Shown: in pieces, positions 1-47,759 of the stretch
Layout: every line of letters starts with the position of its first letter
How positions within the stretch are numbered: position 1 is the stretch's first letter
Origin: a virus
Direction: 5' to 3' (one strand)
DNA length: 47,759 nucleotides
IMG/VR virus record: IMGVR_UViG_3300048550_000984
Span: 1 to 47,759 of that record
Translations under genes and position numbers: made by a program
Notes under the pieces: generated by a model
Database searches by the model: none
What the model was told of the DNA's origin: nothing
Seen by the model: the letters and a program-made list of their open reading frames with translations, nothing else

Positions 1-1
1 A

Positions 2-3000
2 GATCCCTTTATAAATCCACCTTCAGCCTCTGAGGCTGGAAAAAGTCATCGCCAAAAAACATTAGACATATATGGGTTTGATCCGTATGCAAGTAGAGGT
101 TTTGTTCCTAATTTCGCGGCAAAAAAAATCAGCAGATTTAACAGTTTAGATGAATCCTTGAGGCATATCAGAGAAGGTGGCTCAGTTAAAATACCTCCGC
201 CATCGTGGAGCGGTTTTGCTGGATCGAGTATAGGAGTAGACGAACAGAGGGAATTGCTTCGGCAAGCTCAAGGCGGAGGCTTATCTGCCCAAAGAGCTAA
301 AGCTGCAGACGAAAAAAGAGCCCAAAGAAAAAGTCAGCGCATGGATATTAGTGGCTCTGGGTATGCGGTACTCGTACCTCAAATCAACAGAACTCCAGGA
401 ATTGCCCAGCCAAGCGTAGGCACTTTTAAATCTGGAAGCAAAACCTATCCTTACAGCATGTCTAATTTATTGGTTGCTGGCCCGCAAAGCCCCTCTAGTG
501 ATCAAGCTACTAATCCACAAGAAGATAATTTAGAAAGTAGCGTTTCTCAAAACATTTTTAAATCATCCGCTCAATTCTCAAATGCAATTAAACCCAAAGG
601 GACTCGAGGGGTAAACTCGTCAACTATAAAGAAAAAACTCGAATCAACTCCTGGAGGCAAAGGGGCTGTGGGAGCTGCCGTTGGGGCCGCTTTCGAAGCT
701 GCGGTAGCTCAAGCATACGGGATAGATAGCGCTATGTCTGCAGAAAGAGGTAAGGGAGATTTTGATGTAAATATCAGCAATACAAGCAAATCTCCTGGAA
801 CACTCGATAAAGTTCGAAAACTTTTTGGTATCGGAAGCTCTGGGATAAATAGAATGGATTTTAAAGCTTCTGCAAATAAATCAACATTTGACAGTATGGC
901 TAAAAAAATCTTTAATGATAATAGGCAAAAATATTTAGCTCAAATAGGCCAGACAGCTGCCTCAGGATTTATCCCAAGCTTTGCGAAAGATCATCCATTA
1001 ATAGAAGCAATACAAAGAGAACAAGCCGCTGGTCTACCTGTATCTAAAATTAGAATCAATCAAAGCAATAAATTAAAAAGTTCCAGCAATCCAATGGGAC
1101 TCGCAGTCACAAATACTAGAGACGAACCAAGAGGCATGCAAGATGTTCCAAATTTTGCTGCTCGTAGTAGAAAACTGCCTGGTTTTGATTCAAGTGTATT
1201 TCGCGACTTAAAAGTATTGGGAGGAGCAATGAAGGAAATGAGTAAAACTGGAGTCAAGTTAAACTCTGACATGCAGTCATTTGTAAAAACATATAATACT
1301 CACGCACTTAACCAAACTGGTTTAAACAAAGAAACCTTACTACTTCGACTTAAAGAAAAAGGAGCCAGTGAAGGACAAACTAAAGAAGCACTAAGGCAGT
1401 TGGGTTTTGAAAAGCAAGAAACTGCAGAAGGTATAAAGCAAATTAACGCAGCTAGAAAAAAATCTGATCAAGAAAAACTCGTAAATAAATCAGGTAAATT
1501 AGGGCTTGGAGAAGAAGGGGTCATCGGTAGCAGGCTTAGAGGGCTTAGGGATAGTAAATCGAAAGGCGCAAAAGCTCTCAGGAGTTTCGGTAGATTTTCT
1601 GGCGGATTCGGCGCAAGCTTTGGATTACCTATTGCTGGAGGAATAATAGATCAAGGTCTTACTTCTGCTTTCGGCGGAGATAGAGTCAAAATGAGTAAGG
1701 GTCAAAGATTTGCTAGCGGCGCTGCAGGTAGTATAACTACAGGCCTTTCTTCAGGAGCAATGCTAGGAGGTGCAATAGGTAGCGCTGTACCTGTTATTGG
1801 AACTGCGGTTGGAGCTGCTGTCGGAGGAGCTCTTGGAGCGGCTGGAGGCTTGGTAAGTGCTCTGGGTAATACAGAATTAAGTATGGAAGAGCTCGCTGGG
1901 GTAGTTCAAGAAGCCTCCTCAATTCAAACTGAATTAAATAATACTTTTGGAGCGCTAGATCAGCTCAAATCATCAGGCTTATCCGAGTCTGAATTAGCTA
2001 AAAAAATAAGCGAGACATTAAATAAAAGTAACCCTAATCTAAAAAATCAAAAGGGTCAAACTTTAGCTCAAGCATATCTAGGTGCAAACAACGAGCAAGA
2101 AAGAGCAGCTGTTCGCGAAAATTTTGCCCAAATTACACAAAAGCAAGTAGGCTCAGCGCAATTATTAGAGAACTTAGGACTTTTCAGAGAAGCTGCTGAC
2201 GATGCCAATCCATTTATTGGTAAATCTAAAGGCGTGGGAGAGAGAGAAAGATCAAAACTAGCTAGCTCTTTTGGCCAGTTTGGTTTAACTGAAGATCAAA
2301 TTGGAAGCTTAAGCAACTTAAAGAAAGATAGATACATGACAGGCAGAAGCTTGGGAGGGCGCCCTATCTTTAAAAGCGCTGCGGAAGGGGAAAAAAGGTC
2401 AGGCGAAAACGTTGCTAAAATCCTAGGTTTTGATAAACAAAAAGATGAAGTTAATTTTAACTTAATAGCTGACGAAATAGATAATATTATAGACGAAGGT
2501 GGCTGGGACTCTTTCCTTAAAGCCGTTCAGGAATCAGGTAAGAACCTCAAAGATGTCCTAGAAGGTAGTGCAAAAGTCGCTAAAGAAATGAAGAATGCGG
2601 CAAGAGATTTTTCTTCGCTCAAGGATAATATAAGGCAAGCTGCAGTTAAAAGCAAAATAGCATTTGAATTCCTAAAAGGGGATTTAAAAATAAAAAACGA
2701 GCTCGATGAACTCAAGCTAAAGTATATGACAATGAATTCTTCTGTGTCAGACAGGCTGGCAATGGAAGAGAACATGCTCAAAGCTCAAGCAGGGGTAAAT
2801 GCAGAGCTAGAAAAAAGCGAAAGCCTTGAAGAAACTAGGCAAAAACTATTAGGTGACGTTTTAAATCAGCTCAAAAGTGAGGGAGTGACCCCTACTGGTT
2901 TATCCGCATTTTCAGAAAAAATACAAAACGCTAGTGCAGAAACAATTAAAACACTTTTAGATTCTCCAGAAAAGCTCGAAGAGGCCTTGGGCATTAAACC

Positions 3001-6000
3001 TGGCACATTGGCTCAAGGTAGGCAATTATCCGAGTCCATAAAAACAGTTCTTGATGGATATAAAGAAAGCGAATCTTTAATTAACGCAAAATTGAGCATT
3101 GAGAATAAGCAGATCACAACTCAAATGCGTATTCAAGAATTGCAAGAAAAAGAAGCTAACTCGAGACAGCAATTAAATCTAGCAGTTGATGAAAAAATTC
3201 GCTCTCTAAGATCTATTCAAATAGACGAAGGTCTCGGGTTTGATTCTGAAATAAGAGCAATTGAAAGAGAAAGAAAGTATCAGCCTTTCACAAAAACAGG
3301 AGACGGAGCTCAAGAACTTTTTGATATTGAAACAGAGAGTAAATTACTCGCAAAAAGAAGAGAAAAATTTAGTGCAGAATCAATCAAGGAAACTCAAATT
3401 CAAGGAGCTCAGTTATTTAAAGATACATCTGTGCAGGATGCATTAATTAATTCAAATGATAAATTAATAATAGCCATAGACGAATTAAGGGCGACGTTGG
3501 TAGAACAAGCTAATGCTGATGTATTTGCTGCAGCGGCAGAGCAAGAAAAGTTAAAAAGCGGAGGTTCTAGTTTATCGAAAGAGCTTGAAGAAAGACAGGC
3601 AAGAATTTCAAGCATTCAAGAGCAACTAAAAGCAAATGCCTCAGTTCCTCTAGTGAAAGATGAAGTGGCCCAAAGACAAATTCCGCAAGTTGATTTTATT
3701 AAAGCTTTTGGTCTTGGAGGTAATAGATTTGCCCAACAAAATCCATTAATGAGCGCTATATCACAAAACCAAAAAAACTTCTCTCAACCAGGAGATTTAA
3801 ACTTAGCGTTCGCAGATTGGAATAACCAGCAAAAATCAATTTCAAAAAATCAAGGAAGTTTAAAAACGGCAGATGAAATTGAAAAAAGTAATAAAGCTCT
3901 CGAAAGTGAATTATCATCATTAACTAAAGAAACGGCGGAGTTACAAAATAAAATTGGATTAATAAATAGAAACAAAGGATTACTTAGCCCTGGCCCCACC
4001 AATACTCTTCAGGAATCTCAAGATAAAGTTAAAAACTTTAATTTAAATAAAATATTTAACGATGCTCAGTCTCAGTTCTCAAACGTAAAAGACCCCACTA
4101 AATTTAACGAGTCTATGAAAAATGAGATGCTGAAAGTTATAACAAAAGATGCTGGCTTCCAAGAAGCTCTAGGAAAAAGAAAAGATCTTCAAGGTGCGAA
4201 AATAGAAGATCAAATTAAAGCTTTATCTCAAGACGGTTCTTTCTCTAAAATTAGCGAAGCCTCAAATACTATATTAAATAGTTTTGCTCAATTAGATAAT
4301 AATGTAAGAAAAACTTCTGCTGGTTTTGATGAAGACGCCAAGGACCTTGCTGCTCATTCAGAGCAAATTAAGGCTCAGTTTGACCCTCTTAGAAAAATGG
4401 CAGACGAAACAGAGAAAGCTTCTTATTCAATTAGGAAACTCAAAGAATCTGGCGATATATCGGGTGCGGCACGAGCCTCTTTAGACTTGCAGCGTCAATA
4501 TAATGTTTCGAGCCCCGCTCAACAAATGGCCATGAGGCAAGGAATGGCTCAACAAGGAATGAGCCCAATGAGTAATAGAGATGTCTTTCTCGCAGGTGTA
4601 GCCAGTAACTCAAATACCGTTCAGAATAGCGAGTTAGAATTTTACAGAACCCTAGGTGAAGACTTGCCTAGAACATTCTCGAGCAATATGGCTAAAGCTT
4701 TAACTGAAGCTGGCGCAGGAATTAAATCATGGGATGACGCCCTCCAAGATGTTGCTCTGGGTTTTCTTGATACATTAAACCAAGCTATTCAACAAAAACT
4801 TTCAAATCAAATCTTAGGCTTAGTGAATACAGGAATCGGGTCGATGACAGGAGGATTCAGTCCTTTCTCAAAAGGTGGAGTAGTTAGAAGGAGTGATGGA
4901 GGAGAAGTTTACGGAGGCAGTGGAACAAAAGATGACGTTCCTGCGATGTTAAACAGCGGGGAATATGTAATTCGTAAATCTGCAGTGAATAAATATGGAA
5001 AAGATTTTTTAACATCCATCAATTCAGGTACAGTTAAGCAAAGAAATCAAGGAGGTATGATTGGACCTGCAGACCCAAGTCGAGAATTAGAAGAGCAAAC
5101 AGGAGAAGGCGGGTTTTTGATTTCTTCATTTGGTCAGGCGGGCACGATGGAAGCGGGAGCAATTACAGGTAGAGACAATCTTATGAGTTTCGCAACTCAA
5201 GCTGGAACTTCTGGAGCAAGAGATGTAATTCAATCAACAGGAGCAGTAGATGATTACGGCCAAGCAATGCCTTCCAGCTCAGGAGGGGGTGTTAATATTC
5301 AGTTAGAGGACGAGAGTGCTAGGCTATCAGGGTTAGGCTTAATTAGCGGACCTGTTGCGGATGAAGTAATGACTGCAAAACAGCAAGCTTTAGATGCTGT
5401 AGGCGCCTATGATAGAAATGTTGAAGCGTTAAGAAAATATAGAGAGCAACGCAAGAAAGCAATTAAAAATGCCATCAAACAGGCTTTAATAGGGGCAGCA
5501 ATTAGTTTTGGAGTGTCACAATTAACGAGCGCAATACAAAGTACTCAAGTAGCAAAAGCATCAAACACAATGGGTCTAGAACAAGGGGTTAGGGCTGAAG
5601 CAGGTGTTCCAACAGGGCCCTTAAGGCCAGAAACTTTCAAACAACACGCCCCGCAAGTAATGAAGGATATGAATATTTCTTCTGGAGATCTTTACATGAA
5701 AGGAGGAATGCCAAATATGGCCAAGGCCAGTTCTCGCTTTGCAATGAACGGAATTAGTAATCCTCAAGCTTACGTATCATTTACTGGAGGAGCTAATCCA
5801 GGAAGCTCGACAAGAGGCTCTAGCAGTTTCACTAAAAACTTATTTTCCAGAGGGGGTAATGCAGCTAATGCTCGATTCGCAGGCTCTGGTTTTCAAGTTA
5901 ATTCTCTAGGCATGGCTTCTCAGCAATCTGGTTTCTTTGGAGGCTTTAAGAATCCAAATCTTTCTCAAAATATTGGTGGTGGATCAGTGGCAGACATTCT

Positions 6001-7066
6001 TTCTTTACAAAACACTTCATGGAACACTTCGGCGGGTACAGCAATGATGGGGCAAAACATGGCTCCTCTATCCAGTAACGCAGCTGGCTTAGCAGAAACT
6101 AAAACAATATCTGGGTCTACTGGAGTAGTTAATAATGTCCAGCGACGATTAACTGAAAATTTCGCGTTAGGAGGGAAAGTGGGTCACTCCGCTCAAAAAG
6201 GGAAAGTCCCTTCTTTATTAACTGGAGGGGAATTCGTAATAAATAAAGATGCTGTCAAAAAACACGGCTTATCTTTCTTTAATAGTATCAATGCTCAACG
6301 TTTAAATAGAGGTGGAGTTGTGGGTAAAAATGTATCAATGCCCGCAGGCAGTAACATGGATTCTCAGTCTGAACTTTTACAGCAAATTTTAGATACATTA
6401 ATAATACAAGGGGAAACCGCAGAATCAACACGCAGTGAAACTCAAACCTTAAAAGAAACGATAGAATCAAAAACAACAAACAATATAACAACTGGAGAAG
6501 CAGGCGAAGCAGGCACAGATCAATCCACTATATTACAATCTATTTTAGAAGAAATTAAAAATCAAAATACCACTATTTCTCAAGAGATATCAAATAGCGT
6601 ACAAAATGTAATAGATAAAAGTCAAACATCTCAATCTACTGAAATAAATAATTCTTCTAGCTCTAATTCTAATTCTGTACGTAGTTCATCTAATGTATCT
6701 AATGTTTCAAATAATTCTAATTTTGTAGATCAAGCTAGCATACAAAATGATTTACTTTCTCAAATATTATTAGCTTTACAATCTCAACCTTCTGGAGGAA
6801 GCGGAGGCTTTTCAACCTCTAGCGGAGGATCAGGCGGAGGCGTAGGAGACATAAACATCAATGTAACTGTAGACTCAAAAGGCGGCTCGCAATCTTCTTA
6901 TGAAGGCGGAGGATCAAGCGACATGGGAAGTGCTAACGGCGTTAATTCTAGCGTTAATCAAAAAGCCAATGACATCGCAAAACAAATTGAAGAGTCAGTT
7001 ATTAAAATATTAACAGATCAACAGAGATTAGGCGGCGTATTACCAAATCCAAGTAAAATGAAGTAA
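2..7066 (+). CDS. Tail tape measure protein, 5' end missing
   Basis: The frame is open to the left edge, so the gene starts upstream; at least 2354 residues are present. Tape measure proteins set tail length and move into the cell envelope at infection. Visible parts, numbered from the codon at 158: a GF(V/I)P(N/S)FA motif just upstream of 158 and again near residue 270, with a PD-(D/E)XK-like stretch between them (E180, GDFD at 200-203, DFK at 234-236); a long Gly/Ala-rich hydrophobic segment near 485-570 that could enter a membrane; long coiled-coil-like helices; two copies of a module with G(E)YVI or GEFVI followed by RKSAVNKYG or NKDAVKKHG (about 4860-5010 and 6160-6300); a Ser/Asn-rich stretch; and a C-terminus ending in a GG-L motif usual for tape measures. 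The stop overlaps the next start (TAATG). Confidence 0.85.
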   Translation, partial: DPFINPPSASEAGKSHRQKTLDIYGFDPYASRGFVPNFAAKKISRFNSLDESLRHIREGGSVKIPPPSWSGFAGSSIGVDEQRELLRQAQGGGLSAQRAKAADEKRAQRKSQRMDISGSGYAVLVPQINRTPGIAQPSVGTFKSGSKTYPYSMSNLLVAGPQSPSSDQATNPQEDNLESSVSQNIFKSSAQFSNAIKPKGTRGVNSSTIKKKLESTPGGKGAVGAAVGAAFEAAVAQAYGIDSAMSAERGKGDFDVNISNTSKSPGTLDKVRKLFGIGSSGINRMDFKASANKSTFDSMAKKIFNDNRQKYLAQIGQTAASGFIPSFAKDHPLIEAIQREQAAGLPVSKIRINQSNKLKSSSNPMGLAVTNTRDEPRGMQDVPNFAARSRKLPGFDSSVFRDLKVLGGAMKEMSKTGVKLNSDMQSFVKTYNTHALNQTGLNKETLLLRLKEKGASEGQTKEALRQLGFEKQETAEGIKQINAARKKSDQEKLVNKSGKLGLGEEGVIGSRLRGLRDSKSKGAKALRSFGRFSGGFGASFGLPIAGGIIDQGLTSAFGGDRVKMSKGQRFASGAAGSITTGLSSGAMLGGAIGSAVPVIGTAVGAAVGGALGAAGGLVSALGNTELSMEELAGVVQEASSIQTELNNTFGALDQLKSSGLSESELAKKISETLNKSNPNLKNQKGQTLAQAYLGANNEQERAAVRENFAQITQKQVGSAQLLENLGLFREAADDANPFIGKSKGVGERERSKLASSFGQFGLTEDQIGSLSNLKKDRYMTGRSLGGRPIFKSAAEGEKRSGENVAKILGFDKQKDEVNFNLIADEIDNIIDEGGWDSFLKAVQESGKNLKDVLEGSAKVAKEMKNAARDFSSLKDNIRQAAVKSKIAFEFLKGDLKIKNELDELKLKYMTMNSSVSDRLAMEENMLKAQAGVNAELEKSESLEETRQKLLGDVLNQLKSEGVTPTGLSAFSEKIQNASAETIKTLLDSPEKLEEALGIKPGTLAQGRQLSESIKTVLDGYKESESLINAKLSIENKQITTQMRIQELQEKEANSRQQLNLAVDEKIRSLRSIQIDEGLGFDSEIRAIERERKYQPFTKTGDGAQELFDIETESKLLAKRREKFSAESIKETQIQGAQLFKDTSVQDALINSNDKLIIAIDELRATLVEQANADVFAAAAEQEKLKSGGSSLSKELEERQARISSIQEQLKANASVPLVKDEVAQRQIPQVDFIKAFGLGGNRFAQQNPLMSAISQNQKNFSQPGDLNLAFADWNNQQKSISKNQGSLKTADEIEKSNKALESELSSLTKETAELQNKIGLINRNKGLLSPGPTNTLQESQDKVKNFNLNKIFNDAQSQFSNVKDPTKFNESMKNEMLKVITKDAGFQEALGKRKDLQGAKIEDQIKALSQDGSFSKISEASNTILNSFAQLDNNVRKTSAGFDEDAKDLAAHSEQIKAQFDPLRKMADETEKASYSIRKLKESGDISGAARASLDLQRQYNVSSPAQQMAMRQGMAQQGMSPMSNRDVFLAGVASNSNTVQNSELEFYRTLGEDLPRTFSSNMAKALTEAGAGIKSWDDALQDVALGFLDTLNQAIQQKLSNQILGLVNTGIGSMTGGFSPFSKGGVVRRSDGGEVYGGSGTKDDVPAMLNSGEYVIRKSAVNKYGKDFLTSINSGTVKQRNQGGMIGPADPSRELEEQTGEGGFLISSFGQAGTMEAGAITGRDNLMSFATQAGTSGARDVIQSTGAVDDYGQAMPSSSGGGVNIQLEDESARLSGLGLISGPVADEVMTAKQQALDAVGAYDRNVEALRKYREQRKKAIKNAIKQALIGAAISFGVSQLTSAIQSTQVAKASNTMGLEQGVRAEAGVPTGPLRPETFKQHAPQVMKDMNISSGDLYMKGGMPNMAKASSRFAMNGISNPQAYVSFTGGANPGSSTRGSSSFTKNLFSRGGNAANARFAGSGFQVNSLGMASQQSGFFGGFKNPNLSQNIGGGSVADILSLQNTSWNTSAGTAMMGQNMAPLSSNAAGLAETKTISGSTGVVNNVQRRLTENFALGGKVGHSAQKGKVPSLLTGGEFVINKDAVKKHGLSFFNSINAQRLNRGGVVGKNVSMPAGSNMDSQSELLQQILDTLIIQGETAESTRSETQTLKETIESKTTNNITTGEAGEAGTDQSTILQSILEEIKNQNTTISQEISNSVQNVIDKSQTSQSTEINNSSSSNSNSVRSSSNVSNVSNNSNFVDQASIQNDLLSQILLALQSQPSGGSGGFSTSSGGSGGGVGDININVTVDSKGGSQSSYEGGGSSDMGSANGVNSSVNQKANDIAKQIEESVIKILTDQQRLGGVLPNPSKMK

Positions 7067-10000
7067 TGAACGGAGCAAATTTTAATTACGAACAAAAGTT
7101 TTTTATAGAAAACTATGAAGTCTCTGGCGTTACAGCAATAGATGGCGGCTATCAAATAAATGAAGAGCCCCTTAATGTTTTAGGTCACGGATATTTTGAT
7201 AGCTTAGTTACTCAACCTCTTCAAGGTAATTTTTCCATAGAGAGAAGTTTGATTACAAGAGATCCGTTATTAAATTATACTGGTGAATTAGGGTTCAACG
7301 GTGGAATTTATTATAATGGAACTAGCTTTGATTTTGTTAGTGGCTATTTACAGGATTACTCTGTCTCTTGTTCTGTAGGAGCCATACCTTCAGTTTCTGC
7401 CGACATTGCTGTTTACGGAAATATAGGAGGAGGATCTCGCACATTAGCAAAAAATAAAGTTAAAAATTATAACACAACTTTACATCATACCGAAACTGGG
7501 TTAGTTAAGCAGTATGTCGAAACTGGGATATTAACTACTGGAGTAGTCAGGGATCAAGATTCAGTAAAGCTAGACGCCATAGAATGGTTAGATTACGGAT
7601 GGGTTGGTTTATCTGGAGACCATCCTAGGTCGGCCACTCCAATTTTGCACCCCGAGGAAGATGGAGAAATTATTCAAATACCAGATCAAGGATCTATACA
7701 TATTTCTGGGTTCGGTACAGAAACTAATCGCGTACAAAGTTTTTCTTATACTCTTTCTACCCCAAGAGAGCCTATTTATGTAGTTGGAAAAGATAGGCCT
7801 GTTGAAGTGCAAGCTATACCTCCTTACGAGGTTAACGCTGAAATAGTATTACATATTGATGATTATGAAGCTAAAAATGTTTTTGATTACTTAATACAAA
7901 ACACTAGCCCGCATAAAAAAGATCTTTCTATTTTAGTTAAAAACTCTGACAACACATCAGTTATTGGTTCTTACAATATACCTAATGCACGACTCATAGG
8001 TGAAAACATAAGCGCATCAGTAAATGAACAATTAGAGATTTCTTTATCATATCAAGGTTATTATAATTTTCTCGATGAATCAATAATTTCTGGAAGCCTC
8101 TCAGCAGAGTTAGACGACGTAGAAATTGGTCCCGAGCCCGACAGGCAATGTCGAGAGCCGACTATCCAAGTGTATAGACCTCAAGCTAAATTAGCTACGA
8201 GCCAAACTCAGTCCTGCTTTACCTTAAATTGGAAAGGTTTTGTTATAGACCATGAATACGAACTTGATGTTTCTAAAGAAGATCCTTATTTCAATAATAA
8301 TAATAAAGTTTTAGATAAAATGCGCTTCCAGGGAGACGGTAATCTGCAAATTACATATTCATATGAGTTATGCGCTCTTGAGCCAGGTACTGTTTATTAT
8401 TATAGAATAAGATCTAAAAATGAATATGGAGAATATTCGCAATGGTCTAACGTTGTTGAGACTATAACTATTCCTGCCAATCCAGAAATTACTAGCTTTT
8501 CGAACTGTCAAGATTCTCCTAGTTTTGGGTTTAAGTTGAATTGGACAGCTTCAAAAGGAGCTAATCATTATTTATTAGATTTATCTAACGATCCTAATTT
8601 TGCCAGTCTAGTTTTAGATTCGTATCTTGTTACTACAAATAACTATTTAATTCAAGAGCTAGATGCAGGTAAAGTTTTCTATTCTAGAGTAAGGTCTGTT
8701 AATAATTCTGGAACAAGTTCCAATTCTGAAATATTTAAAAACCAAACTAGATCACCCCAGCCCACAAATATTAGATTCTCAAATATTTTAGAAACTGAAT
8801 TCATGCTGAACTGGGATCCGTCAAGACTGAATAATGGTTATATGGTTTCAGTTTTCAAACATGGGTCTTCTGCTCCGCTCATCAGATATGATAGGAAGAA
8901 AACTCATTATACCTCAATGGAAATTACTGGTTTAGAGCAAGGCGAAACATACTCCGTAGTTTTACATGTAGATAATGACTGCGGAGAAACTTCAGGAACT
9001 TCCCCAGAATCAGTAACCCTCATACCAAAACAAGTAACCAATATATCAGCAACTCAATGCGATTTCTATGGATTTACTTTATCCTGGCCTAATATAACTG
9101 GAGCTTCTGAATATGAGATACAATATACTAGCGCGGTTGATGCAAATGGTTTTCCAGTATACAGTTTAACGAAAACCTCTTCAATTAATAGTTATGACGT
9201 AACAAATTTGCTAGCTGGAAAAAAATATTGGTACAGAGTTAGGGCAATTAATCCTACAGGGCAAGGAGACTATTCTTTTGATAAATTTAAAGTAACCATA
9301 CCTCCTGCTCCACTAATTATCGAATCGCCCTCTACAGAACAGGACTCAATACTTTTAAAATGGAATAATACTGATGGAGCAGAAAGTTATGAAGTTGATG
9401 TATCGCTACAATCAAATAATTTTAACCCCAATTTGACAGGCTATAATTCAAAATCGGTTGAAGAGAATTCTCTAAAGGTGACAGGATTAACGGCTGGGCA
9501 AAACTATATCTATAGAATTAGAGCTGTTAACGATTGCGGCGCATCTCAAAATTCAGAAACTGGATCTGATTGTACGGCGCCTGCAACACCAACTAATTTA
9601 TCAGCTTCTTCAGCAACCCCTAATTCATTCAACGCATCTTGGGGGTCTGTGGGCGGTGGAGTTAAATATATATTCGATCTATCAAAATCAGAAACAATGA
9701 GCCCCCTAATAAGTAACTATGCGGGAGTTGAGTTGTCAGCAAATAATATTTCATTAAACAATTTACAAGAAAAAACAGAATATTATTTTAGAGTTAGATC
9801 ATCTGATGGTGATTGTGGGAAAAGTCCATATAGTAATGTTGTTTCTCAAATTACTCCGTCAAAGTCTTCACTTAAAGGATTAAATCCTCCATCAAATTGC
9901 TCTTATTATGGGTTCACTGCATCTTGGGTAAAAGATCCAAATTCTACACAATATGAGTTTAATTTATCTGAAGATATTAATTTCTCTTCTTTTGTCGGTT

Positions 10001-13000
10001 CTTACAATACTAGCTTCCGTACTTCTTCTTTGTCAATTAATATTACCAACTTAGATCCAGGAACAAAATACTATTATAGGATAAAAGCTTTTAATCAATA
10101 TGGATCAACAGAATATTCTGATCCAGAATTAGTCTTAACTTTTCCCAGCTCCCCAACCTTAACTTCCTCTAATGTCACGGCTAATAGTTTTAATATCGCC
10201 CTATCCGAACCAGCTTCGGTAATATCATATGAAATAGATATATCAACTAATTCAAACTTTTCAAACTTTATTTCAGACTTTAGGTCTAAAGAGACAAGCG
10301 ACACCTCTATTCCTGTTATTGGGCTATCCCCCAATACGAGATATTATATTAGAGCCAGAGCTAAAAATTTAGGATGTGGGTTAAGCCAAAACTCTTCCAC
10401 TATAAATGTATTAACCGAGTCAATGCCATCGACGCCAAGTAAGCCTTCAACATCAAACTGTACATACTATGGTATAACCTTGTCCTGGGCAGCTTCTCTA
10501 AACGCCGATGAATATAATTTATTACTATCACAGGAGCCTAATTTTTCCTCATTTGAACAGGGCTATAATGAAGATTTTTTAACTGCTTCGATATCTGAAG
10601 TAATTGAAAATTTAGATCCAGGTAAAAAATATTTTTATAAAATAAGAGCAAAAAACAACTTCGGTTATTCTTCCTTTTCTTCTTCTGGAGACTTTTTAAC
10701 TTTTCCTAGTGCTCCAAATTTAAATATAAGATCCGTGGGAGTTGATTCTGTTGATTTATCATGGGCTAGAGTATTATCAGCTAATAATTATATTATATAT
10801 TATAAAAAAGAAGGGGCTAGCAACTATACCGAGGTTTCCACTAACGATCTATCATACTCAATAAACAACTTAGATTCTAATCAAAAATACTTGATTCACA
10901 TGAAATCAGAGAATGATGGATGCGGGACAAGCCAAGCTTCATCAGGACAAAGTTTCACAACGCAATCTTCAGCGAGTTCAGTTTCAGGCCTCACAAAAGT
11001 TGATTGCTTCCAGGGAGGGTTCGAGGTTAATTGGTCAGCCTCTCTAGATGCGAGTTATTATAAGGTTAATTTATATGAAGACGGAGAGTTGCAAAGATTT
11101 GTAAATGTATATCAAAATTCTACAAAATTCAATAATTTATCGAGCGGAGTCGAATATCAAGTTACGATTCAAGGAGCTAATGAATTTGGGCTTTCTCCAG
11201 AGTCTAATCCTTTATCAATAGTCACGAAGCCCGCATCGCCGTCTAATCTTTCGACGTCTTCTTCAGATTCTTCTGTTTCAGCATCGTGGGATGCGTCTAG
11301 TTCAGCCAATGAATATATTGTAGAAGTCGCAGGAAATGCAAATTTCAACCCCATTATTTCATCTGAAACAACATCCTTAACATCCAAAACTTTTTCCACT
11401 GGAATTGATCAAAATTCGACATACTACATTCGGGTTCAAGCATCAAACAGCTCTTGCGGAGCTGGGCTTTTCTCCACACCTATATCAGTCACAACAATCT
11501 CGTCTCCCCCAAGCGCAATTTCAGGAATCAATACTTCAAATTGTACATATTCAAACGACTCATATGGCTTCACTTTGTCTTGGGAGCCAAGCTCTAATGC
11601 AACTTCATACGAAGTAAATTTATCAACAGACCCAAACTTCACTTCTTTTGTAGAAGGTTATGACACCACTCATTCTACCACCTCAACTTCTATAATATTT
11701 ATAAATCTATCTGCTGGAACTCAATATTATTTTAGAATTAAAGCTAAAAATAAAGATGCTGAATCAGCGTACTCTTCAACAGATAATATAATTACGATAC
11801 CAGCTGCTGCACAAAATTTAATATCTACAAGCACGGGTTGCGATGGATGCACTAATATTGAGTGGGATGGCTCTAGCGGAGTAACAGGATATAAACTTTA
11901 TGTCGCATTAGACAGTAATTACTCACAAACAATAGCAGATTATGGTTTTAAAAATTTAAGTAGTACTGATACTACTCATGAAATATGTAATCTAGATTTA
12001 GGGACAGAATATTATGTAAAACTCATATCTTATAATGATTGTGGCGAAAGCGAAGCTTCAGAGCTTTTGATAGAGACACCTCCAGAAATTCCTACAACAA
12101 GATTATCTTCCCAAATTAGATCAAATTCCTTTACAGCTACTTGGTCTTATCCTTCGGGAGTTAGTTATTTTGAATTCTTTTTATCAGAAGCTTCAGATTT
12201 CTCAACCACTGTATCAACTTACGACGGAGTTCAAACTTTTACGAACAGAATAGCAGTCGATGGATTGACTGCGAATGTTTACTATTATAAAGTAAAAGCT
12301 TACAATTCACAAAATCAAACATGCGGTGAATCTGATGTGCGTACTACTACGCTCGTAGTCAGCGCTCCGACGGCTACGGCTGCAACCAATAATAATATTG
12401 ATTGTACTGAAACAGGCCATACGTTTTCTAGTACAGCAGCTTCTTTTACCATCAACTGGAACGCTCAAGGATCAGCTACAGGTTATTATGTAGATGTAAG
12501 TGAAACTTCCGATTTCACATCTTTTGTAACCGCAGAAAACTCTTCAGGAGTTGAAATATATCTTGAGTCTTATGAAGTTCTAGGAGCAGGATCAAATTCT
12601 TTGTCAGTTCAAAATCTTTCTTCTGGAACATTATATTACTACAGAATTAGATCTTTTAATGATGAAGGCTCATCATTAGATTCTAACGTAATAACAGTTT
12701 TAACAAAGCCTTTTCGACCAGCGTTTACAACTAGTAATGCAGCTTCAGGCTCAGGATTAACCCTGAATTTTATTCCAACCTTTTCTCAAAACACAGCTAA
12801 TTCTAGCACGACTGCCCAAGAATATTCATTAAACATTTATAGTGATGCGGCTTTAAGTAATTTATTTCTCACCGATCAATTTACTTCGAATCAGGTCTCT
12901 CTAAGTAATTTGGCAGCAGGCGGAGTATATTATGCAGTGGGCATAGCTACTAATGAATCAGGAGATTCTTGTGAGTCCGCAGTATTTGAGTTTTCTACGT

Positions 13001-13080
13001 CAAAAGCCTTATTAAAGCAAGACGAATTCCCGATTGTGCAGCAAAATGGTGACTTTATTTTACTTGAAATCAATAATTAA
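7066..13080 (+). CDS. Giant tail protein with about 17 fibronectin type III domains
   Basis: 2004 residues. Roughly the first 350 form a tail-protein head domain containing the motif EPIYVVGKDRPVEV, also present in the protein at 17589-18560 (IPIYVVGKKHPVEV), so the two are probably related virion proteins. From about residue 360 to 1975 there are about 17 fibronectin-III repeats of about 90 residues, each with a Trp near its start and a YYYRIRA-like strand near its end. They largely alternate between a type starting NCxYYGFTLSW and a type ending NDCGxSQNS. The C-terminal 24 residues carry DEFPI, a motif shared with the fibre at 33497-34741. FnIII domains on phage tails usually bind glycans on the host surface. 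The position right after the tape measure suggests a distal tail or tip role. Confidence 0.85.
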   Translation: MNGANFNYEQKFFIENYEVSGVTAIDGGYQINEEPLNVLGHGYFDSLVTQPLQGNFSIERSLITRDPLLNYTGELGFNGGIYYNGTSFDFVSGYLQDYSVSCSVGAIPSVSADIAVYGNIGGGSRTLAKNKVKNYNTTLHHTETGLVKQYVETGILTTGVVRDQDSVKLDAIEWLDYGWVGLSGDHPRSATPILHPEEDGEIIQIPDQGSIHISGFGTETNRVQSFSYTLSTPREPIYVVGKDRPVEVQAIPPYEVNAEIVLHIDDYEAKNVFDYLIQNTSPHKKDLSILVKNSDNTSVIGSYNIPNARLIGENISASVNEQLEISLSYQGYYNFLDESIISGSLSAELDDVEIGPEPDRQCREPTIQVYRPQAKLATSQTQSCFTLNWKGFVIDHEYELDVSKEDPYFNNNNKVLDKMRFQGDGNLQITYSYELCALEPGTVYYYRIRSKNEYGEYSQWSNVVETITIPANPEITSFSNCQDSPSFGFKLNWTASKGANHYLLDLSNDPNFASLVLDSYLVTTNNYLIQELDAGKVFYSRVRSVNNSGTSSNSEIFKNQTRSPQPTNIRFSNILETEFMLNWDPSRLNNGYMVSVFKHGSSAPLIRYDRKKTHYTSMEITGLEQGETYSVVLHVDNDCGETSGTSPESVTLIPKQVTNISATQCDFYGFTLSWPNITGASEYEIQYTSAVDANGFPVYSLTKTSSINSYDVTNLLAGKKYWYRVRAINPTGQGDYSFDKFKVTIPPAPLIIESPSTEQDSILLKWNNTDGAESYEVDVSLQSNNFNPNLTGYNSKSVEENSLKVTGLTAGQNYIYRIRAVNDCGASQNSETGSDCTAPATPTNLSASSATPNSFNASWGSVGGGVKYIFDLSKSETMSPLISNYAGVELSANNISLNNLQEKTEYYFRVRSSDGDCGKSPYSNVVSQITPSKSSLKGLNPPSNCSYYGFTASWVKDPNSTQYEFNLSEDINFSSFVGSYNTSFRTSSLSINITNLDPGTKYYYRIKAFNQYGSTEYSDPELVLTFPSSPTLTSSNVTANSFNIALSEPASVISYEIDISTNSNFSNFISDFRSKETSDTSIPVIGLSPNTRYYIRARAKNLGCGLSQNSSTINVLTESMPSTPSKPSTSNCTYYGITLSWAASLNADEYNLLLSQEPNFSSFEQGYNEDFLTASISEVIENLDPGKKYFYKIRAKNNFGYSSFSSSGDFLTFPSAPNLNIRSVGVDSVDLSWARVLSANNYIIYYKKEGASNYTEVSTNDLSYSINNLDSNQKYLIHMKSENDGCGTSQASSGQSFTTQSSASSVSGLTKVDCFQGGFEVNWSASLDASYYKVNLYEDGELQRFVNVYQNSTKFNNLSSGVEYQVTIQGANEFGLSPESNPLSIVTKPASPSNLSTSSSDSSVSASWDASSSANEYIVEVAGNANFNPIISSETTSLTSKTFSTGIDQNSTYYIRVQASNSSCGAGLFSTPISVTTISSPPSAISGINTSNCTYSNDSYGFTLSWEPSSNATSYEVNLSTDPNFTSFVEGYDTTHSTTSTSIIFINLSAGTQYYFRIKAKNKDAESAYSSTDNIITIPAAAQNLISTSTGCDGCTNIEWDGSSGVTGYKLYVALDSNYSQTIADYGFKNLSSTDTTHEICNLDLGTEYYVKLISYNDCGESEASELLIETPPEIPTTRLSSQIRSNSFTATWSYPSGVSYFEFFLSEASDFSTTVSTYDGVQTFTNRIAVDGLTANVYYYKVKAYNSQNQTCGESDVRTTTLVVSAPTATAATNNNIDCTETGHTFSSTAASFTINWNAQGSATGYYVDVSETSDFTSFVTAENSSGVEIYLESYEVLGAGSNSLSVQNLSSGTLYYYRIRSFNDEGSSLDSNVITVLTKPFRPAFTTSNAASGSGLTLNFIPTFSQNTANSSTTAQEYSLNIYSDAALSNLFLTDQFTSNQVSLSNLAAGGVYYAVGIATNESGDSCESAVFEFSTSKALLKQDEFPIVQQNGDFILLEINN

Positions 13081-13084
13081 AAAG

Positions 13085-13090
13085 TGTAAT
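13085..13090 (+). promoter_or_regulatory. Late-type promoter motif TGTAAT before 13098
   Basis: AGTGTAAT with exactly 7 nt between it and the ATG at 13098. One of ten similar motifs before structural or late genes; no -35 box is visible. Confidence 0.6.
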
Positions 13091-13097
13091 ATCTTAT

Positions 13098-13883
13098 ATG
13101 GCAGAAACTAAAATATCAGACTTAACTCTTTTAAGTGCTAACGAATTAGATGCGACTAATGATGTTTTCCCTATAGTTGATATAAGCGCAGATCAAACCA
13201 AGAGCATGAAAATAGCTGAACTAGAGGTTGGCTTATACCAAGGCGGAGATAGAAACCCAAGCTTTAATGACGTCTCTGCAGTTGACTTAACTATCACTAA
13301 TGACATAAGCGCTAACGGAACAGGCGATATTTTCTCTACATTAAACTCAAGCGTAGAATCCAACACAAACGCTCTTACTAATTTAGGTAATAGTTTTGTC
13401 ACTATAAACGATGCTCAAGATATTGCTGCGGTAAAAGTTTTTGATGAAAATGTTGGTTTTAATAACCATATTTCTATAGGTCAAAACGGAGGCGCAGATC
13501 TGGAATCTGCATCTATCGGAAACAACAGTCTAGCAGCTCTTGAGGTTCATAATGTAGTAGGGACTACATCTATTTATGCATCTAATGACATTGTCGCATT
13601 TTCTGACATTTCCGTTAAGGATAACATCAGGCCAATCCCTCATGCTATTCAGAAAGTTAAAAGGCTTAATGGTCGCCTATATACAAGAACAGACTCTGAA
13701 GATCAAGAAAAAATCCATATGGGGTTAATTGCTCAAGAAGTAGAACAAGTGATTCCAGAGGTCGTGAAAGACTTGCCTGAAGGTAAAAAAGCGGTAGCAT
13801 ACCAAAATATTATCGGACTATTAATTGAGGCTGTAAAAGATCAACAAAAACAAATTGAAAATTTAAGCAAGCAAATAAAATGA
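13098..13883 (+). CDS. Tail fibre with C-terminal S74-type chaperone domain
   Basis: 261 residues. The N-terminus (MAETKISDLTLL, then VFPIVDIS) matches a short virion-attachment segment that recurs in the proteins starting at 15702, 17069 and 34761. The middle is a short repetitive beta-type shaft. Residues about 168-261 form an intramolecular chaperone/peptidase S74-like domain (SDISVKDNI, then GLIAQEVEQVIPEVV and a C-terminal helix), which in known fibres trimerises the shaft and then often cuts itself off. The Ser-Asp of the SD-KDNI motif is present. A late-type promoter motif lies 7 nt upstream of the ATG. The stop overlaps the next gene in an ATGA. Confidence 0.85.
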   Translation: MAETKISDLTLLSANELDATNDVFPIVDISADQTKSMKIAELEVGLYQGGDRNPSFNDVSAVDLTITNDISANGTGDIFSTLNSSVESNTNALTNLGNSFVTINDAQDIAAVKVFDENVGFNNHISIGQNGGADLESASIGNNSLAALEVHNVVGTTSIYASNDIVAFSDISVKDNIRPIPHAIQKVKRLNGRLYTRTDSEDQEKIHMGLIAQEVEQVIPEVVKDLPEGKKAVAYQNIIGLLIEAVKDQQKQIENLSKQIK

Positions 13884-14455
13884 CACTTCCGTCTTCAGGG
13901 CCGATTTCTTTCAGCGAAATTATAGGTGAAAGTTCTTATGGTTTTGGGCGGCTATCTGAGCAAGACAAATTTATACAAGAAAAATTGGCAGATGAATATA
14001 GAACGGGAGATGTCAATGCTCCTAATTTTGCAGATGAAAAGATTAAATTTTCCGAATTCTATAACTTTGACGGATATGATGACAATAACTTCTTAATCTC
14101 TGAGTTTGAAGACGGCTCGCAGCCCCACTCCAGCAGGATAAAAGATACGGGAGCTTTTTTGATTACAGATGACAATGGTAGAATTTTAAGAACTGATGAT
14201 AAAGTAGGAAATGAAACTATCATAAAACATAAATCAGAAAGTTCTAGCGACGGTGAAGTGTATTTATTTGCTGAATTTTGTAGAAATTTTGGATTCCCGT
14301 ATGCAAGGGTTTTTTACGAGTTCACAAATAATGGTGACATTGAAAATTTATATTTGCAGGAATCAAGTTGGCCCGCAAACTCAGAAATTATTTTAATTAA
14401 TAACGGAACGGTAGCAAACCCTTCGAATTATGGGCTCTATACTCAACTATTATGA
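13880..14455 (+). CDS. Tail-associated protein with FSEI/FSEF N-terminal module
   Basis: 191 residues, no recognised enzymatic family. Residues 1-60 contain a repeated anchor pattern (ISFSEIIGE, later IKFSEFYNF) also found at the N-termini of the proteins at 14452 and 33497, probably the part that docks on the tail. A middle ITDDNGRILRTDD segment resembles the acidic repeat motif of the FnIII protein. Translationally coupled on both sides by ATGA overlaps, so it belongs to the fibre operon. Function beyond a virion part is unknown. Confidence 0.7.
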   Translation: MTLPSSGPISFSEIIGESSYGFGRLSEQDKFIQEKLADEYRTGDVNAPNFADEKIKFSEFYNFDGYDDNNFLISEFEDGSQPHSSRIKDTGAFLITDDNGRILRTDDKVGNETIIKHKSESSSDGEVYLFAEFCRNFGFPYARVFYEFTNNGDIENLYLQESSWPANSEIILINNGTVANPSNYGLYTQLL

Positions 14456-15459
14456 CCAAAATAAATTCCAAATCTTCACCAATTTCCTTAGGGAGAATAA
14501 GGGGTGAGGCTGGAGGATTAAACCTCACATCTTCTCTATCTACCAGAGATATATCTAATTTTGCATTTAATTCATCGTTCCCAAGGATAGGTGATGATGG
14601 GCAAACATTAAGCGGGTTTTCGCTAGGCGCTGATTTTAAGTTTTCTGAATTTGAATTTATGGATGCTAATCCTGGATATTATCTGATTGCAGACGGAGAA
14701 GATGATTACCCTACATTACTTGAGCGCTCTGATGATGGCTGGTTAGAGACAGATGACGGTGATAATTTAGTTAGCGATAATGAAAATGGAAATACGTCTG
14801 TTGTAGCAATACATATTATTAATGCGACTACATTAATTAACGTTAATCTAAGGTCAATTTTATTCCAAACTAGAGGATACACTACAGAAGCTGAAGCCAT
14901 TATATTTATAAATAGAGGAGTAGTATATTCCAAAGATAGTTCTTTGCCCGCCTTACAAACAGGCTCTGGGTGGGAAAATAACTCTTACATTAAAATTATT
15001 AATGAAGGCTTGATTTATGGAGCGGGAGGAGATGGTGGAAATGCATTAAATTATAACACAGACATAAATGGCAAAGATGGTGGAGATGCAATTAGCTTGC
15101 AATATAATGTTGAAATTGAAAATAATGGCGGAAGTATTTTTGGTGGCGGAGGAGGTGGGTCTGGCTCTCTTTACAGCGGGGGTGGTGGAGGCGCTGGCAT
15201 ATTTGCAGGAAAAGGCGGCTTTGGGAACGCTAATGGAAATGATGGGACCGCTATAAATGGCGGGGCTCCTGGAACGCTTTTTTCTGATGATACATTTGCC
15301 CCTATGCCTGGTGGAGATTTAGCTAAAGCAGGGTTTGGGAATGCGGGAAGTGGAGGAGCTGCGGGGCACTTATTACGCAAGAATGGCTTTTCAATAAACT
15401 CAAATACTTTGAATAATGGAAACTTTACTTCCACTACCTTAAAAGGCACAATAGGATGA
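14452..15459 (+). CDS. Glycine-rich tail tip or receptor-binding protein
   Basis: 335 residues. It begins with the shared anchor (ISLGRIRGE, then FKFSEFEF), continues with an acidic LETDDGDNL segment and a beta-rich domain, and ends in a glycine-rich region (about residues 185-325) with runs such as GGGGGGSGS and GGGGGAG. Glycine-rich tips built of polyglycine-II helices are known in T-even-type adhesins, where the loops between glycine stretches choose the receptor; the resemblance here is compositional only. The gene overlaps both neighbours by ATGA, so it is co-translated with the other fibre genes. Confidence 0.7.
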   Translation: MTKINSKSSPISLGRIRGEAGGLNLTSSLSTRDISNFAFNSSFPRIGDDGQTLSGFSLGADFKFSEFEFMDANPGYYLIADGEDDYPTLLERSDDGWLETDDGDNLVSDNENGNTSVVAIHIINATTLINVNLRSILFQTRGYTTEAEAIIFINRGVVYSKDSSLPALQTGSGWENNSYIKIINEGLIYGAGGDGGNALNYNTDINGKDGGDAISLQYNVEIENNGGSIFGGGGGGSGSLYSGGGGGAGIFAGKGGFGNANGNDGTAINGGAPGTLFSDDTFAPMPGGDLAKAGFGNAGSGGAAGHLLRKNGFSINSNTLNNGNFTSTTLKGTIG

Positions 15460-15689
15460 TACATTTATTCATAAACAAAAATGATCAAATTATTTTTGCA
15501 TTTCCAGCTGAATCAAAAAAGCCAAGATTAGATGCCATACAATATATAGATAAATCACACAATAAAGATGAAATAAAAGTTATAGTGGTAGATGATTCTG
15601 AATATATTAATGTAGAAAATATTATACGAAATAAAAGCGATGATAAAGAAAAACTTTATTATAAAAATGGATCAATTGTAAAAGTGTAA
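15456..15689 (+). CDS. Small hypothetical protein in the fibre operon
   Basis: 77 residues, no family recognised. It starts within the stop of the preceding gene (ATGA) and ends KV-stop; its GTG-TAA end forms the core of the late promoter motif of the next gene. Probably a fibre assembly helper or small virion part by position only. Confidence 0.6.
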   Translation: MIHLFINKNDQIIFAFPAESKKPRLDAIQYIDKSHNKDEIKVIVVDDSEYINVENIIRNKSDDKEKLYYKNGSIVKV

Positions 15690-15690
15690 T
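15685..15690 (+). promoter_or_regulatory. Late-type promoter motif TGTAAT before 15702
   Basis: AGTGTAAT, 11 nt before the ATG at 15702; the motif includes the stop codon of the preceding gene. Confidence 0.5.
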
Positions 15691-15701
15691 ATATACTATA
15701 T

Positions 15702-17087
15702 ATGGCTAATGTTAAAATAAGAGGTTTACCTACATTTTCAGATGATTTCACAAATGAATCAACTGATTTTTTAGTCATAACTGAATCAGGCGCTGAAACC
15801 TCTAACGCCGCACGGACTTCAAAAATATCTATAAATAAATTAAAAAAATATATAGAGATAGAAGATCTAGATGGCGACACCAAATTTAGCGTTCACACTG
15901 GAGATAATACTGCTTCGATAACTTGCGACGGACTTACTCCTGCAATTGTAAATAAATCAGGGATTAATATAAATCCATTAAATCTTTCTGCTCCGATAAA
16001 TTACGGATTAGGAATCTTTACATCTGATGGGATTAAATTCCCCGCAGGATCATCCGCCCAAAGACCAACTCCAACAAATGGCTTAATGAGATACAATACA
16101 GAACTTGGTCAATTTGAAGGTTACGTCAATAACGCATGGTCTCCATTTTCTAACTCCACGACAACCGTTAGTGGGCCCGACTTCTCAATTCAATACAAAA
16201 GCGGCTCATCATTCACAGGAAGCTCTAATTTAATATATTCAGAAGAACAATTGAGTGGTGCCAGTGGATTTTTTCATGATTTTAGAGTTACTGGAGATTT
16301 AGCTATTGGAGGAAATCTTTATGTTACAGGAGAAATGTTTGTAGAATCTGTGACTGATATCTCCACCACAGGCGATATTAGTGGGTATAATCTTAAAGGA
16401 ACTAGTGGAATTTTTGGCACCACAACAGGACAAATAGGAGGCTTCAGCCAAGAACTCACGATTAGCGGTGTTCCCGTATTAACTGGAATAGAAATAGGAG
16501 ATTTTGTAAGTACTGGAGAAACTGGCGTTTTCGTCACTACAGGTCAAACGGGAGATTTTGTAACTACTGGAGAAACTGGTGTGTTTGTCACTACGGGTCA
16601 AACGGGAGATTTCGCAACCACAGACTTATTAACAGGAATATCCGATGCAGACAATGATACTTATATAACAACAGAAGAAAGTTCAGATTTAGATAGTATA
16701 TGTTTTTATACATCAGGAAGTAAGAGTGTAGAAATTGACGCCAGTGGAGACCTGCTCTGTTATAATGATGTTGTTGCATACTATAGCGCCTCTGACCAAA
16801 GACTTAAGGAAAACATCCAAACAATAGATAGTCCGATAAATAAAATAAAACAAATAAATGGAATATCTTTTGACTGGAAAGAAGAAATGCAGCCAAAATA
16901 TTCTGGTAAAGATTACGGTGTGCTTGCTCAAGAAGTAGAGCTTGTTTTGCCAGAAGCCGTAAAAGATAAAGAAAATGGCTTTAAAAGTGTAAAATATAAT
17001 AGTATAATACCATTACTAATAGAGTGTATAAAAGATCAAGAAAAAAGAATTAAAGAATTAGAAAAGATATGTCAATCGAAAGTATAA
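15702..17087 (+). CDS. Tail fibre with S74-type chaperone domain and 18-residue repeats
   Basis: 461 residues. The N-terminal attachment segment (MANVKIRGLPTF, FLVITESG, KISINKLKKYI) matches the other fibres. A domain with LMRYNTELGQFEGYVNN-type sequence, common in phage fibres, follows around residues 125-150. A perfect in-frame repeat of 18 residues (unit GDFVTTGETGVFVTTGQT) occupies about 16497-16620, probably a triple-stranded shaft. Residues 364-461 are an S74-type intramolecular chaperone (SDQRLKENI, GVLAQEVELVLPEAV, then a helix). It is paralogous at both ends with the fibre at 13098-13883. Confidence 0.88.
   Translation: MANVKIRGLPTFSDDFTNESTDFLVITESGAETSNAARTSKISINKLKKYIEIEDLDGDTKFSVHTGDNTASITCDGLTPAIVNKSGININPLNLSAPINYGLGIFTSDGIKFPAGSSAQRPTPTNGLMRYNTELGQFEGYVNNAWSPFSNSTTTVSGPDFSIQYKSGSSFTGSSNLIYSEEQLSGASGFFHDFRVTGDLAIGGNLYVTGEMFVESVTDISTTGDISGYNLKGTSGIFGTTTGQIGGFSQELTISGVPVLTGIEIGDFVSTGETGVFVTTGQTGDFVTTGETGVFVTTGQTGDFATTDLLTGISDADNDTYITTEESSDLDSICFYTSGSKSVEIDASGDLLCYNDVVAYYSASDQRLKENIQTIDSPINKIKQINGISFDWKEEMQPKYSGKDYGVLAQEVELVLPEAVKDKENGFKSVKYNSIIPLLIECIKDQEKRIKELEKICQSKV
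16497..16622 (+). repeat. 54-bp tandem repeat in fibre gene
   Basis: Two full 54-bp units starting at 16497 and 16551, and a partial third from 16605. They encode 18-residue units in frame, with silent differences between copies, so the protein repeat is under selection. Confidence 0.8.
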
Positions 17088-17575
17088 AAGTAAGGGATTT
17101 AAATACAACATCTTCAATAGGTGAAAATGATTTGTTGTTAGTAGCTAAGGCAGACGGGACTACTCAGAATGTAAAAATTTCAGACTTGCTCACATATGTA
17201 TCATCGAACTCATCAAACTCATCAAACTCAGCAGGCTGGAGCAGCGGATGGGTTAACTATGCTGGTCTTACTTTTGTAGCTAATAACGCCACCCTATCTT
17301 TTACCCATAACTTAGGCACTGACGATCTTATATTTTCGTTGTTCGCCAGAGATACAGATGGCGGTGGAAACTCTGTAAGAGTAGATTTACAACCGACTAA
17401 TCCCCCCACTTCCTTGGGGGCGCAATTTTGGGGCGCACAAATACAAGGCATAGAAGCGAATACAGTTACGGTTCAACTTCCTTCGTATGGTGTTATAAAA
17501 CTTGAGGCTAACGGGAATTGGGGTTGGAAAAATTGGAATACTCAACAAATAAAGGTGGTAGCCAAGGTAATTTAG
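17069..17575 (+). CDS. Short tail fibre / tip protein
   Basis: 168 residues. N-terminal attachment segment (SIKVRDLNTT, LLLVAKADGT, VKISDLLTYV) like the other fibres, then a Ser-Asn linker (SSNSSNSSNS), then a C-terminal beta domain starting SGWV with FTHNLGTDD, a pattern seen at the ends of many phage fibres. The start lies 19 nt inside the preceding gene, so it is translationally coupled to the chaperone-bearing fibre. The exact receptor or partner is unknown. Confidence 0.75.
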   Translation: MSIESIKVRDLNTTSSIGENDLLLVAKADGTTQNVKISDLLTYVSSNSSNSSNSAGWSSGWVNYAGLTFVANNATLSFTHNLGTDDLIFSLFARDTDGGGNSVRVDLQPTNPPTSLGAQFWGAQIQGIEANTVTVQLPSYGVIKLEANGNWGWKNWNTQQIKVVAKVI

Positions 17576-17581
17576 TGTAAT
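17576..17581 (+). promoter_or_regulatory. Late-type promoter motif TGTAAT before 17589
   Basis: AGTGTAAT with 7 nt to the ATG at 17589; it follows the TAG stop of the previous gene directly. Confidence 0.6.
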
Positions 17582-17588
17582 ATAGAAT

Positions 17589-18560
17589 ATGAGTAACCAA
17601 AGAAGTTTCTATAGATATACAGAAACACCGCTTTATATAGGAGCGGTTGGCACGAGCTATCACTCTAGAGCTAACGCTGCAGACTATCCAGACTATCCAG
17701 TTAATGCAAGCGCAAACGATTATATTTATTCAACAAGCGCTGGCCTACAAGTATCAGCCTCAGTTCCTCCAATGAGGACTTTAGGACAATCTCAACTGCA
17801 TAGATATTTCCCTGACGCTCCACTCACTGCGAGCTTAAATACAGATTTTTATTTAAACGGTAATAGCGATCAAATTATAAGTAAAACTGGGGAAGCGGAT
17901 GAGTTGTACGGAAGGTTGGCGGGTTTTAATTTTGGGCAAACATATCTTAATTCTTTTAATTTAACATTAGAGCCTTATAAACCAGCAAGTATAAGCGCTG
18001 ATTTCTCTATTTATAAAATGACATCAGACAGAGATGGCAGCTCAACAGCTAGCGTGAATGATGATTACAGAAATATAGGCACAACTAATCCAGATGAGTT
18101 AGAGGGGGGTACATTTACCCCTGCAGTTCCTCCTGCTGAACCAGATATAAGCATAACTCCACTAAACACTCAGAATCACGTTACGACTGAATTAAATGGT
18201 TATAATCGAGCAACCATTGGAATTGAGCACCCAGTGTCTATTAGCTGGACAGAATCGTATGAGAGAATACCTATTTATGTAGTAGGCAAAAAACATCCCG
18301 TAGAAGTTAATCTCGGTAACATAAATAGAGAGGTTACTGTTCAAGGCGAAGATATTGGGAAGGTTATTGACTTTAAGGGTCATGATAAAAGAAATGCCAC
18401 AATTAGCATTTTATTAAAAGCAATTGGTGCAGAGAATCAACCTGGGCAAGAAATTAATCGAGTATTAACAATTGCTGGTCAAATAGATACCCAAGAAATA
18501 TCCATTAGCCAGAATGGCTTTATGGAAGGTACTGTGACAATCAAAGAATCTGTTCGTTAA
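17589..18560 (+). CDS. Tail structural protein related to the head domain of the FnIII protein
   Basis: 323 residues. It contains the motif IPIYVVGKKHPVEV (about residues 225-240) with the same surroundings as in the first 350 residues of the protein at 7066-13080, preceded in both by an S-SW/SF-SY strand. This suggests a shared tail-tube-like or distal-tail fold. Several copies of such proteins may stack or form a ring. It is the last + strand gene of this block; its stop overlaps the stop of the convergent gene by 4 bp, with no terminator between them. Confidence 0.65.
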   Translation: MSNQRSFYRYTETPLYIGAVGTSYHSRANAADYPDYPVNASANDYIYSTSAGLQVSASVPPMRTLGQSQLHRYFPDAPLTASLNTDFYLNGNSDQIISKTGEADELYGRLAGFNFGQTYLNSFNLTLEPYKPASISADFSIYKMTSDRDGSSTASVNDDYRNIGTTNPDELEGGTFTPAVPPAEPDISITPLNTQNHVTTELNGYNRATIGIEHPVSISWTESYERIPIYVVGKKHPVEVNLGNINREVTVQGEDIGKVIDFKGHDKRNATISILLKAIGAENQPGQEINRVLTIAGQIDTQEISISQNGFMEGTVTIKESVR

Positions 18561-20023
18561 TAACCTAAATCAGCCCCAAGCGCGTCTTCAATAAAAGTAG
18601 CCTTGATAGAGTTATTGTCTATATATCTTTTAGAAAAACTCCAAGCATTGCATAGAAAGTATCTATCTGCGACATCATAAATTTCTGGTACAGAATCCCA
18701 TTTAAAGCGGACATAACCTTTTCTATTTTCGAGAAAATGTAAAATTGCATAAGCTTCTCTATCGTCTCTGTTATTAAACTGAACATCGAATACTAGCGGG
18801 TTTGTATTTCTTCCGTCAGATAGAACCTCGACTTTTTCTCCATCATAAACCTTACTTAGTATTCTTGATTGTTGAGAAATTGTAGAGGCGTAACTAGGTT
18901 CCCAAAAAAAGTTTTTAGTCCAATGTCTTTCATCGGTACTACCTGGAATTCTGTGATCATCTACCCATGTACCACTGCCAGTATCTAAACTTGATCCGTC
19001 TAGCCAAGAATTGAAAGCGCTCTGTAGCGGCCTTGCAAAATGACTTTTCTTGCAATAATAATATTTATCAAAAGTCTGCGCTTCATAATCAGGCTTAAAT
19101 ACTACTATATCCTTAGGGTAGGCCCACTGCGAAAGATAGTTTAGCCCATTGATTACGTATATCGAGGTAGCGTAAAGAGTGTCATCAGGCGTATGATACC
19201 CAAAAGGTTGCGTCCAAGGAACAACTCTGATTTCAAAAGGCTTAGAGTTATTATCAGTTGAGCTAGGAGGATCATAATAACCAGGATGTATTGATCTGAC
19301 ATCGTTGGTACTATCAGGCATCCCATAAGTGTCTAAAGCAGCTCTTTCTATAAGCCCCATTGTATACCAGGGAAGACTTAAAATACCATCAGTAAAATCA
19401 TTATTCAAAACCTTTAACATCTCTTCTCTAGTGAATATACTTCTCAAGTATTCTTTATAGCCTATTTTACAATAATCAGAATAATTTTTATAATGTTCTG
19501 CACTATTTGATGGTAAAAAGTTCGACACACTATCAGAATTAATTGATAAATACATAGTATGTGATTCTGTAGCTCGAGGAGCGTTCAATAACGTTTCTGA
19601 CGAACCAGGGACAGCGGACTCTATATTTAAAGAGCTCTGCTTGTTTGTTTTTAAATTGATAGATATATTATTTAAATTCTCTTTATTAAAAGTATGAGAA
19701 AATCCTACGCATCTAAATATATTTTTTTTGCAAAATGGGTCAGGAGGAACAAAGGGAAAATCAAGACCCTTAGAAGTCTCTAAAAAATCTATAATTTGCC
19801 TAGCTTCACTATCGTGCAAATTACTATAATTTAAAGATAGAGAAAACGTTATATTATTTACACCTTTAGGCGAAATTGCATAAAAACCATCTCCGTAACT
19901 AAACATTCGGATAGCTCCTTCATACGAAGCAGAATAACCGTAATCAGGAGCTAAGTATTGACCGTTTCTTTGTGGCCAAGTAGTTGTAAGGCCTTGTAAG
20001 CTAGTGTTGTATGTTCTGTCCAC
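18557..20023 (-). CDS. Minor tail protein, phage lambda gpL-like, duplicated core
   Basis: 488 residues. Two copies of a Phage_min_tail-like module: residues about 55-130 (EARQIIDFLETSKG, FPFVPPDPF, CVGFSHTF) and about 405-480 (REAYAILHFLENRKG, FRCW-type SWSFSKRY). In lambda, gpL joins the tail tip and helps start tube assembly. The central 250 residues are a large insertion rich in aromatic residues. The start is GTG (20021-20023), chosen because the late motif TGTAAT (20031-20036 on this strand) lies exactly 7 nt upstream, as for other genes here. Confidence 0.75.
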   Translation of the reverse strand: MDRTYNTSLQGLTTTWPQRNGQYLAPDYGYSASYEGAIRMFSYGDGFYAISPKGVNNITFSLSLNYSNLHDSEARQIIDFLETSKGLDFPFVPPDPFCKKNIFRCVGFSHTFNKENLNNISINLKTNKQSSLNIESAVPGSSETLLNAPRATESHTMYLSINSDSVSNFLPSNSAEHYKNYSDYCKIGYKEYLRSIFTREEMLKVLNNDFTDGILSLPWYTMGLIERAALDTYGMPDSTNDVRSIHPGYYDPPSSTDNNSKPFEIRVVPWTQPFGYHTPDDTLYATSIYVINGLNYLSQWAYPKDIVVFKPDYEAQTFDKYYYCKKSHFARPLQSAFNSWLDGSSLDTGSGTWVDDHRIPGSTDERHWTKNFFWEPSYASTISQQSRILSKVYDGEKVEVLSDGRNTNPLVFDVQFNNRDDREAYAILHFLENRKGYVRFKWDSVPEIYDVADRYFLCNAWSFSKRYIDNNSIKATFIEDALGADLGY

Positions 20024-20030
20024 ATTCTAA

Positions 20031-20036
20031 ATTACA
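20031..20036 (-). promoter_or_regulatory. Late-type promoter motif TGTAAT before the gpL-like gene
   Basis: AGTGTAAT on the minus strand, 7 nt before the GTG at 20023. The match in spacing supports the GTG start. Confidence 0.55.
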
Positions 20037-20037
20037 C

Positions 20038-20502
20038 TTATTGGCTTGATGGAGCGTCGTTTCCTGCAACTTGTATTGGCTTGCTTTCAAAAGAAAGGTA
20101 TGCAGAAACCAATTCTTTTAGTTCTTGATCATAACCGCTAGCTAAAGATCTGTATGCGCCCGCTGCAGTGTTCTTATTGGGTCTTACGATCATCGAGCCA
20201 TCGGAGTCACGTATTTGTATAAAGTCGCTTGATTTAGTGGCTCCCTGCAGAGTTTTTCGAGACATTGATGAGTTGAAGTTTTTTAGGTACATCGCTCGAT
20301 ATATAGCTTTTTCTTCATTTTTGAAGTCAGCTTCAGGCTCAATAACACCATTGACAACATCAAAGGATGTATGTATCATAGTATTAAGATTGCCTATATG
20401 AGAGTCTAACCATCCAGAAATAGAAGATACTGTAGCAACTTCTGTGTCTGAATCAAATTCATGATCAAATATTTCCTGAGCTAAATCTCCTATATTACTC
20501 AA
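20038..20502 (-). CDS. Putative head-tail connector / neck protein
   Basis: 154 residues. Mostly helical, with an N-terminal MSNIGDLAQEIF segment and a SISGWL motif, then an IQIRDSDGS loop. No domain is recognised with certainty. Its place between the capsid genes and the gpL-like tail gene is where head-tail adaptor or closure proteins are encoded in siphoviruses, so that role is inferred from position and size. It follows the 20504 gene by 1 nt, so it is co-translated with it. Confidence 0.5.
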   Translation of the reverse strand: MSNIGDLAQEIFDHEFDSDTEVATVSSISGWLDSHIGNLNTMIHTSFDVVNGVIEPEADFKNEEKAIYRAMYLKNFNSSMSRKTLQGATKSSDFIQIRDSDGSMIVRPNKNTAAGAYRSLASGYDQELKELVSAYLSFESKPIQVAGNDAPSSQ

Positions 20503-20503
20503 T

Positions 20504-20935
20504 TTACATTCCCTCTCTTAATATTTTAGATACTTCCTTAAAGTCAGGGCTGTTTGTGTTAAGCCCAACCTGCCTAGAATCAGCTCCTCCGATAATTGTT
20601 CTAGATTTATTTCTGTGCTCAAACTCCTTCATTAATCTCTTTTTTAAATTAGTGCGATTAGCTGAAGGCATTACGCCGACTCTTACTGCTAATGACTGCA
20701 TATCTACAAGAGTCATTTCTGACAAGTTTTCTTGGAATACGCTTGCATTTGCTGTTTTGAATGGATTAACTTCTTTTACTCCAAGAATGTCTTCAAGCTC
20801 TTTAGTTTTCTGAATGTATTCTTTACCTGTAGTTTGTTCCATAGATTGTAATTCTTCGATCAAATTTTTCTTAGGCTTCTTAGAAGCTTTTGACTGAGCT
20901 TTTGGCGAACTCTTCTTTGTGTTTGTTTTTTTCAT
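20504..20935 (-). CDS. Small basic protein with SAP-like helix pair
   Basis: 143 residues. A Lys-rich N-terminus (KKTNTKKSSPKAQSKASKKP) precedes a helical segment MTLVDMQSLAVRVGV-MPSANRTNLKKRL, which resembles SAP/Rho-N type DNA-binding helices. It could be a capsid-internal DNA-binding or connector protein; this is inference. It has its own sigma70-like promoter (TTGAAA, 17 bp, TATAAT at 20956-20984) and a Shine-Dalgarno (AGGAAAGG) leader, and lies just after the terminator of the capsid gene. Confidence 0.55.
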   Translation of the reverse strand: MKKTNTKKSSPKAQSKASKKPKKNLIEELQSMEQTTGKEYIQKTKELEDILGVKEVNPFKTANASVFQENLSEMTLVDMQSLAVRVGVMPSANRTNLKKRLMKEFEHRNKSRTIIGGADSRQVGLNTNSPDFKEVSKILREGM

Positions 20936-20955
20936 ACCTTTTACCTTTCCTTTTT

Positions 20956-20984
20956 ATTATACAATGAATATACACTTTTTTCAA
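20956..20984 (-). promoter_or_regulatory. Sigma70-like promoter for the 20935 gene
   Basis: TTGAAA, 17-bp spacer, perfect TATAAT. The transcript would start near 20949 and carry a short leader with AGGAAAGG, unlike the leaderless genes. Confidence 0.6.
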
Positions 20985-21003
20985 GTTTAATAGAAAACAA
21001 AAA

Positions 21004-21021
21004 AGCTCGCCGTAGCGAGCT
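21004..21021 (-). terminator. Intrinsic terminator after the major capsid gene
   Basis: Stem GCTCGC/GCGAGC with a 4-nt loop, followed on the minus strand by TTTTTTG. It isolates the highly expressed capsid gene from the neck genes. Confidence 0.85.
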
Positions 21022-21050
21022 TCTTTGGTTAAGGGTTAAGTTTTGGGGAA

Positions 21051-22163
21051 TTAAATTCCAGTAAGGCCTGAAGCGACCAATCCGTAAAGAGCACGATCAT
21101 CAAGGATGACGCGTCCTTCTTCAAGGGATCCATAGTATCCGATTTTTTGCTGACGAACACTGTACTGATCATCTGCGACAAGGCTCATTTCAGCGCCACT
21201 CTCAGAGTCGCGAGAAAGAACTCTCATGAGAGAGTCACGGCTACGATCAAGACCAAGAATAATTTCTTCGCCACTGCTTAAAGCTGAACCAGAAATTGTG
21301 CTATAGATCTTGTTGTACTTTTGACCATCACCAAGCTCATTGATTTCCATAATGGAAACGCCATAGAACTCAGGAATTCCAGCATTGTTATAAATGCTTT
21401 CACGCATATCGTCAGTAGCAGCAATCGGAGGATTACCTGCAACAGCATCAGTTCCAGCTGCATTTTTTGTGTTCACTGGGTTGTAGGCCAAGGAGCGAAG
21501 CTCTTGTACTACTTCTGGTGAACAAATAAGGTCTGTAACTCCACTTCTGCGATCAGTTGGGGTTCCGCCACTGTAAGAAGTGTTGATTCTTTTAGCAAGA
21601 GTCATAAGGCGATTAAAATCGTCAAGCATAACTCTTTTGTCTACAGAGCAGTCAATAACGTGTTTTTGACCATTGGTTTCGGCTTTTTTCAAAGCTCCCA
21701 TGATCAAGTTAGCCGAAGTACGCTCTTGCTTAAGCAAAAGCTCTTGAGCAACGCGAGTAAAGGTTTTACCAACTACATCAAGACGAGATTTTGCTGCATA
21801 TTTCTTGTCGAAAGATACTGCGCTATCAAGATTGTAAGTAGTTACCTTCATTTCGCTGAAGCTAGGTTGTACTTGACTGGTTGGAAGACCACCTGGTACA
21901 GACTGGCTGTAAACCTGGATGTAATCTTCATCCTCTACGTCATAGTAAAGATCCAATGGAATACTTGGATTATCATCTGCATCGAAAGATAAAGTTTGAA
22001 ACAAGTTACTCAAAGTAGGAGCATTGTTAATTACTTCTGCCAACACTGGAGCCAAGAAAGCTGCTAGAGCTGCTTGAGCCTCATATGCGGTTTCGCGATT
22101 TTTCGAAGCCATTGCTTTTACGAGTTCAACTTGCTCTTCTGTTCTTTTTAATGTAATATTCAT
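21051..22163 (-). CDS. Major capsid protein
   Basis: 370 residues. Size, the helical N-terminus, the position downstream of the protease-scaffold and putative decoration genes, and the absence of any other suitable candidate identify it as the shell protein, probably HK97 fold. It contains DSAVSFDKKYAAKSRLDVVGK and a C-terminal RQQKIGYYGSLEEGRVILD segment. Unlike the leaderless genes, it has a strong Shine-Dalgarno (AAGGAGAAA) 8 nt before the ATG, which suits high translation. A terminator follows the gene. Confidence 0.8.
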   Translation of the reverse strand: MNITLKRTEEQVELVKAMASKNRETAYEAQAALAAFLAPVLAEVINNAPTLSNLFQTLSFDADDNPSIPLDLYYDVEDEDYIQVYSQSVPGGLPTSQVQPSFSEMKVTTYNLDSAVSFDKKYAAKSRLDVVGKTFTRVAQELLLKQERTSANLIMGALKKAETNGQKHVIDCSVDKRVMLDDFNRLMTLAKRINTSYSGGTPTDRRSGVTDLICSPEVVQELRSLAYNPVNTKNAAGTDAVAGNPPIAATDDMRESIYNNAGIPEFYGVSIMEINELGDGQKYNKIYSTISGSALSSGEEIILGLDRSRDSLMRVLSRDSESGAEMSLVADDQYSVRQQKIGYYGSLEEGRVILDDRALYGLVASGLTGI

Positions 22164-22184
22164 TTTCGTAATTTCTCCTTTAGT

Positions 22185-22811
22185 TTAGCAATCAATTGCA
22201 CAAATTGCGTAATTTCCGCTAAGAGAACCAAGAGGTTCTGAGCGAGATCCAGTAGCGAGAACGGTTCCTACACCACTAACGTCTGCAGCAGCCTGTCCAG
22301 AAACTTGTCCGTCACTAGTAACGACAAGCGTATTTCCGATAGCGGCATCTGTACCCCAGTCAGCAACATCAAATGCAGATTCGTGAAGAGTAAAGATACC
22401 CTTACGAGCTACAGGTACTGCTTGACCAGGAAGCACTGCGTGATTTTCTAAAGCTTTTTGAGGATAATAGAGAAGCTTCTCTCCATTCTCGTCAGCTTTA
22501 GCGACTTGGTTAAGAGTGATCCCTAATGCTTTAGAGGATCCGTCTGCGAGTTCGACCTTATGCGGAACAGTTGGATATTGGTTGGCACCTATATGGGGGT
22601 AATCAGTCTTGCCCAAGTAGGAATCAGCTCCATATTCAATTGGATCGTTATTAAGGTCTCCGACTTCAACTTGAACGAAAACTCCGCCATGCACTTTTGC
22701 AGTGCCTAGGGCATCATCGAGATTATCAACTTCTTGACCGCTTTTGGCAGCAAAAAGATTAATAACATCGTTTTCGTCGTACTGTCTGAATGGTAATATT
22801 CTTAGTCCCAT
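22185..22811 (-). CDS. Putative head decoration or capsid-stabilising protein
   Basis: 208 residues, beta-rich, no cysteine until the last residue. It lies directly upstream of the capsid gene with a 21-nt gap and has its own Shine-Dalgarno (AAAGGAAAT). Decoration proteins are usually found here. No conserved domain is recognised; the call rests on location, size and composition. Confidence 0.5.
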   Translation of the reverse strand: MGLRILPFRQYDENDVINLFAAKSGQEVDNLDDALGTAKVHGGVFVQVEVGDLNNDPIEYGADSYLGKTDYPHIGANQYPTVPHKVELADGSSKALGITLNQVAKADENGEKLLYYPQKALENHAVLPGQAVPVARKGIFTLHESAFDVADWGTDAAIGNTLVVTSDGQVSGQAAADVSGVGTVLATGSRSEPLGSLSGNYAICAIDC

Positions 22812-22836
22812 TTTGATTTCCTTTAATTAATAAATT

Positions 22837-24444
22837 TTAGTATTTTACAACAACGTTGTCTTTGAAAGCTTTTTGGAATCTCTCAGTAAGAGTTTCTGGC
22901 TCTTCAGACAATGTTTCGCTTGAATTTGAAATTTCTACATTAGAAGCTTCGGCGTTATCAAGAACTTCTTCAGGTGTTACTTCTTCAGTTGATTCAACTT
23001 CTGACGCTTCACTAGTTTGAACTTCTTTTAATTTAGCTTCAACAGCTTCGTTTAATTTTTCTTGAAAAGCTTTCGCTTGCTCTTCAATGAAAGCTTTATT
23101 TTTGTGCTGCCACACTTTTTCGAACTTAGCCTTATAATCAGCAAATGATTCAGCAGATACGTCAAGTTCGTTCAACTCTGAAGCAACAATCTTTTTGTCT
23201 TCGTCTTCTAGATCGTACTCAGAATCAAGGGCACCCATTCTTTCATTGAAGGTAGCTTTGATAAGCTCTTGAGTCTTCTCAGCTTCTAAAGATTCAACTG
23301 CAGACTGAGCTTCTTTAAGCTCGGTTTGAAGTTTTTCTACAGAAGCCTTGAGCTCTTCTTGCTGCTTCAATAATTCTGCCTCCGCATTTTTTGCTGCTTC
23401 GACGTTTGACAAATACTCTTCATCTTTTTGCTTGATAGCTTGAGTGAATGTTTCTGTCATAGAAGCGACTGCTTCCTTGTCGAACTTGTGCTCGGCTAAT
23501 GCAGATTTGAATTCTTGAATTAATTCTTGTGATTCCATAATGTTAAATTTTGTGTTATCTTGTAAGATTACCCCTTTTTTATTATTCTGGGAAATTTTTT
23601 TATATTCTTTTTGTAAAAAAGGGTTTAAAAAGGTCTTATTAATTTCTATTTTTTCCGTTTTTGGATACGATGCCAAGCTATTTTGTTCTTCCTTGTCATC
23701 ATCGTTATAATGAATGACGCCTTTAACATCGGCGGCTGGTTTAGCGGTAAAACCAATTCCTAAAGGATAAACATCTCCGATTACCAACCTGCTTACTTTT
23801 ACTCCGTCTTCAGTTTTACCTACTCCTCCTTGAGTAATCAAGTATTGTGAAAATTCTTTAATTTGGTTTTCATCCGTAATAAGTTCAGCTTCCTTAAGGT
23901 CATCACTGCCTAATGCAATATAATACTTATTAAAACCAAGCTCCCAGCTAGCAGAAACTACTTGATAGTTATCCGAGTCTTCGTCTCCGCTATCTTCTAC
24001 CAACTGAGCGAATGAAGGATTAGCTATTTTATACACTACTGCCGCTAAAGCTATATTAAATGCCTCGTTTGTTCCAGCGACTTCCTTCTCATCAAGCAAG
24101 TTACCAGACTGAGAATTGTATTCAGATAATCCAGCATTTACAATATGGCCTACTATATTCTCTCTATTGTGCTCGAGGTTCGCAGGTTTGTGTATAAAAT
24201 AATCTTTAATGGCTACAGCTGTCGCTGTTTCAATTCCATCACCATTATTATTAAATTTGTTTGCAACCGCAGCATTAAAAGCAACACCCAGCAAGTCTAG
24301 ATTTCTTTCAAGATTTACATTTTCAGGGATGAGGGGTAAAAGAGGTTTTAGCGAAGCAGTTGAGATACCTTCTTCAGACTCAATTTCAAGCGAAGCTAGC
24401 GAGCTCTGCGAAAAAGTTGTTTTATATTTAAAAGGAGCTTTCAT
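22837..24444 (-). CDS. Prohead protease fused to scaffold protein
   Basis: 535 residues. Residues 1-250 look like a T4 gp21-type prohead serine protease: a KPANLEHNRENIVGH stretch with H92 (candidate catalytic His) and a VVSASWELGF strand with Ser164/Ser166 (candidate nucleophile). From M303 on, the protein is a long, highly charged coiled coil (about 310-500) typical of a scaffold. An internal start at M303 (23538) could give free scaffold. The start at 24444 rather than 24453 is chosen because a late motif lies exactly 7 nt before it. That motif overlaps the portal stop. Confidence 0.7.
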   Translation of the reverse strand: MKAPFKYKTTFSQSSLASLEIESEEGISTASLKPLLPLIPENVNLERNLDLLGVAFNAAVANKFNNNGDGIETATAVAIKDYFIHKPANLEHNRENIVGHIVNAGLSEYNSQSGNLLDEKEVAGTNEAFNIALAAVVYKIANPSFAQLVEDSGDEDSDNYQVVSASWELGFNKYYIALGSDDLKEAELITDENQIKEFSQYLITQGGVGKTEDGVKVSRLVIGDVYPLGIGFTAKPAADVKGVIHYNDDDKEEQNSLASYPKTEKIEINKTFLNPFLQKEYKKISQNNKKGVILQDNTKFNIMESQELIQEFKSALAEHKFDKEAVASMTETFTQAIKQKDEEYLSNVEAAKNAEAELLKQQEELKASVEKLQTELKEAQSAVESLEAEKTQELIKATFNERMGALDSEYDLEDEDKKIVASELNELDVSAESFADYKAKFEKVWQHKNKAFIEEQAKAFQEKLNEAVEAKLKEVQTSEASEVESTEEVTPEEVLDNAEASNVEISNSSETLSEEPETLTERFQKAFKDNVVVKY

Positions 24445-24451
24445 ACAAAGC

Positions 24452-24457
24452 ATTACA
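24452..24457 (-). promoter_or_regulatory. Late-type promoter motif TGTAAT before the protease-scaffold gene
   Basis: TGTGTAAT on the minus strand, 7 nt before the ATG at 24444. Its TAA is the stop codon of the portal gene. Confidence 0.6.
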
Positions 24458-26417
24458 CAGATTTTTTGCTTTTATTTTTTTTACTATGATATAGTAGTGC
24501 AGCTGGGTATTCTTCTATTTGATGCTCTAAGCATATTTTATCTACGCCTTCTAAAGTATTTAAATCCATAATCTTTTCAGAATCTTTGACAACGCTTTCA
24601 AAGTTTTTATTCCAATTTTCTTGCTCAGAAGATACTACTATTTTAGAACATAATTCACTTATAAGTTTTTGATGCCCTTTATTTAATCTTTTTATTTTTT
24701 TATGAGTTTTTAATATTTTCTTAGCTTCTTCTGTGAATTGCTCAGTTGCATATACTACATTTTGTATATCTGTTCTGCCATACGTTTCTTTAGCGGCAGC
24801 TTCTTTCGGAATTCCTGACGTGCCAGTTGGTCTACCAGCAGACTTAGGTGTCTGAGTTGAAGTTTCTCCTTCAATCATAGGTACTCCACCTACTAAAGGA
24901 TTGTAGTACCCCATTTCTCTCTCTTCTACAAATTTTTCTTGAGCAGGCGAAATCTCTTTTGATTCTGGGAATACTCCAGTTTTCATAACGTCTACACCTT
25001 GCTGCGGAGTCAGTATTCCTATCTCCATTAATCTTGTAGTTACTCTTTGAAGTTGTGTTTCATCCTTAACATTCACTTCTTCAAATTTTGCTTGGGGTAT
25101 AGATTTCATTCCTAAGTTTTTGCAAATCTGATTAATTTCTGGCTGAAGAAATTGCTTTAAAAATGCATTCCTCGACTCTTTTAACCTTTCTAGGAATATT
25201 TCAGCCTTAACTGCAGTATTTGAGAATTTTTCTTGGCCAACAATTATATTCTGCAAGCCTTCCTTGATATCTTGATTGACAATCTCATATTTTTCAGCAC
25301 CTAAAACCTTATTAATTTCTGGTATAACAAATTGTGCTTTAGTTGTATAGTCACTGACTAAAACCCTGCCAACACTTTCATTTTGAAAAAGCTTTTGCAT
25401 AGCCACCATGTTAGTTGGATTGACTCCTCCTTTGTCTGGCTCAGCCCCCATTGTGATTAAGAGTATCACATTTTCGATTGTTCTAGTAATAGCTTGATCA
25501 ATTTTTTTAAGCTCTAGCTTAAAGTTAATGTCGTCTAAAACAGAAAATCCAAATGGAATAGCAAATGGCTCATAATCTTGTTTTTTATAAAAGCAGTATC
25601 TAAGATATTTAGGATCAAGAGGGACTTTCACACCATCCCTCAAGTAAGCATTGTCCTTAACTTTCTTCTTAGCCTCAGGAGACAAGGATTCAAATATTTG
25701 CTTATCTAAATCGTTCTTTGGGCTTTTTAGCCTTTCTATCTCATACTCGCTTAATATCTTTTCATACAAAGAGTCAGAAAATGAAGAGCTATGCCTTCTT
25801 ACGATGTCATATGGATTTAGGATGATATACCTTAATGGAATTTTACCTTTGAGTCCAAGAATCTCTGTTCTGTAAGATCTTCTCAAATCATTTAAATCAA
25901 TTTTACCTTCTAAGGTATATAGGAAAACATTTCCTGATCGATAATACTCTCTAAAAAATTGATCTTTTAAAAACCATAAGTTAATTTTGTCAAACCATTT
26001 TTGTATAAAATTTCTAGCAACTTCACTACCGCCCTCTAGCATAATTTCTGCATTAGCAAATTCAGACATAATATCAATTGCGTTTCTAAATATAGAAATA
26101 TTACAGTAAGCTTTTTGGCACAATTCAATAGCTTCTCTGATATGTATCCCTTCTGCGCTGAAATGGTATGGAAGCAGCCCCTTATGAATGTTTTCGTATT
26201 TAGAAGCCTTTGTGCCTAAAGCCGCTCGATTCTTTCTTGTTTGGGTATCGACTTTACCACCTCTACTGTATTCACTCGCTATCGATTGGTAAAATCCTTC
26301 TCCAGATAACTCTGGAGACCATTGAGCAGAATTTGATATCATTATATTGCCCAAAGGTTGACTTTGGTCAAACTTTTTCCAGTATTCAGATTTCTTAGTA
26401 TATTTTCTTTTAGCCAT
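24453..26417 (-). CDS. Portal protein
   Basis: 654 residues. Portal proteins form the dodecameric ring at one head vertex through which DNA is packaged. Identification rests on position directly after the terminase, the length, and sequence such as AIELCQKAYCNISIFRNAID and the stretch with NPYDIV, KDDI-like loops and a helical C-terminus (TPQQGVDVMKTGVFPES) typical of large portals. The C-terminal end is Lys-rich. A late motif TGTAAT lies 9 nt before the ATG. The protein begins with a basic KRKYTKKSEYWKK tail. Confidence 0.8.
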   Translation of the reverse strand: MAKRKYTKKSEYWKKFDQSQPLGNIMISNSAQWSPELSGEGFYQSIASEYSRGGKVDTQTRKNRAALGTKASKYENIHKGLLPYHFSAEGIHIREAIELCQKAYCNISIFRNAIDIMSEFANAEIMLEGGSEVARNFIQKWFDKINLWFLKDQFFREYYRSGNVFLYTLEGKIDLNDLRRSYRTEILGLKGKIPLRYIILNPYDIVRRHSSSFSDSLYEKILSEYEIERLKSPKNDLDKQIFESLSPEAKKKVKDNAYLRDGVKVPLDPKYLRYCFYKKQDYEPFAIPFGFSVLDDINFKLELKKIDQAITRTIENVILLITMGAEPDKGGVNPTNMVAMQKLFQNESVGRVLVSDYTTKAQFVIPEINKVLGAEKYEIVNQDIKEGLQNIIVGQEKFSNTAVKAEIFLERLKESRNAFLKQFLQPEINQICKNLGMKSIPQAKFEEVNVKDETQLQRVTTRLMEIGILTPQQGVDVMKTGVFPESKEISPAQEKFVEEREMGYYNPLVGGVPMIEGETSTQTPKSAGRPTGTSGIPKEAAAKETYGRTDIQNVVYATEQFTEEAKKILKTHKKIKRLNKGHQKLISELCSKIVVSSEQENWNKNFESVVKDSEKIMDLNTLEGVDKICLEHQIEEYPAALLYHSKKNKSKKSV

Positions 26418-26426
26418 TTGTCGAGA

Positions 26427-26432
26427 ATTACA
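26427..26432 (-). promoter_or_regulatory. Late-type promoter motif TGTAAT before the portal gene
   Basis: GGTGTAAT on the minus strand, 9 nt before the ATG at 26417. Confidence 0.5.
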
Positions 26433-26448
26433 CCTATATATTATAATA

Positions 26449-26484
26449 AGTAAAAAAAGTTACTTTTAAAGTTACTTTTAACTT
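26449..26484 (-). repeat. Tandem near-palindrome AAAGTAACTTT between terminase and portal
   Basis: On the minus strand AAAAGTAACTTT occurs twice in direct succession and is followed by seven T. Each unit is self-complementary around its centre. It could act as a weak terminator after the terminase gene or as a protein-binding site. Confidence 0.4.
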
Positions 26485-28353
26485 TTATTTTATAAACATT
26501 GGCGTAAAGTCTACGTACTTTGGAGTCAAATCGACATTCATAAATTCATAGTACAATGAAGTCATCCAGTTGCCTAGAACTAATGCAGAGTAAGAGTCTT
26601 TTCTAGTTTTTTCGGGGCCCGTTTGTCTTTTTAAATTGTCAGGCAAGTCAAATGTCTGAGTTCCTTGGGGAGAAGTTTTTATTTGAATCAGAGCACACTC
26701 AGACTTGGTTAAGTTCATTAGATCGTATTGATGCTCAATGAGGTCAATCATTTTAGATTGGGGAGACTGATTCTTTTCTTCATTTTTTAAAAATTTTAAT
26801 TTCGTGATTGGTATTTTCTTTCTGCGTTGCATAGCATAATCTTCGTCAATAGCTCTTGACGCAAACCACAATCTTTTATGATCGAAATTCGCCTGAAGAG
26901 ATTCGTTCGCTCTTCTTATCCAGTCAGAACTAGGTTTTCTTAGGAAACAAATTCTTCTGTCCTGTTGGTTATATTGTTGCCTAACTCCCTTAAGGACATT
27001 CTGATAATCATTTAAGTCATCAAAATTAACATCTATTTGTTTAAAGTTAATATTATCTTTTTTAAACATAGAGCTTTCATTAACAGCATTAATAAATTGA
27101 ACGCCTCCCATATAGTCAGCTACAATACTAACAATATTAAATTTTTCTATAAGATATTTAAAATAGAACATATGATCTTGTAAACGAGTTCCAGACATTG
27201 CATAACTATGGACTACGGTCGCATTTCGCTTTTCATCATTTAATTTTAATATATGCATAGCAAAATCATCAGAGCTTTCACTTTCTGCCCAGCTAGGGTC
27301 AATAGCTAAAATATATTTTGCATCAGGTTCGCCCGCTATTTCCACACACTGCCCTTCTCCATCCTTTATTGTGCATTCCGCCATTCTAGAAGTCTTAAAA
27401 TATCCACTGCTATCATCTGTAAATATAGCATTAAACTCTCTATCAAACTGAGATTGACTCATTGTAGCTTTAGATTGATTAATCAAATTAACATCATACA
27501 ATTGCTTAGGAGCGCAATCATAACTAAAGTGCATAATAGATCTCCTAGCATTAGAGCCATCTTTATGGTCAACATGATTTAATATCAAATCTTCGAAATT
27601 AGAATATAATTTATACAAATATTCAAATTTATAACTAGCGGATGATAACATTATTAATTTATTGTTAGGCCATCTATATCTTTGATCTTCAGTCATTTCG
27701 CCTTTTTTTATCAAGTTTGTTTCAAGGTTAAATAACTCCTCTCTTTGGGTAGGATTTTCAACAACAGACAAGAATGGCACGATAACTTCATTGTATACTC
27801 TTTCAGGCATTAACAACATCTCATCAATAATGATTCTATGAAATCTAAAACCACGAAGCTTGGAACCATCGCCTAATGGCAGAGCTCTGATTCTGCTTCT
27901 ACCTATTTCCATCAACCACTCATCATTACTCTTGCTTTTTTTAGTAATGCAGCCTGCAAGCATTTTTGCCTGAGGTTTATTTGCAATATCTTCAATTTTT
28001 TTAAATATTTGCTTTGACTGCCTAAATGAAGCAGCTAATATCCCTATCTCTACGCCCTGATTAAGTATAGCGTCCAGGAAGGCGTAAATTCCTGTAGTAA
28101 AAGATTTTGACATACCCCGACTCCAAATACCTAGGAAGTAGTCAGTTTCAAACATACCCTTAATCGCCATGTGTTGAAATGGAAATAAATCTACTCCTGA
28201 CAATAAACTAGTTGTGAAAGTTATATTTTCTCTTAAAAATTGATATAACAATATTTTAGCTTCTTCTTCTTCTAGAAAACCTTTATCTAAAAGTAATTTA
28301 TTTATATCCTCCTTAAAAGGATTGTTTGGTTGATTTCCTGGTTCCCAGCTCAT
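26485..28353 (-). CDS. terL: Terminase large subunit
   Basis: 622 residues from the ATG at 28353, which overlaps the upstream stop (ATGA); an upstream in-frame extension to 28473 would run inside the nuclease gene and is not used. ATPase domain: Walker A SRGMSKS (78-84), Walker B IIIDE (174-178), coupling motif LSSASYK (236-242). Nuclease domain: D352 in ILAIDPSW, D413 in IVADYMGG, plus D362/D363. It cuts and pumps concatemeric DNA into the prohead through the portal. The Walker A is a variant with Met-Ser in place of the usual residues before Lys-Ser, common in phage terminases. Confidence 0.92.
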   Translation of the reverse strand: MSWEPGNQPNNPFKEDINKLLLDKGFLEEEEAKILLYQFLRENITFTTSLLSGVDLFPFQHMAIKGMFETDYFLGIWSRGMSKSFTTGIYAFLDAILNQGVEIGILAASFRQSKQIFKKIEDIANKPQAKMLAGCITKKSKSNDEWLMEIGRSRIRALPLGDGSKLRGFRFHRIIIDEMLLMPERVYNEVIVPFLSVVENPTQREELFNLETNLIKKGEMTEDQRYRWPNNKLIMLSSASYKFEYLYKLYSNFEDLILNHVDHKDGSNARRSIMHFSYDCAPKQLYDVNLINQSKATMSQSQFDREFNAIFTDDSSGYFKTSRMAECTIKDGEGQCVEIAGEPDAKYILAIDPSWAESESSDDFAMHILKLNDEKRNATVVHSYAMSGTRLQDHMFYFKYLIEKFNIVSIVADYMGGVQFINAVNESSMFKKDNINFKQIDVNFDDLNDYQNVLKGVRQQYNQQDRRICFLRKPSSDWIRRANESLQANFDHKRLWFASRAIDEDYAMQRRKKIPITKLKFLKNEEKNQSPQSKMIDLIEHQYDLMNLTKSECALIQIKTSPQGTQTFDLPDNLKRQTGPEKTRKDSYSALVLGNWMTSLYYEFMNVDLTPKYVDFTPMFIK

Positions 28354-29279
28354 TTTTGTTTGTCTAGATAATATTGAATGTCCGTGCTCCATAAAGCATC
28401 TCCAAGAACTAATAATTTTGGAATAATTTCTACAGATTTTTCTCGATTTCCCGTGAAGATAAATTGGCAGCATCCCGCGTATTCATGAGATAATACTCTC
28501 ATATTGTGCCATATGTAATTTAAGTTAGATCGGTGTTTGGAAAAATTGTTTCTCTTTTTTATTTTTTCTATATCGCTTTCGGTAACCACATATAAATAGC
28601 ACCCCATGTTTCTACACCTATCTAATTCTTTTTTAAATCGCTCAAAACCTGTAGACATTGTTGATTTAAAATCTTGCTCTCCTTTTCGGTCAACATAAGT
28701 ATATGAGTAATAATCGCCAGATGAAGTATAATCTCCAAAATCTAATTTCATTGTTTTAGAGTTGGGAAATGATAATGGCTGTTGTTCTCGAGTATCTATA
28801 AATATTGGCGTATCTTTGTATTTATCAGCGTAAAACTCTTTACATATTCTTTTGGTAAATATTGGCTCAACCCCTGTAAGCTTAGAAGCCTCTGTATATG
28901 ACCCAAAAAGCATTTTATAGCTATCTATAGGTGGTAAGTCATATATCTGCAATTCTATATGGCTAGGGGCCTTTAAGAGGTTTTTCTCATCTATTCTATT
29001 TTTGAGCTCGCTAACTGCATAATGTTTAGCGAGTTTATTATCTTTGTTTTTTATAAGCCATTGCACCATTTGCCATCTGGTTGAAAATCTTTTGCGAAAA
29101 TAATCTTTTTTGTTTTTAAAAGGTAACGGCTCACCATTATACCAATTCTTCATTGGATAATAAGTCGTATAGTATTCGCTCAATAAAATGTTATGAGACT
29201 TAATATGTATATGAAGTGCTCTTTCAGACTTAAAGGATTTTTTACAAACCTTGCATATATGTTCTACATTCTGATCCAT
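28350..29279 (-). CDS. C2H2 zinc finger plus ERCC4-type nuclease
   Basis: 309 residues. An N-terminal C2H2 finger (C9, C12, H25, H29) is followed by a helical linker and a C-terminal ERCC4/XPF-like nuclease core: DTREQ (162-166), FGDYT (181-185) and DRKGEQD (197-203), with Asp in place of the usual Glu of the ERK motif. Such nucleases cut branched DNA. Its location directly upstream of and overlapping terL suggests resolution of branches or trimming before packaging, a role T4 endonuclease VII fills by a different fold. The C-terminal VLGDALWSTDIQYYL is unassigned. Confidence 0.82.
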   Translation of the reverse strand: MDQNVEHICKVCKKSFKSERALHIHIKSHNILLSEYYTTYYPMKNWYNGEPLPFKNKKDYFRKRFSTRWQMVQWLIKNKDNKLAKHYAVSELKNRIDEKNLLKAPSHIELQIYDLPPIDSYKMLFGSYTEASKLTGVEPIFTKRICKEFYADKYKDTPIFIDTREQQPLSFPNSKTMKLDFGDYTSSGDYYSYTYVDRKGEQDFKSTMSTGFERFKKELDRCRNMGCYLYVVTESDIEKIKKRNNFSKHRSNLNYIWHNMRVLSHEYAGCCQFIFTGNREKSVEIIPKLLVLGDALWSTDIQYYLDKQK

Positions 29280-29839
29280 AATATTAACGCATATTTTGTC
29301 CAGCTATCTGTAGGTTTAGACTCATGTAGCATGTCATAATTGGGCTGATTATTTTTTAAATTTTTCCACATCAACATTTTGCCCGCCTCAGGCTTAAAAG
29401 ACATCTTGAATTTAGGAAATCTAGTTTCTCCACCTTTTTTTCCACTGTTGAGGTAAAATAGTATACTATACCATCTTTGCTTTCCAAACTGACTTGGTAA
29501 CATAGCATATGGGTTTTCAAAAAAATCATAATGTTCTTCATAGTACATTGATGGCTCATATTTAATGAATTGCGCTTCTTCTTGAAATAAAATGTTAGTT
29601 TTTGTAATTTGACTACAATATTTTTTAATTTCTGAAACTACAGGGTGCGATGATATTGCGACAGTATTTAGATTATTTCTTTGACCATCGTTAACTCCAG
29701 CGACAGTTGCAGATTTACATTGCTCAGAAAATGAATTAATTAATAAATTACATGCTTCTTTTGTGAGGACTGACTCAGCTGTGAATATCTCATCATAGAT
29801 ATTCAGGAGCCTTTGGGGCTGGATATACTTATACTGCAT
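29264..29839 (-). CDS. 2-oxoglutarate/Fe(II) oxygenase, prolyl 4-hydroxylase-like
   Basis: 191 residues. The iron-binding facial triad is visible: H103 and D105 in EEHYDFF and H172 in LHESKP, and K182 in TKYALILWIR can bind the 2-oxoglutarate carboxylate. The GGETRFPKF segment is typical of the P4Hc fold. These enzymes hydroxylate proline or other residues in proteins, or nucleobases; the substrate here is unknown. It overlaps both neighbours in the packaging operon, so it is made with late proteins and may modify a virion protein. Confidence 0.85.
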   Translation of the reverse strand: MQYKYIQPQRLLNIYDEIFTAESVLTKEACNLLINSFSEQCKSATVAGVNDGQRNNLNTVAISSHPVVSEIKKYCSQITKTNILFQEEAQFIKYEPSMYYEEHYDFFENPYAMLPSQFGKQRWYSILFYLNSGKKGGETRFPKFKMSFKPEAGKMLMWKNLKNNQPNYDMLHESKPTDSWTKYALILWIRM

Positions 29840-30890
29840 CGTCTTTAGATAATCCTAATATTCTTGCTTTCCAGGAGTCCATAGATTCCATGCGATCTGC
29901 TTCCTCTTTCACTAACTTTTTTTGCATTTCAGCCATTCTTACCATCACAGCTCGCTCTTTTTCATTTTGGAAAGTTTCAACTAATGATAATATTGATGCA
30001 TTTTGAGATTGGCGATTCTCTAGCCTTTTAGCTCGATCACCATTTAATTTTTTGATTAGAGATTCCATTCTTTTCTCACACTTATCGTACTCTTCACTTT
30101 TTGTCTTAAGTAGCTCGGCTAGCCTTACAGTCATCTCTTGTTGTGAATCAGCATCATTAAACATTCTATTTAATTTCTCAATATTTCTACTTACATTTCT
30201 CAGGTTAATGTAATCGATGCAAACATTAATATATAAATTAATTTCATCGCTAGTTAAATCAGGTTTTCCCCAGGTAGCTCTTACAAATTCAGCTTCGAAT
30301 AAGTCTCTATCATCTTTATCTCTATAATTATTTATTGTATTTAAAAATCTTGGCGCAGATAGAAATAGTAACATTTTTTCTGCTGATTTTTTCTCTACTA
30401 AGCCTATTTCGTCAGGATTCAATTCGTCACCAGTATAATTTGATATTAAGTTAATTACATCGTTAAAACTGTCTGGTGGCTGATACTTCTCGCGCACTCT
30501 TGGTTTTTCATCTTTTTGCAGCAAGTCTGGCGCTACATCTTTAATATAAGCCATAACCGTTCGCTGCTCCGTAGATAGCTTTTTTACCTCTTCATCGGGG
30601 AATATGATTTGAGCAATTTGGAAAGAGTTTAAGCCGTCTTCTGCTAAGTCTAGAATCTCATCTTTTTGTTCATCAGCGAGTTCTATTGGCCCTTTTTTCT
30701 CTTTTTTTGTTGTATTGTAATCTAAACTCTCTTCAACCAAGAAGTCTTTAACAGCTCTACCTTCTTTTGATCTTCCATCTAGAGTATCGTCTAAAAAAGT
30801 ATTTTGAGTGAGTTTTATTAAATCTGGAATTTTTTTGTGATTTTCCCTTAGGTAGGTTTTTTGAGTTTCCGTTAATTCTATTTTGCTCAT
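29829..30890 (-). CDS. Helix-rich protein, possible small terminase subunit
   Basis: 353 residues. The N-terminal half contains an HTH-like segment (EILDLAEDGLNSFQIAQIIF), the C-terminal half is a long charged coiled coil (about 230-340). It ends by overlapping the oxygenase gene and begins within the stop of the sigma-like gene (ATGA). DNA-binding plus oligomerising helices close upstream of terL fit a small terminase subunit, but no family-specific motif is seen, so this is inference. Confidence 0.45.
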   Translation of the reverse strand: MSKIELTETQKTYLRENHKKIPDLIKLTQNTFLDDTLDGRSKEGRAVKDFLVEESLDYNTTKKEKKGPIELADEQKDEILDLAEDGLNSFQIAQIIFPDEEVKKLSTEQRTVMAYIKDVAPDLLQKDEKPRVREKYQPPDSFNDVINLISNYTGDELNPDEIGLVEKKSAEKMLLFLSAPRFLNTINNYRDKDDRDLFEAEFVRATWGKPDLTSDEINLYINVCIDYINLRNVSRNIEKLNRMFNDADSQQEMTVRLAELLKTKSEEYDKCEKRMESLIKKLNGDRAKRLENRQSQNASILSLVETFQNEKERAVMVRMAEMQKKLVKEEADRMESMDSWKARILGLSKDDAV

Positions 30891-31603
30891 AAAATAATAT
30901 CCTTTCTATCAATAACTTCTTTTGCTTTCTCAATGAATATTTTCTTTAGGTTTTTTAATTGCTTGTATCCAGCCTTTCTGCCCTTTTCATTACTTTTATA
31001 ACCCATCTTTTTAGCAACCTCTTCTTCTGGTAGATGTTCAACATATATCATTTTATAAATTGCATAATGTTTATCAGATAACTTAAACTCCATTAATGTG
31101 TGCAATTTTCTTTCTGCTTCGGAAATATCAGTTAATTCCTCTGATATATTATATACTTCCTGAGGATGATGCTCTAAAGCTAATGGCATTTTTATATCAT
31201 GAGCACTTTTTTTCGTTTTCTCCCATTTAGAATATAATGGACACTCTGAACATTGAACCCCGCTTGGAGTGAATCCACATAAGCCAGTGTGGCCCTCTTC
31301 ATGTTCACTAGCCGAAGATTGAGCGAATGGGCAGTTTAAACAAGGTCTAGCAAAGTTAGTATAATAATTCCTGAATATATTCTTAATTTGATTGGATATT
31401 ATTTTATTTATCCAAGGAGCTAAACTTCTTTTCTGGTCCCATTGATCCCATTTTTTGTAAATATGAGCACGAATTATTTGTTGGACATCATCGTAATCCA
31501 TCCATGCGAGAGCGTGGAGGCGCCATTTGTGCTTTCGTTTACGCAATTCATTATCAATTACATCAACACAGTCTTCGTAGCTTAATTTTTCCTTCCTAGT
31601 CAT
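30887..31603 (-). CDS. Phage RNA polymerase sigma-like factor with cysteine-rich insert
   Basis: 238 residues from the ATG at 31603, which overlaps the zinc-ribbon gene by 8 nt. Residues about 30-85 resemble sigma region 2 (MDYDDVQQIIRAHIYKKW, SLAPWINKIISNQIKNIF), and 165-225 resemble region 4 (LPEEEVAKKMGYKS as helix-turn-helix). Between them is a Cys cluster (C88, C91, C109, C118, C121) likely to bind metal, unlike ordinary sigma factors. It may direct host polymerase to the AGTGTAAT signals before the structural genes; that link is inference from co-occurrence. T4 gp55 is the closest functional parallel. Confidence 0.7.
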   Translation of the reverse strand: MTRKEKLSYEDCVDVIDNELRKRKHKWRLHALAWMDYDDVQQIIRAHIYKKWDQWDQKRSLAPWINKIISNQIKNIFRNYYTNFARPCLNCPFAQSSASEHEEGHTGLCGFTPSGVQCSECPLYSKWEKTKKSAHDIKMPLALEHHPQEVYNISEELTDISEAERKLHTLMEFKLSDKHYAIYKMIYVEHLPEEEVAKKMGYKSNEKGRKAGYKQLKNLKKIFIEKAKEVIDRKDIIL

Positions 31604-31940
31604 CAATATCGGTCTGCTTTTTGCTTTTCCTGCATAACTGCATACCTTCTTTGATAAGATCTTCGCTATCATTACTTGACTTAGAAACCTTTCTTTTAGG
31701 GGATTCGGAGATATTTTTTAAATCACCTCCAGAAATAACTCTATTACCATTGCTCGCATCTATTTCGTACTCTAATTTAGATATAGATGGAATTTTTTCT
31801 ACAACAATATCATCAACTTGAGAGTTGTCTACAGAAGCTTTTGATCCATCCATGCTGCTACCGCATGAAGGGCAAAATTTAGGAGAAGGAGATGTGTATT
31901 CTATTTTGTGACCACAGTTAGTGCAATAAACTATATTCAT
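31596..31940 (-). CDS. N-terminal zinc-ribbon protein
   Basis: 114 residues. A zinc ribbon with C6-x2-C9 and C23-x2-C26 is followed by an acidic, Ser-rich tail without clear structure. It is translationally coupled to the sigma-like gene. A small zinc-ribbon protein beside a sigma factor could be a coactivator or polymerase-binding protein, but nothing in the sequence proves it. Confidence 0.65.
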   Translation of the reverse strand: MNIVYCTNCGHKIEYTSPSPKFCPSCGSSMDGSKASVDNSQVDDIVVEKIPSISKLEYEIDASNGNRVISGGDLKNISESPKRKVSKSSNDSEDLIKEGMQLCRKSKKQTDIDD

Positions 31941-31973
31941 AGTTAATTATATAATTAATTAAATAAAATTCAA

Positions 31974-32540
31974 CTAATCTCCAAGATAGCCGCTGATAAT
32001 TCGAGCCTGATTCTTAAGTAATTCGAACATGTCTTGATCGCAATCTACAGTATGTTTTACATAATCAATTCCCAAAATTCCTATAATCTTACCATTCAAT
32101 AACTTAATTGGAACGCAAGATATACTTTTAATACCCTTATTATGCATTTTTTCCTTGAATAAAGGGTCTGGTATTTTTTCTGTGTTAGAGTAACATATAC
32201 CACCCTCTTCAATTAATTCTTTAATAAAAAAGTTATAATTCGAAACTCTTAAATTCTGCTCTGCAGACGCTTCGCAACTTATTCCTTCTTCAACGATCTC
32301 ATATGTGTTACTAAATTTTTGTTGCGAATTGCCACTATAATAATAGTCTCCATTATGAAATTCATAGACGTAGCATCTATCAGAATCTGTCTCGGCAATA
32401 AGGTATGAAAGAGCAGTATAAATATTATCGTTGCGATTTATATCCTTAGGCAGGGGATCTTTTTTTGATTTTAATCTATGCGTGAGATAAATACCCGCCA
32501 GGGTAGTTACCGCTCCTATAATTGCTGAGATAAGTTCCAT
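31974..32540 (-). CDS. Membrane-anchored GAF-domain protein
   Basis: 188 residues from the ATG at 32540; the longer frame starts at a TTG only. Residues about 4-22 (SAIIGAVTTLAGIYLTHRL) form one transmembrane segment, followed by a basic stop-transfer. The rest looks like a GAF domain (CYVYEFHNGDYYYSG, then a C-rich middle, ISCVPIKLLNGKIIGILGIDY). GAF domains bind cyclic nucleotides or other small ligands. There is no output domain, so the protein may sequester or sense a signal at the inner membrane. Confidence 0.65.
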   Translation of the reverse strand: MELISAIIGAVTTLAGIYLTHRLKSKKDPLPKDINRNDNIYTALSYLIAETDSDRCYVYEFHNGDYYYSGNSQQKFSNTYEIVEEGISCEASAEQNLRVSNYNFFIKELIEEGGICYSNTEKIPDPLFKEKMHNKGIKSISCVPIKLLNGKIIGILGIDYVKHTVDCDQDMFELLKNQARIISGYLGD

Positions 32541-32561
32541 CGTATACAAAGATATACACAA

Positions 32562-33290
32562 TTATTTTTTATTTTCAAGTTTTCCAATTATAAATTTAAG
32601 CAATTCATCTCGCATGATGTCATCTTTTGTAAATCGAAAGCAGTGAATGCCTTTCAATTTACTGTCTTCGTCATTAAATAAATCGTACATCGGTCCGAAT
32701 CCGCTTTTTCCATTAATGTCGCTCTGCATAAAATCTCCACATATAAATAATTTACTATTTTTACCGAGTCTAGTTACTAGAGTAGTCAGCTCTTTAAATG
32801 TAAAGTTCTGCGCTTCATCAGCCACAACTATTTTGTCTATCCAATTAGCGCCTCTAAGGAAATTAATGGGCAACGCATCTACCCTTTCATCCATTAGTTC
32901 TTTCATCACCGAGGGAGCTGTATTTTTAGCTGGTAACATTTCATCTAATTTGTCTTTTAAGGGAGCTATATATGGATTAAATTTATCTGCAATATCGCCT
33001 GGCAAAGCGCCAAGCCCTTTATCAGCACTTTCAATTACAGTTCTAATATACATTAAATCATAATCATTATTATTGCTTAAATGCCTTAATGCGGAATAGA
33101 CAGCCATATAAGTTTTTGAGCTGCCTGCTGGTCCGCATATAAACATTATGCGCGTATCTTGATCTAAAGAAAGAGATAGAAACTCCTTTTGTCTTTCAGT
33201 TAATTTTTTATTCTCAACCTTAAAACCTGGGCTAGCTAATTGAGGTATTTTAAACGCCTCTTCTTTTTTCGTAGTTTTTTTACGTGGCAT
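32562..33290 (-). CDS. phoH: PhoH-like ATPase
   Basis: 242 residues. P-loop GPAGSSKT (53-60), Walker B VVADEAQN (155-162), and the TRLGKNSKLFICGD sensor strand with GD near the end are PhoH hallmarks. PhoH-like genes are common in aquatic phages; the biochemical role is unsettled (ATPase, possibly RNA-related). It shares a palindromic promoter region with the divergent gene at 33330. The basic N-terminus MPRKKTTKK is usual. Confidence 0.9.
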   Translation of the reverse strand: MPRKKTTKKEEAFKIPQLASPGFKVENKKLTERQKEFLSLSLDQDTRIMFICGPAGSSKTYMAVYSALRHLSNNNDYDLMYIRTVIESADKGLGALPGDIADKFNPYIAPLKDKLDEMLPAKNTAPSVMKELMDERVDALPINFLRGANWIDKIVVADEAQNFTFKELTTLVTRLGKNSKLFICGDFMQSDINGKSGFGPMYDLFNDEDSKLKGIHCFRFTKDDIMRDELLKFIIGKLENKK

Positions 33291-33306
33291 GTTATTTAAA
33301 TATATT

Positions 33307-33320
33307 TTACACTAGTGTAA
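33307..33320. promoter_or_regulatory. Perfect 14-bp palindrome TTACACTAGTGTAA, divergent late promoters
   Basis: Each half is the AGTGTAA late motif, one facing PhoH (TGTAAA at 33306-33311, 15 nt before its ATG), the other facing the gene at 33330 (TGTAAT at 33316-33321, 8 nt before its ATG). The site could be used as one bidirectional promoter. Confidence 0.6.
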
Positions 33321-33329
33321 TTAATTATA

Positions 33330-33518
33330 ATGAATAAATTTCAAATTTTCCAAAGATTATGCGAGCACTTAGGTCCGCGTGATGCGGCTATGTGGTTAGG
33401 AGAACCAAATAAGAAGTTAAAAGGAGCTTATCCTGCAGACTACATAAAATCTGGGAACCTTAAGCCATTAATTAAAATAATAGAAAAAGAATTCCCATGT
33501 TTGACCAAGGGGAAATAA
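33330..33518 (+). CDS. Small protein resembling the toxin-binding domain of MbcA/ParS/Xre antitoxins
   Basis: 62 residues. The pattern DAAMWLGEPNKKLKGAYPADYIKSGNLKPLI matches the short C-terminal domain (DUF2384) of Xre/MbcA-type antitoxins, where it caps RES-type NAD-degrading toxins. The helix-turn-helix part of such antitoxins is absent and no toxin gene is nearby. It might neutralise a host RES toxin used in defence, or be a structural module; both are inference. It shares 22 bp with the next gene. Confidence 0.6.
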   Translation: MNKFQIFQRLCEHLGPRDAAMWLGEPNKKLKGAYPADYIKSGNLKPLIKIIEKEFPCLTKGK

Positions 33519-34741
33519 AGTTTTCTGAAATTAGTGGTTTTTTAGAAAATAATTCTAAAAAAGTTAGTACATCCAGTATTGCTGGATGGAGCGCGCCATA
33601 TAAGATGCCGAATGAACTTAACGATCAAGGTACATCTATTGGGTTACTGGCTCCTGAGGGAAGTACCTTCAAAACCTATCGGTTTTCTGAATTTAGAGGA
33701 ATAGTTAAAGCAACACCTCCTAACATAACATCTGATTCAATTATTAATATTGAAACTAATAGTAGAGAATTTAATTTTTCTTATCAAATTGTAGCTGATA
33801 ATATGATTGGTGATATTAATTATCCATTTTTATATATTGCTATTAATTATCCTGCTGGTCTTACATTTAATTCTAATACAGGATTATTGCAAGGTACTAT
33901 TAATTTAGGTGATTTAGGTTATAGTGCTGGAGATGATATTGAAATAGCGTTTACTGTTTTTGCTGATAATTACGCTGGAAGGGAAAGTATGGAAGTAACG
34001 GTCAATGTGGAATGGAATGAGCCGCCGACCATAACGGTTATTGGAAGCAGTTTTGTGCAAAATTTTAATGGAGTGCCCTATAATGATGCAGGCGCAACGG
34101 CAAACGATCCTGAAGACGGAGATTTAACCAGCTCAATAATTACAACAAGTAACGTGAATACTAATGTTAACGGAGTATATGAAGTATCTTATCAGGTAAC
34201 TGATTCTGGTGGGTTGACATCATCTGTAAGTAGAACTGTAGTTGTTATTAATAACCCTCCTGTTATTAGTTTGCTTGGTAGCCCTATAGTCAATGCACCT
34301 CAAGGATCGACTTATATTGATGCAGGTGCAGTTGCGTTTGATAAAGACGATGGTGATATTACAAACAGAATAACTATAGAAAATACAGTAGATACATCTA
34401 TATTAAATAATTATTCAGTTGTTTATAGCGTGACTGATTTTGATGGAGGTTTTAGTACAGTATCTAGATCTGTTAATGTTTTTAATATATGTTCTATAGC
34501 CCAAGAAAATGGTGATAGCCTTAATGCAGAAGATAATCAAACGATAGATGTTGAATTGTGTCCTGATTTCTGTAGCTTACTACAAGAAGATGAATTTCCA
34601 ATTTATACTGAAGATGGAGTATATTTAGATATAGAAACTTGCGGCGAATCAATTGAAATAGACTTATGCAGCTTACTTAGAGAAAATGGGACTCAAATAA
34701 ACACAGAGGGCGGAGAAACTTTAGAGGTAGAAATATGCTGA
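33497..34741 (+). CDS. Fibre with Ig-like (DUF5011-type) domains
   Basis: 414 residues. Anchor N-terminus (IKFSEISGF, later YRFSEFRG) shared with the proteins at 13880 and 14452. A cadherin/He_PIG-like domain follows (about 75-170), then two tandem DUF5011-type Ig domains (about 175-250 and 253-328) with NDAGATANDPEDGD and DAGAVAFDKDDGD loops. The Cys-rich tail has three repeats of a CSLLxEDEFPI/ENG-type unit, shared in part with the C-terminus of the FnIII protein. Likely a surface-binding decoration or fibre. Confidence 0.75.
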   Translation: MFDQGEIKFSEISGFLENNSKKVSTSSIAGWSAPYKMPNELNDQGTSIGLLAPEGSTFKTYRFSEFRGIVKATPPNITSDSIINIETNSREFNFSYQIVADNMIGDINYPFLYIAINYPAGLTFNSNTGLLQGTINLGDLGYSAGDDIEIAFTVFADNYAGRESMEVTVNVEWNEPPTITVIGSSFVQNFNGVPYNDAGATANDPEDGDLTSSIITTSNVNTNVNGVYEVSYQVTDSGGLTSSVSRTVVVINNPPVISLLGSPIVNAPQGSTYIDAGAVAFDKDDGDITNRITIENTVDTSILNNYSVVYSVTDFDGGFSTVSRSVNVFNICSIAQENGDSLNAEDNQTIDVELCPDFCSLLQEDEFPIYTEDGVYLDIETCGESIEIDLCSLLRENGTQINTEGGETLEVEIC

Positions 34742-34747
34742 AAGTAG

Positions 34748-34753
34748 TGTAAA
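34748..34753 (+). promoter_or_regulatory. Late-type promoter motif TGTAAA before 34761
   Basis: AGTGTAAA with 7 nt to the ATG at 34761. Confidence 0.5.
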
Positions 34754-34760
34754 CCATATT

Positions 34761-35357
34761 ATGGGTACTAAAATATCAGAACTTTTAACAGCGTCAGGAT
34801 CAGACATTAATTCTTACTCCAGAGTTCCTGTAATTGTTGGAGACGGAACCACAATGGCAACAAAGTCAATTGAGCCAAAATATCTTGGAGGTCAATTATT
34901 AGGAGTTAGACAGGCTATTTTCGATGATGATTCTGTCATAGGTGGATCTGGCGAAGGGACTACAGGAGATCTGAATACAGTTGACGCTTTAACTTTGTAT
35001 TCTGGTGATTATATTTTAGATTGGGATATCAACTTAAACCAGTCGGCAACTGGAAGCGGAGTATTCTCTGGGGATGCAAATATAGCATTTACAGGAGCTG
35101 GAGTGAGTCCAACTTGGGAAAAAGTGCAAAATTTTCATATCTATCATAGCGGCGAACCCGAAGACTATTATAAAAACAAATCAATTCACTTAACTCATGC
35201 TTTAGACTTGAATACTGGTTCTGGTGATTTTGTATTCCAAGTAAATGTTGACTTACCTGACTCAGGATTAAATGTTCACGACTTTACTGTTAAAGTCACA
35301 AGTTGTGCAGATGTTGCTGGAGTTTCTTCTGCAGCATTCCCCACAGGTTCTGTATAA
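34761..35357 (+). CDS. Tail fibre or tip protein with shared attachment segment
   Basis: 198 residues. The N-terminus (GTKISELLTASG, RVPVIVGDGT, TKSIEPKYLGG) matches the attachment segments of the fibres at 13098, 15702 and 17069. The remaining beta-rich part (ADVAG, SGDFVFQVNVD) is unassigned. It ends convergently with the oxygenase gene at 35360 with 2 nt between the stops. Confidence 0.65.
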   Translation: MGTKISELLTASGSDINSYSRVPVIVGDGTTMATKSIEPKYLGGQLLGVRQAIFDDDSVIGGSGEGTTGDLNTVDALTLYSGDYILDWDINLNQSATGSGVFSGDANIAFTGAGVSPTWEKVQNFHIYHSGEPEDYYKNKSIHLTHALDLNTGSGDFVFQVNVDLPDSGLNVHDFTVKVTSCADVAGVSSAAFPTGSV

Positions 35358-35359
35358 TA

Positions 35360-35947
35360 TTATAATTTATTTTTTTTAAACTCTAAATATAAAATTATTC
35401 TATCTTTTTTTCCTGCGTTTATAGCAAAATGAGGATAGGCTCCGTTAAATATTACATAATTGCCAGTTTTATGTTCAAAAAAATCTCCATTAACGCAAAG
35501 ATATGATTGCATCGGCTCTGGCGCGTCAAGAGAGATGTGCATTTGCGCCAATTTTTCTGTAACCATTTCTGGATGAGTGTGAGTTCCTAATATTGATTCA
35601 CCTTTTAGTATGTTTAGTGCCGCAACTTTTATTCCTTTTATTTTTTTTAATAACTTTATAGTTTTTGGCATATTACTGTGCGGTACTTCTTTATCATGAA
35701 TAATTAATCCATATTGAATCCAGCTTTTATTTACCTCGCCTTTGTTATTCCACCCATCAACCCATCCATTTTTTTTATTTAATTTAATTTTTTTTAATAT
35801 TTCTTCAGCTACAACTTCATGATCTTTATTAACTCTATTTATATTTAAGTTATAATTGTCGAGGCGCGAAGATTCCTCTTTAATAGTTTTCCAATTTTCG
35901 ACTAACTCAGTTAATTGAGGGAAATCACTAAGTTCGTAAAAAGACAT
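35360..35947 (-). CDS. Aspartyl/asparaginyl beta-hydroxylase-like oxygenase
   Basis: 195 residues from the ATG at 35947 (TAATG overlap with the upstream gene); ten extra in-frame residues upstream are not needed. A cupin-like strand set with GTHTHPEM and a second His in AYPHFAINAGKKDRIILYLEF fits the Asp/Asn hydroxylase family (PF05118 type), with Arg for 2-oxoglutarate. It is the second iron/2-oxoglutarate enzyme in the window, of a different family from the one at 29264. The substrate is unknown; a fibre or capsid protein is possible. Confidence 0.7.
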   Translation of the reverse strand: MSFYELSDFPQLTELVENWKTIKEESSRLDNYNLNINRVNKDHEVVAEEILKKIKLNKKNGWVDGWNNKGEVNKSWIQYGLIIHDKEVPHSNMPKTIKLLKKIKGIKVAALNILKGESILGTHTHPEMVTEKLAQMHISLDAPEPMQSYLCVNGDFFEHKTGNYVIFNGAYPHFAINAGKKDRIILYLEFKKNKL

Positions 35948-36141
35948 TAAAGTTTGTCGTAATCTGCTTTGCTGCAAAATTTTGTTAATTTAGTTCCATC
36001 TTCATCCACGGCTTTAAGCGCATAACGCTTAGATGTCTTCCCTCCCTTAGTAACCATTTGATAAGTTTTCTTTTTGACTAGTTCGGCGGCTATCTGAACT
36101 TTAGTCTTCTTTTTTACATTATAAAACTCAACTTTTTTCAT
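35947..36141 (-). CDS. Small basic protein with late-type promoter
   Basis: 64 residues, strongly basic (KKVEFYNVKKKTKVQIAAEL). A beta-rich nucleic-acid-binding fold is possible but no family is recognised. The late motif TGTAAA (36149-36154) stands 7 nt before the ATG, so it is grouped with the late genes. It is coupled to the hydroxylase gene. Confidence 0.6.
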   Translation of the reverse strand: MKKVEFYNVKKKTKVQIAAELVKKKTYQMVTKGGKTSKRYALKAVDEDGTKLTKFCSKADYDKL

Positions 36142-36148
36142 ACTTTGC

Positions 36149-36154
36149 TTTACA
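36149..36154 (-). promoter_or_regulatory. Late-type promoter motif TGTAAA before 36141
   Basis: GGTGTAAA on the minus strand, 7 nt before the ATG. Confidence 0.5.
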
Positions 36155-36239
36155 CCAAATAGGGGTCGGTTATTTTTTTATTCAAGCAAATAATTTAAAA
36201 TATTTTAAACAATGCAAATATTGAAAAATAGTACCCCCC

Positions 36240-36274
36240 ACCACTTTGTCAGAAAGTGGCTAGTGGTTTTTTTT
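36240..36274 (+). terminator. Hairpin with T8, possible alternative folds
   Basis: CCACTTT (36241-36247) pairs with AAAGTGG (36253-36259), or ACCACT (36240-36245) pairs with AGTGGT (36262-36267), the latter directly before a run of T. The two stems exclude each other. No + strand gene leads into it, so its role is unclear; it is the only marked structure in 36142-36325. Confidence 0.4.
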
Positions 36275-36325
36275 GGAAAATGGGGTGGGTTAGTATGCGA
36301 GCAAGGCGGGGAGGGGGGAGGGGTG
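36275..36325 (+). other. G-tract cluster (possible G-quadruplex or C-rich rut site on the other strand)
   Basis: GGGG, GGG, GGGG, GGGGGG and GGGG tracts in 50 bases of an otherwise AT-rich genome. The minus strand, which is the transcript 3' of the gene at 36326, is C-rich. A similar cluster lies at 47224-47264. Confidence 0.4.
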
Positions 36326-36559
36326 CTATGCCACACCCTCCTCCAACAAGAGAACCTTTGTCTTGCCTTCGACTTGTCTCGATATGTTCTTGAGTCTTGT
36401 CAAGTTAGCTTGAATGAATGACTCGCTAACGAAGTACGAGTTTGGTTTAAGCATCCAATTCTTAGGGTCGATCAAGGCAAACAGGACTTGCCCTGCTTGC
36501 CCGAACATAACCCAACGGAATGATGTTTCGGCTTTGTTGCGTTTAGGTAACTGCTTCAT
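36326..36559 (-). CDS. Small hypothetical protein
   Basis: 77 residues. FRWVMFGQAGQVLFALIDPKNW is moderately hydrophobic but basic residues flank it; no family recognised. Starts inside the stop of the gene at 36556 (ATGA) and shares its transcript. Confidence 0.65.
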   Translation of the reverse strand: MKQLPKRNKAETSFRWVMFGQAGQVLFALIDPKNWMLKPNSYFVSESFIQANLTRLKNISRQVEGKTKVLLLEEGVA

Positions 36560-36843
36560 TCTCCGAAGATCTCACGCATTGCAGGACTGAGAGAAGCCAT
36601 GTCAACCTCGTTCTCATCCATGTCATAATCGACATCATCCTTGTCATGCTCGACTGACTCAAGAGAAGCGTGTTCTTCCTTGATGTCATTATCACTTGCT
36701 TGAAGCAAACCATGATTGACTACAAGCTCTTCCGCTTGAATCTCTTCTTGTAGTTCTTCTTGCAATGATGCAAATCTAGGAGCGAGGCGGTAACCTTGCT
36801 TGGCGTTTTCTACTGCTAAACGAATTCTTTCGATGTTATCCAT
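36556..36843 (-). CDS. Small acidic protein
   Basis: 95 residues, strongly acidic in its C-terminal half (KDDVDYDMDENEVD). Acidic phage proteins of this size often inhibit nucleic-acid-binding host enzymes by DNA mimicry, but nothing specific shows that here. Transcribed from its own near-leaderless promoter and coupled to the next gene. Confidence 0.7.
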   Translation of the reverse strand: MDNIERIRLAVENAKQGYRLAPRFASLQEELQEEIQAEELVVNHGLLQASDNDIKEEHASLESVEHDKDDVDYDMDENEVDMASLSPAMREIFGE

Positions 36844-36851
36844 AGTTATAT

Positions 36852-36880
36852 AATCTAGTATAGTTGGGTTGTAATGTCAA
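36852..36880 (-). promoter_or_regulatory. Leaderless-type promoter for 36843
   Basis: TTGACA, 17 bp, TAGATT; 8 nt to the ATG. The -35 box overlaps the TGA stop of the upstream gene. Confidence 0.7.
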
Positions 36881-37053
36881 GCCTCAATGATTCTTTTTTT
36901 GTGATCAACCAAAAACTTTTGGTCATTCTCTTGTGCAAGAGTCTTGGCATAGTTGAATGCTTTGGTTCGTCCTTCGATCTCCTTGACGAACTTGCCGAAG
37001 GCGAAGATGTTCCAAAAGCGTGAAATGTTTTCGTTTTTCTCAATCTTAATCAT
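36877..37053 (-). CDS. Small hypothetical protein, leaderless
   Basis: 58 residues (MIKIEKNENISRFWNIF to RIIEA), amphipathic helices. A longer open frame of another reading frame lies over it, but this frame starts exactly 6 nt after a -10 box and ends inside the promoter of the next gene, which supports it. Function unknown. Confidence 0.7.
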   Translation of the reverse strand: MIKIEKNENISRFWNIFAFGKFVKEIEGRTKAFNYAKTLAQENDQKFLVDHKKRIIEA

Positions 37054-37059
37054 GCTCTA

Positions 37060-37088
37060 AATATAAGAAAATTTTCTGTAAAAGTCAA
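37060..37088 (-). promoter_or_regulatory. Leaderless promoter for 37053
   Basis: TTGACT, 17 bp, TATATT; 6 nt to the ATG. Confidence 0.75.
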
Positions 37089-37128
37089 GTGTTTTTAAAA
37101 AAAAATTAAAGTTTTTTTCATGTTGTTG

Positions 37129-37200
37129 TAAGTTGCTTATAGTCATATAATTGTGCAATTGCCCTAGCAAAAGTAGAATTGTGCAATAAAATAGTTTAAA
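37129..37200 (+). repeat. Intergenic repeat copy A
   Basis: TAAGTTGCTTATAGTCATAT core with TATAAT at 37146-37151, preceded by TTGTTG exactly 17 bp upstream of it. The downstream tail GTAGAATTG, then CAATAAAATAGTT is shared with copies B and C. Confidence 0.75.
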
Positions 37201-37207
37201 GTTTTTC

Positions 37208-37236
37208 TTGACTTTTAGTCATTTTGTTGCTATGTT
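37208..37236 (+). promoter_or_regulatory. Leaderless promoter for 37243
   Basis: TTGACT, 17 bp, TATGTT; 6 nt to the ATG. Confidence 0.75.
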
Positions 37237-37242
37237 GTTTAT

Positions 37243-37320
37243 ATGATAAAGATTGATACAACACAACTAACTGAAAGAGAAAAGATTTTACTAGCATTTG
37301 TAATAGCTAAAAAAAAGTAA
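37243..37320 (+). CDS. 25-residue leaderless microprotein
   Basis: MIKIDTTQLTEREKILLAF followed by VIAKKK. Too short for most gene finders, but it starts 6 nt after a clear sigma70-like promoter in the same geometry as its neighbours. A helical, amphipathic peptide. Function unknown. Confidence 0.6.
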   Translation: MIKIDTTQLTEREKILLAFVIAKKK

Positions 37321-37328
37321 AATAAAGT

Positions 37329-37357
37329 TTGACAAAACAAGAAAGGATTGATAGGTT
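37329..37357 (+). promoter_or_regulatory. Leaderless promoter for 37364
   Basis: Perfect TTGACA, 17 bp, TAGGTT; 6 nt to the ATG. Confidence 0.8.
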
Positions 37358-37363
37358 ATAGAT

Positions 37364-37558
37364 ATGACAGAAGAACAAATACAAAGAGAAATAAGATTAG
37401 ACAAACTACAAATGCAAATGTGGAAAGGTAAAATGGATCAAAGCGAGATAGATTGGAAGTTCGCCCGCATTGCTGAACTCGAGGCAATGTTGCCACAAGC
37501 CCGCCATCAAGACAAAGTAAAAGCTTTCGGATGGAAATCAGTCGAAAGAAACGCTTGA
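37364..37558 (+). CDS. Small helical protein
   Basis: 64 residues. The start MTEEQIQREIRLDKLQ resembles MTTKEIQREILTLQ of the gene at 38207, and both look like short helical hairpins, so they may be paralogues. The stop TGA lies inside the -35 box of the next gene. Confidence 0.75.
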   Translation: MTEEQIQREIRLDKLQMQMWKGKMDQSEIDWKFARIAELEAMLPQARHQDKVKAFGWKSVERNA

Positions 37559-37583
37559 CTTTTAACATCAACTAACCTAGTAT
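37555..37583 (+). promoter_or_regulatory. Leaderless-type promoter for 37592
   Basis: TTGACT, 17 bp, TAGTAT; 8 nt to the ATG. Overlaps the stop of the upstream gene. Confidence 0.75.
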
Positions 37584-37591
37584 ATACACAT

Positions 37592-37831
37592 ATGACAATG
37601 ACACAAACTAAAGAAGAAATAAGGAAAGAAGTAAGAACGGAGCTTGACCTAGGGCTTGCCCTGTCTAAAGCTGAAGGCAACCTCAACTTCCTTGCCGAGT
37701 CAACCAACACCGAAGGAGACCAAACCTTGACCATCACTCAAGGCATGGCAATCCTCGACGCTCTCCATGCAGTGCAAGAAGCTCGCAAGGCATACCAAGC
37801 GGTAATCTACAAAGCAAGAAAGGCTAAGTAA
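37592..37831 (+). CDS. Small helical protein, paralogue of 39434
   Basis: 79 residues. ELDLGLALSKAEGNLNFL and NTEGDQTLT correspond to QLDLGIHLAKIQGSIEFL and NTEKKDSPRTLT in the gene at 39434-39646, so the two arose by duplication. Mostly alpha-helical. Function unknown. Stop overlaps the next start (TAATG). Confidence 0.8.
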   Translation: MTMTQTKEEIRKEVRTELDLGLALSKAEGNLNFLAESTNTEGDQTLTITQGMAILDALHAVQEARKAYQAVIYKARKAK

Positions 37832-38106
37832 TGAGTTATACAAGATTAGAATCTAAAATGAGAGAATCAGGCAAGATCGCTAAGAATGCCTACTTAGATG
37901 ATGACCCTGAAAAGGCAATTGACTACGCCTGGACACTAGGGTATCATGGTGTACCATTCTACGACAAAGGTGCAATATCCTATCTCAAGAAGCTCGGAAT
38001 ACTAGAAGATGCACAATCCGCCTACGATAGTGGCACAAGGCAGCGAAGCACACCTTTTTCATATGCAAACTTTGACGACATAGACGATTACCTAAGTCAC
38101 TGTTAG
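37831..38106 (+). CDS. Small hypothetical protein
   Basis: 91 residues (MSYTRLESKMRES), helical, no family recognised. Its start overlaps the stop of the gene at 37592, so it is co-translated. Its 3' end forms the first part of repeat copy B. Confidence 0.7.
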   Translation: MSYTRLESKMRESGKIAKNAYLDDDPEKAIDYAWTLGYHGVPFYDKGAISYLKKLGILEDAQSAYDSGTRQRSTPFSYANFDDIDDYLSHC

Positions 38107-38160
38107 TCAGATAATTGCGAGACTGGGTGGGGCGCGATAGAATTGTACAATAAAATAGTT
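38093..38160 (+). repeat. Intergenic repeat copy B
   Basis: TAAGTCACTGTTAGTCAG core; the box is GATAAT (38110-38115), 17 nt from the first T. The tail TAGAATTGTACAATAAAATA and the following bases up to the next promoter match copy A almost base for base. Confidence 0.7.
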
Positions 38161-38171
38161 GAAAGTTTTTC

Positions 38172-38200
38172 TTGACTTTTCAAGGTTTACTTGTTAGGTT
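38172..38200 (+). promoter_or_regulatory. Leaderless promoter for 38207
   Basis: TTGACT, 17 bp, TAGGTT; 6 nt to the ATG. Confidence 0.8.
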
Positions 38201-38206
38201 ATAGGT

Positions 38207-38392
38207 ATGACTACAAAAGAAATACAAAGGGAAATACTCACACTACAAACCGCCCTCGCTGAGTGCATACTTAGCGACTCTCAACGCGTTGCAATACGCA
38301 ACGAACTTGGGCAACTACAAGACGAGCTTGCCTTGCGAGAGTTCGACGAGCAGCCCGACATTGACTGGGGCTTTCATTCTGAATGGGAGTAA
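38207..38392 (+). CDS. Small coiled-coil protein
   Basis: 61 residues, two predicted helices (QREILTLQTALAECI and VAIRNELGQLQDEL), then an acidic tail. Likely a paralogue of the gene at 37364 and similar in build to that at 38446. Function unknown. Confidence 0.75.
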   Translation: MTTKEIQREILTLQTALAECILSDSQRVAIRNELGQLQDELALREFDEQPDIDWGFHSEWE

Positions 38393-38410
38393 AATAATTT
38401 CACTTTTAGC

Positions 38411-38439
38411 TTGCAATTAAATAAAAAATTTTATATAGT
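38411..38439 (+). promoter_or_regulatory. Leaderless promoter for 38446
   Basis: TTGCAA, 17 bp, TATAGT; 6 nt to the ATG. TTGCAA-type -35 preceded by CACTTTTAGC, a lead-in shared with several promoters here. Confidence 0.75.
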
Positions 38440-38445
38440 TATATC

Positions 38446-38655
38446 ATGAACATAAAAAAAGAAATCAGTAAATTAGAGCAATTCATAAAAGATCATGCGT
38501 TTGATGCAGACGCTGGGCATATTCAATCTCAAATAGCAGTGCTTCAGGCAGAACTAGAGATTGAAGAACTAGAGCAACAAGAAAAAGAAGCTGAAGAGCG
38601 GGCGCAAAATCTACTTGCACAAAAACTCTTTTTTTCCTTTTTTCCGCTTGCATAA
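38446..38655 (+). CDS. Small coiled-coil protein with hydrophobic tail
   Basis: 69 residues. A charged coiled coil (IQSQIAVLQAELEIEELEQQ) ends in FFSFFPLA, a short hydrophobic tail. The stop lies in the -35 box of the next promoter. Function unknown. Confidence 0.7.
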   Translation: MNIKKEISKLEQFIKDHAFDADAGHIQSQIAVLQAELEIEELEQQEKEAEERAQNLLAQKLFFSFFPLA

Positions 38656-38676
38656 TCACACAAAATCCTTAATAAT
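38648..38676 (+). promoter_or_regulatory. Leaderless promoter for 38683
   Basis: TTGCAT, 17 bp, AATAAT; 6 nt to the ATG. Confidence 0.65.
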
Positions 38677-38682
38677 AAAGAT

Positions 38683-38991
38683 ATGAGAAAAGTTACAGAA
38701 CAAATCAGAAACGCCTTCAATGCTGGCACATCCTTAAAAGTCGGAAACACCGAGACAGACGGGCAAACCGTTTGGTTGCATGGTAACGCAATTGTAAAGC
38801 GTGACGCCGACGGGCTTGTGCGTTGGTCACTTGCGGGCTGGAATACTCCGACCACACGCGAACGCGTCAACGGCATAGCCAATGCTAATGTTTCGCAGTT
38901 CAAATTCGAGCCTGTACTAAACGGCGAAGTAATTGACGAAAACGATTGGTTCGCAACTCCTAATTCATTGCCCGATCCTCTTGTGTTCTAA
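38683..38991 (+). CDS. Small beta-rich protein of a widespread phage type
   Basis: 102 residues. The pattern NAFNAGTSLKVGNTETDG, VWLHGNAI, LAGWNTPTTRERVNGI resembles a small family found in many phages (GNT, LHGN, GW-T-TT-ERLNG). Function is not known. The C-terminal extension after NGEVI is longer than I recall for the family. The stop TAA is the first three bases of repeat copy C. Confidence 0.75.
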   Translation: MRKVTEQIRNAFNAGTSLKVGNTETDGQTVWLHGNAIVKRDADGLVRWSLAGWNTPTTRERVNGIANANVSQFKFEPVLNGEVIDENDWFATPNSLPDPLVF

Positions 38992-39060
38992 GTCGTTGAA
39001 AGTCAGATAATTGCAAATCTGGCTAGGCAAAAGTAGAATTGTATAATAAAATAATTGAAT
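38989..39060 (+). repeat. Intergenic repeat copy C
   Basis: TAAGTCGTTGAAAGTCAG core, GATAAT at 39006-39011, tail GTAGAATTGTATAATAAAATA. Confidence 0.75.
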
Positions 39061-39077
39061 CTTTTTTCACTTTTTGC

Positions 39078-39105
39078 TTGCGTTTTCGGCTTAATGTGTT
39101 AGATT
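39078..39105 (+). promoter_or_regulatory. Leaderless promoter for 39112
   Basis: TTGCGT, 16 bp, TAGATT; 6 nt to the ATG. The only member with a 16-bp spacer. Confidence 0.6.
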
Positions 39106-39111
39106 ATATAT

Positions 39112-39384
39112 ATGATAAAGAATAAAACATTCGTAGCAAGTGTTCATGTCTCTTCCCTTGATGGTGAAGCAATTTCCTTATGGAATAGTAATACTAAGTC
39201 ATATATCGACATTGACAAAACACATCATACAATCACTATAAAAGCTGAAGACAAGCACGAAGTAAGACGCAAAGTTGCTCGCATGATTCGCACACTTCAG
39301 CCTAAGTTGCAATTTCAAACAAGCATTCAACGCAAAGATGGAGATAATGCTCAATACTACATTCAACAAATTTGGGAAAAATAA
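39112..39384 (+). CDS. Small hypothetical protein
   Basis: 90 residues, alternating strands and one basic helix (EVRRKVARMIRTLQP). No family recognised. Leaderless start. Confidence 0.7.
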   Translation: MIKNKTFVASVHVSSLDGEAISLWNSNTKSYIDIDKTHHTITIKAEDKHEVRRKVARMIRTLQPKLQFQTSIQRKDGDNAQYYIQQIWEK

Positions 39385-39396
39385 TTCACTTTTTGC

Positions 39397-39425
39397 TTGC
39401 AATTTCTTTGTTTGCATGCTACCTT
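39397..39425 (+). promoter_or_regulatory. Leaderless-type promoter for 39434
   Basis: TTGCAA, 17 bp, TACCTT; 8 nt to the ATG. The -10 is weak. Confidence 0.55.
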
Positions 39426-39433
39426 ATAGGTAT

Positions 39434-39646
39434 ATGATTAATACAAAAGATATGAAAGAAAAAATAGTAAAGCAGCTTGATCTTGGAATTCACCTTGCAA
39501 AGATTCAAGGATCAATTGAATTTCTTCACTACATGAACACCGAAAAAAAAGATTCGCCAAGAACCTTGACGGAAGAAATGACTACTGAAGGTCTTCTCGA
39601 AAAAGTCGCAGAGCTTCGGTCTATGATAAAAGAAATACAAAAATAA
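39434..39646 (+). CDS. Small helical protein, paralogue of 37592
   Basis: 70 residues from the ATG at 39434; a longer frame starting at 39338 would overlap the previous gene and is rejected because the promoter lies between. Shares the LDLG, LAK-QG-I-FL and NTE motifs with the protein at 37592. Function unknown. Confidence 0.75.
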   Translation: MINTKDMKEKIVKQLDLGIHLAKIQGSIEFLHYMNTEKKDSPRTLTEEMTTEGLLEKVAELRSMIKEIQK

Positions 39647-39658
39647 TTCATTTTTTTC

Positions 39659-39687
39659 TTGCAATTTCAACTCAAATGTGCGATAGT
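39659..39687 (+). promoter_or_regulatory. Leaderless promoter for 39694
   Basis: TTGCAA, 17 bp, GATAGT; 6 nt to the ATG, which fixes the start at 39694 rather than at the ATG of 39676 inside the spacer. Confidence 0.7.
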
Positions 39688-39693
39688 AATAAT

Positions 39694-39876
39694 ATGTTAA
39701 ACGATAAAATACAAGTTAGAATTAAAAAATGGTCAACGCATTGGTCTGTTAAGATCTTCGACACAGGAACCGATTACCCACGGGTTCGGACTGCGTCAAG
39801 TCTTTCACACCTTAGAACAATCGAAAGAGAAGAGGATCTCAACTCTCCTCGTTTCAATGTAGTAACTCAACACTAA
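39694..39876 (+). CDS. Small basic protein
   Basis: 60 residues (MLNDKIQVRIKKWSTHWSVK), beta-strand rich at the start, helix later. No family recognised. Start defined by its leaderless promoter. Confidence 0.65.
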   Translation: MLNDKIQVRIKKWSTHWSVKIFDTGTDYPRVRTASSLSHLRTIEREEDLNSPRFNVVTQH

Positions 39877-39882
39877 AATAAT

Positions 39883-40068
39883 ATGTCAAATAAAAACAAA
39901 TTCAAAAAAGGCGATGTGCTCATCTCTCGAGATAATAAAGTCTTTCAATTCATCCAAGCCACCGAGCATGAAGAGCTTGGAACTATCGCCATGGTTCGTC
40001 CATACCGCACTGACCGCAAGGTCGGCATCCGTTTCGAGGATGTGAAGCTTCACCCTTTCTTTGCATAA
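39883..40068 (+). CDS. Small SH3/KOW-like protein
   Basis: 61 residues. FKKGDVLISRDNKVFQFIQA resembles the opening of small SH3-like or KOW folds. No own promoter is clear; it follows the previous gene by 6 nt and is probably on the same transcript. Confidence 0.65.
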   Translation: MSNKNKFKKGDVLISRDNKVFQFIQATEHEELGTIAMVRPYRTDRKVGIRFEDVKLHPFFA

Positions 40069-40072
40069 TACT

Positions 40073-40237
40073 ATGATAAATGTAGACAAAAACCCAAACT
40101 TTACTAATTGGTTTGACATCAGACTTTTTGGCAAGCTAGTAGACAACGCCACAAGCCACGCTAACGCCATGCGTATAGCCCGCAAACTCAGCGAGCAAAC
40201 TAAATCTCCGATTATCGCGACTAAAACCAAGTCGTAA
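40073..40237 (+). CDS. Small hypothetical protein, short ORF
   Basis: 54 residues (MINVDKNPNFTNWFDIRLFG, ending TKTKS). Basic and helical in its second half. Starts 4 nt after the previous stop, and its own stop TAA begins repeat copy D, the same arrangement as for copy C. Function unknown. Confidence 0.65.
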   Translation: MINVDKNPNFTNWFDIRLFGKLVDNATSHANAMRIARKLSEQTKSPIIATKTKS

Positions 40238-40300
40238 ATCGTTGATTATCATATAATTGCGAAACTGGATAGGCAAAAAAAGAATTTTATAACTTTTTAG
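40235..40300 (+). repeat. Intergenic repeat copy D
   Basis: TAAATCGTTGATTATCATAT core, TATAAT at 40252-40257, tail AACTGGATAGGCAAAA. The rest of the gap to 40513 holds only a terminator. Confidence 0.75.
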
Positions 40301-40394
40301 TTTGATTGGTTAATTTCTCTTTCTCGGCGGGCAATAGCTGTATCCGAACGATTTGGGCTATTTGGAAAAAAATTTGCTCCTATTTACAAAAAAA

Positions 40395-40418
40395 CCCGCT
40401 AGTTTTTAGGCTAGCGGG
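40395..40418 (-). terminator. Intrinsic terminator for the minus-strand gene at 40514
   Basis: 8-bp stem CCCGCTAG/CTAGCGGG with an 8-nt loop, then seven T on the minus strand. Confidence 0.85.
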
Positions 40419-40513
40419 CTTGTAGTTGACCTAAGACTATGAATCCTCACTTAACAAATCCGAGAACATTATATAGAATACAAATATCCACGGAGTGAAA
40501 AATAATAGTTCCA

Positions 40514-40750
40514 TCATCCAAGAATTTTTGAGATTACTCTCTTGGCGACGCCCTTACGGAATGCAACACCATTGTATTGAGAACCCTTGACAACTGACAC
40601 GAATGATCCGTTAGCAGTGTCGTAGTAAGCAGAGACGGGTACTCTGTTCTTGTTGACATATGTGAACCAAATCTTTTCATCACGATTGTTGACATTGTGA
40701 GGAGTATAGGTTTTAACCTTACTTAGTGCTTGTTTTTGTTTTTTTGTCAT
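40514..40750 (-). CDS. Small basic protein
   Basis: 78 residues, beta-rich (VPVSAYYDTANGSFVSVV), no family recognised. Its promoter (40780-40808) gives a short 5' leader of about 23 nt without a clear Shine-Dalgarno, unlike the leaderless genes. A terminator follows. Confidence 0.7.
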   Translation of the reverse strand: MTKKQKQALSKVKTYTPHNVNNRDEKIWFTYVNKNRVPVSAYYDTANGSFVSVVKGSQYNGVAFRKGVAKRVISKILG

Positions 40751-40779
40751 AGTTTAGTTTATCTGATTGTTATGATATA

Positions 40780-40808
40780 AGTATAGTATAAGATTGATTA
40801 AAAGTCAA
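40780..40808 (-). promoter_or_regulatory. Sigma70-like promoter for 40750, with leader
   Basis: TTGACT, 17 bp, TATACT; 29 nt between the -10 and the ATG. It overlaps the 3' end of the upstream gene. Confidence 0.65.
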
Positions 40809-41179
40809 GCGTTAAATCTTTCTTCCTGCTCCGCTAGTACTTTTTCGTTAAAGTCTGCCCTCAAATTAATAAGTAATTTTTCTTCAGCGAGTCCGTCAAG
40901 TTGAAATTGTTGCATCAATTTAGAGACTTGAAGTGGAGGTTGCCAACCGAGGACATCGTCCGAAACAGAGAGGGGGACAAAGTCTCCGCGAGGATTAAAT
41001 ACTGCAACCTCATAGTTATCTGGATGATTGCCGTAAAACAGATTACCGCCCTCAGCATTGGCGACAACGCTAAAAGCGTAGCCATTGTCAAGAGTCAGGC
41101 TTGCTACAACTCCCAAGTCTTTTGCGTGAGGATGAGGACCGAATTTTAGGTCATCGAATGTTTTTAGTGTTTTAGTCAT
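40805..41179 (-). CDS. Small phage protein of a widespread hypothetical type
   Basis: 124 residues. FDDLKFGPHPHAKD, GYAFSVVAN, YEVAVFNPRG and SDDVLGWQ match a small hypothetical family seen in many phages (FEDLKFKPHPMG type). Function unknown. Near-leaderless start. Confidence 0.75.
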   Translation of the reverse strand: MTKTLKTFDDLKFGPHPHAKDLGVVASLTLDNGYAFSVVANAEGGNLFYGNHPDNYEVAVFNPRGDFVPLSVSDDVLGWQPPLQVSKLMQQFQLDGLAEEKLLINLRADFNEKVLAEQEERFNA

Positions 41180-41186
41180 AATATAA

Positions 41187-41215
41187 ATTCTATAAAATTA
41201 AAGTAGTTATGTCAA
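41187..41215 (-). promoter_or_regulatory. Leaderless-type promoter for 41179
   Basis: TTGACA, 17 bp, TAGAAT; 7 nt to the ATG. Confidence 0.75.
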
Positions 41216-41222
41216 GGGTTTT

Positions 41223-41630
41223 TTACCACCAAGAGTCGAAGAATACTTTCCAACCTTTATCGAGTAGGTCGCGAGCCTTTCTGATAAAATAAAGATCATT
41301 ATCTTTGTAGTAGTAATGATTGTCGGGATAAGGATTCCCCTCTTCATCTGTCCAAAAATAAGAATCATTCCCAAAAAAGAATCCGCCTGTTTCAGGTAGC
41401 TCAAAGTTGTTGATTGCATACTCTAGTGAATCAATGTCTTCTAGTGTTAGCTCTAAAGGTATGCAGTTAAAGTCGCCCATAGGGTTAGCTTCTGATGAAT
41501 CAAAGTTTGGTCTACCTTTATCCTCCCATAAATCTTCCATCCAACCTTGAAGTCTGTTATGCTTTCTCCATGTAGCTATATCTTCGTGTTGCTCGCCTTT
41601 AGTTGCATATGCTGATTGATCTAATCCCAT
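41223..41630 (-). CDS. Conserved phage protein (MGLDQxAYA type)
   Basis: 135 residues. MGLDQSAYATKGEQ, ATWRKHNRLQGWMEDLW, FNCIPLELTLEDID and TGGFFFGNDSY match a conserved hypothetical phage family of about this length. Function unknown. Unlike its neighbours it has a 5' leader with AAAGGA before the ATG. Confidence 0.8.
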   Translation of the reverse strand: MGLDQSAYATKGEQHEDIATWRKHNRLQGWMEDLWEDKGRPNFDSSEANPMGDFNCIPLELTLEDIDSLEYAINNFELPETGGFFFGNDSYFWTDEEGNPYPDNHYYYKDNDLYFIRKARDLLDKGWKVFFDSWW

Positions 41631-41665
41631 AATAATATTCCTTTGTTAAGTTAATCTATACCTAT

Positions 41666-41694
41666 AAGTATGACATTTTTTTAAGTAAAGTCAA
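41666..41694 (-). promoter_or_regulatory. Sigma70-like promoter for 41630
   Basis: TTGACT, 17 bp, ATACTT; about 35 nt to the ATG, with a Shine-Dalgarno in the leader. The region 41695-41799 holds nothing else I can identify. Confidence 0.5.
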
Positions 41695-41799
41695 CCTTTT
41701 TTTTTGGCAAATTCGATTTTAATTTTTGTCTATATAGTTTCGATTTCATAAATACCCCTGGGTCAATGACTTACATTAATGGATAGGGTTTTGTTGTAA

Positions 41800-41964
41800 T
41801 TAATTAATACACAAGTCTTTATGAAAGAATCCTTGGTCCGCTAAAACTCTACATGTGTCTGGAAAGGCCAAGTCGATAACGTCGAAAGCTTCCAGGAACC
41901 CGTCCAGGTCCTGCGCGCATTCATTAAAAAGGTAAAGGCAAAAAATATATTCTTCGTAGTCCAC
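41800..41964 (-). CDS. Small acidic protein, short ORF
   Basis: 54 residues from a GTG (VDYEEYIFCLYLFNECAQDL). It lies 37 nt downstream of the gene at 42002 in the same direction; TATACA stands 7 nt before the GTG. It may be a distant paralogue of the 42002 protein (both have an E/D-x-FL helix followed by a VL-x helix). Start codon uncertain. Confidence 0.5.
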   Translation of the reverse strand: MDYEEYIFCLYLFNECAQDLDGFLEAFDVIDLAFPDTCRVLADQGFFHKDLCIN

Positions 41965-42001
41965 ATATGATTGTATAAAATTTTTAATTGTTTTAAAGTG
42001 T

Positions 42002-42169
42002 TTAATATCCTAACCATTCAAGCACTGCCTGAGCCGAGTATTCTTCCTTGTCGCCCATGTCTACCAGGAACTCTTCGAATTCTTGGCAACCGTGGTTTTT
42101 GAGCTCCTGAAATGCCCGCTCTTGTGATATCATGACGGATTCGGCTGAGTCGTAATAAGTATCGCTCAT
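42002..42169 (-). CDS. Small acidic protein, short ORF
   Basis: 55 residues (MSDTYYDSAESVMISQERAF to LEWLGY). The ATG overlaps the stop of the gp88-like gene (ATGA), which strongly supports it. Helical and acidic. Function unknown. Confidence 0.75.
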   Translation of the reverse strand: MSDTYYDSAESVMISQERAFQELKNHGCQEFEEFLVDMGDKEEYSAQAVLEWLGY

Positions 42170-42909
42170 GAGTTTACTCCTTCCTGTACGAAGCCCGTCT
42201 CATCTTTCTTTGCCATACCTTTTTCGATAAGCCCAACGACTACCCCTTTCTTGTCTAAGAAACGCAAGTCGGTATCATCACCATTGACAACTTCGTAACC
42301 CTTCCAAGTCTTAGGAAGTTGGTTGCGAAACACAACGGCAACATTCCCGCCCATAGCAAGAACCATTTCGCACTTCTTGTCATTATGCTCTGATCGAGAA
42401 AAAGTCAAGTGATAATTGGATGGAAATTTTTGTGCATCTTTAGTGAATGGCTTGTTAAGAAAAGCACACATCCTCTTGAATGACTTTGTATAGTCGTAGA
42501 ATTGAGTTTCAGGAAACTTGTCAAAGATCGTCTTTGGCTCTGATTCACTGAAGAAAACAGACTCCCATGAAATGTCGCTTGTAAGGTTTAAGCGAAACAC
42601 CGCTTGCATTTCTTTCTTGAGTGAACTTTTGATAGTTGAAGCAACCTCTTTAGAAAGCTTTGCAAGGAAGTCCAATTGTTGCTCAAAGAATAACTTTGTC
42701 TTGGCAATGCGTGAAGCTTGAACGGAATTCATTTGACCACGACCTGCTGTGTTTAAACAAGCCATTGTGCAACCTTTGGAACGCCATTGGCAAACTTCGT
42801 AACCCGCAAGATTGGCTGGAGCTAAGTGAATTCCTTTTGTGATGTAACCAAGTTTTTCGCCTTTAACGATTTTTTGGTTACCTGAAGTGAGTAGTGTCGT
42901 TTTAATCAT
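42166..42909 (-). CDS. Gene product 88-like protein
   Basis: 247 residues from the ATG at 42909, fixed by the promoter 7 nt upstream; a 20-residue in-frame extension lies in the promoter region and is rejected. GYITKGIHLAPANLAGYEVC, GCTMACLNTAGRGQM, RIAKTKLFFEQ, RLNLTSDISWE, FYDYTKS, YHLTFSRSEHN and GGNVAVVFR are the hallmarks of the phage gp88-like family (named from a mycobacteriophage protein). Conserved Cys in C-x(n)-GC-x3-C suggest metal binding. The function is not established. Confidence 0.8.
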   Translation of the reverse strand: MIKTTLLTSGNQKIVKGEKLGYITKGIHLAPANLAGYEVCQWRSKGCTMACLNTAGRGQMNSVQASRIAKTKLFFEQQLDFLAKLSKEVASTIKSSLKKEMQAVFRLNLTSDISWESVFFSESEPKTIFDKFPETQFYDYTKSFKRMCAFLNKPFTKDAQKFPSNYHLTFSRSEHNDKKCEMVLAMGGNVAVVFRNQLPKTWKGYEVVNGDDTDLRFLDKKGVVVGLIEKGMAKKDETGFVQEGVNS

Positions 42910-42916
42910 GTATACA

Positions 42917-42945
42917 ATACTAGAGAAGTTGGGGGCATCTGTCAA
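42917..42945 (-). promoter_or_regulatory. Leaderless-type promoter for 42909
   Basis: Perfect TTGACA, 17 bp, TAGTAT; 7 nt to the ATG. Confidence 0.8.
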
Positions 42946-42976
42946 CCCCTTTTTTTCATTTTTTTTCACTTTGTCA

Positions 42977-43010
42977 TAAGTCGTTGAATATCATATAATT
43001 AAAATTTTTC
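42977..43010 (+). repeat. Intergenic repeat copy E
   Basis: TAAGTCGTTGAATATCATAT core, TATAAT at 42994-42999, with TTGTCA exactly 17 bp upstream: a near-consensus + strand promoter between two minus-strand genes. Confidence 0.75.
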
Positions 43011-43060
43011 TTAGGCGATTTTCGCAATTAACTAATACTCAGTCACTTGCAAAAGAAAAA

Positions 43061-43082
43061 CCCCCTTCCGATTGGAAGGGGG
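43061..43082 (-). terminator. Intrinsic terminator after the DUF932 gene
   Basis: 9-bp stem CCCCCTTCC/GGAAGGGGG, loop GATT, then TTTTTCTTTT on the minus strand. Confidence 0.88.
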
Positions 43083-43109
43083 CTGAACGACACGATATGA
43101 CCAGCAACC

Positions 43110-43958
43110 TTAGAAGGGGTCACCTGCACCGACTACCTCGGCTTCGATTATCTCATCCTGCTTAAAGCTTGATGAATCAAAGCCCACTTCGGAGTCAAGC
43201 ACGGAATGCAATGCTTCGGAGCGTTGAGGTAATGCGGTAAGGTTACCCTTGTAAACCTCTGTGAAAGCGTTGTACAATGAGTTTACATTCCTGTCCCAAA
43301 ATTCGGGATGATCGGACTTTTCCCATTGGTCAACAACATCAATGATCTTTGACTTAGGCAAAGCACCTGCCTTGCAAGCACGGATCACAAGATCGTTGAC
43401 TTGAGCGTTTTTAAGATCATGCTCTTTGTAGGCATCAATCCTACTATCTTGAGCAACCCAAAAGTTGAAAAGCTTGCCAAGAGTGCGAGCAATGACATGG
43501 TCAAGCTCATTGAGGATATTCTTAGTATGCCTACGAGCTAGTTTGACCTCGTTAGTAAAAATAAGATTGTCGCAGACAAAAGGAGCGTCACCTGCACAAA
43601 GTCCTGCGGGGAAGCACTTGTCGTGGGCATTCCGAAGTCCTACGATAGTGCCTCGCTCTGAAGCCTCTCTTTTAGGATGAGAAACTTGAAACAAGCCAAA
43701 GTATCTTTGGTTATTCCTAGCGAGGTTATGGCACTCTGCCTCGATAGTAAAGCCCGCTTGATCAAGATGGTTGCGAGTTTTATCAATAAGGAGAGAATGA
43801 GAGATCGGTTGGTACGAGACAGAACGCTCGCCATTTTTGTTGAGTTCCTTACGAAACTCGATGGGCGGAGTTTGAACTGCCTTGACTTGGTCGATTTCTA
43901 CTACTTTGTGCTCACCGCCACAGATGCGGAGATTGTTGGTTTTTTGTTCGTTATTCAT
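43110..43958 (-). CDS. DUF932 domain protein
   Basis: 282 residues. GERSVSYQPISHSLLID, GTIVGLRNAHDKCFPAGLC, FVCDNLIFTNEVKLARRHTK are characteristic of the DUF932 family (found in phages and plasmids, often beside DNA-processing or anti-defence genes). No catalytic residues are established. Leaderless-type start, own terminator, so it is a single-gene unit. Confidence 0.82.
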   Translation of the reverse strand: MNNEQKTNNLRICGGEHKVVEIDQVKAVQTPPIEFRKELNKNGERSVSYQPISHSLLIDKTRNHLDQAGFTIEAECHNLARNNQRYFGLFQVSHPKREASERGTIVGLRNAHDKCFPAGLCAGDAPFVCDNLIFTNEVKLARRHTKNILNELDHVIARTLGKLFNFWVAQDSRIDAYKEHDLKNAQVNDLVIRACKAGALPKSKIIDVVDQWEKSDHPEFWDRNVNSLYNAFTEVYKGNLTALPQRSEALHSVLDSEVGFDSSSFKQDEIIEAEVVGAGDPF

Positions 43959-43965
43959 AAGTATA

Positions 43966-43994
43966 ATAATAGTTGATTGTTAATGTTTTGTCAA
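43966..43994 (-). promoter_or_regulatory. Leaderless-type promoter for 43958
   Basis: Perfect TTGACA, 17 bp, TATTAT; 7 nt to the ATG. Confidence 0.8.
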
Positions 43995-44024
43995 GAATTA
44001 ATTTTAGTAAATTAAAGTTTTTTT

Positions 44025-44147
44025 ATGCTTCAGCTTTCTATGTATGATTTTGTTTTTAAGTTTGTGAGGGCGAGCTTTGGTGAAAAGGATTGGTTTTCTT
44101 ATCTTTATATCTCTCGCTTTCATATATATAATTATGACAGATTGTGA
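44025..44147 (+). CDS. Possible 40-residue peptide
   Basis: MLQLSMYDFVFKFVRASFGE, ending YNYDRL. It is the only + strand frame in this gap; TTGTCA lies about 30 nt upstream but the -10 is poor. It may not be a gene. Confidence 0.25.
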   Translation: MLQLSMYDFVFKFVRASFGEKDWFSYLYISRFHIYNYDRL

Positions 44148-44188
44148 TTTAATTGCAAGCAAAAAATAATTTTTTTTTGCAGTTATCT

Positions 44189-44244
44189 TAAGTTGTTGAA
44201 TACCATATAATTGCGGAATCAGCTAGGGAAATTCCATAAAACGT
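44189..44244 (+). repeat. Intergenic repeat copy F
   Basis: TAAGTTGTTGAATACCATAT core, TATAAT at 44206-44211, tail CAGCTAGGGAAA. A nearby GTTGATTATCAAC at 44243 is a small palindrome related to the core. Confidence 0.7.
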
Positions 44245-44261
44245 TGATTATCAACAAAAAA

Positions 44262-44283
44262 CCCCTCTCCGATTGGAGAGGGG
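44262..44283 (-). terminator. Intrinsic terminator of the 44311-44972 operon
   Basis: 9-bp stem CCCCTCTCC/GGAGAGGGG, loop GATT, then TTTTTTG on the minus strand. Same loop as the terminator at 43061. Confidence 0.88.
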
Positions 44284-44310
44284 CTTGGATTAACCGATGA
44301 CCATGAAAGG

Positions 44311-44475
44311 TCAGAACACACGCTTCTCTAGATGATAGAGCTCCTCGAGTAATGCATTATGCTGAGACCGACGCTCATTGTGCTCTGATAAATAAATACC
44401 TTCTGATTCTTCGCAGGCTAACATATGGGCTAGCTCGCGAACTTGTGCTCGTAAATGTTCAATGCGTTTCTTCAT
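44311..44475 (-). CDS. Small coiled-coil protein, short ORF
   Basis: 54 residues (MKKRIEHLRAQVRELAHML to EKRVF), a helical hairpin. It starts 3 nt after the upstream stop with AGGGGG as Shine-Dalgarno and ends 28 nt before the terminator. Function unknown. Confidence 0.75.
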   Translation of the reverse strand: MKKRIEHLRAQVRELAHMLACEESEGIYLSEHNERRSQHNALLEELYHLEKRVF

Positions 44476-44478
44476 ATT

Positions 44479-44715
44479 CTACCCCCTTACTAAAGAGATG
44501 ATGCGATCATAACGGAAAGAACGAATTCCGTTGCGGTTAAAGCAATGAGCACGAAAGCCTACGACTCTCTTGCCCTCGCGAGCGTTACCAAACTCACGCT
44601 TATGCGTAGGTTTAGAGATTGTATACATTTGTGTTCTACCATCTTCGGTAGTATACACGACATTATAGGTTGAGCTGAACAAAGCAGCTAACTTGTTTTT
44701 GAGTTTCCTTAACAT
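44479..44715 (-). CDS. Small protein with WYL-like ending
   Basis: 78 residues. The C-terminal half (GKRVVGFRAHCFNRNGIRSFRYDRIISL) resembles the end of WYL domains, which sense nucleic acids or small ligands in bacterial regulators. The N-terminus is basic. Too short to hold a DNA-binding domain. Resemblance is by eye only. Coupled to the upstream gene by TAATG. Confidence 0.65.
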   Translation of the reverse strand: MLRKLKNKLAALFSSTYNVVYTTEDGRTQMYTISKPTHKREFGNAREGKRVVGFRAHCFNRNGIRSFRYDRIISLVRG

Positions 44716-44972
44716 TAGGATTGTTCTCCTTCTACTTCTTGTAAACCCATCGCAGGGTTTTGGTTGTAATAATTGTAAGCGTCAGTGACTTCTTCAGCTG
44801 ACTCAAAACTTACAAATAAGATGTCTTTTGCACTATCGTATGGGTGCCATGGCGTCTCTGATTCCTCAAAGGCTAGCTCCCACTGCTCAGTGTCTTCATT
44901 AAAATTAGGAAGGTCAAGAGGTTTGCCTTCGCATACTGCATCGATATAGGTGTTCATAGTTGTGTTTGTCAT
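44715..44972 (-). CDS. Small acidic protein
   Basis: 85 residues (MTNTTMNTYIDAVCEGKPLD), acidic, no family recognised. First gene of a three-gene operon with its own leaderless promoter inside the end of the upstream gene. Confidence 0.75.
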   Translation of the reverse strand: MTNTTMNTYIDAVCEGKPLDLPNFNEDTEQWELAFEESETPWHPYDSAKDILFVSFESAEEVTDAYNYYNQNPAMGLQEVEGEQS

Positions 44973-44975
44973 GGT

Positions 44976-45131
44976 TTAATTATCGTACATTTCTTTGATC
45001 ATGTCAACATCAAAATCAATTTCTCCGTCTTTTTCTTTAAGTTCAAAAGAATTTTTATCAATTAAGATTTCTTCGTCGGCATCCAAAAGGTCTTGGATTT
45101 TTTTAATATAGGTAATGGCTAAGTCGTTCAT
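44976..45131 (-). CDS. Small acidic protein, short ORF
   Basis: 51 residues (MNDLAITYIKKIQDLLDADE to KEMYDN). Coupled to the upstream gene by TAATG. Its final codons carry the promoter of the next gene. Function unknown. Confidence 0.7.
   Translation of the reverse strand: MNDLAITYIKKIQDLLDADEEILIDKNSFELKEKDGEIDFDVDMIKEMYDN
44979..45007 (-). promoter_or_regulatory. Leaderless promoter for 44972
   Basis: Perfect TTGACA, 17 bp, GATAAT; 6 nt to the ATG. Lies entirely within the last codons of the gene at 44976. Confidence 0.8.
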
Positions 45132-45322
45132 TAGGCAATGTCGATTCCGAAGTGAGATGCAAGCTCTTTCATCGCTTTATCTTTACCGAAAAAGTCATAA
45201 GCAAATGCGAGTAATTGCTTTTTGTCTCGTTCGGCATAATCTCTAATCTCATCATAAATTTCAAATATGTTGAGATTCCAATTCCAGGATTCTACTTGTG
45301 CTTCTACTTGTGATGATGTCAT
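45131..45322 (-). CDS. Small acidic helical protein
   Basis: 63 residues (MTSSQVEAQVESWNWNLNIF). No family recognised. Coupled on both sides by TAATG overlaps within the operon that begins at 45940. Confidence 0.7.
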   Translation of the reverse strand: MTSSQVEAQVESWNWNLNIFEIYDEIRDYAERDKKQLLAFAYDFFGKDKAMKELASHFGIDIA

Positions 45323-45537
45323 TATACTGCCCTTTCATTTACTTGTTCTAACATTAATTTAAATTGATCAAAAACTTTTTGCTTGCTACCTTTAAGACCA
45401 AACTCTTGCTTGATGATAGAATAGCAAGACCTGCCCCTACTCATTTGCATTCCTAGCGTCTCAAGCCTTAATCCTTTAAGGAGTGTTTTGTAGCGAAACA
45501 TTTCGATTTGTTCGGGTTTGTCTAATACTGCTGTCAT
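45322..45537 (-). CDS. Conserved small phage protein (SRGRS type)
   Basis: 71 residues. LLKGLRLETLGMQMSRGRSC, IIKQEFGLKGSKQKVFDQF matches a small family met in many phages. Helical; possibly nucleic-acid binding. Function unknown. It has an AAGGA Shine-Dalgarno, as expected inside an operon. Confidence 0.78.
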   Translation of the reverse strand: MTAVLDKPEQIEMFRYKTLLKGLRLETLGMQMSRGRSCYSIIKQEFGLKGSKQKVFDQFKLMLEQVNERAV

Positions 45538-45551
45538 AATTTTTCCTTGTG

Positions 45552-45776
45552 TTATAGTTCTGCTGATTGAAAAGATGATTCTATTCTACGCTCATCTCGT
45601 AATAATGTCAAGTCCCGAATGATGTCGTCTAAAGTTTCATCTTCACTTTGAAACGCACTCCCCTTTGGAAACTTTTCGGGGTGACGCTCATGTTGGTCAA
45701 GACAAACTGTTGACATGGGATCTGACCATGCAAGGTTGCCTCTTACTATATCCATAATTGATTCTGATAATGTCAT
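45552..45776 (-). CDS. Small hypothetical protein
   Basis: 74 residues (MTLSESIMDIVRGNLAWSD). Helical C-terminus. Starts in the stop of the upstream gene (ATGA) with AAAGGG ahead of it. Function unknown. Confidence 0.72.
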   Translation of the reverse strand: MTLSESIMDIVRGNLAWSDPMSTVCLDQHERHPEKFPKGSAFQSEDETLDDIIRDLTLLRDERRIESSFQSAEL

Positions 45777-45940
45777 TGTTTTGCCCTTTCATTTTGGTCG
45801 TCTGCAATCTTTGCGAGGCGAAGTAATTCTTGGGTTACTTCTGCTTTTGCTGTGTTGTTTGCTTTTGGGTTTTTCAACACCTCGATCATAATAGGAACGA
45901 GTGCTGACCATGTTGGTGTGATGTCTATTGTTTCTTGCAT
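45773..45940 (-). CDS. Small helical protein, short ORF, leaderless
   Basis: 55 residues (MQETIDITPTWSALVPIMIE to NERAKQ). First gene of the operon running to 44976. Start fixed by a perfect promoter 6 nt upstream. The shape (TPTWSALVPIMIEVLKNP, then a helix) resembles a small protein seen in many phages. Function unknown. Confidence 0.78.
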   Translation of the reverse strand: MQETIDITPTWSALVPIMIEVLKNPKANNTAKAEVTQELLRLAKIADDQNERAKQ

Positions 45941-45946
45941 GATATA

Positions 45947-45975
45947 ATACTATGAAATTTTTTGTTCAATGTCAA
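45947..45975 (-). promoter_or_regulatory. Leaderless promoter for 45940
   Basis: Perfect TTGACA, 17 bp, TAGTAT; 6 nt to the ATG. Overlaps the end of the upstream gene. Confidence 0.8.
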
Positions 45976-46150
45976 GGTTTTTTTTCTGATTAACTAATTC
46001 TTTGAGCTCATAGCTGATGGTGCATAGATTTTCATTAATGTCACGCATAACTCTGAGTAGATCCGCCATGTTTCCATGACGACGATGCTCTAACATTTCA
46101 TCTGACAATCCGTCAATGGCATGTTTAATTCCTTTTAATTCTTCTTTCAT
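45950..46150 (-). CDS. Small coiled-coil protein
   Basis: 66 residues (MKEELKGIKHAIDGLSDEML), one long charged helix. Coupled to the gene at 46147 by ATGA. Function unknown. Confidence 0.7.
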   Translation of the reverse strand: MKEELKGIKHAIDGLSDEMLEHRRHGNMADLLRVMRDINENLCTISYELKELVNQKKNLDIEQKIS

Positions 46151-46524
46151 GCTGCTAATACTCTGTTATGGGTTAACGATGCAAATCCTGAATAATATAC
46201 AGGATTTTCTGTGTCTTTTTCTACAAAAGAGCTATACTTGTACGGGTTGTATGTAATTTCTGTACCAATTGCAACTGTCCCGCCAAGGTCGTCTATCCTG
46301 CCTAAAATGCCCGCATGAACATTCTTACGCTTTTCTTGGATAACTTTCGCCCGCCCCTTTTGGTTTACTTGGAAACTGCAATCCCACATCTCTAAGCTAT
46401 CTGCGTGTGCTTTAACAAGCCCGCCCTGCTTGACTGACCAACAGTCCTTGTGAAGATTCTTATATACGAACACCTTCTTGCTGAAGTCGATGTCGTATCT
46501 TTTGTCGCTTTTTGTTCTGATCAT
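46147..46524 (-). CDS. Conserved phage protein (KNVHA type)
   Basis: 125 residues. KKVFVYKNLHKDCWSVKQGG, then FQVNQKGRAKVIQEKRKNVHAGILG match a hypothetical family recurrent in phages. Beta-rich first half. Function unknown. Leaderless start. Confidence 0.78.
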   Translation of the reverse strand: MIRTKSDKRYDIDFSKKVFVYKNLHKDCWSVKQGGLVKAHADSLEMWDCSFQVNQKGRAKVIQEKRKNVHAGILGRIDDLGGTVAIGTEITYNPYKYSSFVEKDTENPVYYSGFASLTHNRVLAA

Positions 46525-46530
46525 GTATAC

Positions 46531-46559
46531 AATTATGACAGAAAACTACCGCAAGTCAA
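46531..46559 (-). promoter_or_regulatory. Leaderless promoter for 46524
   Basis: TTGACT, 17 bp, ATAATT (or 16 bp with CATAAT); 6 nt to the ATG. Confidence 0.7.
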
Positions 46560-46578
46560 GCTTTTTTTGAAATAGTTG

Positions 46579-46613
46579 TAACTCGTTGGTTATCATATAA
46601 TTGCGAAAATCGC
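46579..46613 (+). repeat. Intergenic repeat copy G
   Basis: TAACTCGTTGGTTATCATAT core, TATAAT at 46596-46601. Copy H follows 55 bp later. Confidence 0.7.
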
Positions 46614-46633
46614 CAAAAACTCTTTTCTTGCTG

Positions 46634-46680
46634 TAAGTTGTTGAATATCATATAATTGCAAAAGTTGGCAGGGCGATCCC
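46634..46680 (+). repeat. Intergenic repeat copy H
   Basis: TAAGTTGTTGAATATCATAT core, TATAAT at 46651-46656, TTGCTG at 46628-46633 giving a 17-bp promoter-like spacing. Confidence 0.75.
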
Positions 46681-46750
46681 GCAAAATACTGATGCTCAAC
46701 CCTTTACGAATTGAATTTTAATTTTATAAATTTTTGTTTAAATTATAGCT

Positions 46751-46805
46751 TTATATATTTGTTGTATATTTGCTACTTATATATTTGTTGTATGTATATT
46801 TGCTA
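46751..46805 (+). repeat. AT-rich direct repeat
   Basis: TTATATATTTGTTGTAT followed by ATATTTGCTA occurs twice, at 46751-46775 and 46777-46805 (the second with GT inserted). It lies in the gene-free stretch 46525-46901, together with copies G and H; otherwise nothing is seen there. Confidence 0.65.
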
Positions 46806-46901
46806 TGTCATTATATGATATGATTGAATTGAATAAAGAATTTAATCTTGTTTAAAAACGAGACAAATTGTGATGACTAGTGCTCCTAGAATAATTTCCA
46901 C

Positions 46902-47156
46902 TTAATTTGCTATATGTAGTGCTATTCTAAGATTCTCGCAATCTTTGCCACAAAGAAAAACTTCTCGGCAGTAGTCAATATCCTCGCTCTCTACTTTATC
47001 GATGCGTTGGATTGCCTCCCAGGCATGAACCCGTTCACGGGGCATTCCGCCCCATTTAATGACGACCTTCATGTGCGGGAAATAATCTACGATCTCGGCA
47101 AGCTGAGGTTTCGTGATGTATCCGTAGTTTGATAATATGTCTTTTAATGTTTTCAT
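46902..47156 (-). CDS. Small hypothetical protein
   Basis: 84 residues (MKTLKDILSNYGYITKPQLA), with four Cys toward the end (YCREVFLCGKDCENL holds three). No family recognised. Leaderless start from the promoter whose -35 lies in the T-tract of the upstream terminator. Confidence 0.72.
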   Translation of the reverse strand: MKTLKDILSNYGYITKPQLAEIVDYFPHMKVVIKWGGMPRERVHAWEAIQRIDKVESEDIDYCREVFLCGKDCENLRIALHIAN

Positions 47157-47162
47157 AATAAT

Positions 47163-47191
47163 AAGTATGGCAGGTTTTTTGGGAATGTCAA
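47163..47191 (-). promoter_or_regulatory. Leaderless promoter for 47156
   Basis: TTGACA, 17 bp, ATACTT; 6 nt to the ATG. The -35 box abuts the T-tract of the terminator at 47200. Confidence 0.7.
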
Positions 47192-47194
47192 AAC

Positions 47195-47522
47195 AAAAAG
47201 CCCCTCCTAGAATTTCTCTAGAAGGGGCAGGGGCGGGGGATGGGGAAATATGTGTGGGGGAGGGTTCTGAGATACCTCCATCGTTTCGGCGTAAACTTTC
47301 AGTTTCGAGTTTCCTACTTTGAACTACAGACTAGGCGTGGTATTTGCCATTTGACTCATCCGATTGGACTCTGTCATCCCCACCACAGGGATCTGCATAC
47401 TTTAGCTCGCTCACGACAAGCTTGTTCAGTCACCCACAGGAAGGATTATAAGCCCTTCCAAAGTGTTAAAAATTTTAAAGATCGATTTATTTTATTTATT
47501 TGAGTTTGTTTCTCAATTTATG
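47195..47522 (-). ncRNA. Candidate structured non-coding RNA, about 325 nt
   Basis: A perfect promoter (TTGACA, 17 bp, TATAAT) at 47529-47557 fires leftward into a stretch without a convincing gene, ending at a strong terminator. Local stems are visible on the RNA strand: GGAAGG/CCTTCC, GCTTG/CGAGC, ATCCC/GGGAT, TGG/CCA. A C-rich stretch precedes the terminator. I do not recognise tmRNA, RNase P, 6S, tRNA or a known ribozyme core in it. A frame of 87 codons on the opposite strand is not credible. Confidence 0.65.
47200..47228 (-). terminator. Intrinsic terminator of the candidate ncRNA
   Basis: Stem GCCCCT/AGGGGC extended by CTAGA/TCTAG, then TTTTTGTTTT on the minus strand. Confidence 0.85.
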
Positions 47523-47528
47523 TATATA

Positions 47529-47557
47529 ATTATAGTATATTTAGTCTTATTTGTCAA
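47529..47557 (-). promoter_or_regulatory. Consensus sigma70 promoter of the candidate ncRNA
   Basis: TTGACA, 17-bp spacer, TATAAT: every base matches the consensus, the only such case in the window. No start codon lies within the first bases of the transcript. Confidence 0.85.
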
Positions 47558-47759
47558 GTATTAATTTTATTTTTATTAATTTTTCTGCACTCTCTTAATA
47601 AGTCTTTTATTTTAAACCAACTCTTCTCAGGCGGAAATAATTTTTTATTTGTATCAGAATCATGTGCTCTATATAGATCATCTACATATTCTTCTACCTT
47701 AACTAATTTAATTAACATTAATTCTTTTGCAGTTAATTGTTCATATAATTCTTCATCAG
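47554..47759 (-). CDS. Partial hypothetical protein at the right edge
   Basis: The last 67 residues of a gene entering from the right (DEELYEQLTAKELMLIKLVK, ending NKNKINT). Helical and basic. It looks like a small host-range or replication helper by composition only; no family recognised. The TGA stop lies in the -35 box of the ncRNA promoter. Confidence 0.65.
   Translation of the reverse strand, partial: DEELYEQLTAKELMLIKLVKVEEYVDDLYRAHDSDTNKKLFPPEKSWFKIKDLLRECRKINKNKINT

Follow-up and report, generated by a model that had tools for sequence, protein, structure and literature searches.

The motif GTGTA(A/T)(A/T), which stands shortly before start codons in the phage DNA analysed here, is proposed to act as the -10-type element in a second class of late promoters that is specific to the phage. 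The phage-encoded sigma factor S1 would read these promoters, and transcription would have near-leaderless starts. A probability of about 0.8 can be assigned to this reading. The window, i.e., the whole stretch of 47,759 bases that was analysed, is part of the 193,844-base viral record G001, to which it lies in reverse orientation. The relatives used for comparison were G002 (203 kb; terminase 94%), G005 (211 kb; 69%), G003, G004, G006, G007, and G008. A nucleotide search among isolated phages gave no match, the closest terminases among isolated phages are less than 30% identical, and the phage collection that was searched holds no close isolate of the clade. Matches to GTDB genomes were considered as a guide to the host and were rejected, as they fell on four discordant MAGs (Halobacteriovorax, an uncultured bacterium, Flavobacteriaceae, and Verrucomicrobiales). 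The analysis provides a hypothesis on promoters, start sites, and a sigma factor, drawn from sequence alone, for a widespread marine phage clade.

The Motif and Its Position

Ten sites had been described in a first-pass annotation of this DNA, and all of them were located in the window where they had been claimed. They are listed below together with two extra sites that fit GTGTA(A/T), hereafter GTGTAW, and lie outside those ten. Gaps are counted from the end of the word to the start codon, and GTGTAA at gap 8 is the same as TGTAAW at gap 7. The genes were called by a simple ORF program, and small changes to some of the start assignments and counts are therefore possible.

13083..13090, + strand: predicted late promoter word AGTGTAAT, 7 nt before ATG 13098 of a tail-fibre gene; G002 keeps gap 7
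15683..15690, + strand: predicted word AGTGTAAT, 11 nt before ATG 15702 of a tail-fibre gene; equal gap in G002
17574..17581, + strand: predicted word AGTGTAAT, 7 nt before ATG 17589 (323 aa); kept in G002 and L012 (58% protein identity)
20031..20038, - strand: predicted word AGTGTAAT, 7 nt before GTG 20023 (488 aa, minor-tail-like); G002 keeps the GTG and the gap
20969..20975, - strand: extra site GTGTATA, 33 nt before ATG 20935; leader with AAGGAAAGG, a Shine-Dalgarno sequence; also in L007
24452..24459, - strand: predicted word TGTGTAAT, 7 nt before ATG 24444 (535 aa); overlaps ATG 24453, the other possible start
26427..26434, - strand: predicted word GGTGTAAT, 9 nt before ATG 26417 (654 aa, portal-like)
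32553..32559, - strand: extra site GTGTATA, 12 nt before ATG 32540 of a GAF-domain gene; in the G005 ortholog, GTGTAAA precedes the ATG by 8 nt
33306..33313, - strand: predicted word AGTGTAAA, 15 nt before ATG 33290 (PhoH)
33314..33321, + strand: predicted word AGTGTAAT, 8 nt before ATG 33330; adjoins the PhoH site back to back, the pair reading TTACACTAGTGTAA; both in G002
34746..34753, + strand: predicted word AGTGTAAA, 7 nt before ATG 34761 (198 aa)
36149..36156, - strand: predicted word GGTGTAAA, 7 nt before ATG 36141 (64 aa); kept in G002

The word given in the annotation, TGTAAT or TGTAAA, is present at all ten of its sites, but the consensus proved to be wider, namely, GTGTA(A/T). The gap is exactly 7 nt at six of the ten, as had been claimed, and AG or GG precedes the word at nine; the exception is the site before 24444, which has TG. 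As a bare word, TGTAAW shows no enrichment in the window (92 copies versus 83.6 ± 9.2 expected), and the signal is therefore positional.

The position was studied with an unsupervised scan in which every 6-mer was counted at every gap from 0 to 24 upstream of candidate starts. GTGTAA at gap 8 ranked first in the window (6 observed versus 0.02 expected), in G001 (17 versus 0.08), in G002 (16 versus 0.10), in G005 (8 versus 0.06, with 7 versus 0.06 one base further), and in G006 (4 versus 0.05). For G003, the scan gave GTGTAT (4 versus 0.03 expected), and in G003, G006, and G007 the core GTGTA at gap 9 led all 5-mers. Although they encode S1, G004 and G008 show a weak signal; no clear alternative word was found in these two records, and only a weak GTGTAA was seen in G004.

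In G001, 18 of the 52 copies of GTGTAAW stand exactly 7 nt before the ATG or GTG start of an ORF with 60 or more codons. At gaps 7–8, GTGTAA was counted 21 times in this genome, compared with an average of 0.58 for the 89 other permutations of the same letters. The runner-up among the permutations, AGTGTA, marks the same G001 sites shifted by one base. Equal frequency in coding sequence had been named in the annotation as an observation that would speak against a promoter; the motif was found at 1.63/kb in intergenic DNA versus 0.115/kb in coding DNA, which is a 14-fold difference. Approximately 40% of the GTGTAAW copies in G001 are found within coding regions, which means that the 7-mer is not sufficient by itself. 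Additionally, 6 of the 24 G001 sites with gaps of 7–9 lie less than 15 nt behind a gene on the same strand; judged by layout alone, not all of them would begin a transcription unit.

Conservation and Start Codons

The core GTGTA is kept before the orthologs of the portal-like gene, PhoH, and other genes at 42–60% protein identity. In non-redundant sets of ortholog upstream regions, it was found in 10/10 cases for the portal-like gene (26417), in 19/19 for the gene at 24444 (p535), and in 12/15 for PhoH. Redundancy-filtered sets gave 4/5 for a Clp-like gene and 5/5 for a gene of 2949 aa, and shuffling leads to an expectation of 0.3–1.2 across these five sets. The core was found in none of the 13 ortholog upstream regions of an operon-internal gene of 370 aa and in none of the four of a helicase.

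The motif fixes many start codons and sorts genes into two expression classes. The choice of ATG 24444 in the first-pass annotation is backed by L012 and L014, which read GTGTAAC at this place, so that no rival ATG 24453 exists there; its choice of GTG at 20023 agrees with the retention of this codon in G002.

The paired words between 33290 and 33330 could suggest another role, in which GTGTAW, here as the dyad TTACACTAGTGTAA, would be bound by a regulator as its operator instead of forming part of the core promoter. The dyad is perfect and is retained in G002, and the most enriched word upstream of 76 non-redundant sites is TACAC (10 versus 1.6), which represents copies of the element itself in divergent orientation. 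However, the majority of sites are single, and an operator needs no fixed distance to a start codon. The spacing between back-to-back words of divergent genes also varies among relatives, as is expected of independent divergent promoters. An operator role is very unlikely.

Proposed Promoter Architecture

The sequence around the sites supports the view that GTGTAW behaves as a -10 element without a detectable -35 element. That the sites share no -35, as the annotation had noted, was confirmed with the 76 non-redundant sites, in which no position within the 50 nt upstream exceeds 0.13 bits of relative entropy. The other class of promoters in this phage can serve as a yardstick for the geometry.

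36800..47759, unstranded: small-gene region, presumed early class, with TTGACA-17-TATAAT promoters 6–7 nt before ATG

Sigma70-type promoters of this form peak 6–7 nt before ATG in G001, and almost none are found in reversed controls. Given this position of TATAAT, GTGTAW would occupy the -10 place for a transcript that starts at or near the start codon.

GTGTAW is also found directly after intrinsic terminators, at unrelated genes, in three divergent lineages: G001/G002 (G001 148007, AACACCCCGAAAGGGGTGTTTTTTT; the G002 ortholog is alike), G005 (149043), and G006 (37321). The room that this leaves for a transcript start is about 15 nt. Over all loci, Shine-Dalgarno-like words are present in 1 of 73 gaps of 10–16 nt versus 25 of 62 gaps of 17–35 nt. 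Before the 2949-aa gene in G004, G005, G006, and G008, the word is 20–23 nt from the start, and a Shine-Dalgarno-like word lies between them. The mRNAs of GTGTAW genes are probably leaderless or nearly so. If this rule holds for the first genes of both classes, it would represent an unusual translation strategy in a large phage.

Shine-Dalgarno sites, too, typically stand 7 nt before the start codon, and GTGTAW might be regarded as a translation signal, i.e., a non-canonical ribosome-binding site, instead of a promoter. This is very unlikely. Pairing between the word and the conserved 3' end of 16S rRNA is poor, which counts against such a role, and the spacing of the word can exceed 20 nt, in which case a normal Shine-Dalgarno sequence often intervenes before the start. 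Operon-internal genes carry Shine-Dalgarno sequences and lack GTGTAW, and the location of the word directly behind terminators likewise argues against a ribosome-binding site. GTGTA(A/T) is most likely a promoter for a sigma factor that the phage itself encodes. The genes concerned include those for tail fibres, tail and virion proteins, a protease, and a portal-like protein, the last of which was assigned by position and size only; we infer the label “late” from this gene content.

The Sigma Factors and Proposed Mechanism

The window encodes a candidate for the reader of GTGTAW in a small operon.

30887..31672, - strand: ECF-type sigma factor S1, candidate GTGTAW reader, with region 2, a conserved Cys-rich insert, and region 4
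31596..31940, - strand: zinc-ribbon protein gene, directly upstream of S1; zinc-ribbon Pfam matches below curated cut-offs
31946..31973, - strand: sigma70-type promoter TTGAAT-16-TATAAT, 5 nt before ATG 31940, of the zinc-ribbon/sigma operon

The likely true start of S1 is ATG 31603. Among 27 S1 orthologs, Sigma70_r2 was detected in 26 and TIGR02937 (sigma70-ECF) in all; the S1 of the window scores 40.5 bits with the latter, just under the curated cut-off of 42.9. Its structure model consists of two helical domains, and the best Foldseek matches were ECF sigma H/L with a modest E of 0.024. Neither a tblastn search of phages nor a phmmer search of the PDB gave a match to S1. S1 carries region 4, yet no -35 was detected. 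The gene lies near the terminase and behind the zinc-ribbon gene in all eight relatives. The zinc-ribbon protein is a possible co-factor of S1; to regard it as an analogue of T4 gp33 is speculative. In the promoter of the S1 operon, TATAAT is kept in close relatives, and the upstream regions mostly lack GTGTA (present in 4 of 19; 1.25 expected).

A second sigma factor, S2 (198 aa, Sigma70_r2), is encoded at G001 175589–176182 in a dUTPase/nuclease operon and was found in the five longest records, G001–G005. The promoter class might be the same with S2 as its reader, and S1 would then have a regulatory role or read promoters of another class. S2 is present in all of G001–G005, so presence fails to separate the two factors. 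Nevertheless, S2 shares 28–35% identity with its counterparts in G003–G005 versus 51–59% for S1, while the word is nearly constant, and the neighbourhood of S1 near the terminase is fixed. Furthermore, G006 and G007 bear the motif, and no S2 was found in them, both being incomplete fragments. S2 is an unlikely reader, and S1 is the likely one. A multisubunit RNA polymerase of the phage itself was also sought, and the five longest records showed no member of the Rpb1 domain 2 family.

In the proposed mechanism, the host RNA polymerase together with a phage ECF-type sigma factor, most likely S1, would recognise GTGTAW without a conserved -35 element. Transcription would start about 7–8 nt downstream of the word, mostly at, or 1–2 bases from, the start codon, and would give leaderless or near-leaderless mRNA. 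The sigma operon would be driven by its sigma70-type promoter, and the cascade would lead from the host sigma70 holoenzyme to the early genes and S1 and further to the GTGTAW late genes. Such a compact sigma/promoter pair can be useful for studying how ECF-type sigma factors function without a -35. The mechanism may extend across an entire clade of uncultivated ~200 kb phages, with sigma70-type early and own-sigma late programmes that are largely leaderless and with a Cys-insert ECF-type sigma factor that reads a clade-conserved, -10-only GTGTAW; the odds of this broader view are judged to be slightly better than even.

Comparison with Known Phage Promoters

The GTGTAW system works like T4 late promoters and, more closely, like the sigma36 promoters of phiEco32, and it is assigned to neither group. 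A literature search on the word gave only unrelated work among the matches listed.

T4 late promoters carry TATAAATA and depend on gp55, gp33, and the gp45 clamp. The “T4-type” label given in the first-pass annotation holds only as logic, for a -10-only late element without a -35; the word, as the annotation had said, is a different one, namely, GTGTA(A/T) and not TATAAATA. In T4, as is proposed here, a single -10 stands before late genes and is read by a phage sigma factor with host RNA polymerase. In contrast to T4, S1 has both regions 2 and 4, and transcription here apparently begins at start codons or right beside them. The profiles of S1 and S2, which are shallow, gave no significant match to T4 gp55 with hhalign. 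A gp45-slide_C match was found in G005 only, at a sub-threshold level (E 1.2e-4), and a clamp-loader-like protein is present in G001.

The late promoters of the AR9/phiKZ type (AACA-6N-TA/G; TATG) are similar in that they are short, phage-specific late elements. They are read by phage multisubunit RNA polymerases (PMC5312081). AR9 leaders of 26–491 nt are not leaderless, whereas the transcripts here are predicted to be leaderless or nearly so.

The ECF sigma factor gp36 (sigma36) of phiEco32, a Kuravirus, serves middle/late promoters; such promoters also occur in phages SU10 and 7-11. The motif read by gp36, tAATGTATAtA, is located 6–8 nt upstream of the start site (PMC4281155, PMC4331800). 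Both systems involve a phage-encoded ECF-type sigma factor, predicted here and working with host RNA polymerase in phiEco32, and both use one short TGTA-containing element that is close in word and geometry. Kinship between S1 and gp36 was examined with hhalign, which gave a probability of 0.1% and no significant similarity. The systems differ in that the word here is GTGTA(A/T) and abuts start codons and in that S1 has a Cys-rich insert. The number of promoters is also different: phiEco32 has about six in all, whereas in G001 a single exact gap is shared by at least 18 sites.

Start codons of the sigma factor and terminase genes

The first ~23 residues of the ORF of S1, the ECF-type sigma factor (window 30887-31672), are missing from most orthologs, and for this reason its true start is probably ATG 31603. 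A sigma ORF begun at this codon would overlap the end of the zinc-ribbon gene. Most relatives of the terminase (window 26485-28473) align only from residue ~40 onward; consequently, the true start, as judged from the alignments, probably lies at an ATG ~40 codons inside the longest ORF.

Other features of the window and related genomes

Upstream of portal orthologs (e.g., at loci L035, L023, and L018), ACTTTT words are repeated (TAACTTTTAACTTTTATAGACTTTT) 5' of the GTGTA element. These repeats were observed at the portal gene alone and might perhaps serve as an activator site.

Two oxygenase/hydroxylase-like genes are present:
window 29264-29839, 2OG-Fe(II) oxygenase-like gene
window 35360-35977, aspartyl/asparaginyl beta-hydroxylase-like gene

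Among the relatives checked, the former turned up in just two: G002 and, weakly, G008.

The parent phage record, G001, encodes a second sigma factor of 198 aa (175589-176182, minus strand; L091:15589-16182), which shares an operon with dUTPase-like and nuclease-like genes (both labelled by reading the sequence). Its identity across the related records G003-G005 is 28-35%.

Phage-encoded tmRNA genes matching Rfam RF00023 are found in G001 (L084:9003-9400; 130 bits; tag peptide ANNYMATKTVLKLLA) and in the related record G005 (L105:15016-15391; 128 bits; tag peptide ANNIVRFEDFTACGEELALAA).

Follow-up and report, generated by a model that had tools for sequence, protein, structure and literature searches.

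The early region of a lineage of large, uncultured tailed phages very probably yields leaderless mRNAs for its promoter-proximal genes, and the late genes are predicted to do so similarly through a second element, GTGTAA. Direct observations behind this explanation are the promoter geometry, its statistics and conservation, an initiator signature at the start codon, the separation of early and late elements, and a sigma-like protein. The members of the lineage are bacterial viruses with genomes of approximately 200 kb, and the habitat of the family is apparently marine. The DNA analyzed here, referred to as the window (IMGVR_UViG_3300048550_000984, 47,759 nt), is approximately 48 kb of a 194-kb (193,844-bp) phage genome.

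Promoters Adjacent to Start Codons in the Early Region

A −35-like box, a spacer of 16–17 bp, and a −10-like box precede the ATG of 18/18 genes in a region that is 62% A + T and crowded with small genes. The −10 box ends 6 nt before the ATG in 10 genes, 7 nt in five, and 8 nt in three, and the spacer measures 17 bp in 15 genes and 16 bp in three. The preliminary description had listed the same 18 genes, all of which were upheld by rescoring, but with a 12/3/3 distribution over 6, 7, and 8 nt and a single 16-bp spacer; the gap in the offsets reflects the register at 46524 and 47156. An SD-like 4-mer was found upstream of 0/18 genes, and position −1 was C or T in all 18.

On the plus strand, TTGACT-17-TATGTT (37208–37242) was placed by rescoring 6 nt before ATG 37243, which opens a micro-gene of 25 aa, predicted to be leaderless (MIKIDTTQLTEREKILLAFVIAKKK; 37243–37320), that relatives keep behind the same promoter geometry. 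TTGACA-17-TAGGTT (37329–37363) lies 6 nt before ATG 37364 (gene 37364–37558), and its orthologues have an offset of 6 in 8/8 cases. Further promoters are TTGACT-17-TAGTAT (37555–37591), 8 nt before ATG 37592 (gene 37592–37831); TTGACT-17-TAGGTT (38172–38206), 6 nt before ATG 38207 (gene 38207–38392); and TTGCAA-17-TATAGT (38411–38445), 6 nt before ATG 38446 (gene 38446–38655). The weakest boxes by score were TTGCGT-16-TAGATT (39078–39111; score 4.6), 6 nt before ATG 39112 (gene 39112–39384), where orthologues carry TTGACT-17 boxes at 6 nt; TTGCAA-17-TACCTT (39397–39433; 5.7), 8 nt before ATG 39434 (gene 39434–39646); TTGCAT-17-AATAAT (38648–38682; 5.9), 6 nt before ATG 38683 of a Kyano_Gp96 family gene (38683–38991); and TTGCAA-17-GATAGT (39659–39693; 6.9), 6 nt before ATG 39694 (gene 39694–39876), with the offset of 6 present in 14/25 orthologues.

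On the minus strand, TTGACA-17-TAGATT (36844–36880) lies 8 nt before ATG 36843 (gene 36556–36843; box at 6–8 nt in 22/29 orthologues), and TTGACT-17-TATATT (37054–37088) lies 6 nt before ATG 37053 (gene 36877–37053). Offsets of 7 nt were observed for TTGACA-17-TAGAAT (41180–41215) at ATG 41179 (gene 40805–41179; box kept in 12/25 orthologues), TTGACA-17-TAGTAT (42910–42945) at ATG 42909 of a GP88 family gene (42166–42909; offset 6–7 in 30/36), and TTGACA-17-TATTAT (43959–43994) at ATG 43958 of a DUF932 gene (43110–43958; score 6 reached in 9/31). TTGACA-17-GATAAT (44973–45007), located within the end of the upstream gene, is 6 nt from ATG 44972 (gene 44715–44972), as is TTGACA-17-TAGTAT (45941–45975) from ATG 45940 (gene 45773–45940; offset 6–7 in 11/12 orthologues). 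The two remaining promoters, both 7 nt from the start codon, are TTGACT-16-CATAAT with an extended TGT (46525–46559) at ATG 46524 of a Phage_L5_gp82 family gene (46147–46524; offset 6–8 in 27/30) and TTGACA-16-CATACT (47157–47191) at ATG 47156 (gene 46902–47156; offset 6–7 in 23/28).

In 30 dinucleotide shuffles of 36.5–47.8 kb, strong promoter matches with any ATG 6–8 nt downstream numbered 0.9 on average and three at most, compared to 13 observed, demonstrating that the geometry is not equally frequent in shuffled sequence. With the promoter matrix of E. coli, which may not suit the phage's host, a score of at least 8 at 6–8 nt was reached by 13/159 ATGs in the region and by 1/351 in the rest of the window, counting ATGs that open frames of at least 25 codons. 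TTGAC(A/T) with a 16–17-bp spacer is typical, and although selection by the matrix is partly circular, an IUPAC pattern search agrees: across the whole 193,844-bp genome, TTGACN{17,19}TANNNTN{6,8}ATG gave 29 matches versus one for the reversed control. The geometry covers approximately 60–104 kb of the 194-kb genome and is not special to 36.8–47.2 kb.

Several genes of the same region are exceptions with leaders, the distance from −10 to start being 29 nt at 40750, 36 nt at 41630, and 45 nt at 45537, all on the minus strand. Gene 41223–41630 has a leader of approximately 30 nt with an SD site (aagga; 41631–41677), which was kept in 24/28 orthologues. The leader of gene 45322–45537 also carries an SD site (45538–45611), and 11/21 orthologues have an ATG-adjacent promoter instead. 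SD sites were confirmed for the internal genes at 42166, 44715, 45537, and 41630, but SD use is weak genome-wide, so that the proposed division into leaderless first genes and SD-led later genes holds as a tendency only.

Conservation and Initiator Signature in Relatives

The pattern was strongly in excess in most relatives that include the early region. After deduplication, 255/686 promoter-near-ATG cases in relatives were found at exactly 6–7 nt (168 at 6 nt and 87 at 7 nt), compared to a mean of approximately six per position at 12–30 nt. The offset histogram accordingly has a single sharp peak above a background that is flat from 12 to 60 nt. Orthologues with 32–45% protein identity kept the offset of 6–7 nt without SD, and SD sites were present upstream of 3% of geometry-bearing starts in relatives; the box itself was not kept by every orthologue. 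A pyrimidine–purine initiator step coincided with the ATG, position −1 being a pyrimidine, in 93% of cases (n = 279) versus 61% in controls (Fisher P ∼2e-21), reaching 92% at offset 6 and 99% at offset 7, and A was present at +4 in 80% versus 52% in controls.

A Second Element on Late Genes and a Sigma-Like Protein

Late genes carry a second ATG-phased element, GTGTAA, whose distance to the start codon is typically 8 nt. On the plus strand, it was found 8 nt before ATG 13098 (13084–13089) and 12 nt before ATG 15702 (15684–15689), both starts of tail fibre genes, 8 nt before ATG 17589 (17575–17580) and ATG 34761 (34747–34752), and 9 nt before ATG 33330 (33315–33320). On the minus strand, it lies 8 nt before three starts, namely GTG 20023 of a minor tail protein gene (20032–20037), ATG 24444 (24453–24458), and ATG 36141 (36150–36155), 10 nt before ATG 26417 (26428–26433), and 16 nt before ATG 33290 of PhoH (33307–33312). 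After deduplication, 45 copies had an offset of exactly 8 nt and 27 an offset of 9 nt, compared to at most four for control motifs at 8–9 nt.

GTGTAA appears to be a late promoter giving leaderless mRNAs like those of the early class. The element stands 8–13 nt before starts in a lineage that uses SD weakly, and a −35 box was looked for and not found, which would also suit a translation-initiation motif without promoter function; this reading is possible but doubtful. The copies lie mostly before late/virion genes, with only one in 62–104 kb of genome G001, the offsets stop abruptly below 8, and a pyrimidine at −1 was found in 91% of cases at 8 nt versus 57% at 9–13 nt. A sigma-like protein is also conserved alongside the element.

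This protein (30887–31672, minus strand), the candidate reader of GTGTAA, contains sigma-70 region 2 and a helical C-terminal domain with conserved cysteines between them, and was found in 9/10 genomes. Region 2 was detected in 23/23 homologues and region 4 in 4/23, and 21/23 matched a PHROG sigma factor. Nearly all top Foldseek matches of its structural model, which is of moderate confidence (pLDDT 68, pTM 0.38), were sigma factors, with ECF sigmas first (best E value, 6e-3). Sequence comparisons with deposited phages and with solved structures gave no match. Based on co-occurrence, the protein plausibly reads GTGTAA.

Transcription Starts and Alternative Explanations

In the early region, the host's own polymerase, carrying the principal sigma factor, would recognize the near-consensus TTGACA-17-TAnnnT promoters. 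RNA synthesis would begin at the A of the ATG or 1–2 nt before it, a start at the A being expected because the −10 box ends 6–7 nt before the ATG, and the host ribosome would initiate at the 5′-terminal AUG without SD. At late/virion genes, GTGTAA(T/A) approximately 8 nt before the start would probably be recognized by the phage sigma-like factor. We infer the transcription start sites, the translation from the 5′-AUG, and the link between the sigma-like protein and GTGTAA. A start at or within 1–2 nt of the ATG, in line with the preliminary description, is supported by the histogram peak at 6–7 nt, the pyrimidine at −1, the SD-less orthologues that keep the geometry, and a positive result for phage phiYS40. 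The −1 pyrimidine is confined, in both promoter classes, to the geometry that places +1 at the A. With less assurance, we consider it probable that the first genes of early and late units are leaderless lineage-wide, through host sigma70-type and phage-sigma GTGTAA promoters, within a host that uses SD weakly and is not known to be rich in leaderless genes, with a conserved phage tmRNA alongside.

Transcription could instead start 1–4 nt before the ATG and produce very short A/T-rich leaders with the same 5′-end initiation. Offsets of 7 and 8 do occur, and GTGTAA at 9–13 nt, where a −1 pyrimidine is less frequent, would leave leaders of 1–5 nt; nevertheless, the pyrimidine frequencies at offsets 6 and 7 indicate that +1 is the A of the start codon, making such leaders unlikely. 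We regard as more improbable still that, although the promoters are genuine, most of the translated mRNAs are longer read-through products from upstream promoters, with ATG-proximal starts being minor. The tandem arrangement of the genes, whose upstream promoters may yield longer transcripts, and strong promoter-like matches without a nearby ATG in upstream repeats (such as 37146, 42994, and 46651) are consistent with read-through, but the orthologues of these genes lack SD, and the exact offset would not stay conserved if proximal starts were unimportant.

Several ORFs contain further in-frame ATGs, so that true starts with SD could lie downstream of mis-called ones. This is very improbable, and orthologue alignment ruled it out: homology in relatives extends to the first codons, no SD-like motifs are present there, and even among diverged orthologues the aligned ATG keeps a fixed position with respect to the promoter. 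An origin of the geometry in tightly packed, AT-rich intergenic space or in reading bias has a negligible probability despite the base composition and dense small genes, as chance, composition, and reading bias were discarded by the shuffles, reversed patterns, control motifs, and flat 12–60-nt background, and the geometry is absent from the leftmost 36 kb of this contig and was not seen in 14 comparator phages, AT-rich ones included.

Comparison with Known Systems

Fifteen comparator phages were scanned with the same pattern and its reversed control. Thermus phage phiYS40 was the clearest positive (10 versus 2); among the other 14, only ICP1 was clearly above control (8 versus 0), with matches that look coding, and lambda had no match. 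The mRNA of lambda cI transcribed from PRM begins at the AUG. The cI gene serves as a leaderless model (PMC9031893), but it is one gene, whereas the present lineage has a genome-wide layout.

The middle and late mRNAs of phiYS40 are described as leaderless (Sevostyanova et al., 2007, via PMC3594737). Leaderless transcription of entire temporal gene classes in a phage has thus been reported before, and the preliminary view that a whole leaderless block would be unusual has to be qualified by this precedent and by the extension of the geometry to approximately 60–104 kb. Both are large phages enriched in the same DNA pattern, but phiYS40 infects Thermus, from a leaderless-rich phylum. The present lineage would differ in having leaderless early genes with full −35/−10 promoters, plus a second, late GTGTAA class; here the geometry in both early and late regions was read from sequence.

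In Deinococcus-Thermus, a "−10 motif adjacent to ORF" (TANNNT, approximately 6–7 bp before the start) acts as −10 and gives leaderless mRNA (PMC12340547). The spacing of the hexamer to the start codon is alike, but the Deinococcus cases are chromosomal and mostly lack a −35 box, whereas the present phage typically has a near-perfect TTGAC at 17 bp. In TA-led (leaderless) genes, a TA-like signal approximately 10 bp upstream replaces SD (Zheng et al., 2011; PMC3160421). These traits were found in the present data, with a −10-like hexamer 6–7(8) nt from the start and no SD in all 18 genes; that survey, unlike the present phage case, concerned cellular genomes, among which Actinobacteria and Deinococcus-Thermus make high use of such genes. 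Leaders of Lactococcus cremoris are bimodal, being shorter than 5 nt or approximately 40 nt, with none at 4–14 nt (PMC10986495). This gap resembles the depletion of offsets 10–19 in the present phages, although the former was mapped experimentally in a host transcriptome and the latter was read from sequence.

Lineage and Host

Terminase matches among 64 phage records all had less than 60% identity; no Thermus phage was among the genera listed, and phiYS40 was absent among the matches listed. Terminase relatives in bacterial genomes were two MAG contigs (one from a Halobacteriovorax MAG and one from another bin), both likely binned phage contigs, and the two MAG genomes had a modest geometry excess (45 versus 28 and 24 versus 16). 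DUF1501 was rejected as a host clue, its plasmid matches reaching only approximately 28–39% and being spread over several phyla. The phage was also examined for bS21 and IF3 as possible helpers of leaderless translation, and neither was found; the beta-subunit family, sought as a sign of the phage's own multisubunit RNA polymerase, was absent. No earlier description of the lineage or its promoter layout was found in the openly accessible literature.

Leaderless initiation is usually regarded as a property of the host or as a peculiarity of individual genes. The present case looks like a phage-lineage-wide leaderless layout on two promoter classes, and with such a layout, the genome sequence would directly reveal promoters and start codons as well as micro-genes, of which the 25-aa gene at 37243 is an example. 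The lineage would provide many natural promoter–ATG fusions of defined spacing, usable for studying 5′-AUG initiation, and a testable case of phage gene expression in which SD sites may matter little.

ATG-adjacent promoters of early-type genes

All 18 start codons within 36.8–47.2 kb were scored anew with a sigma70 matrix, and every one was preceded by a −35-like box, a 16–17 bp spacer and a −10-like box. This bears out the 18 ATG-adjacent sigma70-type promoters of the preliminary description. The −10-like box ended 6 nt (10 genes), 7 nt (five) or 8 nt (three) before the ATG; the proposed 6–8 nt geometry therefore stood, and the proposed counts of 12, 3 and 3 were replaced, a difference only in register. 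No Shine–Dalgarno (SD)-like 4-mer was found upstream of any of the 18 starts, and position −1 was C or T in all of them. Strong promoters with an ATG at 6–8 nt numbered 13, compared with 0.9 in dinucleotide shuffles of the region. In the left 36.5 kb of the window, which holds virion genes, one of 62 strong promoter matches had an ATG at this distance. Three genes of the promoter-rich region (starting at 40750, 41630 and 45537, all on the − strand) had ordinary leaders.

Several other features were observed in and beside this region. Near-identical terminator-like hairpins (AAAAACCCCCTTCCGATTGGAAGGGGGCT; 43056–43084 and 44257–44285) separate early gene groups, and a manA RNA motif (RF01745, 79 bits) lies on the − strand at the region's edge (47249–47459). 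The repeat TAAGTCGTTGAATATCATATAATTGCGAAA (37134–46658) occurs in about eight copies, all on the + strand whatever the gene direction, and may be iteron-like or promoter-like. It was found only in the closest relatives (seven copies each in L001, L003, L004 and L029); the L008 repeat has a similar core. A 25-aa micro-gene (MIKIDTTQLTEREKILLAFVIAKKK, 37243–37320) and a further family of micro-proteins (MIKIRKKILFTKSRPHKVKAK...) are conserved in relatives behind leaderless promoters; both would escape gene callers that apply a length cut-off.

Lineage and conservation of the early-type signal

The window, a virus record, matches bases 92,467–140,223 of the 193,844-bp virus contig G001 in reverse orientation (99.96%). 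Its genes (terminase, lambda-J-like tail fibre, tail protein L, minor tail protein, RecA, DnaB, primase and RIIA-like protein) are those of a large, probably long-tailed phage. Among deposited phages, terminase matches stayed below 60% identity, with the best rows at 22–25%, and no near relative emerged. Tens of relatives were retrieved for comparison, and their metagenome numbers suggest that they are marine or estuarine.

A plain pattern, TTGACN{17,19}TANNNTN{6,8}ATG, was searched without a weight matrix, with the reversed pattern as control. G001 contained 29 matches versus one in the control, and other contigs of 184–211 kb contained 18–31 versus 0–2. Among 686 deduplicated promoter-near-ATG cases (59 loci), offsets spiked at 6 nt (168) and 7 nt (87), compared with a mean of six cases per position at 12–30 nt. 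The base before the ATG played no part in choosing cases, and a −1 pyrimidine was present in 93% of leaderless-type cases versus 61% where the promoter lay at least 12 nt away. Such a preference is exactly what would be expected if the polymerase began transcription at the A of the ATG. The second codon began with A in 80% versus 52% of the comparison cases.

In orthologues of the 18 genes, the offset was kept even where spacers diverged and protein identity fell to 32–45%, and the SD rate was near zero. The leadered gene 41630 kept its SD in 24 of 28 orthologues. In the window, gene 45537 has a leader with an SD, but 11 of 21 relatives show the leaderless-type arrangement for it, indicating that the initiation mode switches in evolution.

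At tightly coupled internal starts, A occupied position −3 in 63–64% (G001 and the relative G005), and SD-like motifs were present in about one fifth in G001 and fewer in G005. The proposed contrast, with first genes leaderless and later ones led by an SD, therefore holds as a tendency but not as a rule. The sequences suggest weak SD use by the host.

A second, late-type element

Late-side genes lacked sigma70-like ATG-adjacent promoters and had GTGTAA closely upstream instead. Ten of the 13 GTGTAA copies in the whole window preceded a start codon by 8–16 nt, and for six the distance was exactly 8 nt; one copy precedes a GTG start. Across the clade, the deduplicated set had 45 copies 8 nt from the start and 27 copies 9 nt away, compared with 0–4 per position at those two distances for control motifs, and a −1 pyrimidine accompanied 91% of copies at 8 nt versus 57% at 9–13 nt (P 2e-4). 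The two classes occupy separate genome parts: early-type sites in G001 fall mostly within 62–104 kb, where only one GTGTAA site occurs.

We infer that GTGTAA is read by a phage sigma-like protein (30887–31672, − strand). Pfam sigma-70 region 2 was detected in nine of 10 genomes and in all 23 homologues, 21 of which were assigned to a PHROG sigma factor. Its predicted fold matched mostly ECF sigma factors, with modest confidence.

Other features of the window and relatives

Nine of 11 large genomes in the lineage retain a complete one-piece tmRNA gene (RF00023; L125:9003–9400, equal to G001:29003–29400, and L137:6721–7082), and the tag peptides differ. To our knowledge, such consistent presence is unusual among phages. 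Also phage-encoded are a DUF1501 protein (E 4e-108) and a protein with an FGE-sulfatase domain (L127:1464–2774; L124:3569–6631), both possible clues to the host lineage. Two UvdE-type UV endonucleases occur within a single phage genome (L126:417–1520 and L127:12220–13230). Aspartyl/asparaginyl beta-hydroxylase (35360–35947, −) and 2OG-Fe(II) oxygenase (29264–29839, −) genes lie amid virion genes, and tandem units of about 264 bp, 94–97% alike, occupy G001 151637–156203 within a 2755-aa ORF.

Comparison with known systems and proposed mechanism

The same pattern was searched in 15 named phages (lambda, T4, phiKZ, KVP40, SPO1, Syn9, P-SSM2, Ma-LMM01, ICP1, phiYS40, HTVC008M, MaeS, G, KSY1 and SPBc2). 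Most were at control level, with 0–6 matches in 48–498 kb. HTVC008M (6 versus 1) and ICP1 (8 versus 0) gave matches the majority of which resemble coding sequence; the 10 matches of phiYS40 (versus 2) were promoter-like in form. Most middle and late mRNAs of phiYS40 are reportedly leaderless, accompanied by a rise in IF2 and a fall in IF3 (PMC3594737), and this phage therefore serves as a positive control. It is also the nearest precedent. In Deinococcus, a motif 6–7 bp before ORFs was shown to be a promoter −10 that yields leaderless mRNA (PMC12340547). Mapped leaders of Lactococcus cremoris are either shorter than 5 nt or about 40 nt long, and lengths of 4–14 nt are missing (PMC10986495), which agrees with the depletion of offsets 10–19 in this phage lineage.

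At the level of sequence, the lineage has two conserved promoter-like elements whose spacing to the ATG is fixed, and the ATG itself bears an initiator signature. These data support the leaderless reading of the preliminary description and extend it to relatives and to a second class. A host sigma70-type holoenzyme would begin early-gene RNA on the A of the ATG, the phage sigma-like factor would direct equivalent ATG-positioned starts for late genes, and ribosomes would initiate at the 5′ AUG. In E. coli, the 5′-AUG route is stimulated by fMet-tRNA and inhibited by IF3 (PMC9031893). A search for phage-encoded bS21, IF3 and RNA polymerase beta subunit found none. Leaderless phage mRNA is an already known kind of phenomenon; as far as literature searches reach, the novelty lies in the lineage, the use for early genes and the double promoter system.
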